A DNA stretch of 64,000 nucleotides. Source: a bacterium (lineage in GTDB: Bacteria > Orphanbacterota > Orphanbacteria > Orphanbacterales > Orphanbacteraceae). Positions within the stretch are counted from its first letter, which is position 1; each line of letters starts with the position of its first letter. The DNA lies in the NCBI GenBank assembly GCA_025782575.1, contig JALGYY010000001.1:5019-69018 (forward strand). Direction: 5' to 3'. Of this stretch, positions 1-64,000 are shown piece after piece. The translations under genes were made by a program, and so were the position numbers. A model generated the notes under the pieces. It saw only the letters and a program-made list of their open reading frames with translations. It was not told the DNA's origin and ran no database searches.

Positions 1-1436
1 CCGGCGGTCGCTTCGGTATTGAGGCCGAAGAAAATCGTGGCGAGGATCAACGCGCCCATGGGCAAGAGCATTGATACTGGCGCCTCGGTAATACGATCTT
101 CCCCCTCAGGCGGTTTCCGGAAGTACGCGATCTCCACGACCCGCCAGATATAGGCGACGGCCAGAAGTGAACTGAGAAGAACAAGGGCGGCCACGGGCCA
201 CCACCCCTTCTCGATCGCCGCTTGAATCAGAAACCACTTGCTGATGAAGCCGACAGTGAGCGGTACGCCGATCATGCTGAGACCCGCAACAACGAACGCG
301 AACATCGTGACCGGCATCCGGCGACCGAGACCGGCGAAGTCGTCGATCCTGTCCGATCCGATCCGTAGCACAACACATGCGACCGCGAGAAAGAGTCCCC
401 CCTTCATGAGGGCGTGATTGAAGAGATGCACGATCCCGCCTGTCAGCCCCGTAACAGATACGAAACTCACCCCAAGCACGATGTAACCGATCTGGGCGAC
501 ACTCGAATAGGCGAGCATGCGCTTGACGCTCTTCTGAAAGATGGCGATTGATGACGCAACAACAATTCCGATGAGCGCGAGCGGCATGAGAAGAGTCGCT
601 ACCGGTGTCTCTTCGAACGCAAAATGCTCTCCGAAGATCGTAAACGTAAAACGGATGAGGACGTAGACAGCAACTTTCGTGGCCGTCGCTGCTAGGAACG
701 CCGTGACCACAGAAGGCGCATAAGCATAGGCATTCGGCAACCAGAGATGAAGGGGAAAGAGCGCCATCTTGATACTGACACCGACGGTGAAGAATGCAAA
801 TGCGGCGAGCACGGTACGCGTGGTCGCCACAGGACCGATGCGCGCGGCGATGTCTGCCATGTTGAGAGTTCCCGTCATCATGTAGAGAAGGCCGATCCCG
901 ATCAGAATGAAGGTCGACCCGATGGTGCCCATGATGAGGTATTGATAAGCTGATGTAAGAGCCCGGCGGTGTTTTCCGAGGCTGATCAGGATATACGAAG
1001 AGAGAGCGGATATCTCGAGAAAGACGAAGACGTTGAAGGCATCGCCGGTAATCACGATGCCGAGCAGGCCGGTCAGGCAGAGCAGAAAGGCGCAATGGAA
1101 CAGGTAGTGCTTCTCCTCGTCGATCTCGCGCTTGATGCTGGCCGGGGAGAAGAGCTGCACCACGACTCCCATGCCCGAAACGAGTACGAGTACGAACCCG
1201 CTGAGATAGTCCACGCGGTACTCGATCCCCCAGGGCGCCGCCCAGCCACCGAGCTCATAAGAGATCGGACCGACTCCGAGCACCTGCGTGAGAAGGGAGA
1301 TCGCCGCACCGAACGCAAACAGGGTTGCTGCGAGAGCGATACCATAGGCCGCCCGGCCGTTCTTAAATAGAATGCAGATCGGCGCCGCCATGAGAGGAAT
1401 CACCACCTGGAGTGCCGGAAGGTTCTCTCTTATCAA
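1..1436 (-). CDS. mrpD: Mrp/Mnh-type antiporter subunit D (NuoM/NuoN-like), 3' end outside window
   Basis: Proton-conducting membrane subunit of a multisubunit Na+/H+ antiporter, homologous to the antiporter-like subunits of complex I. The frame is open from 1436 to the left edge (478 codons), so the C-terminus is missing. The translation is almost wholly hydrophobic and has typical proton-channel stretches: an EISALSSYIL segment, FPLHLWLPNAYAYAPS, and a VKRMLAYSSVAQIGY segment with its conserved lysine. The likely start is TTG at 1436, overlapping the mrpC stop as TTGA; an internal ATG at 1391 would lose part of the first helix. It is the last visible gene of a tightly coupled operon. Family assignment is firm; the exact start is less sure. 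Confidence 0.88.
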   Translation of the reverse strand, partial: MIRENLPALQVVIPLMAAPICILFKNGRAAYGIALAATLFAFGAAISLLTQVLGVGPISYELGGWAAPWGIEYRVDYLSGFVLVLVSGMGVVVQLFSPASIKREIDEEKHYLFHCAFLLCLTGLLGIVITGDAFNVFVFLEISALSSYILISLGKHRRALTSAYQYLIMGTIGSTFILIGIGLLYMMTGTLNMADIAARIGPVATTRTVLAAFAFFTVGVSIKMALFPLHLWLPNAYAYAPSVVTAFLAATATKVAVYVLIRFTFTIFGEHFAFEETPVATLLMPLALIGIVVASSIAIFQKSVKRMLAYSSVAQIGYIVLGVSFVSVTGLTGGIVHLFNHALMKGGLFLAVACVVLRIGSDRIDDFAGLGRRMPVTMFAFVVAGLSMIGVPLTVGFISKWFLIQAAIEKGWWPVAALVLLSSLLAVAYIWRVVEIAYFRKPPEGEDRITEAPVSMLLPMGALILATIFFGLNTEATA

Positions 1437-1786
1437 GGCTCTTCCTCCACCAGATGAATGTCGTCCTCTTCAATCGTATGGTATGCCTCGTTGATCCTCA
1501 CCACGAGCGACAGCCCGACCGCCATTGTAGCGACACCGACGACGATCGCTGTCAGAATCAAAACGTGGGGAAGGGGGTTAGAATAGGTATCGAAATGATG
1601 ATTGATGATCGGCGCCGTCCCTCCCTTGACTTTCCCCATCGTTATAAAGAGAAGAAAAACGGATGTCTGAAAGATATTCAACCCGATTAGTTTTTTGATC
1701 AGGTTGTCCCTGGATATCACGATGTAGAAGCCGGTCATCATGAGAAAGATGACGATCCAGTAATTGTAGAGGCCGAAGTAGTCCAT
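1433..1786 (-). CDS. mrpC: Mrp/Mnh-type antiporter subunit C (NuoK-like)
   Basis: A 117-aa protein with three predicted membrane helices, of the NuoK/MrpC/MbhG family. It has the typical segment LIGLNIFQTSVFLLFITMG followed by a periplasmic loop and a third helix starting near VLILTAIVVGVA. It ends in an acidic tail (HLVEEEP). In Mrp complexes this subunit packs beside the D subunit and completes the proton path. The ATG overlaps the mrpB TAA stop by one base, and its own stop overlaps the mrpD TTG, so translational coupling is likely. Length and context fit the family well. Confidence 0.93.
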   Translation of the reverse strand: MDYFGLYNYWIVIFLMMTGFYIVISRDNLIKKLIGLNIFQTSVFLLFITMGKVKGGTAPIINHHFDTYSNPLPHVLILTAIVVGVATMAVGLSLVVRINEAYHTIEEDDIHLVEEEP

Positions 1787-2205
1787 TACCGGTTCTTTCT
1801 GTCCGCGAATCCGAAGAAGATGGTCACCATGACTGCCGCTACGGTCACCCCGACGCCGAGTTCGACGAGGAGGATACCGAGGTGCTGTCCATGGACAGGA
1901 TCGTGCCGTAAAAAGTTGTAGTCGAGATACGCTCCCCCCTTCAGCATGGTAACGATTCCAACGCTTGCGTATAGCAGCAGCCCCGCCGCCATCAGGATCC
2001 GAAGGAGATCGGCACTTGCCACTTTGTGGGCGGTGCGAAGACCGAAGATGAGTGCGTAAAGAATGAAGGCCGCGGCAAAGATCACTCCCGCCTGGAAACC
2101 GCCGCCCGGTCCGAAGTCTCCGTGAAACTGAACATAGAGCGCGAAGAGAAGAATATACGGCAGAAATAATTTCGCTACTACGCGAAGAACACTATGTCGC
2201 TTCAT
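1786..2205 (-). CDS. mrpB: Mrp/Mnh-type antiporter subunit B (MnhB domain)
   Basis: A 139-aa membrane protein of the MnhB/MrpB family. Visible hallmarks are the N-terminal helix LFLPYILLFALYVQFHG, the glycine-rich GPGGGFQAGVIFAAAFIL motif and the C-terminal helix with a GVGVTVAAVMVTIFFGF run. The ATG at 2205 is preferred because it makes an ATGA overlap with the preceding stop and has GGAG about 11 bases upstream. A TTG at 2214 sits too close to that GGAG. It acts in the cytoplasmic membrane as part of the antiporter module. Confidence 0.92.
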   Translation of the reverse strand: MKRHSVLRVVAKLFLPYILLFALYVQFHGDFGPGGGFQAGVIFAAAFILYALIFGLRTAHKVASADLLRILMAAGLLLYASVGIVTMLKGGAYLDYNFLRHDPVHGQHLGILLVELGVGVTVAAVMVTIFFGFADRKNR

Positions 2206-2828
2206 AGAATGCAATTCTCCGCGATGTGGTTTTTCGGATCTTTCTTCTTAGGATTATCCTGAGCCGGTTCTTCCGATTCATTGTTCTTCGACTTACGATC
2301 CTGCTTCAACCTCTTGGAACGAACCAGCAGGAGCATCACCCCGATACCGGCTGTGAAGACGACTGCTGTTTCGCCCAAGGTGTCGTACCCACGAAAACTC
2401 GCCAGTACAGAAGTCACCACATTGGGGATATGAGTCTCTTCATAGGACTGAAGATAACGGGGCGCTACGGTCTGGTGTACGGGCGCTGCCGGATCACCGA
2501 AACGGGGCATATCCAGTGTGCCGTAGATCAACACGGCGCCGGTGGCACAGACGACGAATAGGGGAAGGATGCGCGAATGTTTCGGACGCTTCTCCTCCCG
2601 CGTGGTCAGCGCAAGAGCGGCGAGCATGATTACGGTCGAAATGCCGGCGCCCACCGCAGCTTCCGTGAATGCCACATCGACCGCGTCCAGAGCGGTCATC
2701 CAGCAGGCTGAAAGAAAGCTGTACACGCCGGTGAGCATGGCGGCAGCAAACAGGCTCCGTAGCCGCGTAATCGTTATGGCCGTGGCTGCGAGCATGGCAA
2801 GCAAGAGGATGTCGATAACGAACGTCAC
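2202..2828 (-). CDS. DUF4040/MrpB-N-like fusion subunit (MbhD+MbhE-like; equivalent of the MrpA C-terminus)
   Basis: A 208-aa protein that carries, as one chain, what is the C-terminal tail of MrpA in Bacillus-type operons and two small subunits (MbhD and MbhE) in Pyrococcus-type complexes. The first ~90 residues form three helices with an FTEAAVGAGISTVI motif typical of DUF4040. The middle is a soluble loop with HIPNVVTSVLASFRGYDTLGE, and a further helix (VVFTAGIGVMLLLV) ends in a very charged lysine-rich tail. It starts at GTG 2828, overlapping the mrpG stop. No large MrpA/NuoL-like N-terminal part is encoded here; it would have to lie beyond the left edge, be supplied by MrpD, or be absent. 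Confidence 0.85.
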   Translation of the reverse strand: MTFVIDILLLAMLAATAITITRLRSLFAAAMLTGVYSFLSACWMTALDAVDVAFTEAAVGAGISTVIMLAALALTTREEKRPKHSRILPLFVVCATGAVLIYGTLDMPRFGDPAAPVHQTVAPRYLQSYEETHIPNVVTSVLASFRGYDTLGETAVVFTAGIGVMLLLVRSKRLKQDRKSKNNESEEPAQDNPKKKDPKNHIAENCIL

Positions 2829-3145
2829 GCCGATTTCCCTCTCCTGGTGAGCGGCTTCTCGCCGGTCAGATAGGCCGCCTTGGCGAGGGCATGGGCGGCA
2901 GTCGGACTAGCGATTAACGCAAAGAACAGCAGGAAAGCGACCTTGACGGAAACGAGCGTCAGACCGGACTGGAGCAGGAGACCTCCTAGAATACAACCGG
3001 CGCCGAGTGTGTCAGTGATCCCGCTTGCGTGAATGCGGGAATAGAAATCCGGCATCCGAAGCAGGCCGACCGCACCGATCACGCAGAAAACCGAACCGAC
3101 CACGATGAGAATCCAACTCGCCATATCCAGGATCAATTCCATCAC
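2825..3145 (-). CDS. mrpG: Mrp/Mnh-type antiporter subunit G
   Basis: A 106-aa MnhG/PhaG/MbhC-like subunit with three helices. Typical features are the segment VGSVFCVIGAVGLLRMPDFY, a following SRIHASGITDTLGAGC stretch, and the tail ASPTAAHALAKAAY. The start is either GTG 3145, overlapping the mrpF stop, or the adjacent ATG 3142; the difference is one residue. Small F and G subunits stabilise the antiporter module in the membrane. It lies between mrpF and the DUF4040 fusion gene, with overlaps on both sides. Confidence 0.93.
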   Translation of the reverse strand: MMELILDMASWILIVVGSVFCVIGAVGLLRMPDFYSRIHASGITDTLGAGCILGGLLLQSGLTLVSVKVAFLLFFALIASPTAAHALAKAAYLTGEKPLTRRGKSA

Positions 3146-3432
3146 GAATCGAGGCCCCCTTCATCCTCCCCGCCCACCGCCAGGTTTCCGAACTGCAGAA
3201 ACTTGAGAACGGCGATCGTACCGATAAAGTTCAGCAGGGCATAGACGAGGGCGAGATCGAGAAAATCGGGTCTCCCTCCCATGAAGACATAGACAGAGAT
3301 GAAGAGAACAGTAGCGGTCCCGAATGTATTGACCGCAAGAATTCGATCGAACACGGTCGGCCCGGCAAAGGCGCGGGAAACCGCGAGAAACATCGTCGCA
3401 AGAACGGAAACGATCGCAACAGCGTACATCAC
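3142..3432 (-). CDS. mrpF: Mrp/Mnh-type antiporter subunit F
   Basis: A 96-aa MnhF/PhaF/MbhB-like subunit with three predicted helices. It carries the family motif PTVFDRILAVNTFGT near residues 25-40, then a second helix, a DFLDLALVYALLNFIGTIAVLKF segment and a short acidic tail. Start candidates are GTG 3432 and the adjacent ATG 3429; GTG overlaps the mrpE stop as GTGA. It is cotranscribed with mrpE and mrpG. Confidence 0.93.
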   Translation of the reverse strand: MMYAVAIVSVLATMFLAVSRAFAGPTVFDRILAVNTFGTATVLFISVYVFMGGRPDFLDLALVYALLNFIGTIAVLKFLQFGNLAVGGEDEGGLDS

Positions 3433-3905
3433 GCATTCCCTTCCACTCGAATGACCTGTTCGTTCATCTTACCGGACTGAAGATCGTCTTCGGCCTCCTG
3501 GGTGAGGGCGTGCACCAGTATCTCATTATCATTGACGATCAAGGAGACCGTACCCGGCGTGAGTGTGATCGAGTTAGCGAATATCACGCGGCCCACCTCC
3601 CCTTTCTGGCCGGCAGGCGTGCGTATCAGACGCGGGGCGATCGGCAGGGATGGCGAGAGGATGATTCTGGCAACGGCGAGATTCGACAGAATCACCTGCC
3701 AGGCAAGCCAGGGGAGGTAGATCAGGAGCCTGCCTGTGATCTCGACCGGCACGGCTTCGTTGTCCACGACGTTCATGCGGTGCGTAATCGCAAGCACCAA
3801 CGCGCATGAGGCGACACCGAACGAAATAATAAGCGGGCTGTAGTGCCCTGACCAGAGCAACCAGACAGCCATCAGGGTCACCCCGAGCCCGATGAGATAC
3901 TTCAA
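3429..3905 (-). CDS. mrpE: Mrp/Mnh-type antiporter subunit E
   Basis: First gene of the antiporter operon, 158 aa. It has the two N-terminal helices of the MnhE/PhaE/MbhA family, the conserved YLPWLAWQVILSNLAVARIIL region and the soluble C-terminal part with FANSITLTPGTVSLIVND (TLTPGT is the family signature). The start is TTG at 3905, supported by AGGGAGG eight bases upstream. It probably marks the transcription start of the operon, since the upstream 155 bases hold only inverted repeats. Confidence 0.93.
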   Translation of the reverse strand: MKYLIGLGVTLMAVWLLWSGHYSPLIISFGVASCALVLAITHRMNVVDNEAVPVEITGRLLIYLPWLAWQVILSNLAVARIILSPSLPIAPRLIRTPAGQKGEVGRVIFANSITLTPGTVSLIVNDNEILVHALTQEAEDDLQSGKMNEQVIRVEGNA

Positions 3906-3918
3906 AGGGACAACCTCC

Positions 3919-3937
3919 CTGGATCAGAACGATCCAG
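3919..3937. promoter_or_regulatory. 7-bp inverted repeat upstream of mrpE
   Basis: CTGGATC, a five-base spacer (AGAAC), then GATCCAG. It sits 14 bases upstream of the mrpE TTG start, next to the ribosome-binding site. It could be a small mRNA hairpin controlling mrpE translation or an operator half-site pair. No experimental counterpart is known to me. Confidence 0.3.
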
Positions 3938-3953
3938 CTCCATTCTTACACTG

Positions 3954-3971
3954 TTCTCCCGGCCGGGAGAA
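3954..3971. terminator. 18-base perfect palindrome between the CapK-like gene and mrpE
   Basis: TTCTCCCGG/CCGGGAGAA is a perfect palindrome in the 155-base gap between the end of the CapK-like gene (4061) and mrpE (3905). Placed just after a minus-strand gene, it could act as the stem of a terminator, but no T-run follows on either strand, so termination is only inferred. A dyad operator for the antiporter operon is the alternative. Confidence 0.35.
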
Positions 3972-4060
3972 GCATGTTTGTACGGGGGAAGACCCCATCG
4001 ACACAGATCAGTACTATCCCTATCGGAATATTCCCGTAATTCGTTAATCCGCCCCAGAAT

Positions 4061-5395
4061 TCAATGTTCCTTCATCTCCGGATCGATTGGTGAGATACGC
4101 TTCAATTGGCGCAGCTTGCCTGACCGCTCCCTCTCGATAAAATCGACATACTCGAACCGCGTCGAAAAATGATCGCCGAACTCGTCCGCGAGAAGCCTGT
4201 TCAGCGTCTCTTCCACGCCAGGCTCGAAATCTCTTCCTCGTACAATGCGAAAAGTGATCTCCTGGTCGTTCTGAATGACCTGGAACTGCCTGATCGCCTC
4301 ACCTTCATGCTGTACCTCTTTAAAGATATACGAAAAAAATGCCGCGTTGTATTTGGCGCCGCCAGGGCCGATCACCGTGTCGTAGGCCCGGCCATGCACA
4401 TTTTCGAGTAGCTGCTGGGGGCGGCCGCAGGGACATGTCTTCTTCGTCAGTATCCCGTAGTCGCCCGAATCGTACCGCACGAGAGGTTCGATCCGATTGT
4501 GGAGTTCGGTCAGCAGGAACCGGCCTTCACCCTTTGATACGATCTCCCCCGAATCCGTCAGTATTTCAACGTAGAGATTCTCACTGTTGATGTGCAGCCT
4601 ACCCTGCTCACAGTCGTGGGCGATCGATCCGACTTCGGCACAGCCGTATTCATCAAATACTTTGACCCCGTAGGCGCGTTCCATGTCGCTCCTCATGGAG
4701 TCAGTCAGTATTTCGGCGGTCGGGATTACGGCTCGAAGCTCCGGCAAGGGCCGTCCATCGAGCTTACTGTCGATCAGGTACCGTGCGAAGTCATGGATAA
4801 CCGATGTGTATCCATAGATGTAAGAGGGGCTCTGACGTCTCATACGGGCGAGATACTTCTCGAATGTCCTCTCATTATACCGGAATGCGGAATAGCGCGA
4901 CCGGTTGAGAAGGAAATCGCGCACCTTGTGCTTCCAGGCGTCCCCCCTCTGAAGCGGCACACCCCAGAACCGGGCCTGCCGCGCGCCGGGACGAATGCCC
5001 GCCCACCCATAGCTCCTGTAGGTTGCCGCCTGCTCCCGAGCCATGGCCTCCCGGTCCTTGTAAACCTTGAGCGGTTCGCTCGTCGATCCCGACGTAATTT
5101 TGACTGTCACACCTCCGGCGGGAGCGCCGCTCATGAACCGGGCAGCGTTCTCTTTCAACATGGCCTTGCTGATCACCGGCAGTGACTCAAAAGAAGAAAA
5201 CTGACCATCTCGATAGAAGGGGATCTTCTTGCTGATAAATCGAAAGAGATTACTGATGGCGATATTCTGATACTCGATTATCTCCGCCGGACTCCGAAGA
5301 CCGGGACGCTCGTACTCCTGCAGATAACGGAAAGTCGCCTCTCGCCTGAAAACGGCAGCAGAACGATAAATCAGATTGGCAATTGTTTCGTTCAT
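4061..5395 (-). CDS. CapK/phenylacetate-CoA-ligase-like adenylate-forming enzyme
   Basis: A 444-aa member of the PaaK/CapK branch of the ANL (AMP-forming) superfamily, close to the usual 430-450 aa. The phosphate-binding loop reads ITSGSTSEPLKVYKD, the A5-like motif is FDEYGCAEVGSIAHDC, the A7-like motif is RYDSGDYG, and a short C-terminal lid domain follows. A CPCG cluster near the lid is typical of this branch. Enzymes of this type activate carboxylic acids with ATP; CapK homologues occur in capsule clusters with poorly known substrates. It lies four bases after a glycosyltransferase gene, so a cell-surface role is likelier than phenylacetate catabolism, for which no other gene is present. 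Confidence 0.85.
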   Translation of the reverse strand: MNETIANLIYRSAAVFRREATFRYLQEYERPGLRSPAEIIEYQNIAISNLFRFISKKIPFYRDGQFSSFESLPVISKAMLKENAARFMSGAPAGGVTVKITSGSTSEPLKVYKDREAMAREQAATYRSYGWAGIRPGARQARFWGVPLQRGDAWKHKVRDFLLNRSRYSAFRYNERTFEKYLARMRRQSPSYIYGYTSVIHDFARYLIDSKLDGRPLPELRAVIPTAEILTDSMRSDMERAYGVKVFDEYGCAEVGSIAHDCEQGRLHINSENLYVEILTDSGEIVSKGEGRFLLTELHNRIEPLVRYDSGDYGILTKKTCPCGRPQQLLENVHGRAYDTVIGPGGAKYNAAFFSYIFKEVQHEGEAIRQFQVIQNDQEITFRIVRGRDFEPGVEETLNRLLADEFGDHFSTRFEYVDFIERERSGKLRQLKRISPIDPEMKEH

Positions 5396-5399
5396 TCGT

Positions 5400-6374
5400 T
5401 CAAGACCGCACTGATTCCTCGATGATCCGACGGATCGGTTCGAATGTATCGTTCCATTCCTTTTCGAACTGAGGTTTGAAGGTACGCATCCGTTCGCTGT
5501 AACGCTCAGGATGACTGAGATACTCGCGAATTACACGCCGATAGTCTTCGACGCTGTTCTCCGCATAGAGCCCTCCTTCCGCGAACACACGGCGGGCGAT
5601 CTCCGAACCGATCAGCAGAACGGGAACGCCCACCGAGACCGCTTCGTAAGCGCCGCATACGAGCACCTTCTCGTCAGTTGTAAGGTCGATGAGCAGGTCT
5701 GAATTCTGGATCAGCCCCTCGAACTCACCAGCCGGGATGTAATCCGCGAAGATGACCCTGTCCGATTCATATCGCAGCAGACTTCCCGCCTTACTTTTCC
5801 TGCCGGTTATGACGAGGGTGAACGGTTCGTCGATCCCGGAAGCCGCTTCCAGAAACTCGCCGATCGGTTCGTCCCAGTTGTAGGAACAGATCAAAGTAAA
5901 CAGAGGCCCTGTCATATCGGCGAATCGAGCAGGCAGGGGAGCGCGACCGATATCCGGCAGTCGATCGGGAAGCACGATCGGGGTTCCCCCTAGAACCTTG
6001 GTGGAATCCGCCAGTTTTCCATTGCTGATAAAGGTCCAGTCCGCACGGCGAAGCGCTGATCCGACGATCCCGCGAAGGATTCGGTCAGGATTACCGGCGT
6101 AGTTCGGGATGGCATTATGTGCATCGATCACGAGAACGTAACCCCGCAACGGCTTCAACATCGCGGCGATCCATGCCAGGAAAATCGAGGGGGACTGCAC
6201 GAATACCACGCTGAAACGCCGGCCGAACAGGATCGCCACCGTATCCAGAGCGCTCCTGAGATAACGTAACGGGCGAGGCAGATTATTGTGATCGATCTCT
6301 CGATACTCACAACCAAACGCCTCGGCGAGTTCAACACTACGCCTGTGTCTTTCCCATGTGATCCAGATCTTCAT
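5400..6374 (-). CDS. glycosyltransferase, GT4-like
   Basis: A 324-aa putative glycosyltransferase with two Rossmann halves. The N-terminal half holds VVFVQSPSIFLAWIAAML and LVIDAHNAIPNYAG, the acceptor-side His typical of GT-B enzymes. The C-terminal half carries LFTLICSYNWDEPIGEFL, ADYIPAGEFEGLIQNSDLLI and a YEAVSVGVPVLLIGSE nucleotide-sugar-binding region. The ATG at 6374 (MKIWITWERH) is chosen over the ATG at 6398, because the extra eight residues are not family-like. It forms a two-gene unit with the CapK-like enzyme. Donor and acceptor cannot be told from sequence. Confidence 0.82.
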   Translation of the reverse strand: MKIWITWERHRRSVELAEAFGCEYREIDHNNLPRPLRYLRSALDTVAILFGRRFSVVFVQSPSIFLAWIAAMLKPLRGYVLVIDAHNAIPNYAGNPDRILRGIVGSALRRADWTFISNGKLADSTKVLGGTPIVLPDRLPDIGRAPLPARFADMTGPLFTLICSYNWDEPIGEFLEAASGIDEPFTLVITGRKSKAGSLLRYESDRVIFADYIPAGEFEGLIQNSDLLIDLTTDEKVLVCGAYEAVSVGVPVLLIGSEIARRVFAEGGLYAENSVEDYRRVIREYLSHPERYSERMRTFKPQFEKEWNDTFEPIRRIIEESVRS

Positions 6375-6431
6375 CGCATCTCCGAAAGGCGCCATCATGC
6401 TAACTCAAATATCGACCACGGAAAAGAACGG

Positions 6432-7043
6432 CTACACCTGCCTCCTGTCGAACCATCGAGCTAGAACGATGAGCGGCACTGTCCAGACGATCTCGATGGC
6501 AAGGGCGAGGGCATTCCGCGCGCTGATGACCGAGGAAATCCACATGGATGTCGAATCGTGAGTGGAAGCGACATGGCTTACACCCATAAGGAGCTGTATG
6601 GGAGAAAGAAACGGCTCGGAACTGATCGGCCAGAAAAGGGGAATCCCGTATGGAAGCCGCCCGTCGGGACCGACAAGGTCCATGGCGAGATGGGAAATCC
6701 AGCCGAATGCGGCGAGCGCGAACATGTGACGACGCGCGATTCCGGTTATGGGAAGTGAGCCGGCGATCAGACCCGCACACAGCGCAAAAGCGATGCTGTG
6801 TGTGATCCCCTGATGGTAGAGGGCAGGCTTCCCCATGAGAATGCCGGGAAGAAAATCAAGATCCGGTGCGACGGAGAAGAAACCGGCCACCATGTAGGGC
6901 GCCCATCGGCTGAAGAAGCCGATGGGACCGCTGTCTGATGAAATGCCTGCTGAAATGCCCGTCACGCCCACCCTGTTCCAGGCAGGCCGCAGGAGCGACG
7001 CCACAGCGATTCCGGCAAGTGCATGTCCGATCGGTGTGGCCAG
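6432..7043 (-). CDS. DUF457/YdjM-type membrane-bound metal-dependent hydrolase, probable CTG start
   Basis: A 203-aa integral membrane protein of the DUF457/YbcI-YdjM family. It begins ATPIGHALAGIAVASLL after the initiator and carries APDLDFLPG, YHQGITHSIAFAL (the HxGxTHS motif) and WISHLAMDLVGPDGRLP, whose His and Asp residues are proposed metal ligands. No ATG, GTG or TTG fits. CTG at 7041-7043 is preceded by a perfect AGGAGG with six bases spacing and gives the family-like N-terminus. A longer frame to GTG 7316 exists, but its extra 91 residues are low-quality and run into the divergent gene. The family's molecular activity is unproven. Confidence 0.8.
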   Translation of the reverse strand: MATPIGHALAGIAVASLLRPAWNRVGVTGISAGISSDSGPIGFFSRWAPYMVAGFFSVAPDLDFLPGILMGKPALYHQGITHSIAFALCAGLIAGSLPITGIARRHMFALAAFGWISHLAMDLVGPDGRLPYGIPLFWPISSEPFLSPIQLLMGVSHVASTHDSTSMWISSVISARNALALAIEIVWTVPLIVLARWFDRRQV

Positions 7044-7049
7044 ATCATC

Positions 7050-7055
7050 CCTCCT
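7050..7055 (-). promoter_or_regulatory. ribosome-binding site AGGAGG that fixes a CTG start
   Basis: AGGAGG on the minus strand, six bases before CTG 7043. It is the strongest Shine-Dalgarno match near this gene and the main reason for choosing the non-canonical start. Confidence 0.65.
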
Positions 7056-7297
7056 GAGACTGAGATCTGTTTCCTCGGAGCGTCCCCGGCTCACAATATA
7101 CGGGAGTACCGGCTGATGCAAATGGAGCCTGAGAAAGCAGGGATCCGGGGAGGTCACCCGGTCGGAAGCCCGGTTTCTTCCGCTCCGCTCTTGTCCGGCC
7201 CGGTCTGTCATGCGATCGTGTAGGTTAATTACTCTCCGCGGGATTACTCGAGCCCGGGTGAATCGCCGCCAATCCTCGTTCAGGAAGGAGCCTATAC

Positions 7298-8317
7298 ATG
7301 CGGGAGCCGGCTGCACTTATAACAGGGGCGAACGGTGAGGTCGGACACGGGCTCATCCGCAGCCTCTCCGCCAACGGGACCAGAAATATTCTGGCCCTCG
7401 ATCTTCAACCGATCGATCCCCGGATCGCCGGCCTTTGCAGAGAAACCTACGAGGGGAGCATACTCGACAAGCACCTGATCGAGCGGATCGTGAGCGAGTA
7501 CAAGATTCGTGAGATCTATCACTTGGCCGCGCTTCTTTCCACCCGTGCCGAGTTCACCCCCGAATCCGCCCACGAAGTGAACGTGGAAGGGACGCTCAGC
7601 CTTCTGAAGGTTGCGCTATCTCAAGGTACATGGCAGGCGGAACCGGTAAAATTTCTGTTTCCCAGTTCCATCGCTATCTTCGGCCTCCCTGACCTCGGGA
7701 TCAAAGCGGCGGAGACGAAAGTAAAGGAGTGGCGGTGGACGAAGCCGACGACAATGTATGGCTGTAACAAGCTCTACTGTGAGCAGCTCGGCCGCTACTA
7801 CTCTGATCACTACCGGCAGCTATCCGATGAAAAAGAACCGGTCACCGTGGACTTTCGATGCCTCCGGTATCCGGGACTGATCAGCGCCGACACTCTGCCC
7901 CAGGGGGGAACGAGTGATTTTGCTCCTGAAATGATCCACGCTGCAGCTCAGGGTAAACCGTATGCCTGCTTCGTACGGGAAGATACGGTCATTCCGTTCA
8001 TGGTCATGCCGGACGCGATCGACGCTATCCTGAAGCTTGCCGCAGTTGAAGAATCGCAGCTCACCAGGCGGGTTTATAATGTGACGAGTTTCTCTCTCAC
8101 GGCGGGCGCCATTCGTGATCGGGTCATCCGTCACTTTCCCGGCGCTGTGGTGACGTTCGAGCCGGATCTGAAGAGACAGGCGATTGTCGACTCCTGGCCT
8201 GGCGACGTGGATGACTCGCTCGCTCGATCCGACTGGGATTGGGAACCGAAATACGATGCGGATAGCGCGTTCGCCGACTACCTCGTGCCTGCGATTTCCA
8301 GGTACTACGCGAAGTAG
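7298..8317 (+). CDS. NAD-dependent epimerase/dehydratase-type SDR, probable L-threonine 3-dehydrogenase
   Basis: A 339-aa extended short-chain dehydrogenase. The nucleotide-binding loop is TGANGEVGHGL at the N-terminus. The SDR catalytic pair is in YGCNKLYCE (YxxxK), with a preceding PSSIAIFG. The stretch RYPGLISADTLPQGGTSDFAPEM and the C-terminal YNVTSFSLTAGAI resemble SDR-type threonine dehydrogenases, which oxidise L-threonine to 2-amino-3-ketobutyrate using NAD+. The ATG has AGGAAGGAG upstream. It diverges from the DUF457 gene and converges on the NmrA-like gene. Another sugar-nucleotide epimerase is possible; no 2-amino-3-ketobutyrate CoA ligase is nearby. Confidence 0.75.
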   Translation: MREPAALITGANGEVGHGLIRSLSANGTRNILALDLQPIDPRIAGLCRETYEGSILDKHLIERIVSEYKIREIYHLAALLSTRAEFTPESAHEVNVEGTLSLLKVALSQGTWQAEPVKFLFPSSIAIFGLPDLGIKAAETKVKEWRWTKPTTMYGCNKLYCEQLGRYYSDHYRQLSDEKEPVTVDFRCLRYPGLISADTLPQGGTSDFAPEMIHAAAQGKPYACFVREDTVIPFMVMPDAIDAILKLAAVEESQLTRRVYNVTSFSLTAGAIRDRVIRHFPGAVVTFEPDLKRQAIVDSWPGDVDDSLARSDWDWEPKYDADSAFADYLVPAISRYYAK

Positions 8318-8346
8318 TCAGCTGTCCGCCACCCGCCAAGTCCAGG

Positions 8347-9231
8347 CTACCCCTTGAGTGCCGGGCCCATCATCTTCCGGGCAAATTCAGCGATAGTGGT
8401 TTTGGTCGTTGTCTCGGCGGAACGACTCTCCGCCGGCTCGAGCAAGCCCTTCCCCATACCGACGTACATTTCGAGATACGACTCGGTAAGGTCGGCGGTC
8501 AGGCCCATCCCCATCATCGCGTCCTTCGCCTGGTCCGGAGTCACAGCCACGTAGTTGACTTCCCGGCCGAGCGCCTCACCGATCCCGGACGCCGCCTCAT
8601 CAAATGTGAGATTGGCCGGGCCGTGTACGCCCTGATAAATCCGACCGGTCCACGATCGATCAAGGAGCCGTTTTGCCGCTTCTCCGGAAATGTCGTCGGT
8701 CGCTACCATCGGAATTCGGCTATCCCCTCCGGTCGGCATGAAGATGCTCCCCATCGATCCGATCGTTTCGAGATGCATCAGAAAGTTTTCCATGAAAAAG
8801 GCCGGCCTGAGATGAACGATGTTCGTCGCTACCTCGTCCAGCATCTTCTCGACGAAGTGAAGCCCTTTAATGGGCCCGGTTCCTGATTCGTGCTGAGCTC
8901 CCACGCTCGAGAGATTCACCACATGAGGAATCTTGTTCGCTCGGATCGCGGCGGCGGCGACTTTCCCCAGTTTCAGCTGATGAGCGTGGAGATCGTCAGT
9001 GGCATAGTCCGGCGGAGTGAGCCAGAAAAGCGCCTCTGTGCCCGCCGTCGCTTCGATCAGATAAGCTTCATCTTCGAGCGAACCTTGCAGAGCCTTCGCA
9101 CCCCGCGCTGTGAACTCTGAAACCTTGGCCGGATCGCGGACCAGAAGCGTGACCTCTGCACCCGCTTTCAGAAGCCGGTCGGTGAGGGCTCTTCCGATGT
9201 TCCCGGTGGGAGTCGTGACTGCAATACTCAT
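8347..9231 (-). CDS. NmrA-like NAD(P)-binding protein (atypical SDR)
   Basis: A 294-aa atypical SDR with the N-terminal dinucleotide-binding motif TTPTGNIGRAL and LLVRDPAKV, which suggests NADP(H) preference. The remainder matches NmrA/QOR2-like proteins: a FWLTPPDYATDD segment, VVNLSSVGAQHESG, LRPAFFMENFL and VATDDISGEAA. These proteins are either NADPH-dependent quinone or enone reductases or redox sensors. The ATG overlaps the preceding START-like gene's stop as ATGA, so the two are translationally coupled. Substrate unknown. Confidence 0.82.
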   Translation of the reverse strand: MSIAVTTPTGNIGRALTDRLLKAGAEVTLLVRDPAKVSEFTARGAKALQGSLEDEAYLIEATAGTEALFWLTPPDYATDDLHAHQLKLGKVAAAAIRANKIPHVVNLSSVGAQHESGTGPIKGLHFVEKMLDEVATNIVHLRPAFFMENFLMHLETIGSMGSIFMPTGGDSRIPMVATDDISGEAAKRLLDRSWTGRIYQGVHGPANLTFDEAASGIGEALGREVNYVAVTPDQAKDAMMGMGLTADLTESYLEMYVGMGKGLLEPAESRSAETTTKTTIAEFARKMMGPALKG

Positions 9232-10109
9232 TCTATTATCCCCTTAAGTTTAACTCGCCTTTGGTGAACTCCCTCGACCCAATGTCCCTGTTCAATCCGC
9301 ATGGGCTCGCCGTCTCCTCCGGTCCATGGAGTGTCCAGCTTGGCCTGATAGGCGACCATATTCGGAGCGCGGCTCTTCACTTCGTTCAGAACATCATCGA
9401 GCGTAGCCATCGCCCACCGTAAGACGAAGCTGTCCGGTATCAGGCCACCGACTACGGTAGTCACATGGTAGATGAGGAGAGTTTTATCCTCGCGCAGTTT
9501 GATGGCGATCCACGCTCCATGATTGACCGGAGTGTAGATCGAGTTTCGGGCGGTCTCGAGGTCAAGTCCCTCGACTTTGCCTGCAGCGACCGAGCGGAGG
9601 GCCAGAGGCTTTCCATCTTCCGCGAGGGTCCAGGTCTGCTCCCAGGCTCTTCCCCTCGTATTCTCAGAAAGATTGATCGTATTCCGCAGCTTGATGATCC
9701 AGTGCCGGTCGGCAATCGGCCATGGAAGATCCAGGTGATGATACCAGTCGGCGTTCCCCCGCCCGAGATCCGCCAGTAGAAGCATGCTGAGACCTTCAAT
9801 CGGTTCAAACGTCGGATCGAGCGCGGCGAGCCAGACCGACTGTCTCGGCTCATCGATCAGGATATACCCGATCGCACGCTGGGGATCATCAGGACCACCA
9901 GTCTTCACCCGACGCTTCGCCACGTCACCTCGGAGAATCTCATCGATCTCCTTTCCGCTCGGCATGGCCACTTCGGTTTTCGAGAATCGGTTGAAAAAGG
10001 CGATGGCCGCACGAATCTCGTTCGGCCTGATCTCATCGCCCGCCCCGTCCGCCGGCGAGGCCAGCAGACCCAATAGTAAGGGAAGGAATGTAAGCTTCAT
10101 AATTTTCAT
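9228..10109 (-). CDS. exported START/SRPBCC-like lipid-binding domain protein
   Basis: A 293-aa protein with an N-terminal signal peptide (MKLTFLPLLLGLLASPADG). A C-terminal helix-grip-like region contains WYHHLDLPWPIADRHWIIK and ends with WAMATLDDVLNEVKS. The pattern (a WP.SDRD-like centre and a terminal amphipathic helix) resembles bacterial START-domain proteins that bind hydrophobic ligands. It overlaps the sulfatase stop by one base upstream and the NmrA-like start downstream, forming a three-gene unit. Function is not known; domain assignment is by pattern only. Confidence 0.6.
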   Translation of the reverse strand: MKIMKLTFLPLLLGLLASPADGAGDEIRPNEIRAAIAFFNRFSKTEVAMPSGKEIDEILRGDVAKRRVKTGGPDDPQRAIGYILIDEPRQSVWLAALDPTFEPIEGLSMLLLADLGRGNADWYHHLDLPWPIADRHWIIKLRNTINLSENTRGRAWEQTWTLAEDGKPLALRSVAAGKVEGLDLETARNSIYTPVNHGAWIAIKLREDKTLLIYHVTTVVGGLIPDSFVLRWAMATLDDVLNEVKSRAPNMVAYQAKLDTPWTGGDGEPMRIEQGHWVEGVHQRRVKLKGIIE

Positions 10110-11929
10110 CAGTCCAGATACCCCAAAGCACGGAGACGTTCGCGTGTCTCCGAGTCCATTTCGTTCATGAGTTCCCGCCCCTCGTCTCCGGTCAGGTCCT
10201 CCGGTTCCACCTCGGCGATGAGCGCGAGCAACTGCTCATCCATGCGAGCCAGCCGATCGGGATCATCGGACGATCGATCGATTCGCTCACCGGGATCCTG
10301 CCGGAGATCGAATAGTTTCCGTTCACCGGTTTTCAGGTTGTGTGTCATCTTCCAGTCCCGCCCACGGAGCGCATAGCGTCGCCCGTGCCTGCAAAGCGCC
10401 AGGCGAAGGGAATCCTCCTCGCGCTCCCCCTCCATGAGAGGTGTCCAGTCTTCGCCGTCGAACGTTTCGCCCTCCAGTCCCGCCAGAGAGAGTACGGTCG
10501 GAACGATATCATGATTCTGGGCGATTTCCCCGATTACGGTCCCTCGGGCCACCATGCCGGGGTACAACACTATGAGTGGCACGCGGAGTACTGAATCATA
10601 CACATCTTCGTGCCGAAAATAGGGCTCGTGATCGCCCAGATTCTCTCCATGATCGGATGTGACGACGACAATCAGATTGTTCACCCTATCGATACGCCTG
10701 AGATGATCAAAGAGTTCCTTCAGTTTGGCGTCCGCAGCAGCGATCTCCCCATCGTAGAGTGAGATATTACTTGCGAGGCGCAAAGGGTCTTTTCCGGCAT
10801 CTGTCCAGTCCCCCTCGGCCACGCGCCCCGGCTCCACCGGAAACATCGAGCGATAAGGCTCGGGCGGCGCGTAAGGAGCGTGCGGATCGAGCAGATGGAA
10901 AAAGAGGAAGAACGGCCGATCGCCAACTTTGTCCAGCCACCGGTGGGTCACGAGCAAGGTCTGATCAACGCCGCCCGCGAATTCGTAGCGAATCCGATCG
11001 ATGATCTCTTTCAGCGCCAACGTCTGCCATAACATGCTGAGCCTCGGGCGGCTCAGCTTCTCCACTTGCCCCGATTCAACGTATGTCTGAAAGCCCTGGG
11101 AAAATCCGAACTGCTTGCCCAGGAGCAGATTCGTGACAAACCCGCCGGTCAAATATCCCGCTGCCTCGAAATACTCGGCGACTGTCGTCACCCGATCGTC
11201 AAGATGGTAGCCGTTTTCCCGAACACCGTGGGTGTACGGTGCCTGGCCGGTGAGCATGGAAGCATGGGAGGGACTGCTCTGGGGCACGGGACAGATCGCC
11301 TGGTCGAAACGGATCCCGACAGCGGCGAGCGAATCGATGAATGGCGATGTCTCTCGCCCGTAGCCGTAGCATCCGACATGATCCGCACGCATCGTATCGA
11401 TCGAGACGAGAAGAACGGACGGGCGCGATGGATCAGCCGGGTCGAACGAAGACAACCCGCCTCGTATTAGCGCAATCAAGGCGGCGAGCGGCAGAGCGAT
11501 CAGCAGAAGCGTGATTCCTGCCAGCACGGCGGGCCGCCTGGCCATGCGGGTCAGGAATGACGTGAGTGCCACACCACAAACAACCGATATGACAAGCGCT
11601 CCGAAATCGAGCGCCAGACTCTTCCCGCTTCTGAACGGGGTGGCCGGAAGGAGCGACTTGTTTCCCCAGTAGACCAGTACGAAGAAGAGGAAAAACGCGA
11701 TCCAGGCGATACTGACGAGGCGAAGAGCGTTTTGGGGAGCAGTCAGTCGGGCAAGGGCGGCCACGGCAACAGCAGCGGTGACGCCGCCGCCGAGGCCGTA
11801 AACCAGCATGGAAAACGGGTATGCGGCTGCGATCGCCGGGGTGAAAAGAACGCTCGACAGCAATCCGGCCGCCCCCCCGGCCACGAGGCCGGAGACGAAC
11901 GCGCGAACCACTGCCGATCCAGCTTTCAA
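10109..11929 (-). CDS. membrane-anchored sulfatase/alkaline-phosphatase-superfamily protein
   Basis: A 606-aa protein with about five predicted N-terminal helices (residues 1-165), then a sulfatase-fold domain. The metal-site start is LLVSIDTMRADHVGCYGY. The active-site loop is S218-S-P-S-H222 in PQSSPSHASMLTG. Later motifs are FFLFFHLLDPHAPYAPP and VVTSDHGENLGDH, and the end is RLRALGYLD. The loop matches the S-x-P-S-R sulfatase pattern except that His replaces Arg, as in many membrane sulfatase-like proteins of unknown substrate. TTG 11929 is the start, with AGGGGAG seven bases upstream. Hydrolysis of a sulfate or phosphate ester outside the cell is inferred. Confidence 0.82.
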   Translation of the reverse strand: MKAGSAVVRAFVSGLVAGGAAGLLSSVLFTPAIAAAYPFSMLVYGLGGGVTAAVAVAALARLTAPQNALRLVSIAWIAFFLFFVLVYWGNKSLLPATPFRSGKSLALDFGALVISVVCGVALTSFLTRMARRPAVLAGITLLLIALPLAALIALIRGGLSSFDPADPSRPSVLLVSIDTMRADHVGCYGYGRETSPFIDSLAAVGIRFDQAICPVPQSSPSHASMLTGQAPYTHGVRENGYHLDDRVTTVAEYFEAAGYLTGGFVTNLLLGKQFGFSQGFQTYVESGQVEKLSRPRLSMLWQTLALKEIIDRIRYEFAGGVDQTLLVTHRWLDKVGDRPFFLFFHLLDPHAPYAPPEPYRSMFPVEPGRVAEGDWTDAGKDPLRLASNISLYDGEIAAADAKLKELFDHLRRIDRVNNLIVVVTSDHGENLGDHEPYFRHEDVYDSVLRVPLIVLYPGMVARGTVIGEIAQNHDIVPTVLSLAGLEGETFDGEDWTPLMEGEREEDSLRLALCRHGRRYALRGRDWKMTHNLKTGERKLFDLRQDPGERIDRSSDDPDRLARMDEQLLALIAEVEPEDLTGDEGRELMNEMDSETRERLRALGYLD

Positions 11930-12247
11930 GGCTGATCTCCCCTAAGATTCAGGTGGTTACAATGACTCGCGAAGTATAGCGAAGCGTCGGTCCGGTATGA
12001 TGAAATTTTGACCGGATCCGCTTATCTGACCACTCCCGACCTTGGCGGATCTCTCCTACCCACCTCGCAGGTCCACGTCTTGCACCCTCTATTCCTCGAA
12101 TGCGTGCTTCCGCTCTTTCCGGCACGCGCTTTTTTGCCTGTTTTGCAGCAGATTCGCAGAAAACCGGCAAGGTGTCCTCCCCGACACCACATTCAGCATG
12201 AAACTCCGTGCGCCGATCGGGCGCATGATGAAGGGGAGTCTGGCTTC
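11930..12247. other. divergent intergenic region, no gene seen
   Basis: 318 bases between the divergent sulfatase and secreted-hydrolase genes. Short open frames cross it but lack ribosome-binding sites and protein-like composition. It presumably holds both promoters, though I cannot point to convincing -35/-10 pairs. The longer frame of the downstream gene extends into it but is not family-like. Confidence 0.5.
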
Positions 12248-15200
12248 GTGCGACTACTCGTCTCTCGATTTGCATTGCTTTGCCTGCTGACAGTCCTTTA
12301 CGCGGGACCTGCAGCCGCAGATCCCCGCATGCCGAATCCGGATATCTACCCCAAGATCTACCAGACCATGAAGAGTCGAATGGAGCCCTCCGACTGGGCC
12401 GGGCTCAGGCAGTACGACATCATCGAGATCGGTAATTGGGGTATGACAACCAGCAACGGCTTCATCGATTCTCTCGCCCTTCTGCGTGCCGAAAATCCCG
12501 ATCTCGTGGTTCTACAGATGTGGAGCGGCAATTTCACCTGCTCGAACTGGTGGAGCAACGAAACGCCCGGTCGCGCTGAATGGGGGGCGCTTGTCGACGC
12601 CAACATCGAGGACTGGATCCTCCACGACAAGAATGGTAACAAGTGGTTCCTGGACGTCGATGCACCGTGCGATCAAGGTCACCCCAACATGGCGAACATC
12701 GAAGTCTCGAGGGAATTCGCCAAGCGGATCGCCGCAACCACTGTGCATGCCTACCCCGATCTCATTGACGGCGTCAGGATCGATGCCCTCATGAGCACGA
12801 TGGCGTGGTGGCACAAGGTCCCCCAACGCTGGGCGGTCGGCGTAGATTCGATCGATGCGAACCGGGATGGCATCGGTGACAAGGACGAGGAACTCGAAGA
12901 GTGGTGGAGCGCAGGCGTGGACACATTCTGCGCGACTCTGCGCAGGGAGATCGGGGATGATTACCTCTTCACCGTAAATGGCTATCTTCCGGAAGAGGCA
13001 TTCCAGTGGGTAAACGGCCGGTACCACGAGGGCCATCCGGATGAACACAACGATGGCTACGAGCGATCGATGACCGATCCATTGCGTGGCTATCTCGGCG
13101 GAGACACGCTCTATTCCAAGACGCCGCAACAACTCTCCGGGCTCCTGACCATCAACACCGATCCACAGTATGAACTCGATCCGTTCGATCTTTCGACCAA
13201 GCAGACCCCTTACAACCATCCTGATCTGGACGAGTTCGTTCGCTGGACAATAGGGGGCAGCCTTCTCAGTGATGGCTGGTACTGCATGACCGGTTGGGGA
13301 ACAGCGGTCGACTGGAAGGGTGACCCAAAAAAGGTCACATATCAGACTCTCTGGTGGTTCGATATCTATGACACATTGAAAACGCACATCGGCACACCGA
13401 TCGGTGACGCCGTCCGGGCTAACTCACCCATCGGGCACGACAGGTACACTCGTCAGTTTACAGGTGGGCGAGTGCGAACGTTCATGGATCTCGAGATTTC
13501 GATCTTTGATTTCAAACCGGTCGTGTCGACGACTGCTCCCCCTCCGGTCGTAAGGCCGGGTGAGCAGATCCCGTTCGAGTGGAGCGTGTCTGACCTGAAC
13601 GGGCAATCGGAGAGCCTGAATCTCGATCTCTATCTTTCACGAGACGGGGGCGCTACGTTCCCGGAACATCTCGGCAGTTTCGATGAAAACGACGTCTCCT
13701 ACAACTGGACGGCGTCGGGCGCATATTCCGGGAACGCTCTCTTTAAGATTACGGCAACCGACACGAGCGACCAGACAGGGGAATCGATCTCCGCACCGTT
13801 CGTGATCGCACCCGCTACCCTGACCGACGGAGGCCGTGCGGAGTTGCTTCCTCGATACTGGGTAGCAGGATCTCCCGAGGTCGCTTGTACGATCTGGGTA
13901 GACGCGGACCTGACCGACTCATCGGCCGCCGGATGGGACCTGGTTTCAATCGTTCTCCCCGACAATGCGACCTACTTGAGCTATTCAGGTGCCGAGCGGG
14001 ACGGCCACCAGCTGGGTGACAGTTCGATCGTGATCGGCGATACGCTCCGGGTCGTTCTTGATAGTTCGATTACTTCGGGCACTGTCTCATTTCGTTTCAG
14101 CATGACTCCGCCGGCATCCATTCCGGTCGACTCCCTTTATTTCGAGGCCGGAGTCGCATCCACACTTCTCGGGGACCCGCCGATCCGGCTCAATGCGGGA
14201 GACGCCAACAGCAACGGAAGCGATGGGAACAGGCTCTCTGTTTATGCTGGCCCGGGCCCGCTCGTCCGGCTCGAGATCCTGCCGGGCGACACCACGCTCA
14301 CGTCGGGAGATTCGCTCATCTTTCAGGTAACGGGCTACGACTCCTGGGATAACCCGGTTGATGTCGCGCCTGATTGGGAACTGGGCGATACGCTCGGCCT
14401 GATCGATTCAACCGGGTTATTCCGCGCTATCCGGCCCGGCCAGATTCCGGTCTATGGCATCGTTGACGGAATCGCCGATACAGCGTATATCCTGATCAGC
14501 ACCGGCCCGGCCGACTCGATCGCCGTCCAACCTGAGAGCCTCTTCGCCCAGGCGGGAGACACATTGGTGATCTCGGCAGTGCCCTATGACGCGGCCGGCA
14601 ACCCGATTGCGGAACCGGTCACGTGGTCTGTCGCCGACTCGATCGCCAAGGTCATCGGATCCGGAACCCTCATCGCACTTCACCCGGGATTGACATCGGT
14701 CACGGCATCGATCGGTAGTGTGGCCAGGCCCGTGCCATTGTTCATACTCCCCGGCGATCCGGACCACCTGCAGATCACACCGGAGGAGCCGATCGTCACG
14801 CGGGGAGATACTCTCCGTCTCCACGCCATCGTCTTTGACCGCCTGAACCACCCGATCGAATCAACTGTCACCTGGGCCATTACGGATTCACTCGGCAACA
14901 TCGATTCATCCGGCTTGTTCACGGCAGACGGTGAAGGGAGCGGCTGGATCCGATCTACTACCGGTTCAGTTTCCGACTCCGTCCCCGCCGATGTGGTCAT
15001 CGGATTTGTCGGGGCTTTCCTCGATCCTGTTTCACCGGTCATTTCAGCCGATTCAACCGCGCGATTCACGCTGTTCGGCTTCACGAACGACGGCGATACG
15101 CTTGCTGTCTCCCCGGCATGGCACTTATCTGACGGCCTGGGAACGATCAATGAGGAAGGACTCTATCTACCCCAGCTGACCGGCATCGAGTGGATCAAGG

Positions 15201-17011
15201 CCGAAACGGGGGCGTTTCGCGAATCGACGACCGTTACGATCGTTCCCGGCGCACCCGCATCGATCGACCTGACGGGGCCGGATACGGTTGTGGCGGGAGA
15301 AACTGCCCTGTTCCAGACTTCGATCCTGGATGGCAATGGGAATGATGTAGAGAGCGAAGTTATCTTCCTGTCGGAGGCCGGCTGCACCTCCATGGACGGA
15401 AACGCCCTCTCATGCACCCTTGCCGGCGACGGCAATATCGTTGCCACGGTGAATGGTGTGAGCGATACGCTCCATCTTGTGACTTTGCCGGCCGCTCTCG
15501 CCGGGGTTGATATTTCGCCGGAACAGGTGAGTATCCCCCTGGGGGGCGGATTGCAATTTACCGCCACGCCGCGCGATCGATTCGGTAACACTCGAAGTGA
15601 TTCGATTACATGGCTCGTCCTGGGTGGGCTCGGCTCAATCGATTCCAACGGCAATTTCGTCGGGCTCTCTCCGGGTATCGGAATTCTGGTCGGGAGTTCG
15701 GGAGGCTACTCCGACTCTATCTCGGTTACGGTCCAGGAACCACTGAGCGGCCGTGAACTCGCAAAGACCGTATCCGTTCGCGCGAGCGACCGCGAATACA
15801 GTGCGGCCGACTGGCCGGCGCCTGTCACAGTCGTTGCCGAACTGCTCGATTCACTCGGCGCCATTCTCACGACCGAGATGTCCGACTCCTTTCTTGTAAC
15901 CGTCTACCCCACGGACTCCTCTCTCGCCGCAAACGGCACGGCGGAATCACTCTTTGTGGTCTCCACGTTTCCCGATACGCTGAACATTCCGATGACCAGC
16001 TTTGGGGGGTGCGGCAATCTCGTGCTCGCCATTCATTGGGGGGACAGTTTGGACGTACGAAACGACACGATCCCCTTTAGCACGCCCGACCTGGACACCA
16101 GCTTCACCGTCGATCTTGGAGATGCGGGCTACCTGCTCGATGCCATTCAGTCGGCCGGTGGTTCCGGGTGCGAAGATATCGACGGTGACGGATTCGTCGA
16201 CAATTCGGATCTCACCCTTCTATTCTCCCTGTTTGACGAGCCGACGGCCGAAGCAGCGGATCAACTCGCCTATCCCCCTCCCCAATGGCTTTACTTCGGA
16301 CAGTCATTCGCCCCATGCGGTGACGACGATACGACCGGGTCGGTCTTCACTCTCTATAGTGAGGGGATCGATTCCATTCGTGCTATTGAATTTACGTTCG
16401 CCGTAGACCCGATCAAGCATCACGGAATTCAGTGGGCGCTCTCATCGATCTGGACAGATCCGACGGCCTATTTGCTTCCGGCTGACGCAGCTTCCGTCCG
16501 GTTGGTCATTGTTAACGGCGAACCGGTCGATCCTGATGGCGAAACGCTTCTCGAGATGACGGTCTGCGGAGCGAACGAGAACGACTGGGCGGCACGGGCA
16601 TCGAGCTATCGCGTTCTGGATCCACGCTTTCACGTATCAGGAGTTTTTAAGACCCCTATCGACTTCCAGCTGTCCACGGGCGACACAAGCGGGACAGGAG
16701 GAGGCGGCGATACTACCGGGAACAGCGGCCTCCCTCTCGTCCTGTCGTTTGCGCCCAACCCACTAGGTCGTTCGGTCGAGACGATCCGTCTCGCCATACC
16801 GGGTGAGATGAAGGAAGTGAGCTACTCCCTCTACAACTATGCGGGACGACTCGTGAGCGAACTGCCCGCCTTTCCCTCGACCCCCGGGTTTCACTCCGTT
16901 TCGTGGAATCGCAGGGATAGTCGTGGTCATGAACTTCCACCGGGCATCTACTTTCTGCATGTTCGCTCGAGCGAAGGCGCTTGGACCCGAAAGCTCACCC
17001 TGATTCATTAG
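12248..17011 (+). CDS. giant secreted putative glycoside hydrolase with tandem Ig-like repeats, EF-hand motif and C-terminal sorting domain
   Basis: A 1587-aa exported protein. GTG 12248 gives a clear signal peptide (LLVSRFALLCLLTVLYAGPAAA) and has GGGGAG upstream; an extended frame adds 80 unlikely residues. Residues ~25-420 look like a TIM-barrel glycosidase resembling the hypothetical GHL15 family: YDIIEIGNWG, NPDLVVLQMWSG, DGVRIDALMSTM and LLSDGWYCMTGWG. Then come Ig-like modules, including about six Big-like repeats of ~80 aa (residues ~670-1165), each with a VTW.. and ..G..DS.G.F pattern. A dockerin/EF-hand-like loop (DIDGDGFVDNSDL) lies near 1310. The last ~90 residues are a FlgD-like sorting domain. 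Catalytic activity and substrate are inferred only. Confidence 0.72.
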   Translation: MRLLVSRFALLCLLTVLYAGPAAADPRMPNPDIYPKIYQTMKSRMEPSDWAGLRQYDIIEIGNWGMTTSNGFIDSLALLRAENPDLVVLQMWSGNFTCSNWWSNETPGRAEWGALVDANIEDWILHDKNGNKWFLDVDAPCDQGHPNMANIEVSREFAKRIAATTVHAYPDLIDGVRIDALMSTMAWWHKVPQRWAVGVDSIDANRDGIGDKDEELEEWWSAGVDTFCATLRREIGDDYLFTVNGYLPEEAFQWVNGRYHEGHPDEHNDGYERSMTDPLRGYLGGDTLYSKTPQQLSGLLTINTDPQYELDPFDLSTKQTPYNHPDLDEFVRWTIGGSLLSDGWYCMTGWGTAVDWKGDPKKVTYQTLWWFDIYDTLKTHIGTPIGDAVRANSPIGHDRYTRQFTGGRVRTFMDLEISIFDFKPVVSTTAPPPVVRPGEQIPFEWSVSDLNGQSESLNLDLYLSRDGGATFPEHLGSFDENDVSYNWTASGAYSGNALFKITATDTSDQTGESISAPFVIAPATLTDGGRAELLPRYWVAGSPEVACTIWVDADLTDSSAAGWDLVSIVLPDNATYLSYSGAERDGHQLGDSSIVIGDTLRVVLDSSITSGTVSFRFSMTPPASIPVDSLYFEAGVASTLLGDPPIRLNAGDANSNGSDGNRLSVYAGPGPLVRLEILPGDTTLTSGDSLIFQVTGYDSWDNPVDVAPDWELGDTLGLIDSTGLFRAIRPGQIPVYGIVDGIADTAYILISTGPADSIAVQPESLFAQAGDTLVISAVPYDAAGNPIAEPVTWSVADSIAKVIGSGTLIALHPGLTSVTASIGSVARPVPLFILPGDPDHLQITPEEPIVTRGDTLRLHAIVFDRLNHPIESTVTWAITDSLGNIDSSGLFTADGEGSGWIRSTTGSVSDSVPADVVIGFVGAFLDPVSPVISADSTARFTLFGFTNDGDTLAVSPAWHLSDGLGTINEEGLYLPQLTGIEWIKAETGAFRESTTVTIVPGAPASIDLTGPDTVVAGETALFQTSILDGNGNDVESEVIFLSEAGCTSMDGNALSCTLAGDGNIVATVNGVSDTLHLVTLPAALAGVDISPEQVSIPLGGGLQFTATPRDRFGNTRSDSITWLVLGGLGSIDSNGNFVGLSPGIGILVGSSGGYSDSISVTVQEPLSGRELAKTVSVRASDREYSAADWPAPVTVVAELLDSLGAILTTEMSDSFLVTVYPTDSSLAANGTAESLFVVSTFPDTLNIPMTSFGGCGNLVLAIHWGDSLDVRNDTIPFSTPDLDTSFTVDLGDAGYLLDAIQSAGGSGCEDIDGDGFVDNSDLTLLFSLFDEPTAEAADQLAYPPPQWLYFGQSFAPCGDDDTTGSVFTLYSEGIDSIRAIEFTFAVDPIKHHGIQWALSSIWTDPTAYLLPADAASVRLVIVNGEPVDPDGETLLEMTVCGANENDWAARASSYRVLDPRFHVSGVFKTPIDFQLSTGDTSGTGGGGDTTGNSGLPLVLSFAPNPLGRSVETIRLAIPGEMKEVSYSLYNYAGRLVSELPAFPSTPGFHSVSWNRRDSRGHELPPGIYFLHVRSSEGAWTRKLTLIH

Positions 17012-17125
17012 CTCCGCCTGGTCGCAAGCGCCGACCGTCTTCAGGTTGTGTTTCTCCTTGATGCCGACTCAGGTTACAATCACTTTATCGATTACCCCCT
17101 GTCCACACCACGAGGGAATCTGCCG

Positions 17126-17830
17126 ATGGGCCTTATCGGAGAGCTCAAGCGAAAGATCAAGTACGGCGGCACCTCGCACCTCTGCACGGTTTGCGGCGCC
17201 AATCTTCGTCGCTTCTATCCGTTCGGTACCGATGTCGTGAGACCGGAGGCGCAGTGTCCGCTCTGCCACTCTCTCGAACGGCATAGGCTCATCTGGCACT
17301 ATTTCAAGGAGAAGACCGATCTCTTCGATGGACGGGAAAAGACGATGCTGCATTTCGCGCCCGAGCTCTGTCTGACCGGCCGGCTCCGCGCGCTCCCGGG
17401 CATGCGCTACTGGAGCGCCGACCTCGGGGGCCGTCGTGCCATGATCCATCTCGACATCACAAAGATCCCTTTCTCTGACAAATCCGTGAACGTCGTCTAC
17501 TGCAGCCACGTTCTCGAGCATGTCCTTGAAGACGTGAAAGCGATGAAGGAAATCCGCCGTGTGCTCAAAGACGACGGCTGGGCGATTCTCCAGGTACCGA
17601 TCAAGCGCAAGACGACATTCGAAGATCCTGCCGTGACCGATCCGAAGGAACGAGAGCGAATCTTCGGTCAGGATGATCATGTTCGAATCTACGGCACGGA
17701 CTACGTCGACCGGCTCCGGGAGGCCGGTTTCCAGGTAACCGTCGACCCATGTGTGCGGGAACTCGGCGAAAAGAAAATCCGCTACTTCGGACTCGAGGAT
17801 CACGAGGACATCTACTTCTGCCGCCCCTGA
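17126..17830 (+). CDS. SAM-dependent methyltransferase with N-terminal zinc ribbon
   Basis: A 234-aa class I methyltransferase. The N-terminus has two CxxC pairs (CTVCG and CPLC), forming a probable zinc ribbon as in several sugar or antibiotic methyltransferases. The methyltransferase_11 core holds LHFAPE in place of the usual glycine loop, LDITKIPFSDKSVNVVYCSHVLEHV (motifs II-III) and EIRRVLKDDGWAILQVP. ATG 17126 is chosen because GAGGGAA lies upstream and the residues before it are not family-like. Substrate unknown; a glycan or lipid would suit the surroundings. Confidence 0.8.
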   Translation: MGLIGELKRKIKYGGTSHLCTVCGANLRRFYPFGTDVVRPEAQCPLCHSLERHRLIWHYFKEKTDLFDGREKTMLHFAPELCLTGRLRALPGMRYWSADLGGRRAMIHLDITKIPFSDKSVNVVYCSHVLEHVLEDVKAMKEIRRVLKDDGWAILQVPIKRKTTFEDPAVTDPKERERIFGQDDHVRIYGTDYVDRLREAGFQVTVDPCVRELGEKKIRYFGLEDHEDIYFCRP

Positions 17831-17938
17831 GCAGGCAACCCGCCCCTGTTCCGCACCACCCCGGTGGACATCCGGTATGCTTTCCGAGTATCCTACCTAT
17901 CTGAATCGAACCATCTTCCCAAGAAGGAATTCACTACT

Positions 17939-19633
17939 GTGTTCATATCGGAATCCAAGCCCACCCTTGACTTCATCCGGACGATCATCACGGAGGATCG
18001 GGAGTCGGGCAAACATGACGGGCGGGTACATACCCGCTTTCCTCCTGAGCCGAACGGCTATCTTCATATAGGCCATGCCAAGGCGATCTGCGTGAACTTC
18101 GGACTCGCCGAAGAATTCGGCGGCCGGTGCAATCTGCGCTTTGACGACACCAATCCGATCAAAGAGGAGTCGGTCTACGTCGAAGGGATGAAGCGGGATA
18201 TCAAATGGCTCGGCTTCGATTGGGGAGAGCGCGAGTACTACGCGTCAGATTACTTCCAGCAGCTCTATGACATGGCGGTTCTTCTAGTCGAGGCCGGCAA
18301 AGCCTACGTGGACGACCTGTCCGCCGCAGAAATGCGGGCATATCGGGGGACCCTGACCGAACCGGGCAGGAACAGCCCCCACCGGGACCGATCGATCGAT
18401 GAGAATCTCGATCTTTTCGAGCGAATGAAAAAGGGTGAGCTTCCGGACGGCTCCTGTGTACTCCGCGCTAAAATCGACATGTCATCGGGGAATCTCAATT
18501 TCCGTGATCCAGTCATGTACCGCGTGCTGCATACCCCCCATCATCGGACGGGGAACGACTGGTGCATCTATCCGATGTACGACTGGGCTCATGGCCAGTC
18601 CGATTCGATCGAAGAGATTACCCACTCGCTCTGTTCCCTCGAATTCGAAGATCACAGGCCTCTCTACGATTGGTTCATCGATCAACTCGAAATTTTTGCA
18701 CCCCGGCAGATCGAATTCGCCCGGCTGAACATCAGTCACACACTTACGTCGAAGCGAAAACTGCAAAGGCTCGTGACCGAGAAAAAAATATCCGGGTGGG
18801 ACGATCCACGTATGCCAACACTCTCCGGTCTGAGACGCCGGGGATACACACCGGAATCGATCCGCGACTTCTGCGGTCGAGTCGGCCTTGCGAAGAAAAA
18901 CAGCACAGTGGATATCCGGTTGCTCGAGCACTGTCTGAGGGAAGATCTGAACAAGAGCGCCCAGCGGGTGATGGGTGTGCTCCGCCCTCTACGGGTGGTG
19001 ATCGATAATTATCCCGACGGGACTTCTGAGGAACTCGATGCCGTCAACAATCCCGAAGATGCCGGAGCGGGTAAACGGAAGGTCCCGTTTTCGAAGGTTC
19101 TCTATATTGAGCGCGAAGACTTCATGGAGGATCCGCCCAAGAAGTTCTATCGACTGGCCCCCGGACGGGAAGTGCGCCTCCGTTACGCTTTCTTTATTAC
19201 GTGTACGGAAGTGGTCAAGGATTCAGACGGCAAAATCGAGGAACTGAGGTGCACGTACGATCCGGCCACAAAAGGGGGCGATTCCCCGGACGGCCGAAAA
19301 GTGAAGGCGACTCTTCACTGGGTATCCGCCGAACATGCTGTCGATGCGGAAGTAAGACTGTATGACTACCTCTTTTCGAAGGAGGATCCGGATGATACCG
19401 ATGAGGGGGAAGATTTCATGGCTAATCTGAATTCTGAGTCTGTTGAGATCCTCGAAGGATGCAAAGTAGAGCCATTTCTCGCCGGAATCGAGGCGGGCGA
19501 CCGTGTACAGTTCGAAAGACAGGGATATTTCTGCGTCGATCCTGAATCGAGCGAGCAGAAACTGGTATTCAATCGCACCGTCTCCCTGAAGGATGCCTGG
19601 GCCAGGATCCAGAAAAAACAATCGAAGGGTTGA
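17939..19633 (+). CDS. glnS: glutaminyl-tRNA synthetase
   Basis: A class Ib synthetase of 564 aa from GTG 17939; family members are usually ~550 aa. The longer frame to 17864 adds a non-conserved leader, while AAGGA lies about ten bases before the GTG. HIGH is at residues 43-46 ([15 protein letters not shown]), followed by RFDDTNP, the [21 protein letters not shown] region and the tail of the anticodon-binding beta-barrels. The KMSKS loop is LTSKR at 269-273, where E. coli has MSK. It charges tRNA-Gln directly; a matching tRNA-Gln lies at 60515. glnS is patchy in bacteria and is thought to be of eukaryotic origin. The kinase gene starts 12 bases later. Confidence 0.93.
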
Positions 19634-19645
19634 CAGGAGCGACGC

Positions 19646-22600
19646 ATGTCGTACACCGGACCGTTGTGCGGAGCACCCTTCCCCGTGCGGGGTATTCCTG
19701 TCGTGCTCCTTCTACTGGGGGCGCTCTGCCCTTCTCTATACGCGCAACACTATCACACCAGGATCTATACCGAAGTCGACGGCCTCCCCAGTTCTGAGAT
19801 TCACGGCATTACTCAGGATGATCAAGGGTCGATGTGGTTCGCCACGCGATCAGGGCTGGCCCGGTATGACGGCCGCGAGTGGCTAAGCTATGACCGGAGG
19901 CATGGATTCTATTCCCCCGATCAGGGAAAGATCATGCGCGCGGAAGACGGCACGCTCTGGTCTTTCTCCACACAGGATCCGGTGCGAGTCTATCGTTACG
20001 ATGGTGAGACATGGATTCCCCTCCCCCTTGCTCCCCAATCGAATACCGTTGAGGCGATCACCGGCGTGGCGATCTCGGAAGCCGGCACGGACACCAGGAT
20101 TCTAATCGGCACGGTCGGTGGAAGACTGGTGTTCTGGGATGGCACGGTCTGGGAAGTCATTCAGGATAGGAGAGGACCCGGTTACGGGATTCGTTCGATC
20201 AGCCGCTGGCAAAGCTACTTCCTGATCGCCCGGGCCCGTGGGATCGATTATTTTGATCCGGCGAAACCGGAATTCGGGATTCGTCCATTCGATGAATTGC
20301 CGCGAGGCCCTGTATTCGGGGTGAAGGGAGACTCCGCGGGGAAATTCCTGTGGGTAGTCGGGGCCGATTGGATCGGCCGGCTCGACCATAATGGTTTCAC
20401 CTATCTGGATCGCGGACTCGATTTCAGTTTCTCGCTCGATGTCACCACTCTGGTAGCCGAATCGGATAACGCCGGAGGCATCTACTTCGGTAACCAGACC
20501 GCACTGCTCTATTACCACCCGGACAAGGGGCTTGAATCGCTTGACCAGTCAAGCGGCCTTTCGGCAATCGGAACGACCGCTCTCTTTCGGGACCGGGAGG
20601 GAAACATCTGGGTGGGAGGGTACCGCGGCCTCACCAAAATCATTGGTCGCCGCTATGTGAGCTACAGCAGCGAGCACGGACTTCCTGTCGACGAAGTTTC
20701 CGCTGTCCTCGAGCGGAGGAACGGGGAAATTGTGCTCGGCCATCCTGGCGCCGTCACCTTTTTTCGGGAGGAACTGCGTGTTTATGCAGTTTCGGACAAC
20801 CCTCTCCACGGGCGGGTACTCGATCTTGTTGAGACACCTGACGGAACCGTCTGGATTGCCGCCAACTATGCCGGGCTTTTCAAAATCACTCCAGATGGAG
20901 AGCTTCAGCCTGTTTCTCTGCCGAGTGATTCCCATGAATCCGAACTGGTGTACTCCCTGGCTTGTGATCCAGAAGGGCGTCTCGTCGTCTGCAGCTCCGT
21001 ATCGATCCATCGGCTCGAAAGCGACCGATTCAATATCATCGAGAATGATTTTCCGCCGAATCAGAACCTGCTGATCCGAAGAGTCCTCGCGATGGAAGGG
21101 GGCACCATCATCGGCGCGGCAGGTTGGTACGGATTGATTCAGATTCGCGACGGCACGTCTTCAATCTGGACCCACCAGACCCAGCCGGAGGTGAACAATA
21201 TTTTCACCGTATCTCCTCGGCCCGATGGAGAATTCTGGGTGGGAAGCGGCGTCGGTCTCTTCAGGACAGCTGAAGGGGGCCTGCTCGAGAAGGTCATCCT
21301 TCCCGGGCTTTCCATCGATCGACCTGTGTATTTCATCACAGACGACAAGGACGGACGAACCTGGATCGGCACCGACAACGGTGTCATTCGGTACGATGGC
21401 GGGGAGTCGACACACATCACCGTGCGGGATGGGCTGATCGGCCTGGAAACGAACCGCGCCGCAGGGCTCTGCGATTCAAGAGGGCGGATGTGGATCGGTA
21501 CTGATCGCGGAGTTACCGTATTCGATCCCTCCTATCAGAATTCCCTGTCAAGCGGACCTACAGTCGAATTTCTCGATCTTGACGCAGGCGGATTCCAGTA
21601 CGAGCTGCTCGAAGATGCGGTACTGCCGAGCGACCGGAACACCCTGATATTTCGCTTCCGAGCGATTTCATTTATCGACGAATCCCGCATTCGCTATCGA
21701 ACCTGGCTCGAGGGGTTCGACGCAGGGTGGCAGGAGCCGATAGATCTTCCCCTGCGGGAGCTTCGCTTTACGAATCTTCCTCCCGGGGATTACAGGATGC
21801 ACATCGAAGCGATCGATGTGATGGGAAGAGTGAGCGATGTCGCCACATCACCCGTCATCCGAATTCGTCGACCACTCTGGAAGAGTGCGTGGATTCTATC
21901 TCTTGCCGGTTTGCTTCTCATTGCCCTGGTCTATGGAATCGCATCCTCGATCTGGCATCGCCGCTACGCGAAAAAACTGGAGAGAGAGGTTCGTGACCGA
22001 ACCCGCGATCTTCGCGACTCCGAAGAGTCGATCGCCGCAGAAAAAAGACGGCTCGAGGCGACTATTTCAAGCATTGCGGATGGCGTGGTCGTGTACGACA
22101 AAAATGATGACGTCGTTCTCTGGAGCAGCGCCGCAGAGAGGATTACCGGATGGTCCCCCCAGGAAATGGTAGGAAAGAACATGGATGAGATCATCGGCCT
22201 CAATTTCGTCACTCCGGACGAGGTCATTCTTCTGGGACATCAGGAAGGAGCTCTCGGAGGATGTCCTGCCATCGAGATCAGGACTCGGAACGGAGAGAAG
22301 CGCTGGCTGGAGTTCTCTGCCGCACCGTTTCTTACGCCAGACGAGAAGTCGATGGCGGGCAGAGTGTTTGCGTTTCGCGATGTAACCGACAGACTCAGGA
22401 TGGAGAGAGACCTTATCAAAACAGAGCGACTGGAGGCGCTTGGCGTCCTAGCCGGGGGCATCGCGCACGACTTCAACAATCTGCTCACCATCATGATCGG
22501 CAATCTTTCTCTTGCCGAGGAAATCGGCTCGGTTCCTGAGCCAGGTCTCGGAAAGATCCGATCCGCCAAGGCTGCGGCGAATCAGGCTCGCACATTGACT

Positions 22601-23536
22601 CAGAGGCTGCTTACGTTCTCGACGGGGGGTGCTCCCGTTCTCCGGACCGCTTCCATTGAAGAGGTCATCCGGGAATCCGCCGCACTCATACTGAGCGGTT
22701 CCAATGTACTTTCCGAAATCAGTATCGACGACCAGCTCTATCCTGTTGAAATCGATCGGGGCCAGATGAGCCAGGTCATCAACAACCTTCTCCTGAACGC
22801 GCGCCAGTCCATGCCGGCAGGCGGTCTTCTGCGCATACGGGCAAAAAATTCGAAGCGAACAGACTCGGACTCGGGAGAGAATCTGTCTATCGTCATCGAA
22901 ATACAGGACGAGGGGCCTGGGATATCCGCGGAGGATCGACATCGTATCTTTGATCCTTACTATTCTACGAAAGAGGGGGGCACCGGGCTCGGACTCTCAA
23001 CCGCCCACTCCATAGTGGAGCGACATGGCGGACGCCTTTCATTAGAATCGATTGAGGGGAATGGCTGCATTTTTCGGATCGATCTGGCGGCAGTCTCCCG
23101 GGATCGCCTGGTACCTTCTGTCAAGCGGCACCTGTCGGATCGTTCCGGCTCCGGTCGGATTCTCGTGATGGATGATGAAGAGATGGTCCGGGACGTCGTC
23201 GAAGCCATTCTGAACCGCCTGGGCTACAGCTCGGTCCATGCGACGGATGGCAAGGAGGCGATCGATGTCTACAAGCGCGAGTATGAATCGGGGAAATGTT
23301 TCGACGCTGTGATCATGGACCTCACGATCCCGGGTGGAATGGGGGGCAAAGAAACGGTTCAGAAACTGCGCGAATTTGACCCGGGCGTGGTGGCCATCGC
23401 CGTCAGCGGTTACTCCAACGATCCGGTCATGGCACGTACGGAAGACTTCGGATTCCGGGCTAGCCTATCCAAACCGTTCGAAGTGTCTGAGCTTGCCTCG
23501 GTGCTGAGTGATCTGCTTGGAGGGAACGGATCCTGA
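19646..23536 (+). CDS. two-component-propeller hybrid histidine kinase (propeller-Y_Y_Y-TM-PAS-HK-REC)
   Basis: A 1296-aa sensor. A signal peptide (residues 1-33) precedes a periplasmic beta-propeller of repeats like G.MWFATRSGLARYDG and GNIWVGGYRGLTKI. A Y_Y_Y-type Ig domain follows (RTWLEGFDAGWQ...LPPGDYRMHIEA), then one transmembrane helix (~745-765), a short coiled coil and a PAS domain (VVVYDKNDDVVLWSSAAERITG). The kinase core has phospho-acceptor His941 in GGIAHDFNN, an N-box (NNLLLNARQS) and G-boxes (DEGPGIS, GGTGLGLS). The receiver domain has Asp1225 (IMDLTIPG). No DNA-binding output domain is attached, unlike Bacteroides HTCS proteins, so a separate regulator or phosphorelay is expected. 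AGGAG lies six bases before ATG. Confidence 0.92.
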   Translation: MSYTGPLCGAPFPVRGIPVVLLLLGALCPSLYAQHYHTRIYTEVDGLPSSEIHGITQDDQGSMWFATRSGLARYDGREWLSYDRRHGFYSPDQGKIMRAEDGTLWSFSTQDPVRVYRYDGETWIPLPLAPQSNTVEAITGVAISEAGTDTRILIGTVGGRLVFWDGTVWEVIQDRRGPGYGIRSISRWQSYFLIARARGIDYFDPAKPEFGIRPFDELPRGPVFGVKGDSAGKFLWVVGADWIGRLDHNGFTYLDRGLDFSFSLDVTTLVAESDNAGGIYFGNQTALLYYHPDKGLESLDQSSGLSAIGTTALFRDREGNIWVGGYRGLTKIIGRRYVSYSSEHGLPVDEVSAVLERRNGEIVLGHPGAVTFFREELRVYAVSDNPLHGRVLDLVETPDGTVWIAANYAGLFKITPDGELQPVSLPSDSHESELVYSLACDPEGRLVVCSSVSIHRLESDRFNIIENDFPPNQNLLIRRVLAMEGGTIIGAAGWYGLIQIRDGTSSIWTHQTQPEVNNIFTVSPRPDGEFWVGSGVGLFRTAEGGLLEKVILPGLSIDRPVYFITDDKDGRTWIGTDNGVIRYDGGESTHITVRDGLIGLETNRAAGLCDSRGRMWIGTDRGVTVFDPSYQNSLSSGPTVEFLDLDAGGFQYELLEDAVLPSDRNTLIFRFRAISFIDESRIRYRTWLEGFDAGWQEPIDLPLRELRFTNLPPGDYRMHIEAIDVMGRVSDVATSPVIRIRRPLWKSAWILSLAGLLLIALVYGIASSIWHRRYAKKLEREVRDRTRDLRDSEESIAAEKRRLEATISSIADGVVVYDKNDDVVLWSSAAERITGWSPQEMVGKNMDEIIGLNFVTPDEVILLGHQEGALGGCPAIEIRTRNGEKRWLEFSAAPFLTPDEKSMAGRVFAFRDVTDRLRMERDLIKTERLEALGVLAGGIAHDFNNLLTIMIGNLSLAEEIGSVPEPGLGKIRSAKAAANQARTLTQRLLTFSTGGAPVLRTASIEEVIRESAALILSGSNVLSEISIDDQLYPVEIDRGQMSQVINNLLLNARQSMPAGGLLRIRAKNSKRTDSDSGENLSIVIEIQDEGPGISAEDRHRIFDPYYSTKEGGTGLGLSTAHSIVERHGGRLSLESIEGNGCIFRIDLAAVSRDRLVPSVKRHLSDRSGSGRILVMDDEEMVRDVVEAILNRLGYSSVHATDGKEAIDVYKREYESGKCFDAVIMDLTIPGGMGGKETVQKLREFDPGVVAIAVSGYSNDPVMARTEDFGFRASLSKPFEVSELASVLSDLLGGNGS

Positions 23537-23558
23537 CTCTCGCTCCGATGTTTGACCG

Positions 23559-25943
23559 CTATCTCCGAATGACCAGCAGCAGAGCGGCCAGGTAACACGC
23601 CCCACCGAGCATGAGAGTCAGCCCGTAACCTGAGCTCATGGCGACTGTCATGGAAAGCACCGAACCCATCACGGATGAGCCGCCGTTCACCGCCCAGACC
23701 CAGGGGATCGAGGATTGGTGTGATCGTTGAACCAGCCGGATTCCCGAAGGAAAGAGCGTACCCATAAAGAACGCGCCGGGGCCGATCAGGGCGATATAAA
23801 GGGCGACTCGGTAAGCGAGTGGCAGGCCGATCGTCCGGTAGACAAGCCACTCCGATGTGAGACTCACAATTCCGATCGCCGTAATCGTCACGATCAGAAA
23901 GATGCGGATCATGCGATACAGATCGTCCTGTGCAAATCGGCCGCTCCAGAAGCTGCCAAGCCCCGCAAAGATCAGCATGCCGAAAAGAACAACGGTCAGG
24001 CTTAGAGTCGGATGACCGAGATAGAGCGATCCCTTTTGAAGCAGGGGGATTTCCACAAACATGAAGCCGGTTCCGATGAGAACAAAGTAAAGCCCCCAGA
24101 GCTTGGGCAGTCCTTCGACAGTCCGTGAAATCACCAGTGGAAGAATATAGAAAAGGAGTACCAGCACCGATGAAAGGCCGAGCAGAACCAGGAGCACCAG
24201 CGGAGCATAGTAGTTCCAGCTCTGCCCGGGGATCGCACCTCTTGTTTTGACAAGATCGAACGCGTGCGAAAACGGCACGAGTTGAAAGAAGAACGGCCTG
24301 TCGTCGGTGGGAGGGCTCAAATCGAAATACCGGCTCTCGATATAGGATTCGAGAGACTCGGTCGTAATCGCATCCACGAACGAGCGGTCCCCTTTGAAAC
24401 CTGGAATGTAGAGTATCGGGAAACCGAGATCGCCGGCGATCCGCTGAATCCGTTCGATCTCCTGTTTTGTGAACGGGGTCTTCTTGATCAGCGTGGTGGA
24501 GACGCCGTAATCCCAGTTTGTCGAGATGACGACGATGTTTCTTTCAGGATTGGAGACGCCTCTCTCCTCGAGCGCTCGCCTTGCCAGAATTGCCAGTCGG
24601 AGCGATTGATTCCGGGGTTTGAACAGGTAGCGCGAAACAGAGAGGAGACCGTCCTCGCTCAGGCGATCCAGATAGTCGGTGAAAGCTTCTACGGTATAGA
24701 GATTGTTCTCGGCAAGTGAAAAGGCGCCTGCCACCGTCGCCGCCCAGCTGTCGATCAGCGAGATCTGAATGATGTCGAACTGATCACTCTGCCTACGAAT
24801 AAAGTTCCTCCCTTCCGCGACTTCGACATCAACGCCCGGCGCATTGTAAATATCCCCCGCGAACTCTTTATATCTCCCCTTCACGAGGCCGACGATGACT
24901 CCGTTGATGTCACACGCTTTCACATGGGGGATCCCGAATGACCGGGCGGCAAGAACATCCCTCCCACCACCCGAGCCGATGATGAATGCGTTGGCAGCGT
25001 TCAGACGTACGTGGTAGGCGAACGATGTAACGTCGTACTTCAGGTAATCCACTTCATCGAAGTCCCCGCTGAATCTGGTGATCGGCGTGCCGGCGCTTCC
25101 ATCCTGCTCGATCCACAGTTGTTCGATCGGATGCTCAGGCTTGAATCGGTTGCTCATCCCCCAACCGAAGGGATTGAGCGGATCGGGCATCCAGAAGACC
25201 GTCGGATAGACGGTGATCCGAGCGAGGGGAGACCACTTTTCAAAGAGAACATCATCTCGTTCCTCGTAGGTCTTCGTGTACTTCACCGAGAAGATCTTCG
25301 TGGCCGAATCGACATAGTAAAGTCCGAGAGCCATGAGAACGGCAAACATGATCACCGGCAGGAGCGTTCGATCGGGATCGTGTGCTGTAAACGCGATCGC
25401 GGAGACGAGAGCGAGCAACGCCCCGATAACAATGACGAACGGACCGGAAACCAGGTTGATCGCCAGAACGAACACGATACACCCGGCAGCCGATCCCGCC
25501 AGATCGGCAAAATAGATGCGCGGTGTATCCGCGGCATGTTGATACAGAATCAGCGATACGACCAGGCCGACGAGTACGAATGGAACAGAGCAGGCGATAT
25601 AGATAATGGTGAGCCGGATCAGCAGATTGATCGACGGTGGGAAATAAAGTACGAGAAACAGGCAGATCATGATCGCCGCGAACTGCAGCAGCGCCAGATG
25701 CTTCAGAACGCCGGGGAATCGGGGGGCGAAAAAGGAACGGCCGAAGAATGCGAGCAATCCGCCCCCCCCGAGGCCGAACAGGGCGAGAGAGACAGCCAGA
25801 TAGGCGAAGTGATACCAGAGCGTCACCGAAAAAATCTTGGTAAGGGCGACTTCGAACAGGATCGCGGAGAGACTGGTAAGCAGAACGCCGAGATAGAGCG
25901 GCTTCATCGATCCGGGCCGGGTTTGCTCTGAATCGGAATACAA
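23559..25943 (-). CDS. polytopic membrane protein with spermidine-synthase-like methyltransferase fold
   Basis: A 794-aa protein with ~7 N-terminal helices (LLTSLSAILFEVALTKIFS onward), a soluble spermidine/spermine-synthase-like domain (residues ~300-480) and ~6 C-terminal helices. The cofactor-type loop is FIIGSGGGRDVLAA near residue 320. It is followed by ACDINGVIVGLVKGRYK, EVAEGRNFIRRQSDQFDIIQISLIDSW (gate-keeper region) and YTVEAFTDYLDRLSEDGLLSVSR. Such membrane-flanked homologues are widespread but their reaction is unknown; true aminopropyl transfer is unproven. TTG 25943 is the likely start, with ATG 25907 as the alternative. It converges on the kinase gene with only 22 bases between. 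Confidence 0.85.
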   Translation of the reverse strand: MYSDSEQTRPGSMKPLYLGVLLTSLSAILFEVALTKIFSVTLWYHFAYLAVSLALFGLGGGGLLAFFGRSFFAPRFPGVLKHLALLQFAAIMICLFLVLYFPPSINLLIRLTIIYIACSVPFVLVGLVVSLILYQHAADTPRIYFADLAGSAAGCIVFVLAINLVSGPFVIVIGALLALVSAIAFTAHDPDRTLLPVIMFAVLMALGLYYVDSATKIFSVKYTKTYEERDDVLFEKWSPLARITVYPTVFWMPDPLNPFGWGMSNRFKPEHPIEQLWIEQDGSAGTPITRFSGDFDEVDYLKYDVTSFAYHVRLNAANAFIIGSGGGRDVLAARSFGIPHVKACDINGVIVGLVKGRYKEFAGDIYNAPGVDVEVAEGRNFIRRQSDQFDIIQISLIDSWAATVAGAFSLAENNLYTVEAFTDYLDRLSEDGLLSVSRYLFKPRNQSLRLAILARRALEERGVSNPERNIVVISTNWDYGVSTTLIKKTPFTKQEIERIQRIAGDLGFPILYIPGFKGDRSFVDAITTESLESYIESRYFDLSPPTDDRPFFFQLVPFSHAFDLVKTRGAIPGQSWNYYAPLVLLVLLGLSSVLVLLFYILPLVISRTVEGLPKLWGLYFVLIGTGFMFVEIPLLQKGSLYLGHPTLSLTVVLFGMLIFAGLGSFWSGRFAQDDLYRMIRIFLIVTITAIGIVSLTSEWLVYRTIGLPLAYRVALYIALIGPGAFFMGTLFPSGIRLVQRSHQSSIPWVWAVNGGSSVMGSVLSMTVAMSSGYGLTLMLGGACYLAALLLVIRR

Positions 25944-26053
25944 GAAAGAACTACCTCATCTGGTCAAAGCCGGACCGGCCGGTCCGGGTAGAGACGTCCC
26001 CCGGCACTCGGGCGGCATTATACCACAGCGATGATGAGAGGAACCGCGACCGA

Positions 26054-26329
26054 TCAGTCGATGTAACCGTGGGCATGGAGCGCTTCACGCTCCTTCTCCA
26101 CGGCGGTTCACTCGGAGCCTCGCCGGGGGAAATCGCGCTTTCCCAGTTCGTCGATTCGGGGCGAGAGATCGGCGGCGGCGCCATAGCAACCGAGATGGTC
26201 AACGCGAAAAGTGTCGATCACGATCAGAACGACATTCGGACGTTCATCGCGAGAACATGTGCTCAAGAGGAACGGCATCAATGCGACAATACCGGCGAGC
26301 CGGAACCCGCTGTGCAAGGGAATCGTCAT
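26054..26329 (-). pseudogene. sulfatase remnant: lipoprotein N-terminus and last ~14 residues joined by deletion
   Basis: From ATG 26329 the frame reads a lipoprotein-like signal (LAGIVALMPFLLSTC) and a clear sulfatase start (NVVLIVIDTFRVDHLGCYG, SPRIDELGK). It then changes to RDFPRRGSE and a TGA. In the same frame, directly after this TGA, it continues TAVEKEREALHAHGYID and stops at 26054, which resembles sulfatase C-termini such as ...LRALGYLD. The ~400 residues of the catalytic domain in between are missing. The simplest reading is a large internal deletion of a former sulfatase gene. The short peptide could still be translated but cannot be catalytic. Confidence 0.7.
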
Positions 26330-26448
26330 GAGTCGAGTATAGAACCTCGGAACCCGGCTGGCCACAGGCAGGAACAGTGCTCTCCCGAATTCGTTTTCCC
26401 TGGGGACATCATCGTTTCGGCAGAGTAAGATTCTGCACGAGATCTTCC

Positions 26449-29067
26449 ATGAGCCAGGATGGAGAGCATGTGATCGCCAGTAAATCCAATCCAACAAGCG
26501 CCGGCCGACTACCACCTCTTTCCCGGGTCATACTCAGTATCCTCGCGCTTGCCGCCTTGATCTATGGATGGCGCCTCTTCTGGTTCCTAACAGATGATGC
26601 CTATATCGCGTTCCGATATGTCAGCAATAGCTTGCTCGGCCATGGTTACGTTTGGAATCCACCACCCTTCCGGCCGGTCGAAGGTTATACGAGTTTCCTG
26701 TGGGTCGCCCTTCTGGACGTCATCTGGCGCGTCTTCCGGATCCCACCACCTTCGGCCGCCAACGTTGTCTCCCTCCTCTTCGCCTCCGGCTCGCTCCTGC
26801 TGGGAATCGCATTCCTGTACAAACTGAAACTGCCCGATCGCTTTCGCCCTCCCCATCGGTTCGTTCTCTTCGCCCTTGTGATGACCGGGGTGATTGCTAA
26901 TCGTACATTTCTCGCCTGGTCGAGTTCCGGCCTGGAAACAGCCATGTTCAACTTCTTCCTGACACTCTGGCTTTACTCTGCCCTCATATTGCCGGTAGGT
27001 GGAAGGGGCCGGCTTTTCGGCATCAGCTTCGCATCTTCCATGATCTACATGACCCGTCCCGACGGCCTGCTGTTCGTCGCAAGTACTCTCTTGATTATCG
27101 GTCTCGCCATGGCTGGCCGAACCGGAAGCATCCCATCATTCCTCAAGAGCGGGGCGGGCGCCTGGCCGCTACTTGCTGTCCCCGCCCACCTGCTATGGCG
27201 AAGAGAGTTCTACGGCGAGTGGCTTCCCAATACCTATTTTGCCAAGGCGATCGGTGGGCGCGACCATCTGTTGAGCGGCCTCCAATACATCGGATCATTC
27301 GTGCTGGAATACTCCCTCTGGGTCTGGATCATCCTGCTTGGACTGGTCGCCGTCCGAGCGGTTCGCAATCTTCGGAGCCATCCCCCTCAAGCTCCGCCTT
27401 GGATCATCGCCGTAGGTTTCACTCTTATCGCGGTATCAGGCGTCACTCTCCTGATTCGAGACCATGCCTCCCTGGCCACCGGCATGCTCGGCTTCGCCGT
27501 CTTCGGTTTTCTTCTCATCTATCTGATGAAGGTTACCGCCTTGAAGAGCGTGGCACTCCTCACGATTTACGGACACATCGCGTACTACACGATCCACATC
27601 GGCGGCGATCACTTTGAGTACCGTGTATACAGCTATCTGATTCCGCTCGCGTTCCTCTCCTTTCTCTGGCTTCTCATACGAAACGGCAGCGGGCCCCGCC
27701 TCACCATTGCAGCAATGGCGACATTCGTCGTACTCTCCTTGCCCATCCCCTGGCTTCACTGGTCCGCATCCCACAATCTTTCGACACACGAAGAGACATC
27801 GTTCCTGAAGATTTCCATGGTAGAAACTGCGGAGAGAACTCTTCCCGTCTTTCCGGGAATTCTGCGGAGTTACCTGCAGGTCTATGACAATTGGCAGTTC
27901 GCTCTGATCGATCGGATCACCTGCCTGCGCCATCAGGAGCACAAAGTGTTTCATGAATCGCAGATCGCGCGGCTTCCGTCCCGGGATGAAGGCTCGTCGA
28001 TTCGATCAGACTCTCACCCCGTTCTGGCCGGCGTGTCTGTCGGTGTCGCTTCGTGGGTGCTTCCTCATGTGAACATCATCGACGGACTGGGCCTGAACGA
28101 CTATGTGATCGCCCGAAATCCTGATCTCTATCCCAGCGGCTGGATGGCGCATGAAAGACGGCCCCCCGAAGGTTATATCGAGGGCTTTCGGCCGAATGTC
28201 ATTCAGGAGGGTCGTCGGTTTCGCATTGTCGAACGAAACAGATTGCTCACTGCAAGTAATATTGCGGACCATGAACGGAAATTCGCATCAGTTGTAGAAT
28301 CGCGGGAGCGAGACTATACCGAAGCAGCCCGATGGCTCAGGGAAAACACGCCGGCTTCAGCCAGGATCGCCCATACCGGACTGGCCGCCGGCACGAATTT
28401 CAAGCAGCGAAACGTGCTTGAGGATACGAAAGGGGATCTGAAGGACTGGCGCCACATTTTGAACTACTCGCTTTCGGCAAATCGTCCCGACTATCTGATC
28501 GTCTCCCCCTACTCCTACTGGCGGAGCGTCACAGAGACATGGTGGTTCGGTGATCTCTACCGCCCCCTGACCGATGTCGGATCGCTCGAAATTTACGAGA
28601 GAATTATGGGCGGGGTCGGGCCTGAGGTCGTCAGTATCGATGCAGAATTTGAGAGCGGTCTTCATCTTCACTCTGCCACGCTCACTACCGCCTCGATCGA
28701 CACCGCCGAATCCGTGTGTGTCTGGCTGAGCTTCCGGCTTGACCATCGTCTGAGTTCCGCTTATCACTTTCGAGTTTTCCTCTTCAATGACAGTACGGGC
28801 GAACGGCACGCCCCCACTGACGGCTGGCCGTTCGGCGATTTCAACGCTTTCCCCACCACAGTCTGGCCTGCCCTGAAAGAGATTGTCATGCCCGTTCGGA
28901 TCCCGATTCCGAGCGATCTTCCGAGCGGCGACTACCGGGCAGGATTACAGATTTTCGACACGACTTTGAAGAGAGAACTCCCATTGACTCGGCCGGACGG
29001 CGCAGGATCGTCCGAAGTACGATTCGGAGAATGGCGAGTGGGGAAAGCGAATCTACTGGACGAATAG
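26449..29067 (+). CDS. large GT-C-type membrane glycosyltransferase-like protein
   Basis: An 872-aa protein with roughly ten hydrophobic helices followed by a soluble C-terminal half. The first luminal loop has the acidic signature FLTDDAYIAFRYVSN followed by GHGYVWNPPP and VEGYTSFLWV. This is the pattern of AftB-like and related GT-C enzymes that use polyprenyl-phosphate sugars. The C-terminal region (~470-872) has no recognised domain except an Ig-like fold near the end. ATG 26449 is taken as the start; GTG 26470 is an alternative. The 3' end overlaps the convergent beta-helix gene by 15 bases. Donor and acceptor unknown. Confidence 0.68.
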   Translation: MSQDGEHVIASKSNPTSAGRLPPLSRVILSILALAALIYGWRLFWFLTDDAYIAFRYVSNSLLGHGYVWNPPPFRPVEGYTSFLWVALLDVIWRVFRIPPPSAANVVSLLFASGSLLLGIAFLYKLKLPDRFRPPHRFVLFALVMTGVIANRTFLAWSSSGLETAMFNFFLTLWLYSALILPVGGRGRLFGISFASSMIYMTRPDGLLFVASTLLIIGLAMAGRTGSIPSFLKSGAGAWPLLAVPAHLLWRREFYGEWLPNTYFAKAIGGRDHLLSGLQYIGSFVLEYSLWVWIILLGLVAVRAVRNLRSHPPQAPPWIIAVGFTLIAVSGVTLLIRDHASLATGMLGFAVFGFLLIYLMKVTALKSVALLTIYGHIAYYTIHIGGDHFEYRVYSYLIPLAFLSFLWLLIRNGSGPRLTIAAMATFVVLSLPIPWLHWSASHNLSTHEETSFLKISMVETAERTLPVFPGILRSYLQVYDNWQFALIDRITCLRHQEHKVFHESQIARLPSRDEGSSIRSDSHPVLAGVSVGVASWVLPHVNIIDGLGLNDYVIARNPDLYPSGWMAHERRPPEGYIEGFRPNVIQEGRRFRIVERNRLLTASNIADHERKFASVVESRERDYTEAARWLRENTPASARIAHTGLAAGTNFKQRNVLEDTKGDLKDWRHILNYSLSANRPDYLIVSPYSYWRSVTETWWFGDLYRPLTDVGSLEIYERIMGGVGPEVVSIDAEFESGLHLHSATLTTASIDTAESVCVWLSFRLDHRLSSAYHFRVFLFNDSTGERHAPTDGWPFGDFNAFPTTVWPALKEIVMPVRIPIPSDLPSGDYRAGLQIFDTTLKRELPLTRPDGAGSSEVRFGEWRVGKANLLDE

Positions 29068-30330
29068 AATACGCCGGGTGTAGACCGATTCCCCCGCTTG
29101 CAGCCGAACGAAGTAGACCCCCGCAGAAACCCGCTTACCGGCCTCGTTTCTGCCGTTCCAGATGACCGCATTTTGACCATCCGCCGGTCCGAGTGCACGC
29201 ACAAGGCGGCCGGTCACATCATGAACGGAGAGCGTTGCTCCGCTTCCGGGTGAACGGGTGAGGTGGATCGTCGTCGACTCCTGGAAGGGGTTCGGAGAAG
29301 CAGTGAATTGAAGATTGCCGAAAACGGTCTCACCAATTCCGACATCGGTGGGGATCACACATCCAGTCCCTTCCGCACCGACAAGGCCGCACCCGGAGGC
29401 GTCAGCGCACGGCGACAAAAGGCGAAGTCCGAAATCGTTACCCGGAGGATTGCAGAATAGCGGATCAAGGGAGAAGTTCCCGTTCACGCCTAAGTCGTCT
29501 GCGAGGTTGCCCACCCAGTCGCCGTCAGCGTTTCCGTAGATGTCGGTGCAGCTGACCGAAGAGAATCCCTGGTCGTCCCAGAATCCGGCGCCTGGACCAT
29601 TGAACGCGATGATGCAATTCTCGACTTGCGCCGCCGCACCGTTGTCGACCCAAATAGTCGAACCGGGGAACCCCAGGACAGTTTCGTTTCCGTAAAAGGT
29701 ACAAGATAGGATGACAGCTGTCGAAAAATCGGTAACCGTGACCGCTCCTCCCCCGCTTGTCGCCGAGTTGTCAGCAAAGATGCACCCTGCAACCGACGGG
29801 GTGCCCCCTTGAAAAAAAATCGCTCCTCCGATCGCGCCGACGTTGTTCTCAAACCGACAGTCGCTAATCTGTGGGGACCCGGAGCTAGAGGATATTGCTC
29901 CACCGCCGCTGCTCAGTCCGTTAAGAAAAAAGCAATCGCGGATAATCGGGCCTGTGCCTTCACAGAAAATTGCCGAACCCTGTATATTAGAAGCCCTCTT
30001 GATCGTGAGCCCCTCGACCACTGTCGCCGCTGTCTGCCCCCCATGAAAATAGAACGCCCAGCCGAAACCCTCGCAATCGATTGTAGAGAAGTCTCAACCG
30101 AACTCCGAACGAAAGACGAGTTCCTTTGTCCCCGGGTCCAGATTTTTGTTGGCATTCTTCGAAAAGATTCCCGAACCGATCAGGATGGTGTCCCCCGATG
30201 CTGCAGAGTCGATCGCCGCAGAGAGACTGGGAGCGGCTCCGGTACCGTCCGTTTTGACGTACCAGGAAGTTGCCATAGCGGCAGGAACGGAGAGAAGAGT
30301 GCCGAGAATCAGTAAACGAAGCACGTACAT
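29053..30330 (-). pseudogene. secreted right-handed beta-helix protein with FlgD-like tail, interrupted by in-frame TGA
   Basis: ATG 30330 (GGAGG five bases upstream) begins a signal peptide ([17 protein letters not shown]) and a typical start of parallel beta-helix proteins (SWYVKTDGTGAAPSL...SGDTILIGSG). The frame is cut by TGA at 30094-30096 after FRSEFG. It continues in the same frame with DFSTIDCEGFGWAFYFHGG and VVEGLTIKRASN, then ~7 beta-helix coils (PIIRDCFFLNG, PQISDCRFENN) and a FlgD-like sorting domain ending RRILFVQ. Apart from the stop, the whole 425 codons look intact. It may be a recent nonsense mutation, a sequencing error or a stop that is read through. Confidence 0.75.
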
Positions 30331-30510
30331 GACCGCCTCCTTCTGCGCGAATACCGTCCGGGGAGGGCCAAACTCCAGTATAACATATGCACTCTTCAAA
30401 CTCGGAGGCATCAGCGCCCCTCTTCCGTCACACACCTATCTCGATTTCGTATTATGATCAGTGATGAAGGACTCGAACAATTTACTCCTGCTGAACCCGA
30501 GGAGGGATTC

Positions 30511-31620
30511 ATGAACAGCGGATCTTTTAATCCTGTAACTCAGGCCGCCGTCGCCCTTATTCTCGTAGCGGGATTGGCATTCGTCGTACGTGCAGGCGGA
30601 GGGCAGAAGCGTGCCCCTTCCGATTCGGGAGCATCAAAAATGAACGAAACTGCAAGGGATTGGGATAATTTTGAGAAGCCGTCCGACAAGGAACTCCGGG
30701 AGCGGCTCGATGATCTCCAATACAAAGTGACTCAGAAGAACGGTACCGAGCGAGCGTTTCAAAACACGTTCTGGGACAATCATGCTGAAGGCATTTATGT
30801 AGATATCGTATCGGGTGAACCCCTTTTCAGTTCGCTCGATAAGTTCGAATCGGGGAGCGGCTGGCCGAGCTTCTCTCAGCCGCTTGTGCCTGAGAATGTG
30901 ACCAATCACGATGATCGGAAATTCCTGATGAAGCGTACAGAGGTTCGCTCGATGCATGCCGATTCCCATCTGGGACATGTATTCAAAGACGGCCCGGCGC
31001 CGACCGGACTCCGCTACTGCATCAATTCGGCGTCTTTTGATTTTATCCCTGTGGCGCAGCTCGAAGAGAGGGGTTACGGGGAATTCGTCTCCTTGTTCGA
31101 GCCCAAGGTCAGGAACAAAGCGGCACTGCCCGAGAATACTGAAGTGGCGACGCTTGCCGGCGGATGCTTCTGGGGAATGGAGGAGATCCTGCGGGAGATC
31201 CCCGGCGTGCTCGACACGGAAGTCGGCTACACGGGTGGCATGATGCCGAGCCCGAGCTACCGGGACGTCAGCAGCGGGCGATCCGGCCATGCCGAGTCCA
31301 TTCGGATCGCGTTCGACCCTTCCCGCGTGACTTTTGAGGAAATCCTCGGCTCGTTCTTCCGTATGCACGACCCGACCACCGAGAATCGCCAGGGGAACGA
31401 CAAGGGAACGCAGTATCGATCGGCGATTTTCGTAATGGACGAGGAGCAGCGCGCTACCGCGGAGCGAGTCAGACAGGCCGTCGATAACTCAGGTAAGTGG
31501 AAGAACCCGGTGGTTACTGAAATCGTGGACGCAGGTGATTTCTACAACGCCGAAGACTATCACCAGGATTATCTCGACAAGAATCCCGGCGGTTATACCT
31601 GCCACTACATAAGGGACTGA
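30511..31620 (+). CDS. msrBA: membrane-anchored methionine sulfoxide reductase fusion, MsrB-MsrA
   Basis: A 369-aa bifunctional repair enzyme. ATG 30511 has GAGGAGG six bases upstream; a longer frame to 30454 is less likely. A single N-terminal helix ([15 protein letters not shown]) anchors or exports it. MsrB comes first (residues ~50-185), with [20 protein letters not shown] and catalytic Cys170 in RYCINSAS. The zinc-binding CxxC pairs are absent (the first would lie at [11 protein letters not shown]), so this is a zinc-free MsrB. MsrA follows (~205-369) with GCFWG at Cys219 and a [16 protein letters not shown] tail. Together they reduce the R and S sulfoxides of methionine outside the cytoplasm. 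Confidence 0.93.
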
Positions 31621-31678
31621 TCAGATTCGAACCGGTCGGAACCGGGAAAGAGTGTCAGGAGGAAGTTCCTGCTTCCGC

Positions 31679-34600
31679 TCACCGAAGCAGAGTGATCTTG
31701 CGGCTTGTCGCGCTTCCTCCGGATAGTTCGAGCCGCGCGGCGTAAACACCGCTCGATAGATCGCGCCCCCGGTCATCCCGTCCATCCCAGAGTGCGTCAT
31801 GCCGTCCCGGCTCGAGCACCCCATCGACAAGTCGCCTTACCAACCTCCCGTTCATTGAATAGATCGAGAGAGCGACACGCCCCCGTTCAATGGTTACAAA
31901 TCGAATCGTGGTTTGTGGGTTGAACGGATTCGGCCTGTTTTCGAGATGGGAACGGACCAGGAACGGGGGAGCCCCATCGCCGACCTCAGTGGCATTACCG
32001 ATGATCATGGTTACAGGTAACGCGTGTGGACCGGCAGGATCGTTTGATGTAAAAAGGGCATCATCCTGATAAGCCCCCTCTGCGAAACCGGTCGGATCGA
32101 AGAGCGCCGAGAGTGAGAGCGAATCACCCGGAGCGATCGTTCCGCCTGCCGTTGTCACTTGAAGCCAACCGGCCGACCAGGCGATCTGACTGATCGAGAG
32201 GGGGAGCAAGCCGTCGTTACAGACAAAGAAGTCTTCTCGATCAGTTGCAGGGAGCAAATCGATCGAGGCGGGGATATCGAGCAGGCCTGCACCGGTATAG
32301 TTATCCCGGCCACTGGAAGCGGGTGACGTCGTCAAGTCGAGCGCACCCCCTTCGAGCGCTTCGGCGAGCTGCGCGGGAAGAAGCCCGGGGCTTGCCTGCA
32401 TCAGAATCGCGCAGGCACCCGCCACCTGAGGAGTCGCCATGCTCGTTCCGTCATAGCTGACATACGACGCGGCCGGTGTTGTGCTCGTGATCCCCACACC
32501 CGGAGCCGCGAGGTCAGGCTTTATGAGCCCCGGAGGATAAGGGTAGTCGTCAAATCCTTCCGGTGATGGCGAGATGTTCCACTCTGTCGGGCCGTGGCTC
32601 GAGAACTGCCATGCACCGTTCACAGCGTTTAGCGCCCCCGCGGCAATCACCGCGGAGTGCCCGCCTGATCCATACCACGGATTCGGGCTGTCTCCGGGAC
32701 TTGCGATGTCAGCCGGTACCGGGAGATGACCACCGACATTGTCACCGTTCCCGCCGGCACAGATCCACGGAATCCCGGCGGCCAAGAGGATCTCGGAGTT
32801 GTAGCGATTCGCCTCCCTTAGATCTACGGAAGGATTGATCCAGCCGGCCGAGAACGAGATCAGGTCGACGCCATTGTTGAGGCAGATCTGAATCGCTTCT
32901 ACGAGGTCCGTGAACATACCGGGCATGCATCGCAGTATCATCAGCTTCGCTCCCGGCGCCACACCGGTAGCCGTGCCGCTTGCCCCGTCACCGACGATCA
33001 ATCCCGCAGTGTGTGTGCCGTGAAAAAGCCCGGTATCACCGTCATAGGGGTTGTCGTCCTCATCGATCGTATCGTACCCGTGATTCGGATAAGCAGGTGA
33101 TCCGTCCCAGAGATGGGCGGCGAGGTCAGGATGATCGTAAGCAACACCGGTATCCAGATGGCCGATGAGAATCCCGGTGCCGTCATATCCTTCTGACCAG
33201 GCAGCGGGAGCGCCGATCCGCGTCAAGTGCCATGCGACGGCCGATTGCTTTTGCGATGATCGTGATGCTAAGGGCGACGTTTCTACGGCTGAACCCCGAG
33301 GGGAACTGAAAAATGGTTCACCTGCCCGATCGTCTAGCCAAAGTCGCGCAATACGAGGATCATCCGCCAGTCTTTCAATTGCATCCACGTTCATTCGGGA
33401 GGCGAACACCCCTGATAACCATAGCGCACGCGGCTCGCTCATATCACCCCGCAAAACCGGACCACTCCATGAATCACTGAGGGATGCGCGGTTCCGCTCC
33501 GACTGATCTTTCAATCCGGCTGCGATCATCCGGCGCCGGTCAGCTCTGTCTGAGCCGGCGAGACTCAGTAAAATTGCCGCTGCATCGACGCGCTCGACCG
33601 GCACGATGATAACGGGAACCGGCACAGCCGGGCCCGCCGCTTCCGCCGCGAGTCGCAGACGGGGCTCAACGACCTCCATCCGCGCCCGTGACCGGACGGG
33701 AAGCCGGCCGGCTAGTTTGATCGTCTCCCCGCGCTTGAGCAGGGGAGCGGGGAATTCGTGGGTTACGGTTCCCGGGTTGAATCGAAGTACCGGATTACCA
33801 TCAATGAATTCAAGAGTATCGAAATGGATGTTGTCCGACTCATCCGACTCCGCGATCTCTCCCAGATAGTCGACTTCAAAGCCGATCACATGGGAACCGG
33901 CAGTCGAAATCAGGGGATAGTCCTCAACCGAAACGTAGCTGCTTGTAGAAAGTCCTCCTTCGACGATCCACGAGGCTTCCTCGGTGCCATCGACGTTCAA
34001 TCTCACGTGGAAGTCAGCCGTCAGATCAGTGAGACCACTGTTATTGAAAGCGAAGCTGACAAAGGTCGTATCGCCGGCAGCAAGCAATCCGGTCGACCTC
34101 ACTCCCTGAATCAGATTGGCTGCAAGTGGGGATTCCCATCCCTGAGGGGTGTAAGGTGCCAGATTCGCCTCCGCCGATCTCTCGCTCGTGTAGACGTTCA
34201 GGCCCTGGGTCGGGAAATCGCGCCGATCGATCCAGGCGGCGTGCAGCTTCTCTCCACTCGACGCACCGGCCGTGGAATGAAATGTAGGATTCACGTACTG
34301 AAAGTCGCTGGCGATCTCGATCACACCCCAGTTATCCGGATGGCCGAAGCCCCCCGCTTGCCTGGAAGCCAGATAAAATTCGTCCGCACCGGCAGGAGCG
34401 TCGAGCCAGAGACAGCCGACCATTCCGTTCTTGGCGTAGATTGCAGGCCCCACACTCTCATACTCGTCCGAGACCATGTCGAATGGGCCGTAGATCTCGA
34501 GGAGGCCGTCCCACGAGTAGCAGTAAACAATATCACCGTCGACGTTCCCCAGGCCGTCGTCGAAGTCGAGCTGAAACGCCATGTAGACGTTGGATGCCTG

Positions 34601-35761
34601 ATTCGCGATCACGGGGAATCTGCAATCCATACCCGTCCAGTCGGACAGGTTTACGGGGCTTGCAAAAAATCCGGAAATGTCATCCGCGGCGACCAGGATT
34701 TCCACTTCACCGGTAAAATAGTCCTGCTCGGCATTGATGAAGTAGCAGTTCGATCCCTTGAGCGCCACATCCGGCCAGTAGTCATTATATCCATCGGGAA
34801 CGAAGTAATCGTAGGTAATCGTCTCACCGCCGTCGGTGCTGTACATCCAGATGAGGGTCCATTCATAGGCGAACAGATCATAGTTGATGGTCTGCCAGGC
34901 AGCGGCGATGAAAACCTTGCCGTTCACGCCGGATCCGCGCGCCGCAATGGCGGGTGTGGCGCACGTCTCACCTACGTTCAGGCCACGCACCCATTCCCAG
35001 ACAAGCGGGTCATCAGGATTGCTGGTCTTGGAGCGCAGGATATAACCGTCCGCGCGGATCCATGTGACCAGAAGATACCCGGCGCCGTCGATAACCAGTT
35101 CGGGATGATACTCATCCTGGCTGAACGACGGCATCTCCCAGACCATCCATGTCGCCCCGCCGTCCAGACTTCTGGCAATGTGAATATCCCGATCCGTTCC
35201 GCCGAGATCAGTCGCCTCAAACACGGCGTAGAGATTGTCGCTGATCGGGCTTGATGCAATCGAAACGTATTCATCGTTCATATTGGTAGCGTCGGCGAGA
35301 AGATGATCGCCATTCCAAGGCGCAGCTTGCTTCGGGAATGCACCCCCCTCCCCCACAATCATCCGCTCTGTATCGGGCTGCAGAGATCGCCCCGCCAGAA
35401 GGTCGGTCAATTGTTTCACCCGCGCTGATACGAGCGGGGAGACATCCGCTTTGCCGGCAGGTGAGTTCGATCTTGCCTCGGCTGTCAGATCGACGTCTTC
35501 GAAGGGGAGCGTTTTCGGGAGGCCTGACCGCCAGGTGGTTCTGTGATTTTTTCGCCCGGCCAGAACACCGGGTGCCGGCATGGGATGATGAATCGGGAGC
35601 TCTTCGTGCGATCCCCGTCCTGCTCGGATCTGCTGATGATTACCGGAACGGACCGTCTCAATCGGAGATCGGCTCGGTGGAATTTCGGCGAGTACCGATC
35701 CGGAGCAAAGAGCGGCGGCCCATGCGACGATTCGGAATATATGTGTTTTTTTATCCGGCAT
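31679..35761 (-). CDS. secreted subtilisin-family (S8) serine protease with propeller-like N-domain and sorting domain
   Basis: A 1360-aa exported protease. A signal peptide (FRIVAWAAALCSGSVLA) precedes a sialidase/BNR-like region with Asp-box-like motifs (SLDGGATWM, STDGGET; residues ~130-520). A CARDB-like domain follows (DFHVRLNVDG...ESDESDNIHFD). The S8 domain (~855-1180) has the triad Asp870 (HLDTGVAYDHPD), His914 (HGTHTAGLI) and Ser1107 (GTSMATPQVAG). An Ig-like domain precedes the C-terminal FlgD-like sorting domain (NPFNPQTTIRF ... GRDDRGRDLSSGVYAARL). The ~330 residues between CARDB and catalytic domain may be a propeptide-like inhibitor. Substrate unknown. Confidence 0.92.
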   Translation of the reverse strand: MPDKKTHIFRIVAWAAALCSGSVLAEIPPSRSPIETVRSGNHQQIRAGRGSHEELPIHHPMPAPGVLAGRKNHRTTWRSGLPKTLPFEDVDLTAEARSNSPAGKADVSPLVSARVKQLTDLLAGRSLQPDTERMIVGEGGAFPKQAAPWNGDHLLADATNMNDEYVSIASSPISDNLYAVFEATDLGGTDRDIHIARSLDGGATWMVWEMPSFSQDEYHPELVIDGAGYLLVTWIRADGYILRSKTSNPDDPLVWEWVRGLNVGETCATPAIAARGSGVNGKVFIAAAWQTINYDLFAYEWTLIWMYSTDGGETITYDYFVPDGYNDYWPDVALKGSNCYFINAEQDYFTGEVEILVAADDISGFFASPVNLSDWTGMDCRFPVIANQASNVYMAFQLDFDDGLGNVDGDIVYCYSWDGLLEIYGPFDMVSDEYESVGPAIYAKNGMVGCLWLDAPAGADEFYLASRQAGGFGHPDNWGVIEIASDFQYVNPTFHSTAGASSGEKLHAAWIDRRDFPTQGLNVYTSERSAEANLAPYTPQGWESPLAANLIQGVRSTGLLAAGDTTFVSFAFNNSGLTDLTADFHVRLNVDGTEEASWIVEGGLSTSSYVSVEDYPLISTAGSHVIGFEVDYLGEIAESDESDNIHFDTLEFIDGNPVLRFNPGTVTHEFPAPLLKRGETIKLAGRLPVRSRARMEVVEPRLRLAAEAAGPAVPVPVIIVPVERVDAAAILLSLAGSDRADRRRMIAAGLKDQSERNRASLSDSWSGPVLRGDMSEPRALWLSGVFASRMNVDAIERLADDPRIARLWLDDRAGEPFFSSPRGSAVETSPLASRSSQKQSAVAWHLTRIGAPAAWSEGYDGTGILIGHLDTGVAYDHPDLAAHLWDGSPAYPNHGYDTIDEDDNPYDGDTGLFHGTHTAGLIVGDGASGTATGVAPGAKLMILRCMPGMFTDLVEAIQICLNNGVDLISFSAGWINPSVDLREANRYNSEILLAAGIPWICAGGNGDNVGGHLPVPADIASPGDSPNPWYGSGGHSAVIAAGALNAVNGAWQFSSHGPTEWNISPSPEGFDDYPYPPGLIKPDLAAPGVGITSTTPAASYVSYDGTSMATPQVAGACAILMQASPGLLPAQLAEALEGGALDLTTSPASSGRDNYTGAGLLDIPASIDLLPATDREDFFVCNDGLLPLSISQIAWSAGWLQVTTAGGTIAPGDSLSLSALFDPTGFAEGAYQDDALFTSNDPAGPHALPVTMIIGNATEVGDGAPPFLVRSHLENRPNPFNPQTTIRFVTIERGRVALSIYSMNGRLVRRLVDGVLEPGRHDALWDGRDDRGRDLSSGVYAARLELSGGSATSRKITLLR

Positions 35762-35943
35762 GGATCCTCGAAATCGGTTCGAACTCTGGAATTGTCAGGT
35801 CGACCGGTCTCCCCTTCTGACGTTCATTTTACCATTTCACGAAGCACCAGGGGTTTCCCGGTGTCCGGGAACGGACAACTACGCTGATTGTTGTTGATTA
35901 GAGGTGATTAGCGTCAAACAGTATTGCCGGTCAGCGGCGAAAT

Positions 35944-36993
35944 CTAAGAGATACGACGACGAATGAACCGGACAAGTGGTTTCAAACGGCTGAAAGCGTA
36001 GAGCGCGGCGAGCATGCCCGATAAGGGTCTGGAGCCGTACCGGATTTTCAGCATACTTTGCCAGCGGCCGCTCTTTTCCATGCTCTTGTAGACAGAACAC
36101 CGAGTGCAGGGAATGTCGGTACGCGATTTCTTTCGACCAAACAGCATCTGACGAGCGTACTCGATCCGCTCACCGTTAATGCTCTCCTCCAGACCGTCAG
36201 TAAAAGCGTTCCCCCCGAATTCTCCCCAATAATTGATACAACAGCCGAGGACTTTACCGTCCCAGTTGATCTGCGGCTCCCGCCAGAGCTGACGGCATAT
36301 GTCGCTCGCATAGTGTCGATCGTAGCGATCCAAATATTCGCTCCGACTCGATACACTCTCATCCAGTTGTGATCGAACGAACGATTCGTCCTCGAGCGGA
36401 GAGTATTCCTCATCATAAGAGAGCTTCGGGCAGAAGACCATGTCGAGCTCTTTCGCCAGCTCACGGGCGCGCGGCAGATCCGCCTCGTTATGCCCGAATA
36501 CGATGAACTGCCACGATAGTACAGGATACTTCGAGCCATACTTCTTCTTGTAGGTGTTCAGCTTACGCAGGTTTTCGATTACGGCTTCGAAGTCCCCGCC
36601 TACCCGATAAGTGACGTACGACTCCGGCGTAGCGCCGTCGATTGAAATCGTGGCACTTCTAAACCCGAATCTGACCATTCCTTCCAGCAGCTCGTCCGTC
36701 GCCGTGTTCATGTTCAGACCGTTGTCCGCCGTCAGCAGAACACCCCGTTCGTCTGCGAGCTTCATGATGGCCATTAGATCCGGGCTCAGCAGGATCTCTC
36801 CGAAGTTTGACAGCTCCACATGCTTGATACGCCGGTTTCGCCTGAGGAGATCGGTGAAATCACCGATTTTGAGATATCCTGGGGATATCGTCGGCTGGAT
36901 TTCCTTTGTCGTCGTAGGACAGAGAGGACACCGCAACTGGCAGACGCTCATCCCCTCGATTCGAATCTTGGTCGGACGAATGCGTTTGGCCAT
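35944..36993 (-). CDS. radical SAM protein with SPASM-type C-terminal cysteines (glycan operon, last gene)
   Basis: A 349-aa radical SAM enzyme. The [4Fe-4S] motif is CQLRCPLC (CxxxCxxC) near residue 20, with ELSNFGEILL and a TISIDGATPESYVTYR region typical of the MoaA/PqqE-like fold. The C-terminal part has CRQLWREPQINWDGKVLGCCINYWGEFGG and CTRCSVYK, a SPASM/twitch-like auxiliary-cluster site. ATG 36993 is preferred over GTG 37002 because GGGAG lies eight bases upstream. It directly follows the GT4 stop. Proteins of this type act on peptides or on small metabolites; here the target is probably linked to the glycan. Confidence 0.85.
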   Translation of the reverse strand: MAKRIRPTKIRIEGMSVCQLRCPLCPTTTKEIQPTISPGYLKIGDFTDLLRRNRRIKHVELSNFGEILLSPDLMAIMKLADERGVLLTADNGLNMNTATDELLEGMVRFGFRSATISIDGATPESYVTYRVGGDFEAVIENLRKLNTYKKKYGSKYPVLSWQFIVFGHNEADLPRARELAKELDMVFCPKLSYDEEYSPLEDESFVRSQLDESVSSRSEYLDRYDRHYASDICRQLWREPQINWDGKVLGCCINYWGEFGGNAFTDGLEESINGERIEYARQMLFGRKKSRTDIPCTRCSVYKSMEKSGRWQSMLKIRYGSRPLSGMLAALYAFSRLKPLVRFIRRRIS

Positions 36994-36994
36994 A

Positions 36995-38188
36995 TCAGGC
37001 ACTCCCGATCGGTGAAGCGTCGCCTCTGCTCAAGGCCGCTCGATAGACGTGGAGCAGATCCTCGATCGTCTCGTCGACATCGAACGCGATTGCACGCTCA
37101 CGCGCCGCCCGGCCCATCGCCTTACGCGTATCCCGATCGCAGAGCATGGCGGTGATCGCGGCAGCAAGCTCATGGACATTTCCGGGAGAGACAAGAGTTC
37201 CCTCGACACCGTTATTCAACCACTCGCGAATCCCTGAGACATCCGAGCCGATGACCGGCCGCCCCGAAGCCATCGCTTCGATCCCCACAAGCCCGAAGTT
37301 CTCTTCCCACACAGATGGTACGATGACGATATCCGCGGCTGAATACTGCTTCGGCATGTCATCCGGAGCGACCGCACCTCGAAACTCGACGCCCTCTCCC
37401 AATCGAAGGGAGACCGCGAGCGAACGGAGTTCATCTTCCGAATCTCCCGAACCGACCAGAACCAGAGAAGCCTCCGGAATTGTCCGGCGAACGATTTCCA
37501 TGGCCCGAAGAAGCACGTCCACTCCCTTTTCCGGGCGTAATCGACCGACGAACATCACTTGGTTCCCGCCCGGGCTCTCAGTCGCGCCGAATCGCCTCCT
37601 GTCGACTCCGAGAGGTACATGATACACCGGCACCGGCCAATTATTCTCCGCCAGGGCTCCCTCGAGCGAGCGATTGTGGACGATCACCCCATCCAGGAAC
37701 GAGCTGTATCGCTCCGATATCTTTCGATTGAAGACATCGTGAAGCATGAACTTGCCGAGTGAACGGCAACCTGAACGGACGCAGACAAGCCCGGGAGGAG
37801 TCTTGCACAGTGCGCCGCCGGGAAGGCGTTTCGTGCGCAAGGGGCAGACCGCTTCAAACGTATGAATGGACTGAACCACCGGGCAATCGAAGGGGCGCCT
37901 CAATACGCGAAATGTGTCTCCCAGAGTTGTGTTGAAGTGAATCAGATCGATGCCGTTCTCCTCGATCCAGGAATCAATCTCCGATCGGAGATCTCTCTGC
38001 CCGAACATCGATCGAATGTACTTTTTTCCCCCGCCCTCTTCCTTGAGATACGACTGCATGGCGAAGACGGAGCTCTTATGGCCCCGTCGACCAAGAGCTC
38101 CGATCCAGGCCCGTACGGCGGACGTGACTCCTGAAAGAGCAGGTCTGGTTCTGTCGATAGGTGAAACTTTTATGAATCCGATCCTCAT
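36995..38188 (-). CDS. glycosyltransferase family 4
   Basis: A 397-aa GT-B enzyme with the acceptor-side start MRIGFIKVSPIDRTRPALSG. The donor-side motifs are VGRLRPEKGVDVLLRAM and EENFGLVGIEAMASGRPVIG (E-x7-E). An unusual cysteine-rich insert (CPLRTKRLPGG, CKTPPGLVCVRSGCRS, residues ~115-145) recalls GT4 enzymes with a structural metal site. Its ATG overlaps the stop of the kinase gene as ATGA. It is likely one of the sugar-adding steps of the operon. Confidence 0.88.
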   Translation of the reverse strand: MRIGFIKVSPIDRTRPALSGVTSAVRAWIGALGRRGHKSSVFAMQSYLKEEGGGKKYIRSMFGQRDLRSEIDSWIEENGIDLIHFNTTLGDTFRVLRRPFDCPVVQSIHTFEAVCPLRTKRLPGGALCKTPPGLVCVRSGCRSLGKFMLHDVFNRKISERYSSFLDGVIVHNRSLEGALAENNWPVPVYHVPLGVDRRRFGATESPGGNQVMFVGRLRPEKGVDVLLRAMEIVRRTIPEASLVLVGSGDSEDELRSLAVSLRLGEGVEFRGAVAPDDMPKQYSAADIVIVPSVWEENFGLVGIEAMASGRPVIGSDVSGIREWLNNGVEGTLVSPGNVHELAAAITAMLCDRDTRKAMGRAARERAIAFDVDETIEDLLHVYRAALSRGDASPIGSA

Positions 38189-39162
38189 CGCGAATGGTCC
38201 GCGTTCTCGAGATATCGGATCCGATTATTCAGCAGATCCACCTGCCTGGCCGGATCGACCCCCTGCCCATGGTAAAGCGCCAAGAGCCCGACGCCGATCA
38301 GGTGAATCAGGATGCTGAACAGATTCAGCCGCCAGTCGAAATCGTCTCCCCGCGGCCATTCACTCCGCCGATCGATCCAGACTTCGCGGTAAGTATCGAG
38401 CAGAGACTCGGTCTGACCTGACGGAGCTTCACGTATAAACATAGCCAGATCCTGAAAGGGAGAACCAAAACCGGCGTTCGCCCAATCGACGGGAAACACC
38501 GAATCTCTCCCTTTCCCGATACCGGGCAAGATATTCCTCGACTTGTAATCTCCGTGAACCTGTGTCGTCGGCGTCCGGACCAATTCGCCAAGCTCTGATT
38601 CGACCTGGCTCCGGTGAGATCGAAATATCCTCAGGATTTTTTCCGATTCCTCGGCGTTTACACCTGCCAGATAGGGAAGGAGACGATTCTCGCTCTCTTT
38701 CAGGCGCTCCCGGAAGAGTTTCTCATCGTACTTTATGAACCGTTCACGGAGGGGGAGTCGCCTGGGCACGGGCGGGAGTTCAGCCGTATGAAACGTGGCG
38801 AGCCATCGCGCCGCCCGGAGCCACCTGTCAGGATCCGCCGTATCTGCAAGAGTCTCCTCGCCGTAGTCCCGGAGGAAGAGCCACCACCCCGAGTCCTCAC
38901 CAAAGACTACAGCAACCGGCTGCGTCGATTCTCCCTCGAGCGGCCTCAACAGGTATTCATAGGCGCTGATCTCACGGCCGGTCGCCTCAGGCACGAACTT
39001 GGCAACGAGCGTTCGATGTCCTCGGAAAGGCGTCCGTAGAAAAAGCCGGTCAATATGTGGCGAGCCGTATCCTCCCTTGATCGGCACGGCTGCATCGAGC
39101 ACGATCGTCTCGTCAGCAAGGAGCGAGAGAACAGATGCGAAATACTCCCCCTCCGATTTCAT
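38185..39162 (-). CDS. APH/choline-kinase-type phosphotransferase
   Basis: A 325-aa kinase-fold protein of the aminoglycoside phosphotransferase (APH) superfamily. The catalytic loop is QVHGDYKSRNIL (Brenner-type HGDxxxxN) and the metal-binding segment is FPVDWANAGFGSPFQDLAMFI. The N-lobe has a lysine in HRTLVAKFVPE. Family members phosphorylate sugars, choline or antibiotics. Inside a glycan operon, sugar or polyol phosphorylation, or modification of a glycan precursor, is likelier than resistance. Overlaps of ATGA on both sides show translational coupling. Confidence 0.82.
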   Translation of the reverse strand: MKSEGEYFASVLSLLADETIVLDAAVPIKGGYGSPHIDRLFLRTPFRGHRTLVAKFVPEATGREISAYEYLLRPLEGESTQPVAVVFGEDSGWWLFLRDYGEETLADTADPDRWLRAARWLATFHTAELPPVPRRLPLRERFIKYDEKLFRERLKESENRLLPYLAGVNAEESEKILRIFRSHRSQVESELGELVRTPTTQVHGDYKSRNILPGIGKGRDSVFPVDWANAGFGSPFQDLAMFIREAPSGQTESLLDTYREVWIDRRSEWPRGDDFDWRLNLFSILIHLIGVGLLALYHGQGVDPARQVDLLNNRIRYLENADHSR

Positions 39163-41306
39163 TGCAGGTAACCTAGCGCGCGAAGCTGCTCGGACCTTTC
39201 TTTCCGGCCATCCTGACCGTGAAGAGAATCGGTGCCGGACGGAGTGACCGTTTCGAGCCAGCTCCGGAATTGAATGGAAAGGACTTCGCGCACCTCCTGT
39301 TCTCTTTCAGCCAGGTTTTCACTCTCCGATGGATCCGCTTCCAGATCAAATAATTCTTCGGTATTCCCGGGTCGGGCGATGATCCACTTCCATCGATCCC
39401 ACCAAATGGTTTGAAGAAGCCCCACGTCATTCCGGCTTCCATAGTGGCGGTCTCGCACAGTCAGGAATTTCTCGGCGATCACCGGTCGGCTGATGAGACT
39501 GTCCCCTCCGGCCATCGCTGCAGGAACCGGAATGCCCGAACCTCGCAATAACATGGACGGGAGTTCGAGCAACGAGATCAGCCGATCCTCTCTTCGCCCC
39601 CCCGACACTCCACCCGGTGGACGCACGACAAGAACTGTGCGCGTCACTTCCTCGTATAGCGCCTTTCCATGGCCTACGCGGCGGTGCTCTCCCAGAAACT
39701 CTCCATGATCTGAAAAGAGCACGATCCATGCTCGGTTCAGCCATTCTCTATCCTCAAGATATTCAATAAGCCGTCCCAGATGGTCGTCCATATGAGCGAT
39801 TTCGCCGTCATAGCTGTTCGATAGGATTGCCCGCTCCCAGTCTGCCAGATCAACCCGGCGATTTCGTTTTCTATAATAGAGAGTGCGAATTCTTTCGAGC
39901 CACCCCTTGGATGGTGGCGATGCTCGCAGTCGTTCGGAAAAGGTTTTCGGCGGTGCATAGGGATTGTGCGGATCGAGGTAATTCAGGAAGAGCAGAAACG
40001 GCTGATCTTCCGGGCGACGGTTTTCCAGCCAATAGATCGCCCGATCGGTTACAGCTTCCGCGTCATGATTGGTGCGTGTCAGCCTGATTAGTAATGGGAT
40101 GCGGATCACACGCCGAATCGCCTTTAGAAAGGTGAACGGCATCGGCCTGTCTGTCATCCTTCGATCTGCGAATACCTGTTGGAAGCCCCGGTCAAGACCG
40201 TACTCAGGCGACACCGAAAGCCGGTTCGATGCGATGGCCACCGTCCGATAACCGTGATCGGCGAAGACGGATGAAAGGGTGGCGATCCCGGGAGAAAGGG
40301 GGGCGGGCGGTATGCCGGCGGCAGCGGCGATCGGATAGTGCAGGCCATGTTCACTCGGATAAAGACCGGTGAAGAGAGAGGCATGTGAAGAGAGTGTCCA
40401 GCTCGAGTTTGCATAGGATCGATCGAAAACGATGGCGTCCTCGGCGAACCTGTCGAGGTTCGGTGAGGTCAACCGGGAATAGCCGTAAAGAGAGAGGTGG
40501 TCTCGCCGTACCGTATCAAGTGAAATCAGGATCACGGGAGCACCGGCTATAGTAACCGGCGGTTGATCATTCTCCTGATAATCGTCTCGCGCCATCGCCT
40601 CAAAATCGTGCATGATCGTACCGACTGCCGCTACAACTACGAGAACCAGTGGAACAGCAAAGAGTCCGACCGGGAAACGCGACCGGGCCGGGCGGCGCGT
40701 CACGATCAAGGCAAAGACGAGAGACGCCACGGAGTAAAGGATGAGAGCAATCGGGAGCCGCCCGCTTCCAGGATGGAGCGAAGAGAGATAGACACGGCCG
40801 AAGACGAACATGCCGCCGGCCAGAAGAGGGGCCATGTACAATCGGCTCTCTATACCCGCAAAGAAACAAGACCGGCGGCGGACGACCAGCAGGATCGGTA
40901 GAATCACCAGCAGGCTGATTCCGAGTGAGGCGGCGATTCCCGCCGGTGAAATGAGATAAAGACCCGCGATCAGAAATGGGTGCAGATAGTAGTTCGCGTA
41001 GACCGCCAGGAAGATCGCCGATATCACCAGAAGATCGATTCCTGGGCGGTCTTCAGCTGAGATCTTCTTGTCGAGTCGAGACCGGTGCACCAGAAGATTG
41101 CTTGCCTTATGAATGAGTGCGGCGATTGACGCCCAGGCAATCACGTTAAGAATCACCTCCGCCAGTGCGACCAGCGGAGGAGGGGACTGCACCGCCGCGA
41201 TGGCCGCCCACGTGAACAGGCCCCAGCAGAGGCCCAAGTACGCCCCACCGAGAGCACTCTTTCGGAAGGGTGAGAGAGAATCCATGGACCGGACCGTGGT
41301 ATTCAT
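39159..41306 (-). CDS. membrane sulfatase-like enzyme of the glycan operon
   Basis: A 715-aa protein with ~8 N-terminal helices (residues ~15-245), then an alkaline-phosphatase/sulfatase-fold domain. The metal-site start is VILISLDTVRRDHLSLYGYS. The active-site loop is T304-L-S-S-H308 in SSWTLSSHASLFTG, with Thr at the nucleophile site and His in place of the usual Arg. Later motifs are FLLFLNYLDPHNPYAPP and VLFSDHGEFLGEH, and the end is RALGYLQ. ATG 41306 overlaps the preceding stop as ATGA; a longer frame to 41447 is a shadow. A phospho- or sulfo-transfer role, as in phosphoethanolamine/phosphoglycerol transferases, is as likely as sulfate ester hydrolysis. Confidence 0.82.
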   Translation of the reverse strand: MNTTVRSMDSLSPFRKSALGGAYLGLCWGLFTWAAIAAVQSPPPLVALAEVILNVIAWASIAALIHKASNLLVHRSRLDKKISAEDRPGIDLLVISAIFLAVYANYYLHPFLIAGLYLISPAGIAASLGISLLVILPILLVVRRRSCFFAGIESRLYMAPLLAGGMFVFGRVYLSSLHPGSGRLPIALILYSVASLVFALIVTRRPARSRFPVGLFAVPLVLVVVAAVGTIMHDFEAMARDDYQENDQPPVTIAGAPVILISLDTVRRDHLSLYGYSRLTSPNLDRFAEDAIVFDRSYANSSWTLSSHASLFTGLYPSEHGLHYPIAAAAGIPPAPLSPGIATLSSVFADHGYRTVAIASNRLSVSPEYGLDRGFQQVFADRRMTDRPMPFTFLKAIRRVIRIPLLIRLTRTNHDAEAVTDRAIYWLENRRPEDQPFLLFLNYLDPHNPYAPPKTFSERLRASPPSKGWLERIRTLYYRKRNRRVDLADWERAILSNSYDGEIAHMDDHLGRLIEYLEDREWLNRAWIVLFSDHGEFLGEHRRVGHGKALYEEVTRTVLVVRPPGGVSGGRREDRLISLLELPSMLLRGSGIPVPAAMAGGDSLISRPVIAEKFLTVRDRHYGSRNDVGLLQTIWWDRWKWIIARPGNTEELFDLEADPSESENLAEREQEVREVLSIQFRSWLETVTPSGTDSLHGQDGRKERSEQLRALGYLQ

Positions 41307-43192
41307 TGTGACGGGGCCTCTTCGATCAACACGGCGGCCTGCTCTCTGAGCGGGGCCGGGGTCTCGGGTCTCTCTATCAGAATGCGGAGTTCCCTCTGCG
41401 ACGCGGCACTCTCTCCGAGCGCGGCATACGCCCTTGCGAGACGCCACCTCGACCCGAAGTCTCCCTCGTCAACCCGAACGGCCTCCAGCAGAACATCTCG
41501 TGCCTGTTCCGGCAAGTTCGACGCGAGATAGGCTTCGCCGAGCGGCGGCCGGATCGAGGGGTCGGTCGGTGAGAGGCGAAGCGCCGCCTCCAGATGGTGT
41601 GTCGCCTCTTCCGGCCGGTCTTCTCTCATGAGCGCCAGCGCCAGATTGAATCGAGCTTCCCCGTTGTCCGGATCTCTCTCGATGGAGCTCGTGAACATTT
41701 CAAGACCACGATCATTGTTCCCCTGCTCGCAATAGAGAACTCCGAGATCATTCTGAACGTCAACCCAGCCGGGGCGCAGTTCAAGCGCACGTTCCAGATG
41801 AGAAATCGCCGAATCCGCCTTCCCCAGATTCCAGAGTGATCTCCCGAGCTCGGCATGGGCGGGCGGGCTTTCCGGGTGGGTGGACAGCACATTTTGAAAG
41901 AGCAGAATCGCCTCATCGTCCCTACCTTCGTCCGCTCTCATTTTCCCGAGGAAGAACGATGTATTCGGGGCTTTCGGATAAACATCGAGTGTCCGGGTCA
42001 TCAGAGTCTCGTTGTCTTTCCAGTCCATGCTTCTCTTCGCAGCGGCTGAGCCGGCCGCCAGAAGGACCATGATTGCCATAACCGTCGCTACTCTCCGATT
42101 CATGGTCCGTACTCCGAATCTTTCGACCAGAAATGCTGCGCCGGCACCCAGAAGCCAGCAATAGCCGACATACGGCAGATAGAGATAGCGCTCGGCGTAG
42201 AAGTAGGTGACCGGAATCAGGTTCGATGTCGGCAGTGGGGTAATTATGGCCCACGCGGCGCTGAGCGCAACCCCCGGGCGCCTCTTCCTGTAACGAATCA
42301 CGAGAAACAAGAGGAGAAACACACTTACCATTCCGACCATGCCGTCCTTACTGAATGCGTTTCTGTTCTCAGGCAGGGGGTGTTCGATGGACAGGCCTGC
42401 CGGCACAATCAGGGCGGATACGGATTTCCCCTGGGCAAGAATCGCCTGAACAGCCACATTGCCGTAAGAGGCATCCCGAATGGTCACGGGGTTAAAACGT
42501 TGATAGAACGATCGTCCCTCTCTGCTCTTCTTTGAATAGTTGTTCAGTGCTCCCTGTTTCACGGAAACAAAAAAGGCAAGCACCAGAATGAGCGGCAGGT
42601 AACGACTGATCGATCGAAGATTCTTCCGGTCGGTAAGCCAATCCCAAAAAGCGAGGACGATAGGGAATGTCGCCGCGGATGCCTTGGCGAACAGGCCGGC
42701 GCCGTAGAGAAGAGTGGATCCCAGAACCTGGCGCCGTGATGATCCTCGAATCAACAGAAACGAGCCGAGAAAACCGGCGGCGGCGAGCATCTCTTTCCGG
42801 TGCGTGATCCCGGCCACGGATTCGGTCAGAACAGGATGAACGGCAAAGAGGAGAGCCCCGAAGAACGCGGCCCGGCCGTGGTTCAGCAATCTTCTTCCCG
42901 TCTCGAAAACCAGAATCACACAGAGACCGTGAAGCAACAGGTTCGTCAGGTGAAACCCCATCGGCTTCACCCCCCAGACGACCCGGTCCAGCCAGAGAGT
43001 GAGGGCCCGAACCGGACGTTCGTTCCAATCGAGCGTGCGCCAGAATTCGGCGCCCTCCAGATTCGTGTTCCGAACGATCAGTTCGAAATCGTCAAATACG
43101 AAACCATTGTTCAATGTGATTCCATGAGCGAGGAGTATGAAGGCGATGAGAGCGGCGTACGCGAATTTTCGTGGAGGATCCGTAAAATCCAC
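41303..43192 (-). CDS. TMTC-like GT-C membrane protein with TPR repeats
   Basis: A 629-aa protein with ~9-10 hydrophobic helices, then about six tetratricopeptide repeats (~residues 410-615, for example PPAHAELGRSLWNLGKADSAISHLERAL and GWVDVQNDLGVLYCEQGNNDRGLEMF). The first luminal loop has FVFDDFELIVRN, and a later one AVHPVLTESVAGITHRKEML. This layout is the bacterial counterpart of TMTC mannosyltransferases, which use lipid-linked sugars. It starts at GTG 43192, overlapping the GT4 stop by one base. The TPR part may contact other operon proteins at the membrane. Confidence 0.83.
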   Translation of the reverse strand: MDFTDPPRKFAYAALIAFILLAHGITLNNGFVFDDFELIVRNTNLEGAEFWRTLDWNERPVRALTLWLDRVVWGVKPMGFHLTNLLLHGLCVILVFETGRRLLNHGRAAFFGALLFAVHPVLTESVAGITHRKEMLAAAGFLGSFLLIRGSSRRQVLGSTLLYGAGLFAKASAATFPIVLAFWDWLTDRKNLRSISRYLPLILVLAFFVSVKQGALNNYSKKSREGRSFYQRFNPVTIRDASYGNVAVQAILAQGKSVSALIVPAGLSIEHPLPENRNAFSKDGMVGMVSVFLLLFLVIRYRKRRPGVALSAAWAIITPLPTSNLIPVTYFYAERYLYLPYVGYCWLLGAGAAFLVERFGVRTMNRRVATVMAIMVLLAAGSAAAKRSMDWKDNETLMTRTLDVYPKAPNTSFFLGKMRADEGRDDEAILLFQNVLSTHPESPPAHAELGRSLWNLGKADSAISHLERALELRPGWVDVQNDLGVLYCEQGNNDRGLEMFTSSIERDPDNGEARFNLALALMREDRPEEATHHLEAALRLSPTDPSIRPPLGEAYLASNLPEQARDVLLEAVRVDEGDFGSRWRLARAYAALGESAASQRELRILIERPETPAPLREQAAVLIEEAPSQ

Positions 43193-44415
43193 TACGGCTG
43201 AGCATCCCGAACCAGTTCATGGGATGAGTCGATTGGTTGGGGCCATTCTCCGGTGAGCTTATCGAGTTCATCTTCGAGAATCTCGATATTACCTTCCCAG
43301 GAAAAATACTCACTCGCCCTCTTCCGAGCATTTTTTGCAAGAGAGGACGCCCATTCCGGCGCGTCAAGAACTGCCAGAATTTTGTCGGCCAGATCTATGG
43401 ACGATCCCCTGGCTGCGTAGACTCCCGTGTCACCGAGGTAGGACCGGGTCACTGGAGTGTCGAACCCGACGACCGGCAACCCCGCCGCCATGTAGAAGAC
43501 CACTTTCGCGCTCGATTCCGATGCAAGATCGATTTTGGGATCGACGGCGACATCGGCAAGAGAGAGGTATTGCGGAAGCTCCTGGAACGGAAGTTTCCCC
43601 GTAAATGTAACCCTGGACCCGTTCCCCTGATCGAGGATGCGTCGACGGACTTTTTCGAGGGGATATCCGATGAGAAGGAAATGGATATCATCTCGAAAAT
43701 TTGTAATGGTGTCGATCGCGTCGACCAGGAAATTGACTCCTTTGACTTCGAGAAGGGCGCCCGAATAGACGACGAGTTTGGAGCCGTCCGGAATGCCAAG
43801 GCTCTGCCTCAACTCCGGGCGGGAAGAACGAGAGAAGAAGGAATCATCGACACCATCTTCAAGCAGTGTAATGTCGGCCGGACTCTTACCGAAGACATCG
43901 ACAAGAAGACGGGCGGTCGCCTTTGAACTGCAGGCAAAATGATCGGCCCGATCACAGATCCAACGTTCCAGGCGATTGAAGAATCGATCGAGCAGCCCCC
44001 CTTCCCGGATGAACGAATGGGAACGGAGCTCTGCGGTCAGACTGTCCTGAACGTCAAACAGGAGAGGCGTATCCCATCCTAGAAGGCGACGGGCGATATG
44101 GGCCACGAATGTACCCTCATGAAGATGGCCATAAAAGACATCCGGCTGAAAACGGCGCGCCGTCTTCACGCAGAGGGCAATCAACATGAGATCAAGAATC
44201 GGCTTTGTCCAGGAAGGCCCCGCCTCGAGCTTCCGGTACCAGGGAACCCCCGGAATTCGATGAATATCAATGTCTTCCGGATCTTCGCCGAGATTGTATG
44301 TGACAAGACAAACCTCGTGCCCTCGCATCGCCAGGGCACGGATTTCGCTCAATATTCTGATATGACATCCGCGATGAGCGAAGAACGGCGTAGGGGCAAC
44401 CATCAGTATCTTCAA
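43192..44415 (-). CDS. glycosyltransferase family 4
   Basis: A 407-aa GT-B enzyme starting KILMVAPTPFFAHRGCHIRIL after a TTG initiator (44415) with GGAGG seven bases upstream. The N-domain has FYGHLHEGTFVAHIA. The donor domain has YSGALLEVKGVNFLVDAI, LSLADVAVDPK and MAAGLPVVGFDTPV. A 70-base gap separates it from the previous gene, the only real break in the operon, so a second internal promoter is possible there. Confidence 0.88.
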   Translation of the reverse strand: MKILMVAPTPFFAHRGCHIRILSEIRALAMRGHEVCLVTYNLGEDPEDIDIHRIPGVPWYRKLEAGPSWTKPILDLMLIALCVKTARRFQPDVFYGHLHEGTFVAHIARRLLGWDTPLLFDVQDSLTAELRSHSFIREGGLLDRFFNRLERWICDRADHFACSSKATARLLVDVFGKSPADITLLEDGVDDSFFSRSSRPELRQSLGIPDGSKLVVYSGALLEVKGVNFLVDAIDTITNFRDDIHFLLIGYPLEKVRRRILDQGNGSRVTFTGKLPFQELPQYLSLADVAVDPKIDLASESSAKVVFYMAAGLPVVGFDTPVTRSYLGDTGVYAARGSSIDLADKILAVLDAPEWASSLAKNARKRASEYFSWEGNIEILEDELDKLTGEWPQPIDSSHELVRDAQP

Positions 44416-44485
44416 AAGACAGCCTCCATACTGGCCAGCGGACGATTCCGTCTCCAGATGACTTCGTAGTATATAGGCATGTCAA

Positions 44486-45505
44486 CTAGAAAGAAACACC
44501 TGGGGGAATTTCGCCTCCCCCGGCGGCAGGATCGCTTCGGTAGAGCTCCATTACCCGATTCTTCATATCGGCTATCGAAAACCTCTCACGAACCAGTTTC
44601 TGGGCCTGTTCCGCCCATTTATCCACTGCACCGGGGTCATCCCATACGCGCCGGAGAGCGTCGGCAAGGAGCCTGTCGTCCCCCGGTGGGAACAGCTGGC
44701 CTGTCCGTTCGTGCTGAACGATTTCTTTGAGCCCCCCGGCCGTCGAGACGATGACGGGGACCCGGTGGGCCATCGCTTCGAGTACGGAGATCCCGAGCGC
44801 CTCCGTCCACGAGGCCAGAATGACCGCCCGCGACGTCGCGTAGAGGCCGGCGACCCCCTCGGGAGAGCACTCCCCTAGAAACCGGACCCGGAGTCCGAGC
44901 GCAAGAACGCGAGCCGCCAGCAAAGCATGAGGATACTCGCGGCCCACGACGCAGAGCTCAATCGCCGGCAGCTCGTCATGAATCCGCCGGAGCGCCGCCA
45001 ACAGAGTTGTGATCCCTTTTCGAAACAGATCACGGCCGACAATGAGTATTCGATCTTCGCGAACGGGTGTACCCCGGCGGTCAGCCGGAATCCGGATTCC
45101 CATGCCGATGTTAACGAGACGCGGATGCTGAACGGCCGACTTCACGGCATTCGAATGAACGAAAACCGTATGGGCGCCGGCGAGCAGGATTTTCATTCGT
45201 CTGGCACGTTGCTTCTGCAATACCCAGCGGACCGGAAAATCCGGGGCGGGAAACGGTTGGAAGTGAGTCCAGTAATGGTCGTGCAGGTCGAGTATGATGC
45301 GGTGGCGATTCGATTTCGAAAGTTCGCCGGGCATGTGCTTCCCGTCCAGAACGTGAATCCAGTCCCACTCCATCCCCAGATCATCAACGTGGCGATAGAG
45401 AGAGATCTTCATGTCTGAACTGAGTTCTTCCAGCAATGTATCCTGATACACCGATGAACCGGTGATCGCCCCCCGGGGGCTCCTGACAAATAAGACCCTC
45501 ATCAT
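44486..45505 (-). CDS. glycosyltransferase family 4
   Basis: A 339-aa GT4 enzyme, shorter than most. The N-domain contains ILDLHDHYWTHFQPF and VFVHSNAVKSAVQ. The donor domain contains VGRDLFRKGITTLLAAL, CSPEGVAGLYATSRAVILASWTEALGISVLEAMAHRVPVI and a final amphipathic helix. The ATG overlaps the GT2 stop as ATGA. It probably adds one sugar of the repeat unit; specificity cannot be read. Confidence 0.87.
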   Translation of the reverse strand: MMRVLFVRSPRGAITGSSVYQDTLLEELSSDMKISLYRHVDDLGMEWDWIHVLDGKHMPGELSKSNRHRIILDLHDHYWTHFQPFPAPDFPVRWVLQKQRARRMKILLAGAHTVFVHSNAVKSAVQHPRLVNIGMGIRIPADRRGTPVREDRILIVGRDLFRKGITTLLAALRRIHDELPAIELCVVGREYPHALLAARVLALGLRVRFLGECSPEGVAGLYATSRAVILASWTEALGISVLEAMAHRVPVIVSTAGGLKEIVQHERTGQLFPPGDDRLLADALRRVWDDPGAVDKWAEQAQKLVRERFSIADMKNRVMELYRSDPAAGGGEIPPGVSF

Positions 45506-46458
45506 CCGAGCCAGCGCCGGCGCATGGCGATGTCACCTATGACAAGCTTCTTTGAGACGAGTTCCGCCGAGTCCCGCCTGCCCGTATTGCGGGGTGTCTC
45601 CCTGCGATACCGGGCGGAGTTCGCCAGCACACGAATCAGGTCCCCTGCAGCCAGGAAGAACTCGCCGAATCGAAGACGAAGTAAGCGGCCGAGAAGAGAG
45701 CCCGCTTCACCCATGACCAGGAACGGAAGATTCCTGATCAGGAGCCCGGCAGGCCAGCAGCGAAGCAGGAAGATGAGACGATTACGATGGAGAAGTCTGC
45801 GTTTCCGGGCGGGGTCACGGCCGGTCAAAGCGGAGTGAGCATGCTGCACACGGGCGTTCGCTGCATAGCGAGCGGTCCAGCCGAGCATGCCGGCGCAAAA
45901 TGCGATTTCAGCGTCTTCGTAATAGAGAAAATAGTCAGTCCGGAACCGGCCCACCTGTTCGATGAGGTCCGACCGGTAGAGAGCAGCGGCTCCTGCGGGG
46001 CCGAGCAAAGGAGACTCGTCGTCCGGGGAACGGTGCACGACGAAACCGTCGCGGGAAACCGCGAGCCCCGCCGAATCGAAGGCTCCCCCCTCGCCCGCAA
46101 GAACGGTGGCGGCGACCATCCCCACACGGGGTAAGCGCTCAGCTTCGGCTACGAGTGCACTCAACCATCCCGGTTCCGCGACGGCATCCGGATTCAACAA
46201 TGCGAAATAATCCGCTCGGTGGCTGATGATAGCCAGATTTACGGTCGCACCGAACCCCAGATTGCTCTCGAACTGAACGGAATCAATCCCCGGAAATTCC
46301 CGGTGCGCTCTCTCATATGATCCGTCCGTCGAGCCGTTATCGGCAAGCACGACTGAGTAGTTCGGATAGTCCTGGTCCATGAGCGATGCGAGGCAATCAG
46401 AGAGATAAGGATCGCCGTTCCAGTTCACAACGATGACCCAGACCATCGGATCAGCCAT
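45502..46458 (-). CDS. glycosyltransferase family 2, rhamnosyltransferase-like
   Basis: A 318-aa GT-A enzyme with the N-terminal VWVIVVNWNGDPYLSDCLASL, ADNGSTDGSYE, the metal site in ALLNPDAVAEPGWL and an FLYYEDAEIAFCAG motif, as in WbbL-type rhamnosyltransferases. A basic C-terminal part with hydrophobic segments suggests membrane attachment. Start candidates are TTG 46476, ATG 46458 and ATG 46446; the middle one is used because it overlaps the upstream gene by only eight bases and keeps the N-terminal strand. It lies between two GT4 genes. Confidence 0.85.
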   Translation of the reverse strand: MADPMVWVIVVNWNGDPYLSDCLASLMDQDYPNYSVVLADNGSTDGSYERAHREFPGIDSVQFESNLGFGATVNLAIISHRADYFALLNPDAVAEPGWLSALVAEAERLPRVGMVAATVLAGEGGAFDSAGLAVSRDGFVVHRSPDDESPLLGPAGAAALYRSDLIEQVGRFRTDYFLYYEDAEIAFCAGMLGWTARYAANARVQHAHSALTGRDPARKRRLLHRNRLIFLLRCWPAGLLIRNLPFLVMGEAGSLLGRLLRLRFGEFFLAAGDLIRVLANSARYRRETPRNTGRRDSAELVSKKLVIGDIAMRRRWLG

Positions 46459-47641
46459 GGGAAATGATCTCTTCAATCACGTTTCGTAACCTCTCTCCCG
46501 CCATTCTTCTACCGGCCACACTCTCGGCATGTCGCCGTGCGGCCCTTCCCATCCGTTCGGTAAGATCGGGATCACTCATCAAAAGAGCTATCTGTGCAGC
46601 AAAACGATTCGGCTCCGGAGGAAACAGAAAACCGGTTTCGCCGTCAGAGACAGTCTCACGATGTCCCGCCTCGTCCCTTGCCAGAACCGGAGTCCCCGAA
46701 GCCTGTGACTCGAGAGATACGAGACCGTACGGTTCCAGCTCGGATACGCTGAGAGTAACCCAGGCGCGGTTGTACAGGCGAACCACATCTTTGTCGGTGA
46801 GGTCGGTCACGATCTCCAGATCGACCCCGGCCGAACGAGCCGCGAGGTTCAATCTCGATTGAAAGGACCTGCTCCCTGGGAACCCGGCGACGATCAGCTT
46901 CGGCCGCGCTTCCGCGGGAATGGCCCCAATTATCTCGACAGCAAAGAAATGCCCTTTTCTCTCGACCAGCTTTCCCACGCTGAGAACGATCTTCTCTCGC
47001 GGGACTCCAGGATCGGGGCGAAAGAGATCCGTGTCGATTCCGGGGCGAACGACAATCGCTCTCCTGCCGTAGACTTCATCGATTCGACCGGCGGAGTACT
47101 CGCTGTTTGTGAGAATAGTATCGGCTTTTAATGCCAGAAAACTGTCCCGGCGATCGAGCCAGCGTCCGATCGGCCGAAAGAGAAGCCGGCCCATGCGAAA
47201 CAGCAGGCTTCCCGGCGCCCCGTCTCGAAAAGGAACCCCCTCCCGGTACAACCGCAAGGGCTCAGGGCAATAGTAAACAGTCGAAGTTTCGAGATACCGG
47301 AGAATCGCCGGTGCTTGACCGAATCGGCAGGGGTGAAGAAACGCAATATCGAAACCACCCTCATCTATCCGCTTCGCCAGCTTCTTCGATGCGCGTTCGA
47401 TCTGCCGCAGATTCCAGAGGTCGGTCCATTTGTGAAAGGGGTACAGCGGCCCGGACGGAGAGAGCTCGATCAGCCTGGCACGGACGCTCCAGACTTCCGG
47501 CGACGAGGGCTGATTGATCAATACCCATGTGATGTCGTTGTCTCTCCCGAGGTATTCGGAGAAATCACGCAACGCCCTGAGGGCTCCCCCCTCTTCCAGG
47601 TTGTGATGAATCGCGATTCGAAGCCGCTCAGTCGAGTTCAA
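46451..47641 (-). CDS. glycosyltransferase family 4, TTG start
   Basis: A 396-aa GT-B enzyme. The N-terminal domain has RIAIHHNLEEGGALRAL and the donor domain has LSVGKLVERKGHFFAVEII, RLYNRAWVTLSVSELEPYGLVSLESQASGTPVLA and GFLFPPEPNRFAA. The start is TTG 47641, with GGAG six bases before it and a 14-base overlap with the preceding gene; the longer frame to 47728 is a shadow of that gene. It is probably translated by coupling. Confidence 0.87.
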   Translation of the reverse strand: MNSTERLRIAIHHNLEEGGALRALRDFSEYLGRDNDITWVLINQPSSPEVWSVRARLIELSPSGPLYPFHKWTDLWNLRQIERASKKLAKRIDEGGFDIAFLHPCRFGQAPAILRYLETSTVYYCPEPLRLYREGVPFRDGAPGSLLFRMGRLLFRPIGRWLDRRDSFLALKADTILTNSEYSAGRIDEVYGRRAIVVRPGIDTDLFRPDPGVPREKIVLSVGKLVERKGHFFAVEIIGAIPAEARPKLIVAGFPGSRSFQSRLNLAARSAGVDLEIVTDLTDKDVVRLYNRAWVTLSVSELEPYGLVSLESQASGTPVLARDEAGHRETVSDGETGFLFPPEPNRFAAQIALLMSDPDLTERMGRAARRHAESVAGRRMAGERLRNVIEEIISHG

Positions 47642-48764
47642 GTATTTCTCCGTAATAGGTCTCAACAGCACGTGCTCTGGCAGTGGCAGAGAATTTCTCT
47701 TCCGCGATTTTTCGGCCCTCTCGAGCAAGACTCACCATACTCTCCGGTGTGGCGAAAAGAGAGGTGATCGCCTGACCGATCGATTCCGCCGTTCCGTTTC
47801 CGGCGAGACAATATGCGTTTCCAGGTAAGGCGCGGGCTGCTCCCGAAGAGGCGGCAGCCACTACAGGCACCCGGCTCGCAATCGCCTCCAGCATGACTCG
47901 ACCGAACGGCTCTTCCAGACTGGGAAAGACCAGTATGTCGAGATCAGGTAACAACCGTTCCATATCAGTGCGCGCACCGAGGAGATGGACCCAGCGATGG
48001 GGATCAGCGGATTTCGCGATCATTTCCCCGTAGCCGGTGAAGCGGGGTGAAGGATCTCCGATGAGGACGAGATGCAGTCCCGGATGATTCCGCCTCGCAA
48101 TCTGAGCCGCCTCGAACAGGACCTCTACTCTCTTGCGGGGAATCAACTGCCCTGCGTAACCGACTACAGGATCGTTCGTCCCGATGCCACACTCCCGGCG
48201 GAGAACCGAGTCTTCTCTCGACTGCGAAAATCGGCCCAGGTCCACTCCGGCGGCAATTTCCCGTCTCTTCCCCTGACCGATCGATGGAAAGCGACCGGCT
48301 GTCTCGCTGCCAAGAAACATTCCGTGGGGACGGCCGATGTTGGCAGCCCGCTTCAGTAGAAATCGCTCGAAAGGATGGGAGAAGAAATCCTGAACGTCCC
48401 ATAACAGGGAAGCCCCCAGGCGACGTGCAAACCGGGCGCCACTCAGGTGGGCTCCGAACGAGAGTGTGTGCACCAGATCCGGTTTCCCCGCCCCTCCGAT
48501 TCCATCGGCCAGGGTCCGCAGCATTTTCGAGCGGCGCCAGAGCTGCGGCAGCGCCCGGACGGCAGGTTTCGTCTGAAGGGGACGAAGGGAACATTCAACC
48601 GTCCTGGTGAGGGAGCTCGCTTCACGAAGAAACGGTCCGGAAGGTCCGGCAAGACAATAGTCGAATCGATCACTGTCGAGATGACGGAGTAACTCCAGCA
48701 GGCCAACTTCGACCCCGCCTACGATCTCCTCCTGATCCGTAAGGAAGAGTACACCCGGCTTCAA
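47628..48764 (-). CDS. glycosyltransferase family 4, TTG start
   Basis: A 378-aa GT-B enzyme beginning KPGVLFLTDQEEIVGGVEVGLLEL, with VGYAGQLIPRKRVEVLFEAA, the ADPHRWVHLLGARTDMERLLP stretch and SLEEPFGRVMLEAIASRVPVV on the donor side. The initiator is TTG 48764, sharing TTGA with the preceding gene's stop, as at mrpC/mrpD. The longer frame is rejected because it overlaps the GT2 coding region with non-conserved residues. Confidence 0.87.
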   Translation of the reverse strand: MKPGVLFLTDQEEIVGGVEVGLLELLRHLDSDRFDYCLAGPSGPFLREASSLTRTVECSLRPLQTKPAVRALPQLWRRSKMLRTLADGIGGAGKPDLVHTLSFGAHLSGARFARRLGASLLWDVQDFFSHPFERFLLKRAANIGRPHGMFLGSETAGRFPSIGQGKRREIAAGVDLGRFSQSREDSVLRRECGIGTNDPVVGYAGQLIPRKRVEVLFEAAQIARRNHPGLHLVLIGDPSPRFTGYGEMIAKSADPHRWVHLLGARTDMERLLPDLDILVFPSLEEPFGRVMLEAIASRVPVVAAASSGAARALPGNAYCLAGNGTAESIGQAITSLFATPESMVSLAREGRKIAEEKFSATARARAVETYYGEILELD

Positions 48765-49660
48765 CGCCCCGCCGCCTCTCCATACCCTCGGGCAAAGTTT
48801 CCATGTACTTTGTGGGCAAAGTACCATTCCTCCACCTTCGTCAAATGAAGACCTCGCGCGATCGGGTAAACTAGACGGCTCAGTCTACCCAGCACAGCCC
48901 GGCGAAATGTGGGTCGCGGGATCTCGACGAAATCGTCAAAAGAGGGTTCAGTGCGCAGCAGCTGCCGGGCCAGCTGACCCTTCTTGAATCGGCGGCGACA
49001 GAAACTATCCTCGGTCCAATCGTGGTGATGCTGAACGACGAGATTGGGATCGTAGTAGAGACGCATGCCCTGATTGGCAGCGTGGTAGGCAAAGACAGTA
49101 TCGATCCAGCAGGGGATGTCTTCGGGAAACCCTCCGACCTTCTCCCATAGTGACCGGTTGATTGAAGCGTTCAGCGTGAAAAAATGCCGGTTCGGCGCAA
49201 AGCCTCCCTGTGGGAGTTCAGGGTGCTGGTGGATGATCCCCTTTCCCAGCCAATCTCGAAATCGCGAGGCAGGAAGCGCAGGTGACCAGACGACACGCCC
49301 CGATACCGCGACGAGAGGCTCGCCCAGATTTCTATGTCGATTCAGATGCCCCGTGATCAGGTCGGGGGGACAGAAAGAGTCATCCCCCAATATGAGGAGC
49401 AGTTTTCCTCCGGCTCCCCTCACGGCTGTGTTGAGACCGGCCCCGAGACCTTTCGGCTTAGTCCTGATCGTTCTGAGTTTCACGCCGGGAGGGGTAACAA
49501 GCCGGCGCAGCATTTGCCAGGTGTCATCCCGGGAGCCGTCGTCGACTACGACGATCTCGATTCGATCCTGCTCCGATCGGAACAGACGGGTGAGGGTCTC
49601 TTCGAGGATCTCCCGGCGATCACGCGTCGATATGATCACGCTGATTTCGGTCTGATCCAT
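48761..49660 (-). CDS. glycosyltransferase family 2
   Basis: A 299-aa GT-A enzyme starting MDQTEISVIISTRDRREILEET. It has VVVDDGSRDDTW, LLILGDDSFCPPDLI (the metal-binding acidic pair) and ASINRSLWEKVGGFPEDI. The end (FAHKVHGNFARGYGEAAG) is basic. The ATG at 49660 is five bases after the radical SAM gene; a longer frame to 50080 would overlap that gene entirely and is a shadow. Donor unknown. Confidence 0.85.
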   Translation of the reverse strand: MDQTEISVIISTRDRREILEETLTRLFRSEQDRIEIVVVDDGSRDDTWQMLRRLVTPPGVKLRTIRTKPKGLGAGLNTAVRGAGGKLLLILGDDSFCPPDLITGHLNRHRNLGEPLVAVSGRVVWSPALPASRFRDWLGKGIIHQHPELPQGGFAPNRHFFTLNASINRSLWEKVGGFPEDIPCWIDTVFAYHAANQGMRLYYDPNLVVQHHHDWTEDSFCRRRFKKGQLARQLLRTEPSFDDFVEIPRPTFRRAVLGRLSRLVYPIARGLHLTKVEEWYFAHKVHGNFARGYGEAAGR

Positions 49661-49665
49661 TCTGT

Positions 49666-50667
49666 CTAACCGTAGGGGCGGAAGAGCGAATGGGCACGCT
49701 TCCGAAGCCATAGCTTCATACGTCCCTTTGCTTCTTCCCACCCAGTGTGAGGGCCGCCCTCGCGCAGCTCGTCGCAGTTTCGACAGAGTGCGATGTCGCC
49801 GAACTCGCCCGCCACATGATTCCGGCGCAACTTCACCATCGCCTCTCCGTTCCAGATCGCGCGCACGGAATTGACTCGTGTGCTGCCGATCGGGTGTTCC
49901 CCTTCCATGTCCATGCAGCAGGGGACAACTGTTCCGTCCCAGAGAATCCCCATGCCATACCAGATGCGTGCACATGCGGAAAGAGGGCCGTCGAGACCGA
50001 GCCCCAGATCTCTTCGCCGCTCGGCATCCGCCCCGCTCCACACATGCTGATCGGCGATCTGCAGATAGTCCGCTCCCCATTCCGCGAGTGGTGACTCATC
50101 CGCTCGGGGAAATTTATCGGGAGATGGTCTCGTAACGCGAATCACCAGAAAGGGGCTCCGGCTCGTTCGCAACTCGAGAAACCGGGTCACGTTTCTCTTG
50201 AGCCGATTGAAATTACCGCCCCCCATGGCTTCTCTGTAACTTCTCTCGTCCTCTCCATCCACGCTGACCGAGAGAAGTTCGAGACCCGAATCGATCAGGC
50301 GCCGGGAGTAATCTTCCGTGAGAAGAAGCCCGTTGGAGTGGAGAACGGTGGACATTCCGTGCTCAGCCGCCAACCGGATTCGATCGGGAAGATCGGGCAC
50401 GAGAAGTGACTCACCACCCAGATGAAAACTGATGAGAGGTTTCCAATCGCTGACTTCCTCAATCAGATCTCGAAATATTTCTTCGCTCATGATTCCCATC
50501 GCCCGCTTCAGCCCGGTTGCGTGAGGGCACTTGGGGCAACGAAGATTGCATCGATTCGTCGGCTCGATCCAGAGTTCGCGCGGAGGATAAGGAAGTTCGA
50601 TTATTCCACGACGGTATGCGTCGGCGATCTGATCCTGCGACAGACTATTCTTCAAGAGATTGGTCAA
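49666..50667 (-). CDS. radical SAM/SPASM protein (glycan operon, second gene)
   Basis: A 333-aa radical SAM enzyme. The cluster motif is CNLRCPKC in WIEPTNRCNLRCPKC, followed by ISFHLGGESLL and LLSVSVDGEDERSYRE. The C-terminal auxiliary-cluster region has CARIWYGMGILWDGTVVPCCMDMEGEHPIG and CRNCDELREGGP. TTG 50667 overlaps the flippase stop (TTGA) and has GGAG about five bases upstream. It differs clearly from the second radical SAM protein of the operon. No short precursor peptide gene is visible nearby, so a peptide-modifying role is not supported. Confidence 0.85.
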   Translation of the reverse strand: MTNLLKNSLSQDQIADAYRRGIIELPYPPRELWIEPTNRCNLRCPKCPHATGLKRAMGIMSEEIFRDLIEEVSDWKPLISFHLGGESLLVPDLPDRIRLAAEHGMSTVLHSNGLLLTEDYSRRLIDSGLELLSVSVDGEDERSYREAMGGGNFNRLKRNVTRFLELRTSRSPFLVIRVTRPSPDKFPRADESPLAEWGADYLQIADQHVWSGADAERRRDLGLGLDGPLSACARIWYGMGILWDGTVVPCCMDMEGEHPIGSTRVNSVRAIWNGEAMVKLRRNHVAGEFGDIALCRNCDELREGGPHTGWEEAKGRMKLWLRKRAHSLFRPYG

Positions 50668-52157
50668 GTTCTCTCCCCCTCATGTAGTCGGCGGCCGGGA
50701 ATCATGGCGACCATCTGACGAAGCCCCCAGGTGAATGTGTCGCGGTAGAATATCGAGAGGAAGAGAAAATACAGGAGGCTACCGAGACAGACCTGGACGA
50801 TCAGCCTCGCGAGAATGCCGGGAACTAGACTTTCAAGCAGGGGGCGCATGAGGATCAGGCTAGCACAGAAGAATAGCGACGCAAACAGGGGCGGCCGAAT
50901 GGCACGTACAAGCTCGCTCGCGGACAGGTGAAGCGTTCGGACGCCTAAAGCGAATATCAGGCATCGAGAGGCGCCGAGTACCAGTGTAACGGCCGCGGCA
51001 GTAGGGACGATCCCACGAGGTACGCAGAAATAGAGAGAGCCGGCAAGCATCGGTAGAGTGACCAGCGAGACGCGAAAAGGGATATCCGGTCTTCCCGCCG
51101 CGCGGAGCATGGATACAGCAGGCCTGGAGAGTGCCGTTACAAGGCCGAGCGCGATGAGAAGCCGGAACGGGGCGACCGACTCGATCCAGCGCTCCCCGTA
51201 GATCCCCACCAGATAATCATGTGCCACGAGCCACTGGCCGGCGAGTGCCGGGAAGACGAGCAGGGCGAGCGCTCGAATAAATCGGTTTCCCCATTCCTGA
51301 AGGCCGTCACCCTCTGAACGGATCGTGGCGAGGATCGGATAGGCGACTGACCGGGACAGTTCTTCAATGTAACCGGCGATCGCAACCGCGGAAAAGTAGG
51401 CGAAACTGTAGATCCCCAGCTCGCGGGCACCGAGAAGATATCCGATCAACATGAAATCGGCATAGCGAAGCGCCATCTCGACGAGATCAGAGCCGGCTAT
51501 GTACCGGCCGTAGGATATGATGTCACGAAGATGGGAAGCGCTCCACTGAAGGCGGGGGCGCCAGGAACAGAGGCGCCAGTAAAAGACTGCGGAGAGCAGA
51601 GGCTTGGCGAGGGCGGGATAGACAAAACTCCACACTCCCATGCCGGAGAGGGCGAGCGTCACGGTAAATAGGGTCGAAAACAGATCGAGAACGAGGTTTC
51701 GGCGGGCGAGTTCCGGGAAGCGGAGATCCCGCCGGAGGATGGACCGGGGCACCGGGTTTAAAGACCCGAATATGAAAATCAGAGACATCACCCGGAGAAC
51801 CGGCAGGAGTTCCGGTGTTCGATAGACCGCCGCTACCCAGGGTGCGATGCTGAATGTCATAATGGTCAGAACGACGCCGACGACGGCGCTCAGCCAGACT
51901 GCTGTATTCGCATGCTCGTGCCCCTCTTTTCCTTTGTAAATCAGGAATGCGGCAACACCGAAGCCGTCAAACACACCCAGGAGGGCAATCAATACGTTCG
52001 CAGCTGCTATGATTCCGAAATCAGCGGGAAAGAGAACGCGGGCAAGTACGATGCCGCCGATGAACCCGATGGCCTTCCGACTGCCGCTCGAGAGCAGGAG
52101 CCACGCCGTCCCCTCCAGGGTCTTCCCGCGTATTCGATCCGAGTTCCCTCTGCTCAT
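50664..52157 (-). CDS. lipopolysaccharide/exopolysaccharide flippase (Wzx/MOP family)
   Basis: A 497-aa polytopic protein with ~12-14 helices, of the polysaccharide transporter branch of the MOP superfamily. It opens LEGTAWLLLSSGSRKAIGFIGGIVLARVL, with FGIIAAANVLIALLGVFDGFGVAAFLI and the central YGRYIAGSDLVEMALRYADFMLIGYLLG. It flips lipid-linked glycan units across the cytoplasmic membrane. It is first in the 13-gene minus-strand operon, and its 5' region carries a tandem repeat. The ATG at 52157 has only a weak ribosome-binding site (GGCGG). Confidence 0.9.
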   Translation of the reverse strand: MSRGNSDRIRGKTLEGTAWLLLSSGSRKAIGFIGGIVLARVLFPADFGIIAAANVLIALLGVFDGFGVAAFLIYKGKEGHEHANTAVWLSAVVGVVLTIMTFSIAPWVAAVYRTPELLPVLRVMSLIFIFGSLNPVPRSILRRDLRFPELARRNLVLDLFSTLFTVTLALSGMGVWSFVYPALAKPLLSAVFYWRLCSWRPRLQWSASHLRDIISYGRYIAGSDLVEMALRYADFMLIGYLLGARELGIYSFAYFSAVAIAGYIEELSRSVAYPILATIRSEGDGLQEWGNRFIRALALLVFPALAGQWLVAHDYLVGIYGERWIESVAPFRLLIALGLVTALSRPAVSMLRAAGRPDIPFRVSLVTLPMLAGSLYFCVPRGIVPTAAAVTLVLGASRCLIFALGVRTLHLSASELVRAIRPPLFASLFFCASLILMRPLLESLVPGILARLIVQVCLGSLLYFLFLSIFYRDTFTWGLRQMVAMIPGRRLHEGERT

Positions 52158-52170
52158 TATCCGCCGTCTC

Positions 52171-52189
52171 TATTGGTTGATATTGGTTG
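52171..52189. repeat. tandem TATTGGTTG direct repeat, 10-base period
   Basis: TATTGGTTG occurs twice with a 10-base period, 14-32 bases before the flippase start codon. One-turn spacing on one face of the helix is what a regulator half-site pair would show. It could also be chance. Confidence 0.3.
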
Positions 52190-52336
52190 CCTCTCTTCAG
52201 TGTACGCGCTCTGAGTGCTCGGGCGAATCGGATTTCTGGGGTACGCGGAACATGAAAATCTGGATTTTTGGGAACAAGTGACGTCAAATGACTGGAATGT
52301 CAATTCAGGAATACCAATTCAAAGTTTCGACTTAGG

Positions 52337-54001
52337 ATGCGCCCGTTTTCTAGTGCAACCGGTTTCACGATTCTGGCGGGTCTGATTACCTTCGCCTCGC
52401 AGTACATCCTGGTACATCCTCTCCCATGGCTCGGATCGTCCGACGCCGCTTCCTATGTCGCGGTTGCCCGCTCCCTTGCGGACGGGCACGGCTTTACAAA
52501 GGACTTTCTAGAACACTCCTATGAACTCTCCCTTCTCCAATTCCCGGGGATTCATAACCCGGAAGCGCATTACCCTCCTCTCTATTCCCTTCTTGCCGCC
52601 CCTTTTCTGATTCTGTTCGGCGAAGACACCTTCCCGTCCAGACTCCCCGCAATGCTCATCGGCTCGCTCCTCCTCCCGCTCGCCGTCGGGCGACTGGCAA
52701 GGGCTCTCGGAGCGAACGGCCCCGCCGTATTTGCAGCATCAATCGCGATCATGCTGCAGCCGAGAGTTTACTTTCGCTCATTGCTGGCAGACGACGATCT
52801 CCTCTTTGCACTTCTGGTAGTACTTTTCAGTACCTACCTAATGGAAACACGTACATCCCGGCGCGCTTACCTGATGGCCGGACTCACTGCCGGGCTCGGC
52901 TTCCTTGCCAAGGGATTGGGGTTGGTACTACTGCCTGCCGCTGCAGTTTCCGTTACGCTGCTCTCCGGCACGGCCGTTCTCCGTGACCGAAAAACATGGG
53001 CGGCATTTGCTCTCGCACTCCTGATCATGCTCCCCTGGATGGCCCGGAATTCGATCGTGTTCGGAGATCCGCTTTACACGACTCAAAAGCTTGCGGCCGG
53101 ACATTTCGGATTGCTCGGTGATGAGGAGGGAGGGCACCAACTATTCTGGGACGAACCGCGACCCGGGCTGCTCGACAAGCTGAAGAGCCGGGGGCCGCGC
53201 GGGGTTCTTTCGAGCACGGCGGAACAGGTCGCCACCTACGCCAAGTGGACCTTTCTCGATGACATCGGAGTATCCTGGCGGGATTCAGACGCCGACTTTC
53301 TCTATAGCTCCTACGCCGGAATTGGAGCGCTCGCAGCTTATGCTCTCTTTGTTTTCTCTATCGGCCTTCGACGGACAGGCACCCTCCGAAAAAGAATCGC
53401 TCCTTCCGGCGTTCCCTGGTCCCGGCCGGAAATGCATGTTCTCTGGTGCGTACCCCTACTTCTTCTGATGGTGATCGCGATCGCCTGGGCGCCGTCACGC
53501 AGGATCGCCATCATGTTTCTGGCCTTGGCGACTGGATTGGGGTGGGCTGCGTATGGGGGAATCGCGCGCACTCTCTTACGGCGCGGGCATCTCTCTTCCG
53601 TATTAGTTCTTCTTATGCTCTTACCGTACGCGGAACGATCGATCGTGAAAATCCGGTCGGATTCGCTCACCCTTCCCGCTCGCTGGGAAGAATCCGAACG
53701 ACCATGGAAGGAAGCCGGGGACTGGCTGAGAACTAGCGCTCCCGAAGCGATCGTCATGTCAAGGCAACCGGGAATTCTCAATCATTACTCCGGCGCCAAA
53801 GGCCTGACGATTCCATTCGCCTCTACGAGCGAAGTATTACGCATCATAGACCACTATCATGTCACCCATGTCATCCCCGATCTCGATCGACGTCCCGCCC
53901 TGGCCCCTCTGATCTCAGGCGTTACCCCCGTTCTCGAACTCGTCCAATCGGGCGAACTTTCGATCTACGCCGTTCGACGATCGAGCGACAAGAGCCGGTG
54001 A
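52337..54001 (+). CDS. glycosyltransferase family 39 (ArnT/PMT-like)
   Basis: A 554-aa GT-C enzyme with ~11 helices and a first luminal loop SSDAASYVAVARSLADGHGF followed by AHYPPLYSLLAAPFL, typical of PMT/ArnT-like proteins. It has YFRSLLADDDLLFALLVVLFSTYL in the middle and a small soluble C-terminal domain. It is divergent from the flippase operon and probably takes part in the same surface pathway, transferring a polyprenyl-phosphate-linked sugar. Confidence 0.82.
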   Translation: MRPFSSATGFTILAGLITFASQYILVHPLPWLGSSDAASYVAVARSLADGHGFTKDFLEHSYELSLLQFPGIHNPEAHYPPLYSLLAAPFLILFGEDTFPSRLPAMLIGSLLLPLAVGRLARALGANGPAVFAASIAIMLQPRVYFRSLLADDDLLFALLVVLFSTYLMETRTSRRAYLMAGLTAGLGFLAKGLGLVLLPAAAVSVTLLSGTAVLRDRKTWAAFALALLIMLPWMARNSIVFGDPLYTTQKLAAGHFGLLGDEEGGHQLFWDEPRPGLLDKLKSRGPRGVLSSTAEQVATYAKWTFLDDIGVSWRDSDADFLYSSYAGIGALAAYALFVFSIGLRRTGTLRKRIAPSGVPWSRPEMHVLWCVPLLLLMVIAIAWAPSRRIAIMFLALATGLGWAAYGGIARTLLRRGHLSSVLVLLMLLPYAERSIVKIRSDSLTLPARWEESERPWKEAGDWLRTSAPEAIVMSRQPGILNHYSGAKGLTIPFASTSEVLRIIDHYHVTHVIPDLDRRPALAPLISGVTPVLELVQSGELSIYAVRRSSDKSR

Positions 54002-54011
54002 ACAGGCCTCT

Positions 54012-55016
54012 CTATGACTCCACTTCCACGAACGAGAAGCTTGTCTTCACTCCCGAGTGTTTGACGCCATCCAGTTCGACATGGGGGTATACGAAGTAGT
54101 TCATACTCTCGGATGCCTGTGGCTCGAGTTGCAAATCGCGCCCCATCGAAAACTGGACACGGTTGGCGTCAAGACCACCGAACAGGTGTTCATGCCTCTC
54201 CGGATGTTTGCTCGCTTCGGATGCGTCCACGGGAACCCAGCCGACATCGTCGACGTACATTTCCGCCCAGCAATGGTAGCCCGGAATCTCCCCCTCCGCC
54301 CGGTCACAGGGGAGCGGGAAACCAATGGCGAATCGAGCCGGTATGCCGGCCGAGCGGGCCATTCCGATCAAGAGCGAATGGAAGTCCGTACAGTTACCGC
54401 TGCGCGCATCGCAGGCGTAAATCGCGTCACCTCGTCCCCACCCCTCACCACTCTTGTCGTAAGACATGGTCTCGGTCACATAGTCATAAATCGCGCGCGC
54501 CTTTTCGAGTTGCGTTGTCAGCCCGTTCGTCGCGTCGAGAGCCAGTTCGGCAATGGTACCGTCAATCGGAACGAGCTCGTCCGGCTCGAGATCGTGTGGT
54601 GCCGGCTTGTCGGTTCCCGGTCTTTGGCGATCCCCTGAGAAGACACTGAAACCACGGCGTTCGATTACCGTTTCAAGCCGAAGCTCGAGTTCCGACGGAA
54701 GAGGCGCCTTTGCGGGGAAGTAGATCATTGAGTTACTGTGCTGCTTCTCCTGCGTGAGGGTATACGCCGACGGCGCGGTCACTTTCAAGTCACTCACTAC
54801 CTGCCACCGGTCGGTCTTTGGTACCGGTATCCAGACCGACAGCTCTTCGGCGCCTTCCGGGATCTCATCGATCACGACTGAATAGGTGAAACGGAAGGTT
54901 CGTGTTTCCGCCATGTCGCTCGAAGTATTCGCATGTTCCGGCCACAGGCCCTGCAGAAGAACTGCGGCCAATGCAGTGCAAACGACTGTTCCAATCACTC
55001 GTTTTCGTGGGTACAT
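54012..55016 (-). CDS. exported transglutaminase-like protein
   Basis: A 334-aa protein with a signal peptide (VIGTVVCTALAAVLLQGLW) and a transglutaminase-like cysteine-protease-fold domain. The triad is Cys209 (RSGNCTDFHSLL), His248 (GYHCWAEMYVDDVGW) and Asp264 (PVDASEA). The preceding beta domain (RFTYSVVIDEIPEGAEELSVWIPVP) and following strands are usual for this family. ATG 55016 is preferred because AGGTGAG lies just upstream; ATG 55061 is the longer option. Peptide or isopeptide cleavage in the envelope is inferred. It converges on the GT39 gene. Confidence 0.85.
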   Translation of the reverse strand: MYPRKRVIGTVVCTALAAVLLQGLWPEHANTSSDMAETRTFRFTYSVVIDEIPEGAEELSVWIPVPKTDRWQVVSDLKVTAPSAYTLTQEKQHSNSMIYFPAKAPLPSELELRLETVIERRGFSVFSGDRQRPGTDKPAPHDLEPDELVPIDGTIAELALDATNGLTTQLEKARAIYDYVTETMSYDKSGEGWGRGDAIYACDARSGNCTDFHSLLIGMARSAGIPARFAIGFPLPCDRAEGEIPGYHCWAEMYVDDVGWVPVDASEASKHPERHEHLFGGLDANRVQFSMGRDLQLEPQASESMNYFVYPHVELDGVKHSGVKTSFSFVEVES

Positions 55017-55116
55017 TCTTCTCACCTGCCAGGGGTTTCCGATCGGGTCATACGATTCCACTCGACTGACGCCGTTGTCTGATTCGCGGTTCTAACTGCG
55101 TTACTTGCCTGCTCGA

Positions 55117-55710
55117 CTAATTAGGATCGTTCTCGACCTGGGTCCACGCCCCGTCAACTTCCTTCCAGAAGTAACGCGCTACGCCCGACTTCTTGTGAAC
55201 CGAGACCGCAGTCGTTTCGATTCCGTGGCGGGTCCCCTTCATGAAGAAGTCCAGATCGTAAATGGTGTCGTCAGCGGCTTTCATATCCGTACATGCGAAG
55301 TAGACGCCCTCGCCTAAAGCCGCAAGCTTGCCTTCATGTACTTTGACCAGCTCGAGCTGAAGCATCTTCTTGTCGACCGTGTCATAAATAAGGAAGTAGC
55401 CCCCCTTGAGCTTGGAATCCTGCTCGATGTATCCGGTGATAGCCACGGCAAGCTCGTCCAACGTCATCTCCATGGAAGCCTCGTCTTCCGGGTGCTCGGA
55501 GTGCTCAGCGTGCTCTCCATCTTCCGGGTGCTCAGCGTGCTCTCCGTCTTCAGGATGCTCCGGGTGTTCAGCTTTCTCCCCTTCTTCCGGATGCTCCGGA
55601 TGCTCGCCGGTGTCCTGAGCCAGAATCAACTGCGGCGAGAAAAGCAGCATCGCAAACACACTCATGGCCAGGGCGACCTCGCGAACTGTCCGATTCTTAC
55701 GTCCGTCCAT
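55117..55710 (-). CDS. exported protein with His/Glu/Pro-rich tandem repeats
   Basis: A 197-aa protein. A signal peptide (VALAMSVFAMLLFSPQLILAQ) is followed by about 45 residues of repeating EHPEDGEHA units (residues ~35-77; 9-aa unit, 27 bases). A ~115-aa domain then begins MTLDELAVAITGYIEQDSKL and contains FACTDMKAADDTIYDLDFFM. The His/Glu repeats could bind Zn, Cu or Ni ions. The C-terminal domain has no name I can give. ATG 55710 has GGAGGAG eight bases upstream. Confidence 0.75.
   Translation of the reverse strand: MDGRKNRTVREVALAMSVFAMLLFSPQLILAQDTGEHPEHPEEGEKAEHPEHPEDGEHAEHPEDGEHAEHSEHPEDEASMEMTLDELAVAITGYIEQDSKLKGGYFLIYDTVDKKMLQLELVKVHEGKLAALGEGVYFACTDMKAADDTIYDLDFFMKGTRHGIETTAVSVHKKSGVARYFWKEVDGAWTQVENDPN
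55485..55608 (-). repeat. 27-base coding tandem repeat (EHPEDGEHA units)
   Basis: Imperfect 9-codon units, with variants (EHPEEGEKA, EHPEDGEHA, EHSEHPED). They are likely prone to copy-number change by slippage. Confidence 0.7.
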
Positions 55711-55889
55711 AACTTGCGCTCCTCCTTACAGATCGATTCAACTTCACCAGCTATCCCGCTCTCCACCCCTCCCCGCCTTCGAATCAAGTTAGTCGGTTCC
55801 CGTGTGAATTACAAGCACGCAGCCCCCCGATCAGGCTGGTGTCGCGGCAGGTATTGCCCGGCCGGGGCTTTCGTGATAGTAAGAGAGGC

Positions 55890-56708
55890 ATGAACCTCGC
55901 CAATATCATTGTAGCAGCTTCGTTTTCCGCGCTCTGGCTACTCGAAAGCTGGATCCCGTTCTACGAGGAGTTCCCGGGTGGAGCGAAAGAAAAAATAGGG
56001 CACGATTCCAGGAATCTTGCGCTCGGGTTAATCAATGCAGTTCTTACGGCTATTATCGTGGCCACGCTCTTCCCGTACATCCTGTCCGGGGCGGGGAGGG
56101 GCGACTTCGGGCTTCTATCCCTCGTCGCATGGCCCGCGTGGGTTGAACTCGCCATCGCCCTGCTGCTTTTCGATATCTGGATGTACATCTGGCACAGAGT
56201 GAATCATGTGGTCCCGTTTTTGTGGCGCTTTCATAGAATGCACCATACCGAGGTCGACATGGATGCCTCGTCGGCCGTCCGCTTTCACCCCGGCGAGATC
56301 TTTTTCTCCGGCCTCGCTCGGCTGGCGATCATTCCACTTATCGGGTTGCACCTCCACCAACTGGTGCTCTACGAGCTTATCCTCTCGTTCTCCGTCTTCT
56401 TTCACCACTCAAACATCCGACTCCTCCCCAAACTCGACTATGGACTCATGGCACTTATCGTGACTCCGGCCATGCACCGGGTTCACCACAGCCGGTGGGA
56501 ACCGGAAACAAACTCCAACTACGGCACTATTCTATCGTGGTGGGACAAGATATTCGGATCATTCCGGCTTCGGGACGATGCTCACGCACTGCAACTCGGG
56601 CTGGATGAATTCGACTCTCCCAGGTGGCACACCATAAAGGGACTCATGGGGACACCGCTCGCTCCCGGTGGTGGCAGTGATTCCGGAAGAGATTCGAAAG
56701 AAAGCTGA
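55890..56708 (+). CDS. fatty acid hydroxylase/sterol desaturase-family membrane oxygenase
   Basis: A 272-aa di-iron membrane protein. His boxes are HRVNH, HRMHH (in FLWRFHRMHHTEVDMDAS) and HRVHH (in MHRVHHSRWEPETN), with ~4-5 helices, as in the fatty acid hydroxylase superfamily. These enzymes hydroxylate or desaturate membrane lipids with O2. ATG 55890 has GAGAGG one base upstream and gives the membrane start NLANIIVAASF; the longer frame to 55839 is less likely. The substrate could be a lipid or alkylglycerol. Confidence 0.87.
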   Translation: MNLANIIVAASFSALWLLESWIPFYEEFPGGAKEKIGHDSRNLALGLINAVLTAIIVATLFPYILSGAGRGDFGLLSLVAWPAWVELAIALLLFDIWMYIWHRVNHVVPFLWRFHRMHHTEVDMDASSAVRFHPGEIFFSGLARLAIIPLIGLHLHQLVLYELILSFSVFFHHSNIRLLPKLDYGLMALIVTPAMHRVHHSRWEPETNSNYGTILSWWDKIFGSFRLRDDAHALQLGLDEFDSPRWHTIKGLMGTPLAPGGGSDSGRDSKES

Positions 56709-56718
56709 TCGCTCGCCT

Positions 56719-57240
56719 CTATTTTCCTATAACTACACGGCGTGATGCAGTTGTGCCGCCCGCTTCGAGCCGTACGAAGTAGATCCCTGACGGGATTCGC
56801 TTCCCACTTTGATCAGTCGCACTCCATGACACCTCGGTTGTTCCGGCCCTGAAAGACCCGTCGAACACGGTTATTACCAGGCGCCCCCGGATATCACAGA
56901 GTCGAAGCGTTGCGGTGGCCGGGGTCTCGAGATTGACAGCGAAGATGGTGTTTTCTCTGACGGGGTTCGGGTGGGGCGCTCCGAGAGTTTCCGGGATGCG
57001 GATCCCCGTTCCAGCTATCCCAGTCTCGACCGGATAGTTGTTAATCCAGAGGTCATCGACATAGATATGGCTCGTTCCGGACTGGTTGTAGATGTCCGCC
57101 GCGAAACTATCCCCTGTACCTTGAAGAACGGGGGCACTGCCAACGGTCTCGACCGTCCACGCACCAGGTTCGGCGAGGCCCTCGGGCCAGACTTTGGGGC
57201 TGTCCGGGGACGTATGCGCTTTCCTGATCAGCGCCAGGAT
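56719..57240 (-). pseudogene. truncated secreted protein, C-terminal ~170 residues with FlgD-like sorting domain
   Basis: The minus-strand frame is open from ~57258 to TAG 56719. It reads a lectin-like piece (GAWTVETVGSAPVLQG, IYVDDLWINNYPV) and a FlgD-like tail (HPNPVRENTIFAVNL ... DQSGKRIPSGIYFVRLEAGG). No start codon, signal peptide or ribosome-binding site precedes it; upstream in its frame are stops. The HNH gene's 3' end runs over its first ~130 bases in another frame. It is the stump of a gene whose 5' part was lost, probably when the HNH gene arrived. Confidence 0.68.
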
Positions 57241-58378
57241 CTTCCGTCTCAGAACGTTTCGTCAGTGACATCTCACGAGCGGCCAATCGGTTGTGTTTCC
57301 CACAGAGAAGACGCAGATTCTTGAGGGAGAGCTCCCCGCCCCGGCAGAATGGCGTGATGTGATCGATCTGCAGATGAGCGGCCGAGTCGCATCGGATGCC
57401 GAGGGAACTGGTGTATGTGCAGCGCCCCCTGTCGCGGTTGAATACCGCATCCCGCAAGGGGGCCGGGATGTGCCTCGAACGAACGGGCAGCCCCTCTGTT
57501 CCCTTGCCTGGATACTCTTTCTCCTCGGCTGTTTGTGAGCCGCTCACGGTTGCCGGTTTGACCGGAGAAATGCCCTTCGCCAGTCTCCGCGCCTGGCCCT
57601 CCGACTTGCTCTGCTTCCTGGCTTCCTTCTTCTTCCGCCGCGCCTCTTTCCGCTCGGGATCGCGCTTCTCCAGCAAGTCTTTCATCGCTCGTCCGAGGAT
57701 CGCTTCCAGACTCCAGCTACGGGAGCAGACCCTCTTCGCCCGCTCCAGATCCCGGCAGAACTCCTCGCTCGCCGAGAACCGAATCTCATAACGCTGCTCC
57801 GGCACTTCTTGCAGATCCTGTCGGGAATCGCTACCAACGTGGGTGTGATACGGGGATTCCTCCACCTGAAAAAGATCGCCATTTACCTCCCGGTTCGGGA
57901 CGTTGTCAGCCGGTTCTATCAAGCCGATCGGTCGCACGGATTCTCGCACAGTCGGCGCAGTCTGATGGGAAGCGACGATCTTTTCAATCTCGACAAATGT
58001 CTTTCCGGAGACCGATCGGAGGATCTCTTCCGGATTCCCCTCCGCCAGAAGACGGGCGATCTTGGCGAGGCCACATACAGTGATCTTGCGATCCACCAGG
58101 AGCATTCTTGCCGCGGGGAATTTTTTCATACATCTGGCAGCCGCAATAGACCTCCCCGCTTTGGATGGGGAGTAGCGCCAACGGCAGGTGCAGAAGGCAA
58201 ACAGAGAGGAGTAGCCTTCCTTCAAATAGAGAGATCGTTTTTCGATTTCATTCAGACACTCAAGAATGGAGATCAGCAAGGAATGTTCGTTCCGAACCGC
58301 ACGATCTCCTTCTTGAATCACGGCATTGTTGGAAAGCTGCTCGATCGATCGCTTCATCTTCTTCGTCATCACGATCAT
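57107..58378 (-). CDS. HNH endonuclease of the DUF222-like family
   Basis: A 423-aa protein. An N-terminal helical region (LLISILECLNEIEKRSLYLKEGYSSLFAFC ... AGRSIAAARCMKKFPAARMLL) is typical of repeated HNH proteins. A lysine/arginine-rich linker follows (~residues 250-290), then the nuclease motif RDRGRCTYTS ... CDSAAHLQIDHITPFCRGGELSLKNLRLLCGKHNRL with its HNH residues. The last ~45 residues after REMSLTKRSETEDP are read across the remnant of another gene and are probably not conserved. ATG 58378 has AGGAGG five bases upstream. It may be a selfish mobile gene; no recognition site is known. Confidence 0.83.
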   Translation of the reverse strand: MIVMTKKMKRSIEQLSNNAVIQEGDRAVRNEHSLLISILECLNEIEKRSLYLKEGYSSLFAFCTCRWRYSPSKAGRSIAAARCMKKFPAARMLLVDRKITVCGLAKIARLLAEGNPEEILRSVSGKTFVEIEKIVASHQTAPTVRESVRPIGLIEPADNVPNREVNGDLFQVEESPYHTHVGSDSRQDLQEVPEQRYEIRFSASEEFCRDLERAKRVCSRSWSLEAILGRAMKDLLEKRDPERKEARRKKKEARKQSKSEGQARRLAKGISPVKPATVSGSQTAEEKEYPGKGTEGLPVRSRHIPAPLRDAVFNRDRGRCTYTSSLGIRCDSAAHLQIDHITPFCRGGELSLKNLRLLCGKHNRLAAREMSLTKRSETEDPGADQESAYVPGQPQSLARGPRRTWCVDGRDRWQCPRSSRYRG

Positions 58379-58439
58379 CTTCCCCTCCTGTCCACCCATG
58401 TCGTTCCAAGCCCCACAGACATTCTAACACCCCCTGTTT

Positions 58440-58471
58440 CGGCTTCGTGGGAGGCGTAACAAACGAAGCCG
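58440..58471. promoter_or_regulatory. 9-bp inverted repeat upstream of the HNH gene
   Basis: CGGCTTCGT, a 14-base spacer and ACGAAGCCG, 62 bases before the HNH start. It could be a recognition or insertion scar for the HNH element, or a 5' UTR hairpin. Confidence 0.35.
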
Positions 58472-58726
58472 CCAGTGATTCTGCAAAACGAAAGACGAGA
58501 TCATTCCCAATCCGTTTCTGGTAAGGAGAGGTCCTCTGAGGGGATTCCGTGGAGGCATCTGCGGCAATGGAAACCGGCGAGGTCGAAAACGTGTCAAGCA
58601 ATATTTATTGAAATCGTTAAAAACATCAAAATAGTCGAGCGACTCGAGGCTAAACGACGACCGGCGCCGACCAGGAAAACGCATACGTCTCCGGACAGCC
58701 CCCCAGGGGATCTTTGCGGGCACAGC

Positions 58727-58756
58727 AGGAAGCCCTCCCGTGCAGGAGGGCTTCCT
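58727..58756 (-). terminator. 12-bp perfect stem-loop after the small exported protein gene
   Basis: AGGAAGCCCTCC, a six-base loop and GGAGGGCTTCCT, directly after the minus-strand gene that ends at 58768. It is strong, but the downstream T-run is weak in both directions, so termination could be bidirectional or factor-assisted. Confidence 0.65.
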
Positions 58757-58767
58757 GAGTGTTTCTT

Positions 58768-59163
58768 CTACCGATTTCCTTTTCCTCGACGGGGGAGGAG
58801 CGGACACTCGAAATAATTAGCGGTCGAATTGAAGTCGCTCAGATCGAGATCATCGACGGAGCAGGCGTCCGCGTACTTGTCGGGATCAACACCCATCTTG
58901 AGCATATTAACGTGCCAGCGTCCTCCATTGTAATCAGTGTCTCCAGGTCCGGAATCCGAGATGAGGGGCACGCCGTCCTTGAAACCGTTCCCGCCTGCAT
59001 ACAGTTCATCGAAGTTACCAGCGTCCGGGCTGAAACTGGTTGGAGTAACCAAGCTCTGATATAGCTCGCAATCGACCCAGGCCTGCGGCCTCGGAATCGA
59101 TCCTTGCGCCCCGATGACCTGTGCAGATACAGCCAGGATTGCCAGGGCAGCCACGAGCTGCAC
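58768..59163 (-). CDS. small exported protein of unknown function
   Basis: A 131-aa protein. From GTG 59163 it shows a hydrophobic signal peptide (LVAALAILAVSAQVIGAQ) and a ~110-aa mature part with WVDCELYQSLVTPTSF, GNGFKDGVPLISDSGPGDTDYNGGRWHVNML, a short cysteine pair (DACSVDDLDLSDF, YFECPLL) and a basic end. A better start (ATG with AAGGAG ten bases upstream, at about 59193) lies in another frame and would give MSRNRRIIC before the signal core, so a frameshift in the leader is possible. I do not recognise the family. Confidence 0.6.
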   Translation of the reverse strand: MQLVAALAILAVSAQVIGAQGSIPRPQAWVDCELYQSLVTPTSFSPDAGNFDELYAGGNGFKDGVPLISDSGPGDTDYNGGRWHVNMLKMGVDPDKYADACSVDDLDLSDFNSTANYFECPLLPRRGKGNR

Positions 59164-59400
59164 TACAGATGATCCGTCTGTTACGAGACATACTCACACT
59201 TCTCCTTGTAAAATGTGGAAGACGAATGATGTGGAGTGTCCCTCCCTCCATAGTGAATACGAAGGGAGTGGATAAGTGTGACTGGAAAACGGAGGCCTTT
59301 GTGCTCAGCTCTCGGCCGGCGTCCGCGTGCAGGCAGGATCAGCCTGCATGCGGACCACCGGCCCTCGATTGAGAGCGTCTCGAGGCGATGCCCGGCAAAA

Positions 59401-60249
59401 CTACCGCTTTTCGCCACCAACTATTTCGGTCATCTGGAGTACGTGGCCGTCGCTCACTTCAGCGGCGCTGAGAACCACACCCATCTCCCACCCGCTGTAA
59501 TAGCCAGGCGCGCTTGCCTCGAGGTCGTATGTTCCCGGCGGAAGCTCTGCCAGGAGAAATTCGTCCGTATCAGGATCGCTGTAAGCCGACGCCACGAGAT
59601 CATAAGTCCCCGAAACGTAGACATTAACCAGCCCGTAGACCGACGGTACGATTACGCCTGAAATCGTTCCGGTCTGCGGCGCCTGAGGTACCTCGCCCAA
59701 TCGGAGGATCCCCCTCATTTTGTAGCGGTGCTTCCCTCTTGCCTTTTCTCTCACCGCCTGGGAGGCGTTGAAATCGAGAGGAAGAATGGCATGACCGCTC
59801 GGTCCCACCTCGAACACCTCATTGATCCGGAGCGCGTTGCCGGCGATCTTCAGCGGCGAAACTTCTCCGTTGACTGTAATCGAGGCGTCCCTGACGCGGA
59901 CCCGCATCTTGAGATAGGAGCCCGGTTCCATCGTAGCTCCACCGAGAATCGCCTCGAATCCATCCAGTACTGTCAGCAGGTCGAAGGTTCGTTCCGTCTT
60001 CAATGGGTTCCCGACGTAGACCCATTCCTCCACCCCGTTGACTTCCCTTAACACCCGTATGGATGAGTAGACGATATTGATCGCCTCAATACTCTCGGTC
60101 GGCTGGGCCACCCCTCGGGTTCTCTGGAAAGGCTTTTTACCGGCTGACTCCGGGCCCGTGACGGACTGGCAGCCGATTACCCCTGTGATGATGACCAGCA
60201 AGAGGACACACCTGCTCAAAGTTCCTACGATTGCCTCGATCTTCTTCAT
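59401..60249 (-). CDS. DUF4382 lipoprotein with carboxypeptidase-regulatory-like C-terminus
   Basis: A 282-aa lipoprotein. The signal ends at VIGCQS (lipobox with Cys27). The middle resembles DUF4382 (INIVYSSIRVL, WVYVGNPLKTERTFDLLTVLDG, ATMEPGSYLKMRVRV, a fold seen near pilin-like or adhesin proteins). The tail has a CarboxypepD_reg-like Ig fold (TISGVIVPSVYGLVNVYVSGTYDLVA ... ELPPGTYDLEASAPGY). ATG 60249 has GAGGAGG seven bases upstream. Envelope surface location is inferred. Confidence 0.83.
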   Translation of the reverse strand: MKKIEAIVGTLSRCVLLLVIITGVIGCQSVTGPESAGKKPFQRTRGVAQPTESIEAINIVYSSIRVLREVNGVEEWVYVGNPLKTERTFDLLTVLDGFEAILGGATMEPGSYLKMRVRVRDASITVNGEVSPLKIAGNALRINEVFEVGPSGHAILPLDFNASQAVREKARGKHRYKMRGILRLGEVPQAPQTGTISGVIVPSVYGLVNVYVSGTYDLVASAYSDPDTDEFLLAELPPGTYDLEASAPGYYSGWEMGVVLSAAEVSDGHVLQMTEIVGGEKR

Positions 60250-60514
60250 CGCCCAGCCTCCTCTTTCTTACAACCCGATCGACTGATTCGTCGAATCTGC
60301 CGGATTCGTGTCGTTTTTCGTCTCCCCTTTCGGGGGCTTCAAAGAGATAGTAAGGGCAAACGCCATGCCAGAATGGGGTTGGGCAGTCCCGATTATGAGG
60401 CGCCGGAGAGGAGCGCAGATTGCGATGGTGTCGAAGCCATCAAAGCTTTTTGAGAAATATTGGAGACGGCTAAGGGCGCATCTGCAACTGGAGTAAGGAG
60501 ACACAAGAGTTTAG

Positions 60515-60588
60515 TGGCTGGGACGCAGGGATTCGAACCCCGATACTACGGTCCAGAGCCGCATGTCCTACCGTTGGACGACGTCCCA
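60515..60588 (-). tRNA. tRNA-Gln (anticodon CTG)
   Basis: A 74-base tRNA with the encoded 3' CCA. The acceptor stem TGGGACG/CGTCCCA carries a U1-A72 pair and G73 discriminator, which are GlnRS identity elements in E. coli. The anticodon loop is CTCTGGA between the stems TGCGG and CCGTA, so the anticodon is CUG and reads CAG. The T arm has GGGGTTCGAATCCC. It lies just downstream of gltX (about 110 bases) on the same strand and fits the glnS gene found at 17939. Confidence 0.93.
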
Positions 60589-60697
60589 GTATGGTGATAA
60601 ATACTAACCGCGCCCGTAAGGGCTGTCAACCCGGCGGGGGGCAGCCCGAAAAGTGCCGGGGGCTGTGCGGAGGCACGCGCACTCAAAGTATCCCCCC

Positions 60698-62173
60698 CTA
60701 CCCGGTGACGATCGCCTCGGCCGCCCGGAGCCGCCTGACCGATCGCTCCCGGCCGAGCACCTCGAACACATGGAACATGCTCGGGCCGACGTTGGTGCCG
60801 GTAAGAGCGGTTCGGCTCCCGTTGATTACAAGCCCCGGCTTGACTTCTCTCTCGTCGGCAAAGGCCCGCGCTTCGGCCTCGACGGTCTCGGCATCGAACA
60901 CTTTCAGCTTTTCCAGACGATCGGCAAACTGGGGAAGCAGCCCGGCAAGCCCCTCCTTTTTCAGATTCTTTTTGACCGCCCTCTCTTCCATCTCGAAGTC
61001 ATCGGAGAAATAAGGGCGGCCCCGAAGGGGAAACTCGTCGAGCGTTCGAATACGTTCGCGAAGCAGATCGATCACGTTCCGATACCAGTCATCCCGCTCT
61101 CCATTAAAATTATCCTGCCAGAGTGAGGCGCGCTCCATTTCCTGCTTTACCATGGGAAGCAGATCATCGAGCGGCATGGACTTGATGTAGTCCCCGTTAA
61201 TGGCGATCGCTCTCGGGTCGGTCCAGTTACGCTCGTCTCCCCCTCGATAGTTGAAGATGGCATTCGACTTGTTCACTTTCGAAATGTCAAAGCGCTTCAC
61301 CAGATCCTGCAGACTGAGCCGCTCCTCTTCCGCGCCGGGCGACCAGCCTAGCAGCGCCAGAAAATCGTTCATCGCCTGCGGCACAAAACCACGATCTCTA
61401 TAATAGAGAAGGCTTACGATCTCGCCATGTTTACGTTTGGAGAGCTTCGCCTTGTTGGGCGCGAGAATCAGGGGCAGATGTCCGAACACCGGCTCAGGTT
61501 TTCCGAGCGCCCGATAGAGCAGGATCTGCTTCGGCGTATTGGAAAGGTGATCCTGCCCGCGAATGACATGGCTGATCTCCATGTCGGCATCATCGATGAC
61601 GACGCTCAGGTTATAGAGAGGCGAACCGTCCGACCGGAGCATGACGAAGTCTTCAATGTCGCCTGTCCTCTTCACGTTCTTCCCATAGACAAGATCGACG
61701 AATTCGACGGTTTCACCGTCCGGGACCCGAAAGCGAACGACGAAAGGCTCGCCATCCGCAGCGCGCCGATCCGAATCCTCCTGCGTCAGCTCCCGATGGG
61801 GCGACCGAAATCCCCCCTCCGTTTTATTCGCCGCCGCTTCTTCTTTCATCGCTTTAAGCTCATCGGGCGTCAGAAAGCACCGATAAGCGTGGCCGCTCTC
61901 AATCAGCGCCGCAGCCGCTGCCCGATGTTCCTCGCTCCGCCCCGCCTGGAAGACCGGCCCCTCGTCCCAGTCAAGCCCGAGCCACCGGAGCCCGTCGAGA
62001 AAATAGCCGACGGACTCTTCGTTGGAACGCTCTTTGTCCGTATCTTCTATACGGAGAACGAACACGCCGTCATGCTGCCGGGCGTAGATCCAGTTGAATA
62101 GCGCGGTTCGCGCCCCGCCGACATGGAAATAGCCTGTCGGACTCGGCGCAAAACGGACACGTACCTGGTTCAT
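60698..62173 (-). CDS. gltX: glutamyl-tRNA synthetase
   Basis: A 491-aa class Ib synthetase, the usual length. The N-terminus reads RVRFAPSPTGYFHVGGARTALFNW (HIGH variant HVGG at residues 17-20), then RIEDTDKERS, the GQDHLSNTPKQILLY segment and the KLSKR loop at residues 243-247. The zinc-binding cysteines of E. coli GluRS are absent. It charges tRNA-Glu with glutamate; with GlnRS present it need not be a misacylating enzyme. ATG 62173 has GGGAG five bases upstream and follows the tandem PTPS gene by nine bases, suggesting cotranscription. Confidence 0.95.
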   Translation of the reverse strand: MNQVRVRFAPSPTGYFHVGGARTALFNWIYARQHDGVFVLRIEDTDKERSNEESVGYFLDGLRWLGLDWDEGPVFQAGRSEEHRAAAAALIESGHAYRCFLTPDELKAMKEEAAANKTEGGFRSPHRELTQEDSDRRAADGEPFVVRFRVPDGETVEFVDLVYGKNVKRTGDIEDFVMLRSDGSPLYNLSVVIDDADMEISHVIRGQDHLSNTPKQILLYRALGKPEPVFGHLPLILAPNKAKLSKRKHGEIVSLLYYRDRGFVPQAMNDFLALLGWSPGAEEERLSLQDLVKRFDISKVNKSNAIFNYRGGDERNWTDPRAIAINGDYIKSMPLDDLLPMVKQEMERASLWQDNFNGERDDWYRNVIDLLRERIRTLDEFPLRGRPYFSDDFEMEERAVKKNLKKEGLAGLLPQFADRLEKLKVFDAETVEAEARAFADEREVKPGLVINGSRTALTGTNVGPSMFHVFEVLGRERSVRRLRAAEAIVTG

Positions 62174-62182
62174 GCAGTCTCC

Positions 62183-63001
62183 CTATCCACCGTAAAACTC
62201 GGCAATATTTCTTTCGGTCTCATAGAGCTTGACGCGGTAGAGCCGCGCCCCGCCCGGCTTCTCACCGATCCGATTCCAGATCACACGGGCGATATTTTCG
62301 GCGGTCGGGTTCAGCTCGCGAAATTCATCGAGCTCGATATTCAAATGTTTATGATCAAAATACTCCAGCACCTGTTCGTCGACGATCCGGTCGAGCTCAC
62401 CCACATTCGCGATCGTACCGGTCCGCTCGTCCACTTCGCCGGCGATCGTGATTTCCACACGATAGTTATGCCCGTGGCCGTGGGGGTTATTGCATTTCCC
62501 GAAAAGCTCGCGATTCTTTTTCTCGTTCAGGTCGGGCTGATGCAGCCTGTGGGCCGCGCAAAAATGATAGCCCCTGGTCAGATACATTTCTCCACTCCCC
62601 GATCTCCGCTCCACATAGAGCGTTTCATGTTCAGCAAGCCGCACTTCATAAAGCCGGTCACCCTGATAGTGAGGTGCCAGTCGCTCCCAGATGTAACCCG
62701 ACAGATTCTCGAGTGTGGGCGCGTGGCTTCGAAAGTAAGCAACGTCTTCATTCAATAATAGATTGTCCAGATTGGCGATCGCCTCCTGGCGGATAACGGC
62801 CTTCAGCGATTTCAGATTCTCCACCATTCCCGTGTCGGCGCCGATCGGTCCTCGGGTCGTCACTTCGAGCATGTAATTGTGCCCGTGCGTGGTGAGAGGT
62901 CCGTATGTCTTCCGCGCCTCCTCTTCCGATAGATGGGGAAGCCGATAGTGGTGGGCGGCGGAAAACCGCTCCCTTCTCCGGATGTATGCTTCGATCGCCA
63001 T
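62183..63001 (-). CDS. tandem 6-pyruvoyltetrahydropterin synthase/QueD-like protein
   Basis: A 272-aa fusion of two T-fold domains. The first (residues ~1-130) has zinc-ligand His in FSAAHHYRLPHL and THGHNY, but no catalytic Cys (the KTYGPLTT stretch) and no His in its LDNLLLN motif. The second (~137-272) is complete: FCAAHRLHQPDL, Cys170 in FGKCNNPHGHGHNY and FDHKHLN. Its wording is close to eukaryotic PTPS, which makes 6-pyruvoyltetrahydropterin from dihydroneopterin triphosphate; bacterial QueD makes 6-carboxytetrahydropterin for queuosine. No other pterin or queuosine gene is in the window. ATG 63001 follows a divergent promoter shared with the MocA-like gene. Confidence 0.86.
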   Translation of the reverse strand: MAIEAYIRRRERFSAAHHYRLPHLSEEEARKTYGPLTTHGHNYMLEVTTRGPIGADTGMVENLKSLKAVIRQEAIANLDNLLLNEDVAYFRSHAPTLENLSGYIWERLAPHYQGDRLYEVRLAEHETLYVERRSGSGEMYLTRGYHFCAAHRLHQPDLNEKKNRELFGKCNNPHGHGHNYRVEITIAGEVDERTGTIANVGELDRIVDEQVLEYFDHKHLNIELDEFRELNPTAENIARVIWNRIGEKPGGARLYRVKLYETERNIAEFYGG

Positions 63002-63070
63002 GGAGTGGACGGTATCACGCGCTTTCGGGGCCGGTCAAACGAGACCCGAAGCGGGTGGTATGATGGAACG

Positions 63071-63733
63071 ATGAAGCCTGGTGACAATCGCGATGTGGCC
63101 GCCATGATCCTCGCGGCCGGCTACTCGAAAAGGATGGGCCGTCCGAAAGCCCTTCTCCCCCTCCCGGGGGGAGAAACGGTGATCAGCCGTGTGATCGGTG
63201 CCTTTCGCTCCATCGGAATCGAGCGCCTCCTGGTGGTCGTCGGGAGCAGCGGGGGGGAGATCAGCGCCGAGGTGAAGCGCGTTTCGCCCGCTGCGGCCAT
63301 CATCTGGAACGGCCTATTCCCTGTGGGCCAGACGACATCGCTCCAGGCGGGCATTCGGGCATTGCCCCCTGACATCAAAGCCGCATTCCTGACACCGGTC
63401 GACTTTCCCCTCACCGAGACGGCTACCCTCCTGGCCCTCCAGTCTGCCTGGCGATCATCCGGCAAGGGAAAGGCGATCTTCGTCCCCGCGCATGGCGGTC
63501 GGAGAGGGCACCCCTTTCTGGTCGATCGATCGATCTTCCATGAATACATGGAGTTACGAGGGGATGAGCCAGGGAACAGAGTCGCCCGTTCCGATCCTCG
63601 ACGAGTCTCTGAGGTCCCGGTATCGACGCCGTCCATCCGTATCGATCTAGACGATCCGGCCGATTATGCCGCGGTCCGGATAGCCCTGAAGTGCTCATCC
63701 GCATCATTTCTGCAGGATAGCGAAAGAACTTGA
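63071..63733 (+). CDS. MocA/MobA-like NTP transferase (molybdenum cofactor cytidylyltransferase-like)
   Basis: A 220-aa nucleotidyltransferase of the MobA/MocA group. The N-terminal loop is MILAAGYSKRMGRPKALLPL (dinucleotide pyrophosphorylase signature). It continues with LLVVVGSSGGEISAE, NGLFPVGQTTSLQAGIRA, FLTPVDFPL (metal-binding Asp) and GRRGHPFLV, all matching MocA-type enzymes that add CMP to molybdopterin cofactor. Other NTP-sugar transferases are less likely. The ATG at 63071 is the natural start of the ORF's conserved part; no strong ribosome-binding site precedes it. No molybdoenzyme gene is visible. Confidence 0.8.
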   Translation: MKPGDNRDVAAMILAAGYSKRMGRPKALLPLPGGETVISRVIGAFRSIGIERLLVVVGSSGGEISAEVKRVSPAAAIIWNGLFPVGQTTSLQAGIRALPPDIKAAFLTPVDFPLTETATLLALQSAWRSSGKGKAIFVPAHGGRRGHPFLVDRSIFHEYMELRGDEPGNRVARSDPRRVSEVPVSTPSIRIDLDDPADYAAVRIALKCSSASFLQDSERT

Positions 63734-64000
63734 TTATTAGTTGGCCATCTGCTAAACTGCCTTCATCAAAGAAATCCCTCGTATTCTTTGCCAGCTCCCT
63801 CGGCTGAATGCTCGTCCCCGGTGTTTCGTATACCCCCCGGTATTCGGATCTGTGACCCCCCAGGGGGAACCTGTCCCTGCACGCAAGTGTATGTCGTCAG
63901 CCAAAATGGGACAGTTTCTCCTGAGAGCTAAAGGACACCCTCTCTTAGATCAGCAGGCCGAAGTAAATCGTTTCGGCCAATCGATCTCCCTTGATTATAC
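63734..64000. other. non-coding tail of the window
   Basis: 267 bases after the MocA-like gene without a convincing open frame. It contains the REP-like repeat and several C-rich runs (GTATACCCCCCGG, TGTGACCCCCC). A gene could begin beyond the edge. Confidence 0.4.
63851..63920. repeat. REP-like inverted repeat in the terminal non-coding region
   Basis: GAACCTGTCCC (63867-63877) and GGGACAGTTTC (63908-63918) form an imperfect 11-base inverted pair (10 of 11), next to a short C6-A-G5 hairpin. GGGACAG/CTGTCCC half-sites are common in RAYT-associated repeats of several phyla. No transposase is in the window. Confidence 0.4.

Follow-up and report, generated by a model that had tools for sequence, protein, structure and literature searches.

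A run of 13 tightly packed, co-directional genes occupies positions 35944-52157 of the minus strand in the window, the 64,000-nucleotide stretch of bacterial DNA that was analysed, and the balance of the evidence leans towards a module for the synthesis of a decorated surface oligosaccharide through a Wzx-type route, with both the reactions and the product being predictions. The oligosaccharide would be lipid-linked and would undergo radical chemistry in the cytoplasm before being decorated in the periplasm. All 13 genes also occur, in unchanged order and orientation, in another genus of the same family, in Candidatus Eisenbacteria Dive96_bin2.117 (G001, hereafter the second genome), with protein identities of 38-61%. 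The earlier note had described these genes as one glycan-assembly unit, and the retention of 13/13 in the other genus supports one co-inherited unit.

Organization and conservation of the 13-gene run

None of the 13 reading frames contains an internal stop, and the class of each gene is backed by Pfam: a flippase, two radical-SAM proteins with SPASM domains, two GT2 and five GT4 enzymes, a PMT_2 protein with TPRs, a PF00884 protein and an APH kinase. The features are given below in gene order, with percentages denoting identity to the orthologue in the second genome.

50664..52157, minus strand: gene 1, Wzx/MOP-family flippase, 497 aa (PF13440 8.2e-71, PF01943 7.7e-28; 56%)
49666..50667, minus strand: gene 2, radical-SAM/SPASM protein 1, 333 aa (PF04055, PF13186; CX3CX2C and five auxiliary-domain Cys; 61%)
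48761..49660, minus strand: gene 3, GT2 glycosyltransferase (start set at 49660; PF00535 4.2e-22; 54%)
47628..48764, minus strand: gene 4, GT4 glycosyltransferase (EX7E present; TTG start at 48764 likely; PF00534, PF13692; 50%)
46451..47641, minus strand: gene 5, GT4 glycosyltransferase (EX7E present; PF00534 3.7e-28; longer starts possible, up to 47728; 50%)
45502..46476, minus strand: gene 6, GT2 glycosyltransferase (PF00535 6.2e-20; 51%)
44486..45505, minus strand: gene 7, GT4 glycosyltransferase (EX7E present; PF00534 4.7e-31; 44%)
44416-44485, no strand: sole sizeable gap, 70 bases, between genes 7 and 8 (100 bases in the second genome)
43192..44415, minus strand: gene 8, GT4-fold glycosyltransferase (PF13579, PF13439, PF00534; 60%)
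41303..43192, minus strand: gene 9, 629 aa, TMTC-like putative GT-C glycosyltransferase ending in TPRs (PMT_2 30.8 bits against a cut-off of 26.1, and TPR families; 44%)
39159..41306, minus strand: gene 10, membrane-anchored enzyme of the alkaline-phosphatase superfamily (PF00884 5.4e-42; ORF open to 41447; 45%)
38185..39162, minus strand: gene 11, APH-fold small-molecule kinase (PF01636 1.6e-13; HGDxxxxN and VDW present; 38%)
36995..38188, minus strand: gene 12, GT4 glycosyltransferase (EX7E present; PF00534 3.8e-43; 48%)
35944..37002, minus strand: gene 13, radical-SAM/SPASM protein 2, 352 aa (PF04055 9.9e-8, PF13186 8.9e-6; Cys pattern as in radical-SAM 1; 52%)

These assignments agree with the earlier note for the flippase, the seven GT2/GT4 enzymes, the TMTC-like GT-C with TPRs, the APH kinase and the two SPASM radical-SAM proteins. 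Its description of the junctions, none exceeding 5 bases apart from the 70-base gap, applies to most of them, which are overlaps or gaps of up to about 5 bases with sensible starts, but overlaps are longer between genes 4 and 5 (GT4a/GT4b, about 14 bases) and between genes 5 and 6 (GT4b/GT2b, 8-26 bases, varying with the start chosen). Junctions are tight in both genomes, while the flanking genes differ. Chance alone does not account for the run, since gene order and direction are kept in the other genus and its large gap falls at the equivalent place. It was missing from the other five genomes of the phylum examined, the full set thus being present in two only.

The 13 genes are probably co-transcribed as one module, with a possible internal transcription start within the 70-base gap; promoter and terminator signals were no more frequent in scans than in shuffled sequences. 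Recent horizontal gain was considered through base composition and left no signal, the GC content being 57.5% in the cluster and 57.1% on both sides. Catalytic motifs are intact in the APH kinase, in both radical-SAM proteins and in 4 of the 5 GT4 enzymes; in gene 8, the second Glu of EX7E is replaced (AKVVFYMAAG) and the same is seen in the second genome. The flippase also matches the NCBIfam MOP flippase and TuaB models, both under the cut-off, and PDB matches of the APH kinase are weak, none better than E 0.03, the proteins hit being an aminoglycoside phosphotransferase and 4-hydroxytryptamine kinase.

Polymerase, chain-length and priming enzymes

Neither Wzy nor Wzz was found in the run itself or in its scanned flanks, in either genome. 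In the second genome, the run is bordered on one side by menaquinone-type genes (AMP-binding, UbiA, TPP enzyme, chorismate-binding) and on the other by an MFS/HEAT protein and CstA, so that a polymerase hidden at these borders was rejected; the lack of an adjacent Wzy/Wzz pair in this relative is an outcome in favour of the earlier note. An initiating phosphoglycosyltransferase is likewise lacking from the run, with PF02397 and PF00953 enzymes encoded elsewhere in the genome, and no nucleotide-sugar biosynthesis genes or ligase were found within it. The absence of Wzy and Wzz claimed in the earlier note hence stands at the borders in both genomes and not genome-wide: outside the run, the source genome (G000) encodes five proteins with a Wzy_C domain, a single Wzz and six matches to PF02397, and the second genome also carries Wzy_C, Wzz and initiating transferases. 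Since both genomes encode these enzymes elsewhere, the absence of a polymerase is confined to the run and its borders.

The single Wzz of the source genome (C13:298470) lies on contig C13 in a conventional polysaccharide locus together with a Wzy_C protein (C13:308393) and two PF02397 transferases (C13:296935 and C13:314910), and the remaining Wzy_C proteins are on contigs C46, C21, C2 and C11. Wzy and Wzz of this locus acting in trans, with further Wzy_C proteins at hand, would turn the run into a classic Wzx/Wzy O-antigen or exopolysaccharide system whose product is a polymer. We regard such a system as unlikely, as Wzy enzymes are usually encoded alongside their own repeat-unit genes and the C13-type PF02397/Wzy_C set is kept in family members without the 13-gene run, and hence is independent of it.

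Proposed pathway

In the favoured Wzx-type route to a decorated oligosaccharide, a housekeeping transferase of the PF02397 or PF00953 type, encoded outside the run, would prime undecaprenyl phosphate, and up to seven cytoplasmic GT2/GT4 enzymes would then extend it. The APH-type kinase would phosphorylate a sugar or another small precursor, and the two SPASM radical-SAM enzymes would modify a sugar by dehydrogenation, epimerisation or deoxygenation. Once turned to the periplasm by the flippase, the lipid-linked oligosaccharide could receive a polyprenyl-phosphate-linked sugar from the TMTC-like GT-C and gain (or lose) a phosphoryl group through the Thr-nucleophile enzyme encoded by gene 10, with final attachment presumably by a WaaL/Wzy_C-type enzyme encoded elsewhere.

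Radical-SAM/SPASM proteins

Both radical-SAM proteins contain the CX3CX2C motif and a SPASM domain, and both are kept in the sole other copy of the cluster, whereas their loss from otherwise conserved clusters would have spoken against the unit. In radical-SAM 1, the conserved auxiliary Cys are residues 232, 250, 251, 295 and 298, a pattern of five that fits one auxiliary cluster; since these are five and not the seven for two extra clusters, the proteins are classed as SPASM-domain by profile only. The best profile matches of radical-SAM 1 are BtrN and DesII, with the match to BtrN spanning the core and the auxiliary domain. BtrN acts on a cyclitol and DesII on an amino/nucleotide sugar, with chemistry comparable to that proposed here, but both belong to antibiotic pathways. 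Among relatives of radical-SAM 1 in other phyla, glycosyltransferases are nearby in 21/40 loci as compared to 2/20 random control loci (p = 0.0012), which, like the profile matches, counts in favour of the proposed route. Radical-SAM 2 has a near-orthologue (44%) in a genome of another phylum (G075), where the gene lies alone on a 3-kb contig, without the cluster.

Foldseek matches of radical-SAM 1 include the peptide-acting SPASM enzymes anSME, ChlB, SuiB, PqqE and EpeE, and as the fold search fails to separate sugar-acting from peptide-acting members, a sugar substrate is unproven by fold. SPASM enzymes often modify peptides, and with ChlB, SuiB and EpeE among the fold matches the run could be seen as a RiPP cluster, in which SPASM maturases act on a ribosomal peptide that is also glycosylated. 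This is very improbable: no small peptide gene is conserved between the two genomes in the gap at 44416-44485 or in the flanks, so that a precursor at these places was rejected, and to our knowledge no known RiPP cluster fits a Wzx-type flippase with seven glycosyltransferases. For the sugar-directed alternative, it can tentatively be proposed, as a possibility well short of the probable, that two BtrN/DesII-like radical-SAM enzymes with single auxiliary clusters act on the lipid-linked surface oligosaccharide or its sugars to yield unusual sugars, and that their combination with the TMTC-like GT-C and a phosphoryl transferase of the Thr type makes up a polymerase-free decorated-glycan pathway with related forms in several uncultured phyla.

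Gene 10 as a putative phosphoryl-transfer enzyme

The active-site columns of gene 10 read SLDT/SWTLSSH/SDHGE, with a Thr nucleophile, D-T and D-H-G, and the sulfatase C/S-X-P-X-R motif is absent (TLSSH here, TLPAH in the second genome). A simple scan predicts 5-6 hydrophobic segments as N-terminal membrane helices, and these together with the Thr nucleophile, the metal-binding Asp and the Asp-His pair agree with the EptA/LtaS/YejM type. A Thr nucleophile has been described for LtaS, EptA and YejM (PMC7576196), and EptA/MCR, LtaS and YejM share with gene 10 the N-terminal membrane helices, PF00884, Thr nucleophile and D-H pair, although compared with EptA the gene 10 sequence is nearer to S1 sulfatases and phosphonate monoester hydrolases. 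Because Thr sits at the nucleophile position as in these enzymes, gene 10 is probably no sulfatase, and its residues favour a phosphoryl transferase or a phosphatase instead. The 'sulfatase-like' name in the earlier note is hence not upheld, Thr replacing the sulfatase Cys/Ser; such a label in loci of this kind can mask a phosphoryl-transfer enzyme, with the predicted product being phosphate-decorated instead of desulfated.

The same residue bears on the notion that the radical-SAM proteins are formylglycine maturases (anSME) of gene 10, for which the SPASM fold, the Foldseek matches to anSME and the operon shared with a sulfatase-like gene could be cited. With Thr and not Cys/Ser as the target residue in both genomes, and anSME missing from the profile matches of radical-SAM 1, this pairing was rejected and is barely tenable.

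Gene 9 and the neighbouring PMT_2 gene

In gene 9, the DD (M1; D34 D35) and ERxxY (M7; ERYLY) motifs are invariant with the second genome, while KETxxT (M4) is degenerate (KASAAT) and the DW (M5) position reads EH (IEH), these being likely equivalents judged by eye; owing to the two altered motifs it is named TMTC-like and not TMTC. The predicted model of its membrane half has pLDDT mostly under 50, too poor for a fold search, and no PDB profile match was obtained. Animal TMTC1-4 are part of an O-mannosylation pathway and carry DD and ERxxY, and full-length prokaryotic TMTC homologues were noted earlier (PMC7801869). With these proteins gene 9 shares a putative GT-C membrane half, C-terminal TPRs, DD and ERxxY, but it differs from TMTC1-4 in KETxxT and DW, in being bacterial and in lying inside a glycan operon.

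A second, divergent PMT_2 protein adjoins the run at 52337-54001. It was considered as a fourteenth member and rejected, having no orthologue in the six relatives examined, and its lack of one in the second genome places it outside the unit. This neighbour, together with the role and the shared DD and ERxxY motifs of animal TMTC1-4, could point to a protein-glycosylation locus in which the GT-C puts sugars directly on exported proteins and the other genes elaborate or decorate the glycan. Such a role appears quite improbable, given the degenerate KETxxT and altered DW position, the presence of several full-length gene 9 paralogues elsewhere in the genome and the restriction of the PMT_2 neighbour to one of the two genomes.

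Comparison with known systems

Oligosaccharide assembly as favoured here has a close parallel in Wzx-dependent O-antigen, capsule and exopolysaccharide clusters, single operons that likewise encode a Wzx/MOP flippase, a series of GT2/GT4 enzymes and enzymes that decorate the glycan in the periplasm. The 13-gene run differs from them in lacking Wzy, Wzz, an initiating transferase, a ligase and nucleotide-sugar genes, and in its additional genes for two SPASM radical-SAM proteins, a TMTC-like protein and an APH kinase. Several radical-SAM genes also lie amid GT group 1/GT2 genes in a 36-kb plasmid glycan block of Brachyspira hyodysenteriae, which its authors propose to act in glycosylation or in making LOS; the block differs by carrying rfb rhamnose genes and epimerases, and no TMTC-like, APH or sulfatase-like gene is listed among its first 18 genes (PMC4267127). 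Judging from the loci of radical-SAM 1 relatives and from this plasmid block, SPASM radical-SAM genes beside glycosyltransferases are widespread (PMC4267127), and with prokaryotic TMTC homologues also known (PMC7801869), the novelty in composition put forward in the earlier note narrows to the exact set of genes. The literature searches gave no paper devoted to SPASM radical-SAM enzymes of O-antigen clusters, and almost nothing in print was found on the role of these genes beside glycosyltransferases, an arrangement seen in many uncultured phyla; a bounded module of 13 genes in two genera lets the question be posed directly as to which sugar and which radical reaction are involved. The general kind of locus is thus known, and its combination with two radical-SAM enzymes looks new.

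Organization of the 13-gene run

The 13 genes described in the earlier note are present: their frames are open on the minus strand, with no internal stops and sensible starts. The note's statement that all junctions but one measure 5 bases or less holds for most of them, but not for the overlaps of GT4a/GT4b (genes 4 and 5; about 14 bases) and GT4b/GT2b (genes 5 and 6; 8-26 bases, depending on the start chosen). These two pairs apart, neighbouring genes overlap or are separated by no more than about 5 bases, with a single larger gap. The features concerned are as follows (window positions).

35944-52157, minus strand: 13-gene run, from the flippase gene (52157 end) to the radical-SAM 2 gene
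43192-44415, minus strand: gene 8, GT4-fold protein
44416-44485: the single larger gap, 70 bases
52337-54001, divergent orientation: PMT_2-type GT-C gene adjoining the operon; orthologue absent from six relatives
31679-35761, minus strand: gene immediately downstream of the operon, for a subtilase of 1360 aa (CARDB and FlgD-Ig domains)
10109-11929: another PF00884 protein, some 24 kb away from the operon, whose nucleophile position is Ser (SSPSH)

By Pfam class, the run encodes a flippase, two radical-SAM/SPASM proteins, two GT2 and five GT4 enzymes, a PMT_2 protein with TPRs, a PF00884 protein and an APH kinase. None of the ten run proteins scanned has a named function, since no NCBIfam equivalog scored above the cut-off for any of them.

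Conservation as a unit

Comparison among seven genomes of the phylum, the source included and all of one family, revealed the run in a relative of a different genus, Candidatus Eisenbacteria bacterium isolate Dive96_bin2.117 (G001), where 13 of 13 genes are present in identical order and direction with 38-61% protein identity, and with a single gap, of 100 bases, at the equivalent junction. Loss of the radical-SAM genes, which the earlier note had named as a refuting outcome, is not seen in this copy, as both are kept. The run is flanked by the PMT_2 and subtilase genes in the source genome, and in G001 by menaquinone-type genes on one side and genes for an MFS/HEAT protein and CstA on the other; since flanking genes differ, the unit has the flippase and radical-SAM 2 as its outermost genes. 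Hence, on comparative evidence from sequence, the 13 genes form one unit. The subtilase is not at the corresponding place in G001. Gene 8 has no second Glu in its EX7E motif (SESSAKVVFYMAAG) in either copy and is, despite this, among the best conserved run proteins (60% identity).

Close relatives of radical-SAM 1 (gene 2), radical-SAM 2 or gene 10 were not found in the other five genomes of the phylum, and scanning 84,980 species genomes with an alignment of radical-SAM 1, by strict peptide patterns that would miss distant copies, returned solely the G001 copy. Identity between the two runs is somewhat lower than that of one shared sugar transferase, PF02397 (63%), a comparison that does not separate inheritance from exchange, and base composition of the run gave no sign of recent transfer.

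Gene 10 and gene 9

Gene 10 was aligned with loci from other phyla and with related ones of the family. At the nucleophile position, which is Cys or Ser in sulfatases, both run copies have Thr, and D-T and D-H-G surround it. The earlier designation as sulfatase-like thus stands for PF00884 membership but probably not for function. Its nearest sequences are S1 sulfatases and phosphonate hydrolases. Such a Thr nucleophile is common to gene 10 and to MCR-1, EptA, LtaS and YejM, which carry it in a periplasmic or extracellular domain anchored to the membrane (PMC5175174, PMC7576196), and because of this position we infer that gene 10 probably encodes a phosphoryl transferase or phosphatase, with the exported glycan or its lipid as substrate. 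A role of the radical-SAM proteins as formylglycine maturases of gene 10 was dropped, given its Thr. As a class, gene 10 is unremarkable in the source genome, which holds some 50 PF00884-type candidates.

The membrane half of gene 9 has a weak PMT_2 match and its predicted structure was too poor for use. Of the motifs that define TMTCs (PMC7801869), DD and ERxxY do not vary between the run copies, whereas KETxxT and DW are altered. Full-length TMTC-like proteins with TPRs are already known from many prokaryotes (PMC7801869), and genomes of the source family encode several.

Polymerase genes and proposed pathway

In both genomes, Wzy and Wzz are absent from the run and from its borders, and thus the earlier claim of no polymerase is borne out locally, G001 included, but not genome-wide: elsewhere the source genome has five Wzy_C proteins, one Wzz, six PF02397 matches and two PF00953 matches. 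A conventional polysaccharide locus lies outside the window (G000:C13:296935-315512, source genome) in the order PF02397, Wzz, Wzy_C, PF02397, and family members without the run carry PF02397 and Wzy_C genes with similar spacing. A single unit rather than a polymer is favoured, though not proven, as the product.

The most economical reading is that the run makes a decorated lipid-linked oligosaccharide with Wzx-type export. The lipid carrier would be primed by a transferase encoded elsewhere in the genome and extended by the GT2/GT4 enzymes, with the radical-SAM enzymes and APH kinase altering the oligosaccharide in the cytoplasm; after flipping by the Wzx-type protein, the TMTC-like GT-C and the Thr-type enzyme would decorate it in the periplasm.

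Radical-SAM proteins and glycosyltransferase neighbourhoods

Both radical-SAM proteins contain CX3CX2C and an identical set of five auxiliary cysteines, which fits one auxiliary cluster. BtrN acts on a cyclitol and DesII on a sugar; these were the first matches of the radical-SAM 1 profile among solved structures, BtrN over core and auxiliary domain. Comparison by fold is less specific, with BtrN, DesII, BlsE, anSME, PqqE and ChlB all near.

In all, 124 of 386 genomes, spread over many families, encode a radical-SAM 1 relative with E up to 1e-20. The surroundings of the best relatives, 20 kb at most, were scanned with profiles built on the operon's own GT2/GT4 enzymes: GT2 or GT4 was detected in 21 of 40 such stretches as compared to 2 of 20 drawn at random from the same genomes (p = 0.0012, the loci being partly non-independent, as some genomes share a family). 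The same count for radical-SAM 2 relatives gave 8 of 18 loci, several on short contigs. Among the examples from other phyla, the best are L043 and L170, where two radical-SAM genes adjoin GT4, GT2 and flippase genes, and L048, which combines GT4, radical-SAM, flippase and GT2.

Two radical-SAM genes with a GT4 recur as a triplet in several families (L159, L160, L161, L170), the second not being orthologous to radical-SAM 2. L158, L168 and L172 are loci of other phyla in which a GT2 and a PF00884 gene of the Thr type lie about 20 kb or less from a radical-SAM 1 relative, partly echoing the operon. In a genome of another phylum (L245, G075:C88), a radical-SAM 2 relative (44% identical), alone on a 3-kb contig, adjoins what by eye appears to be an IS3-type transposase.

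The main interest of the run is as a compact test case for this unexplained radical-SAM/glycan association. Judged by these gene neighbourhoods, and by a plasmid of Brachyspira hyodysenteriae, the association is general and the run is one well-bounded case; that plasmid carries radical-SAM genes amid GT and rfb genes (PMC4267127).
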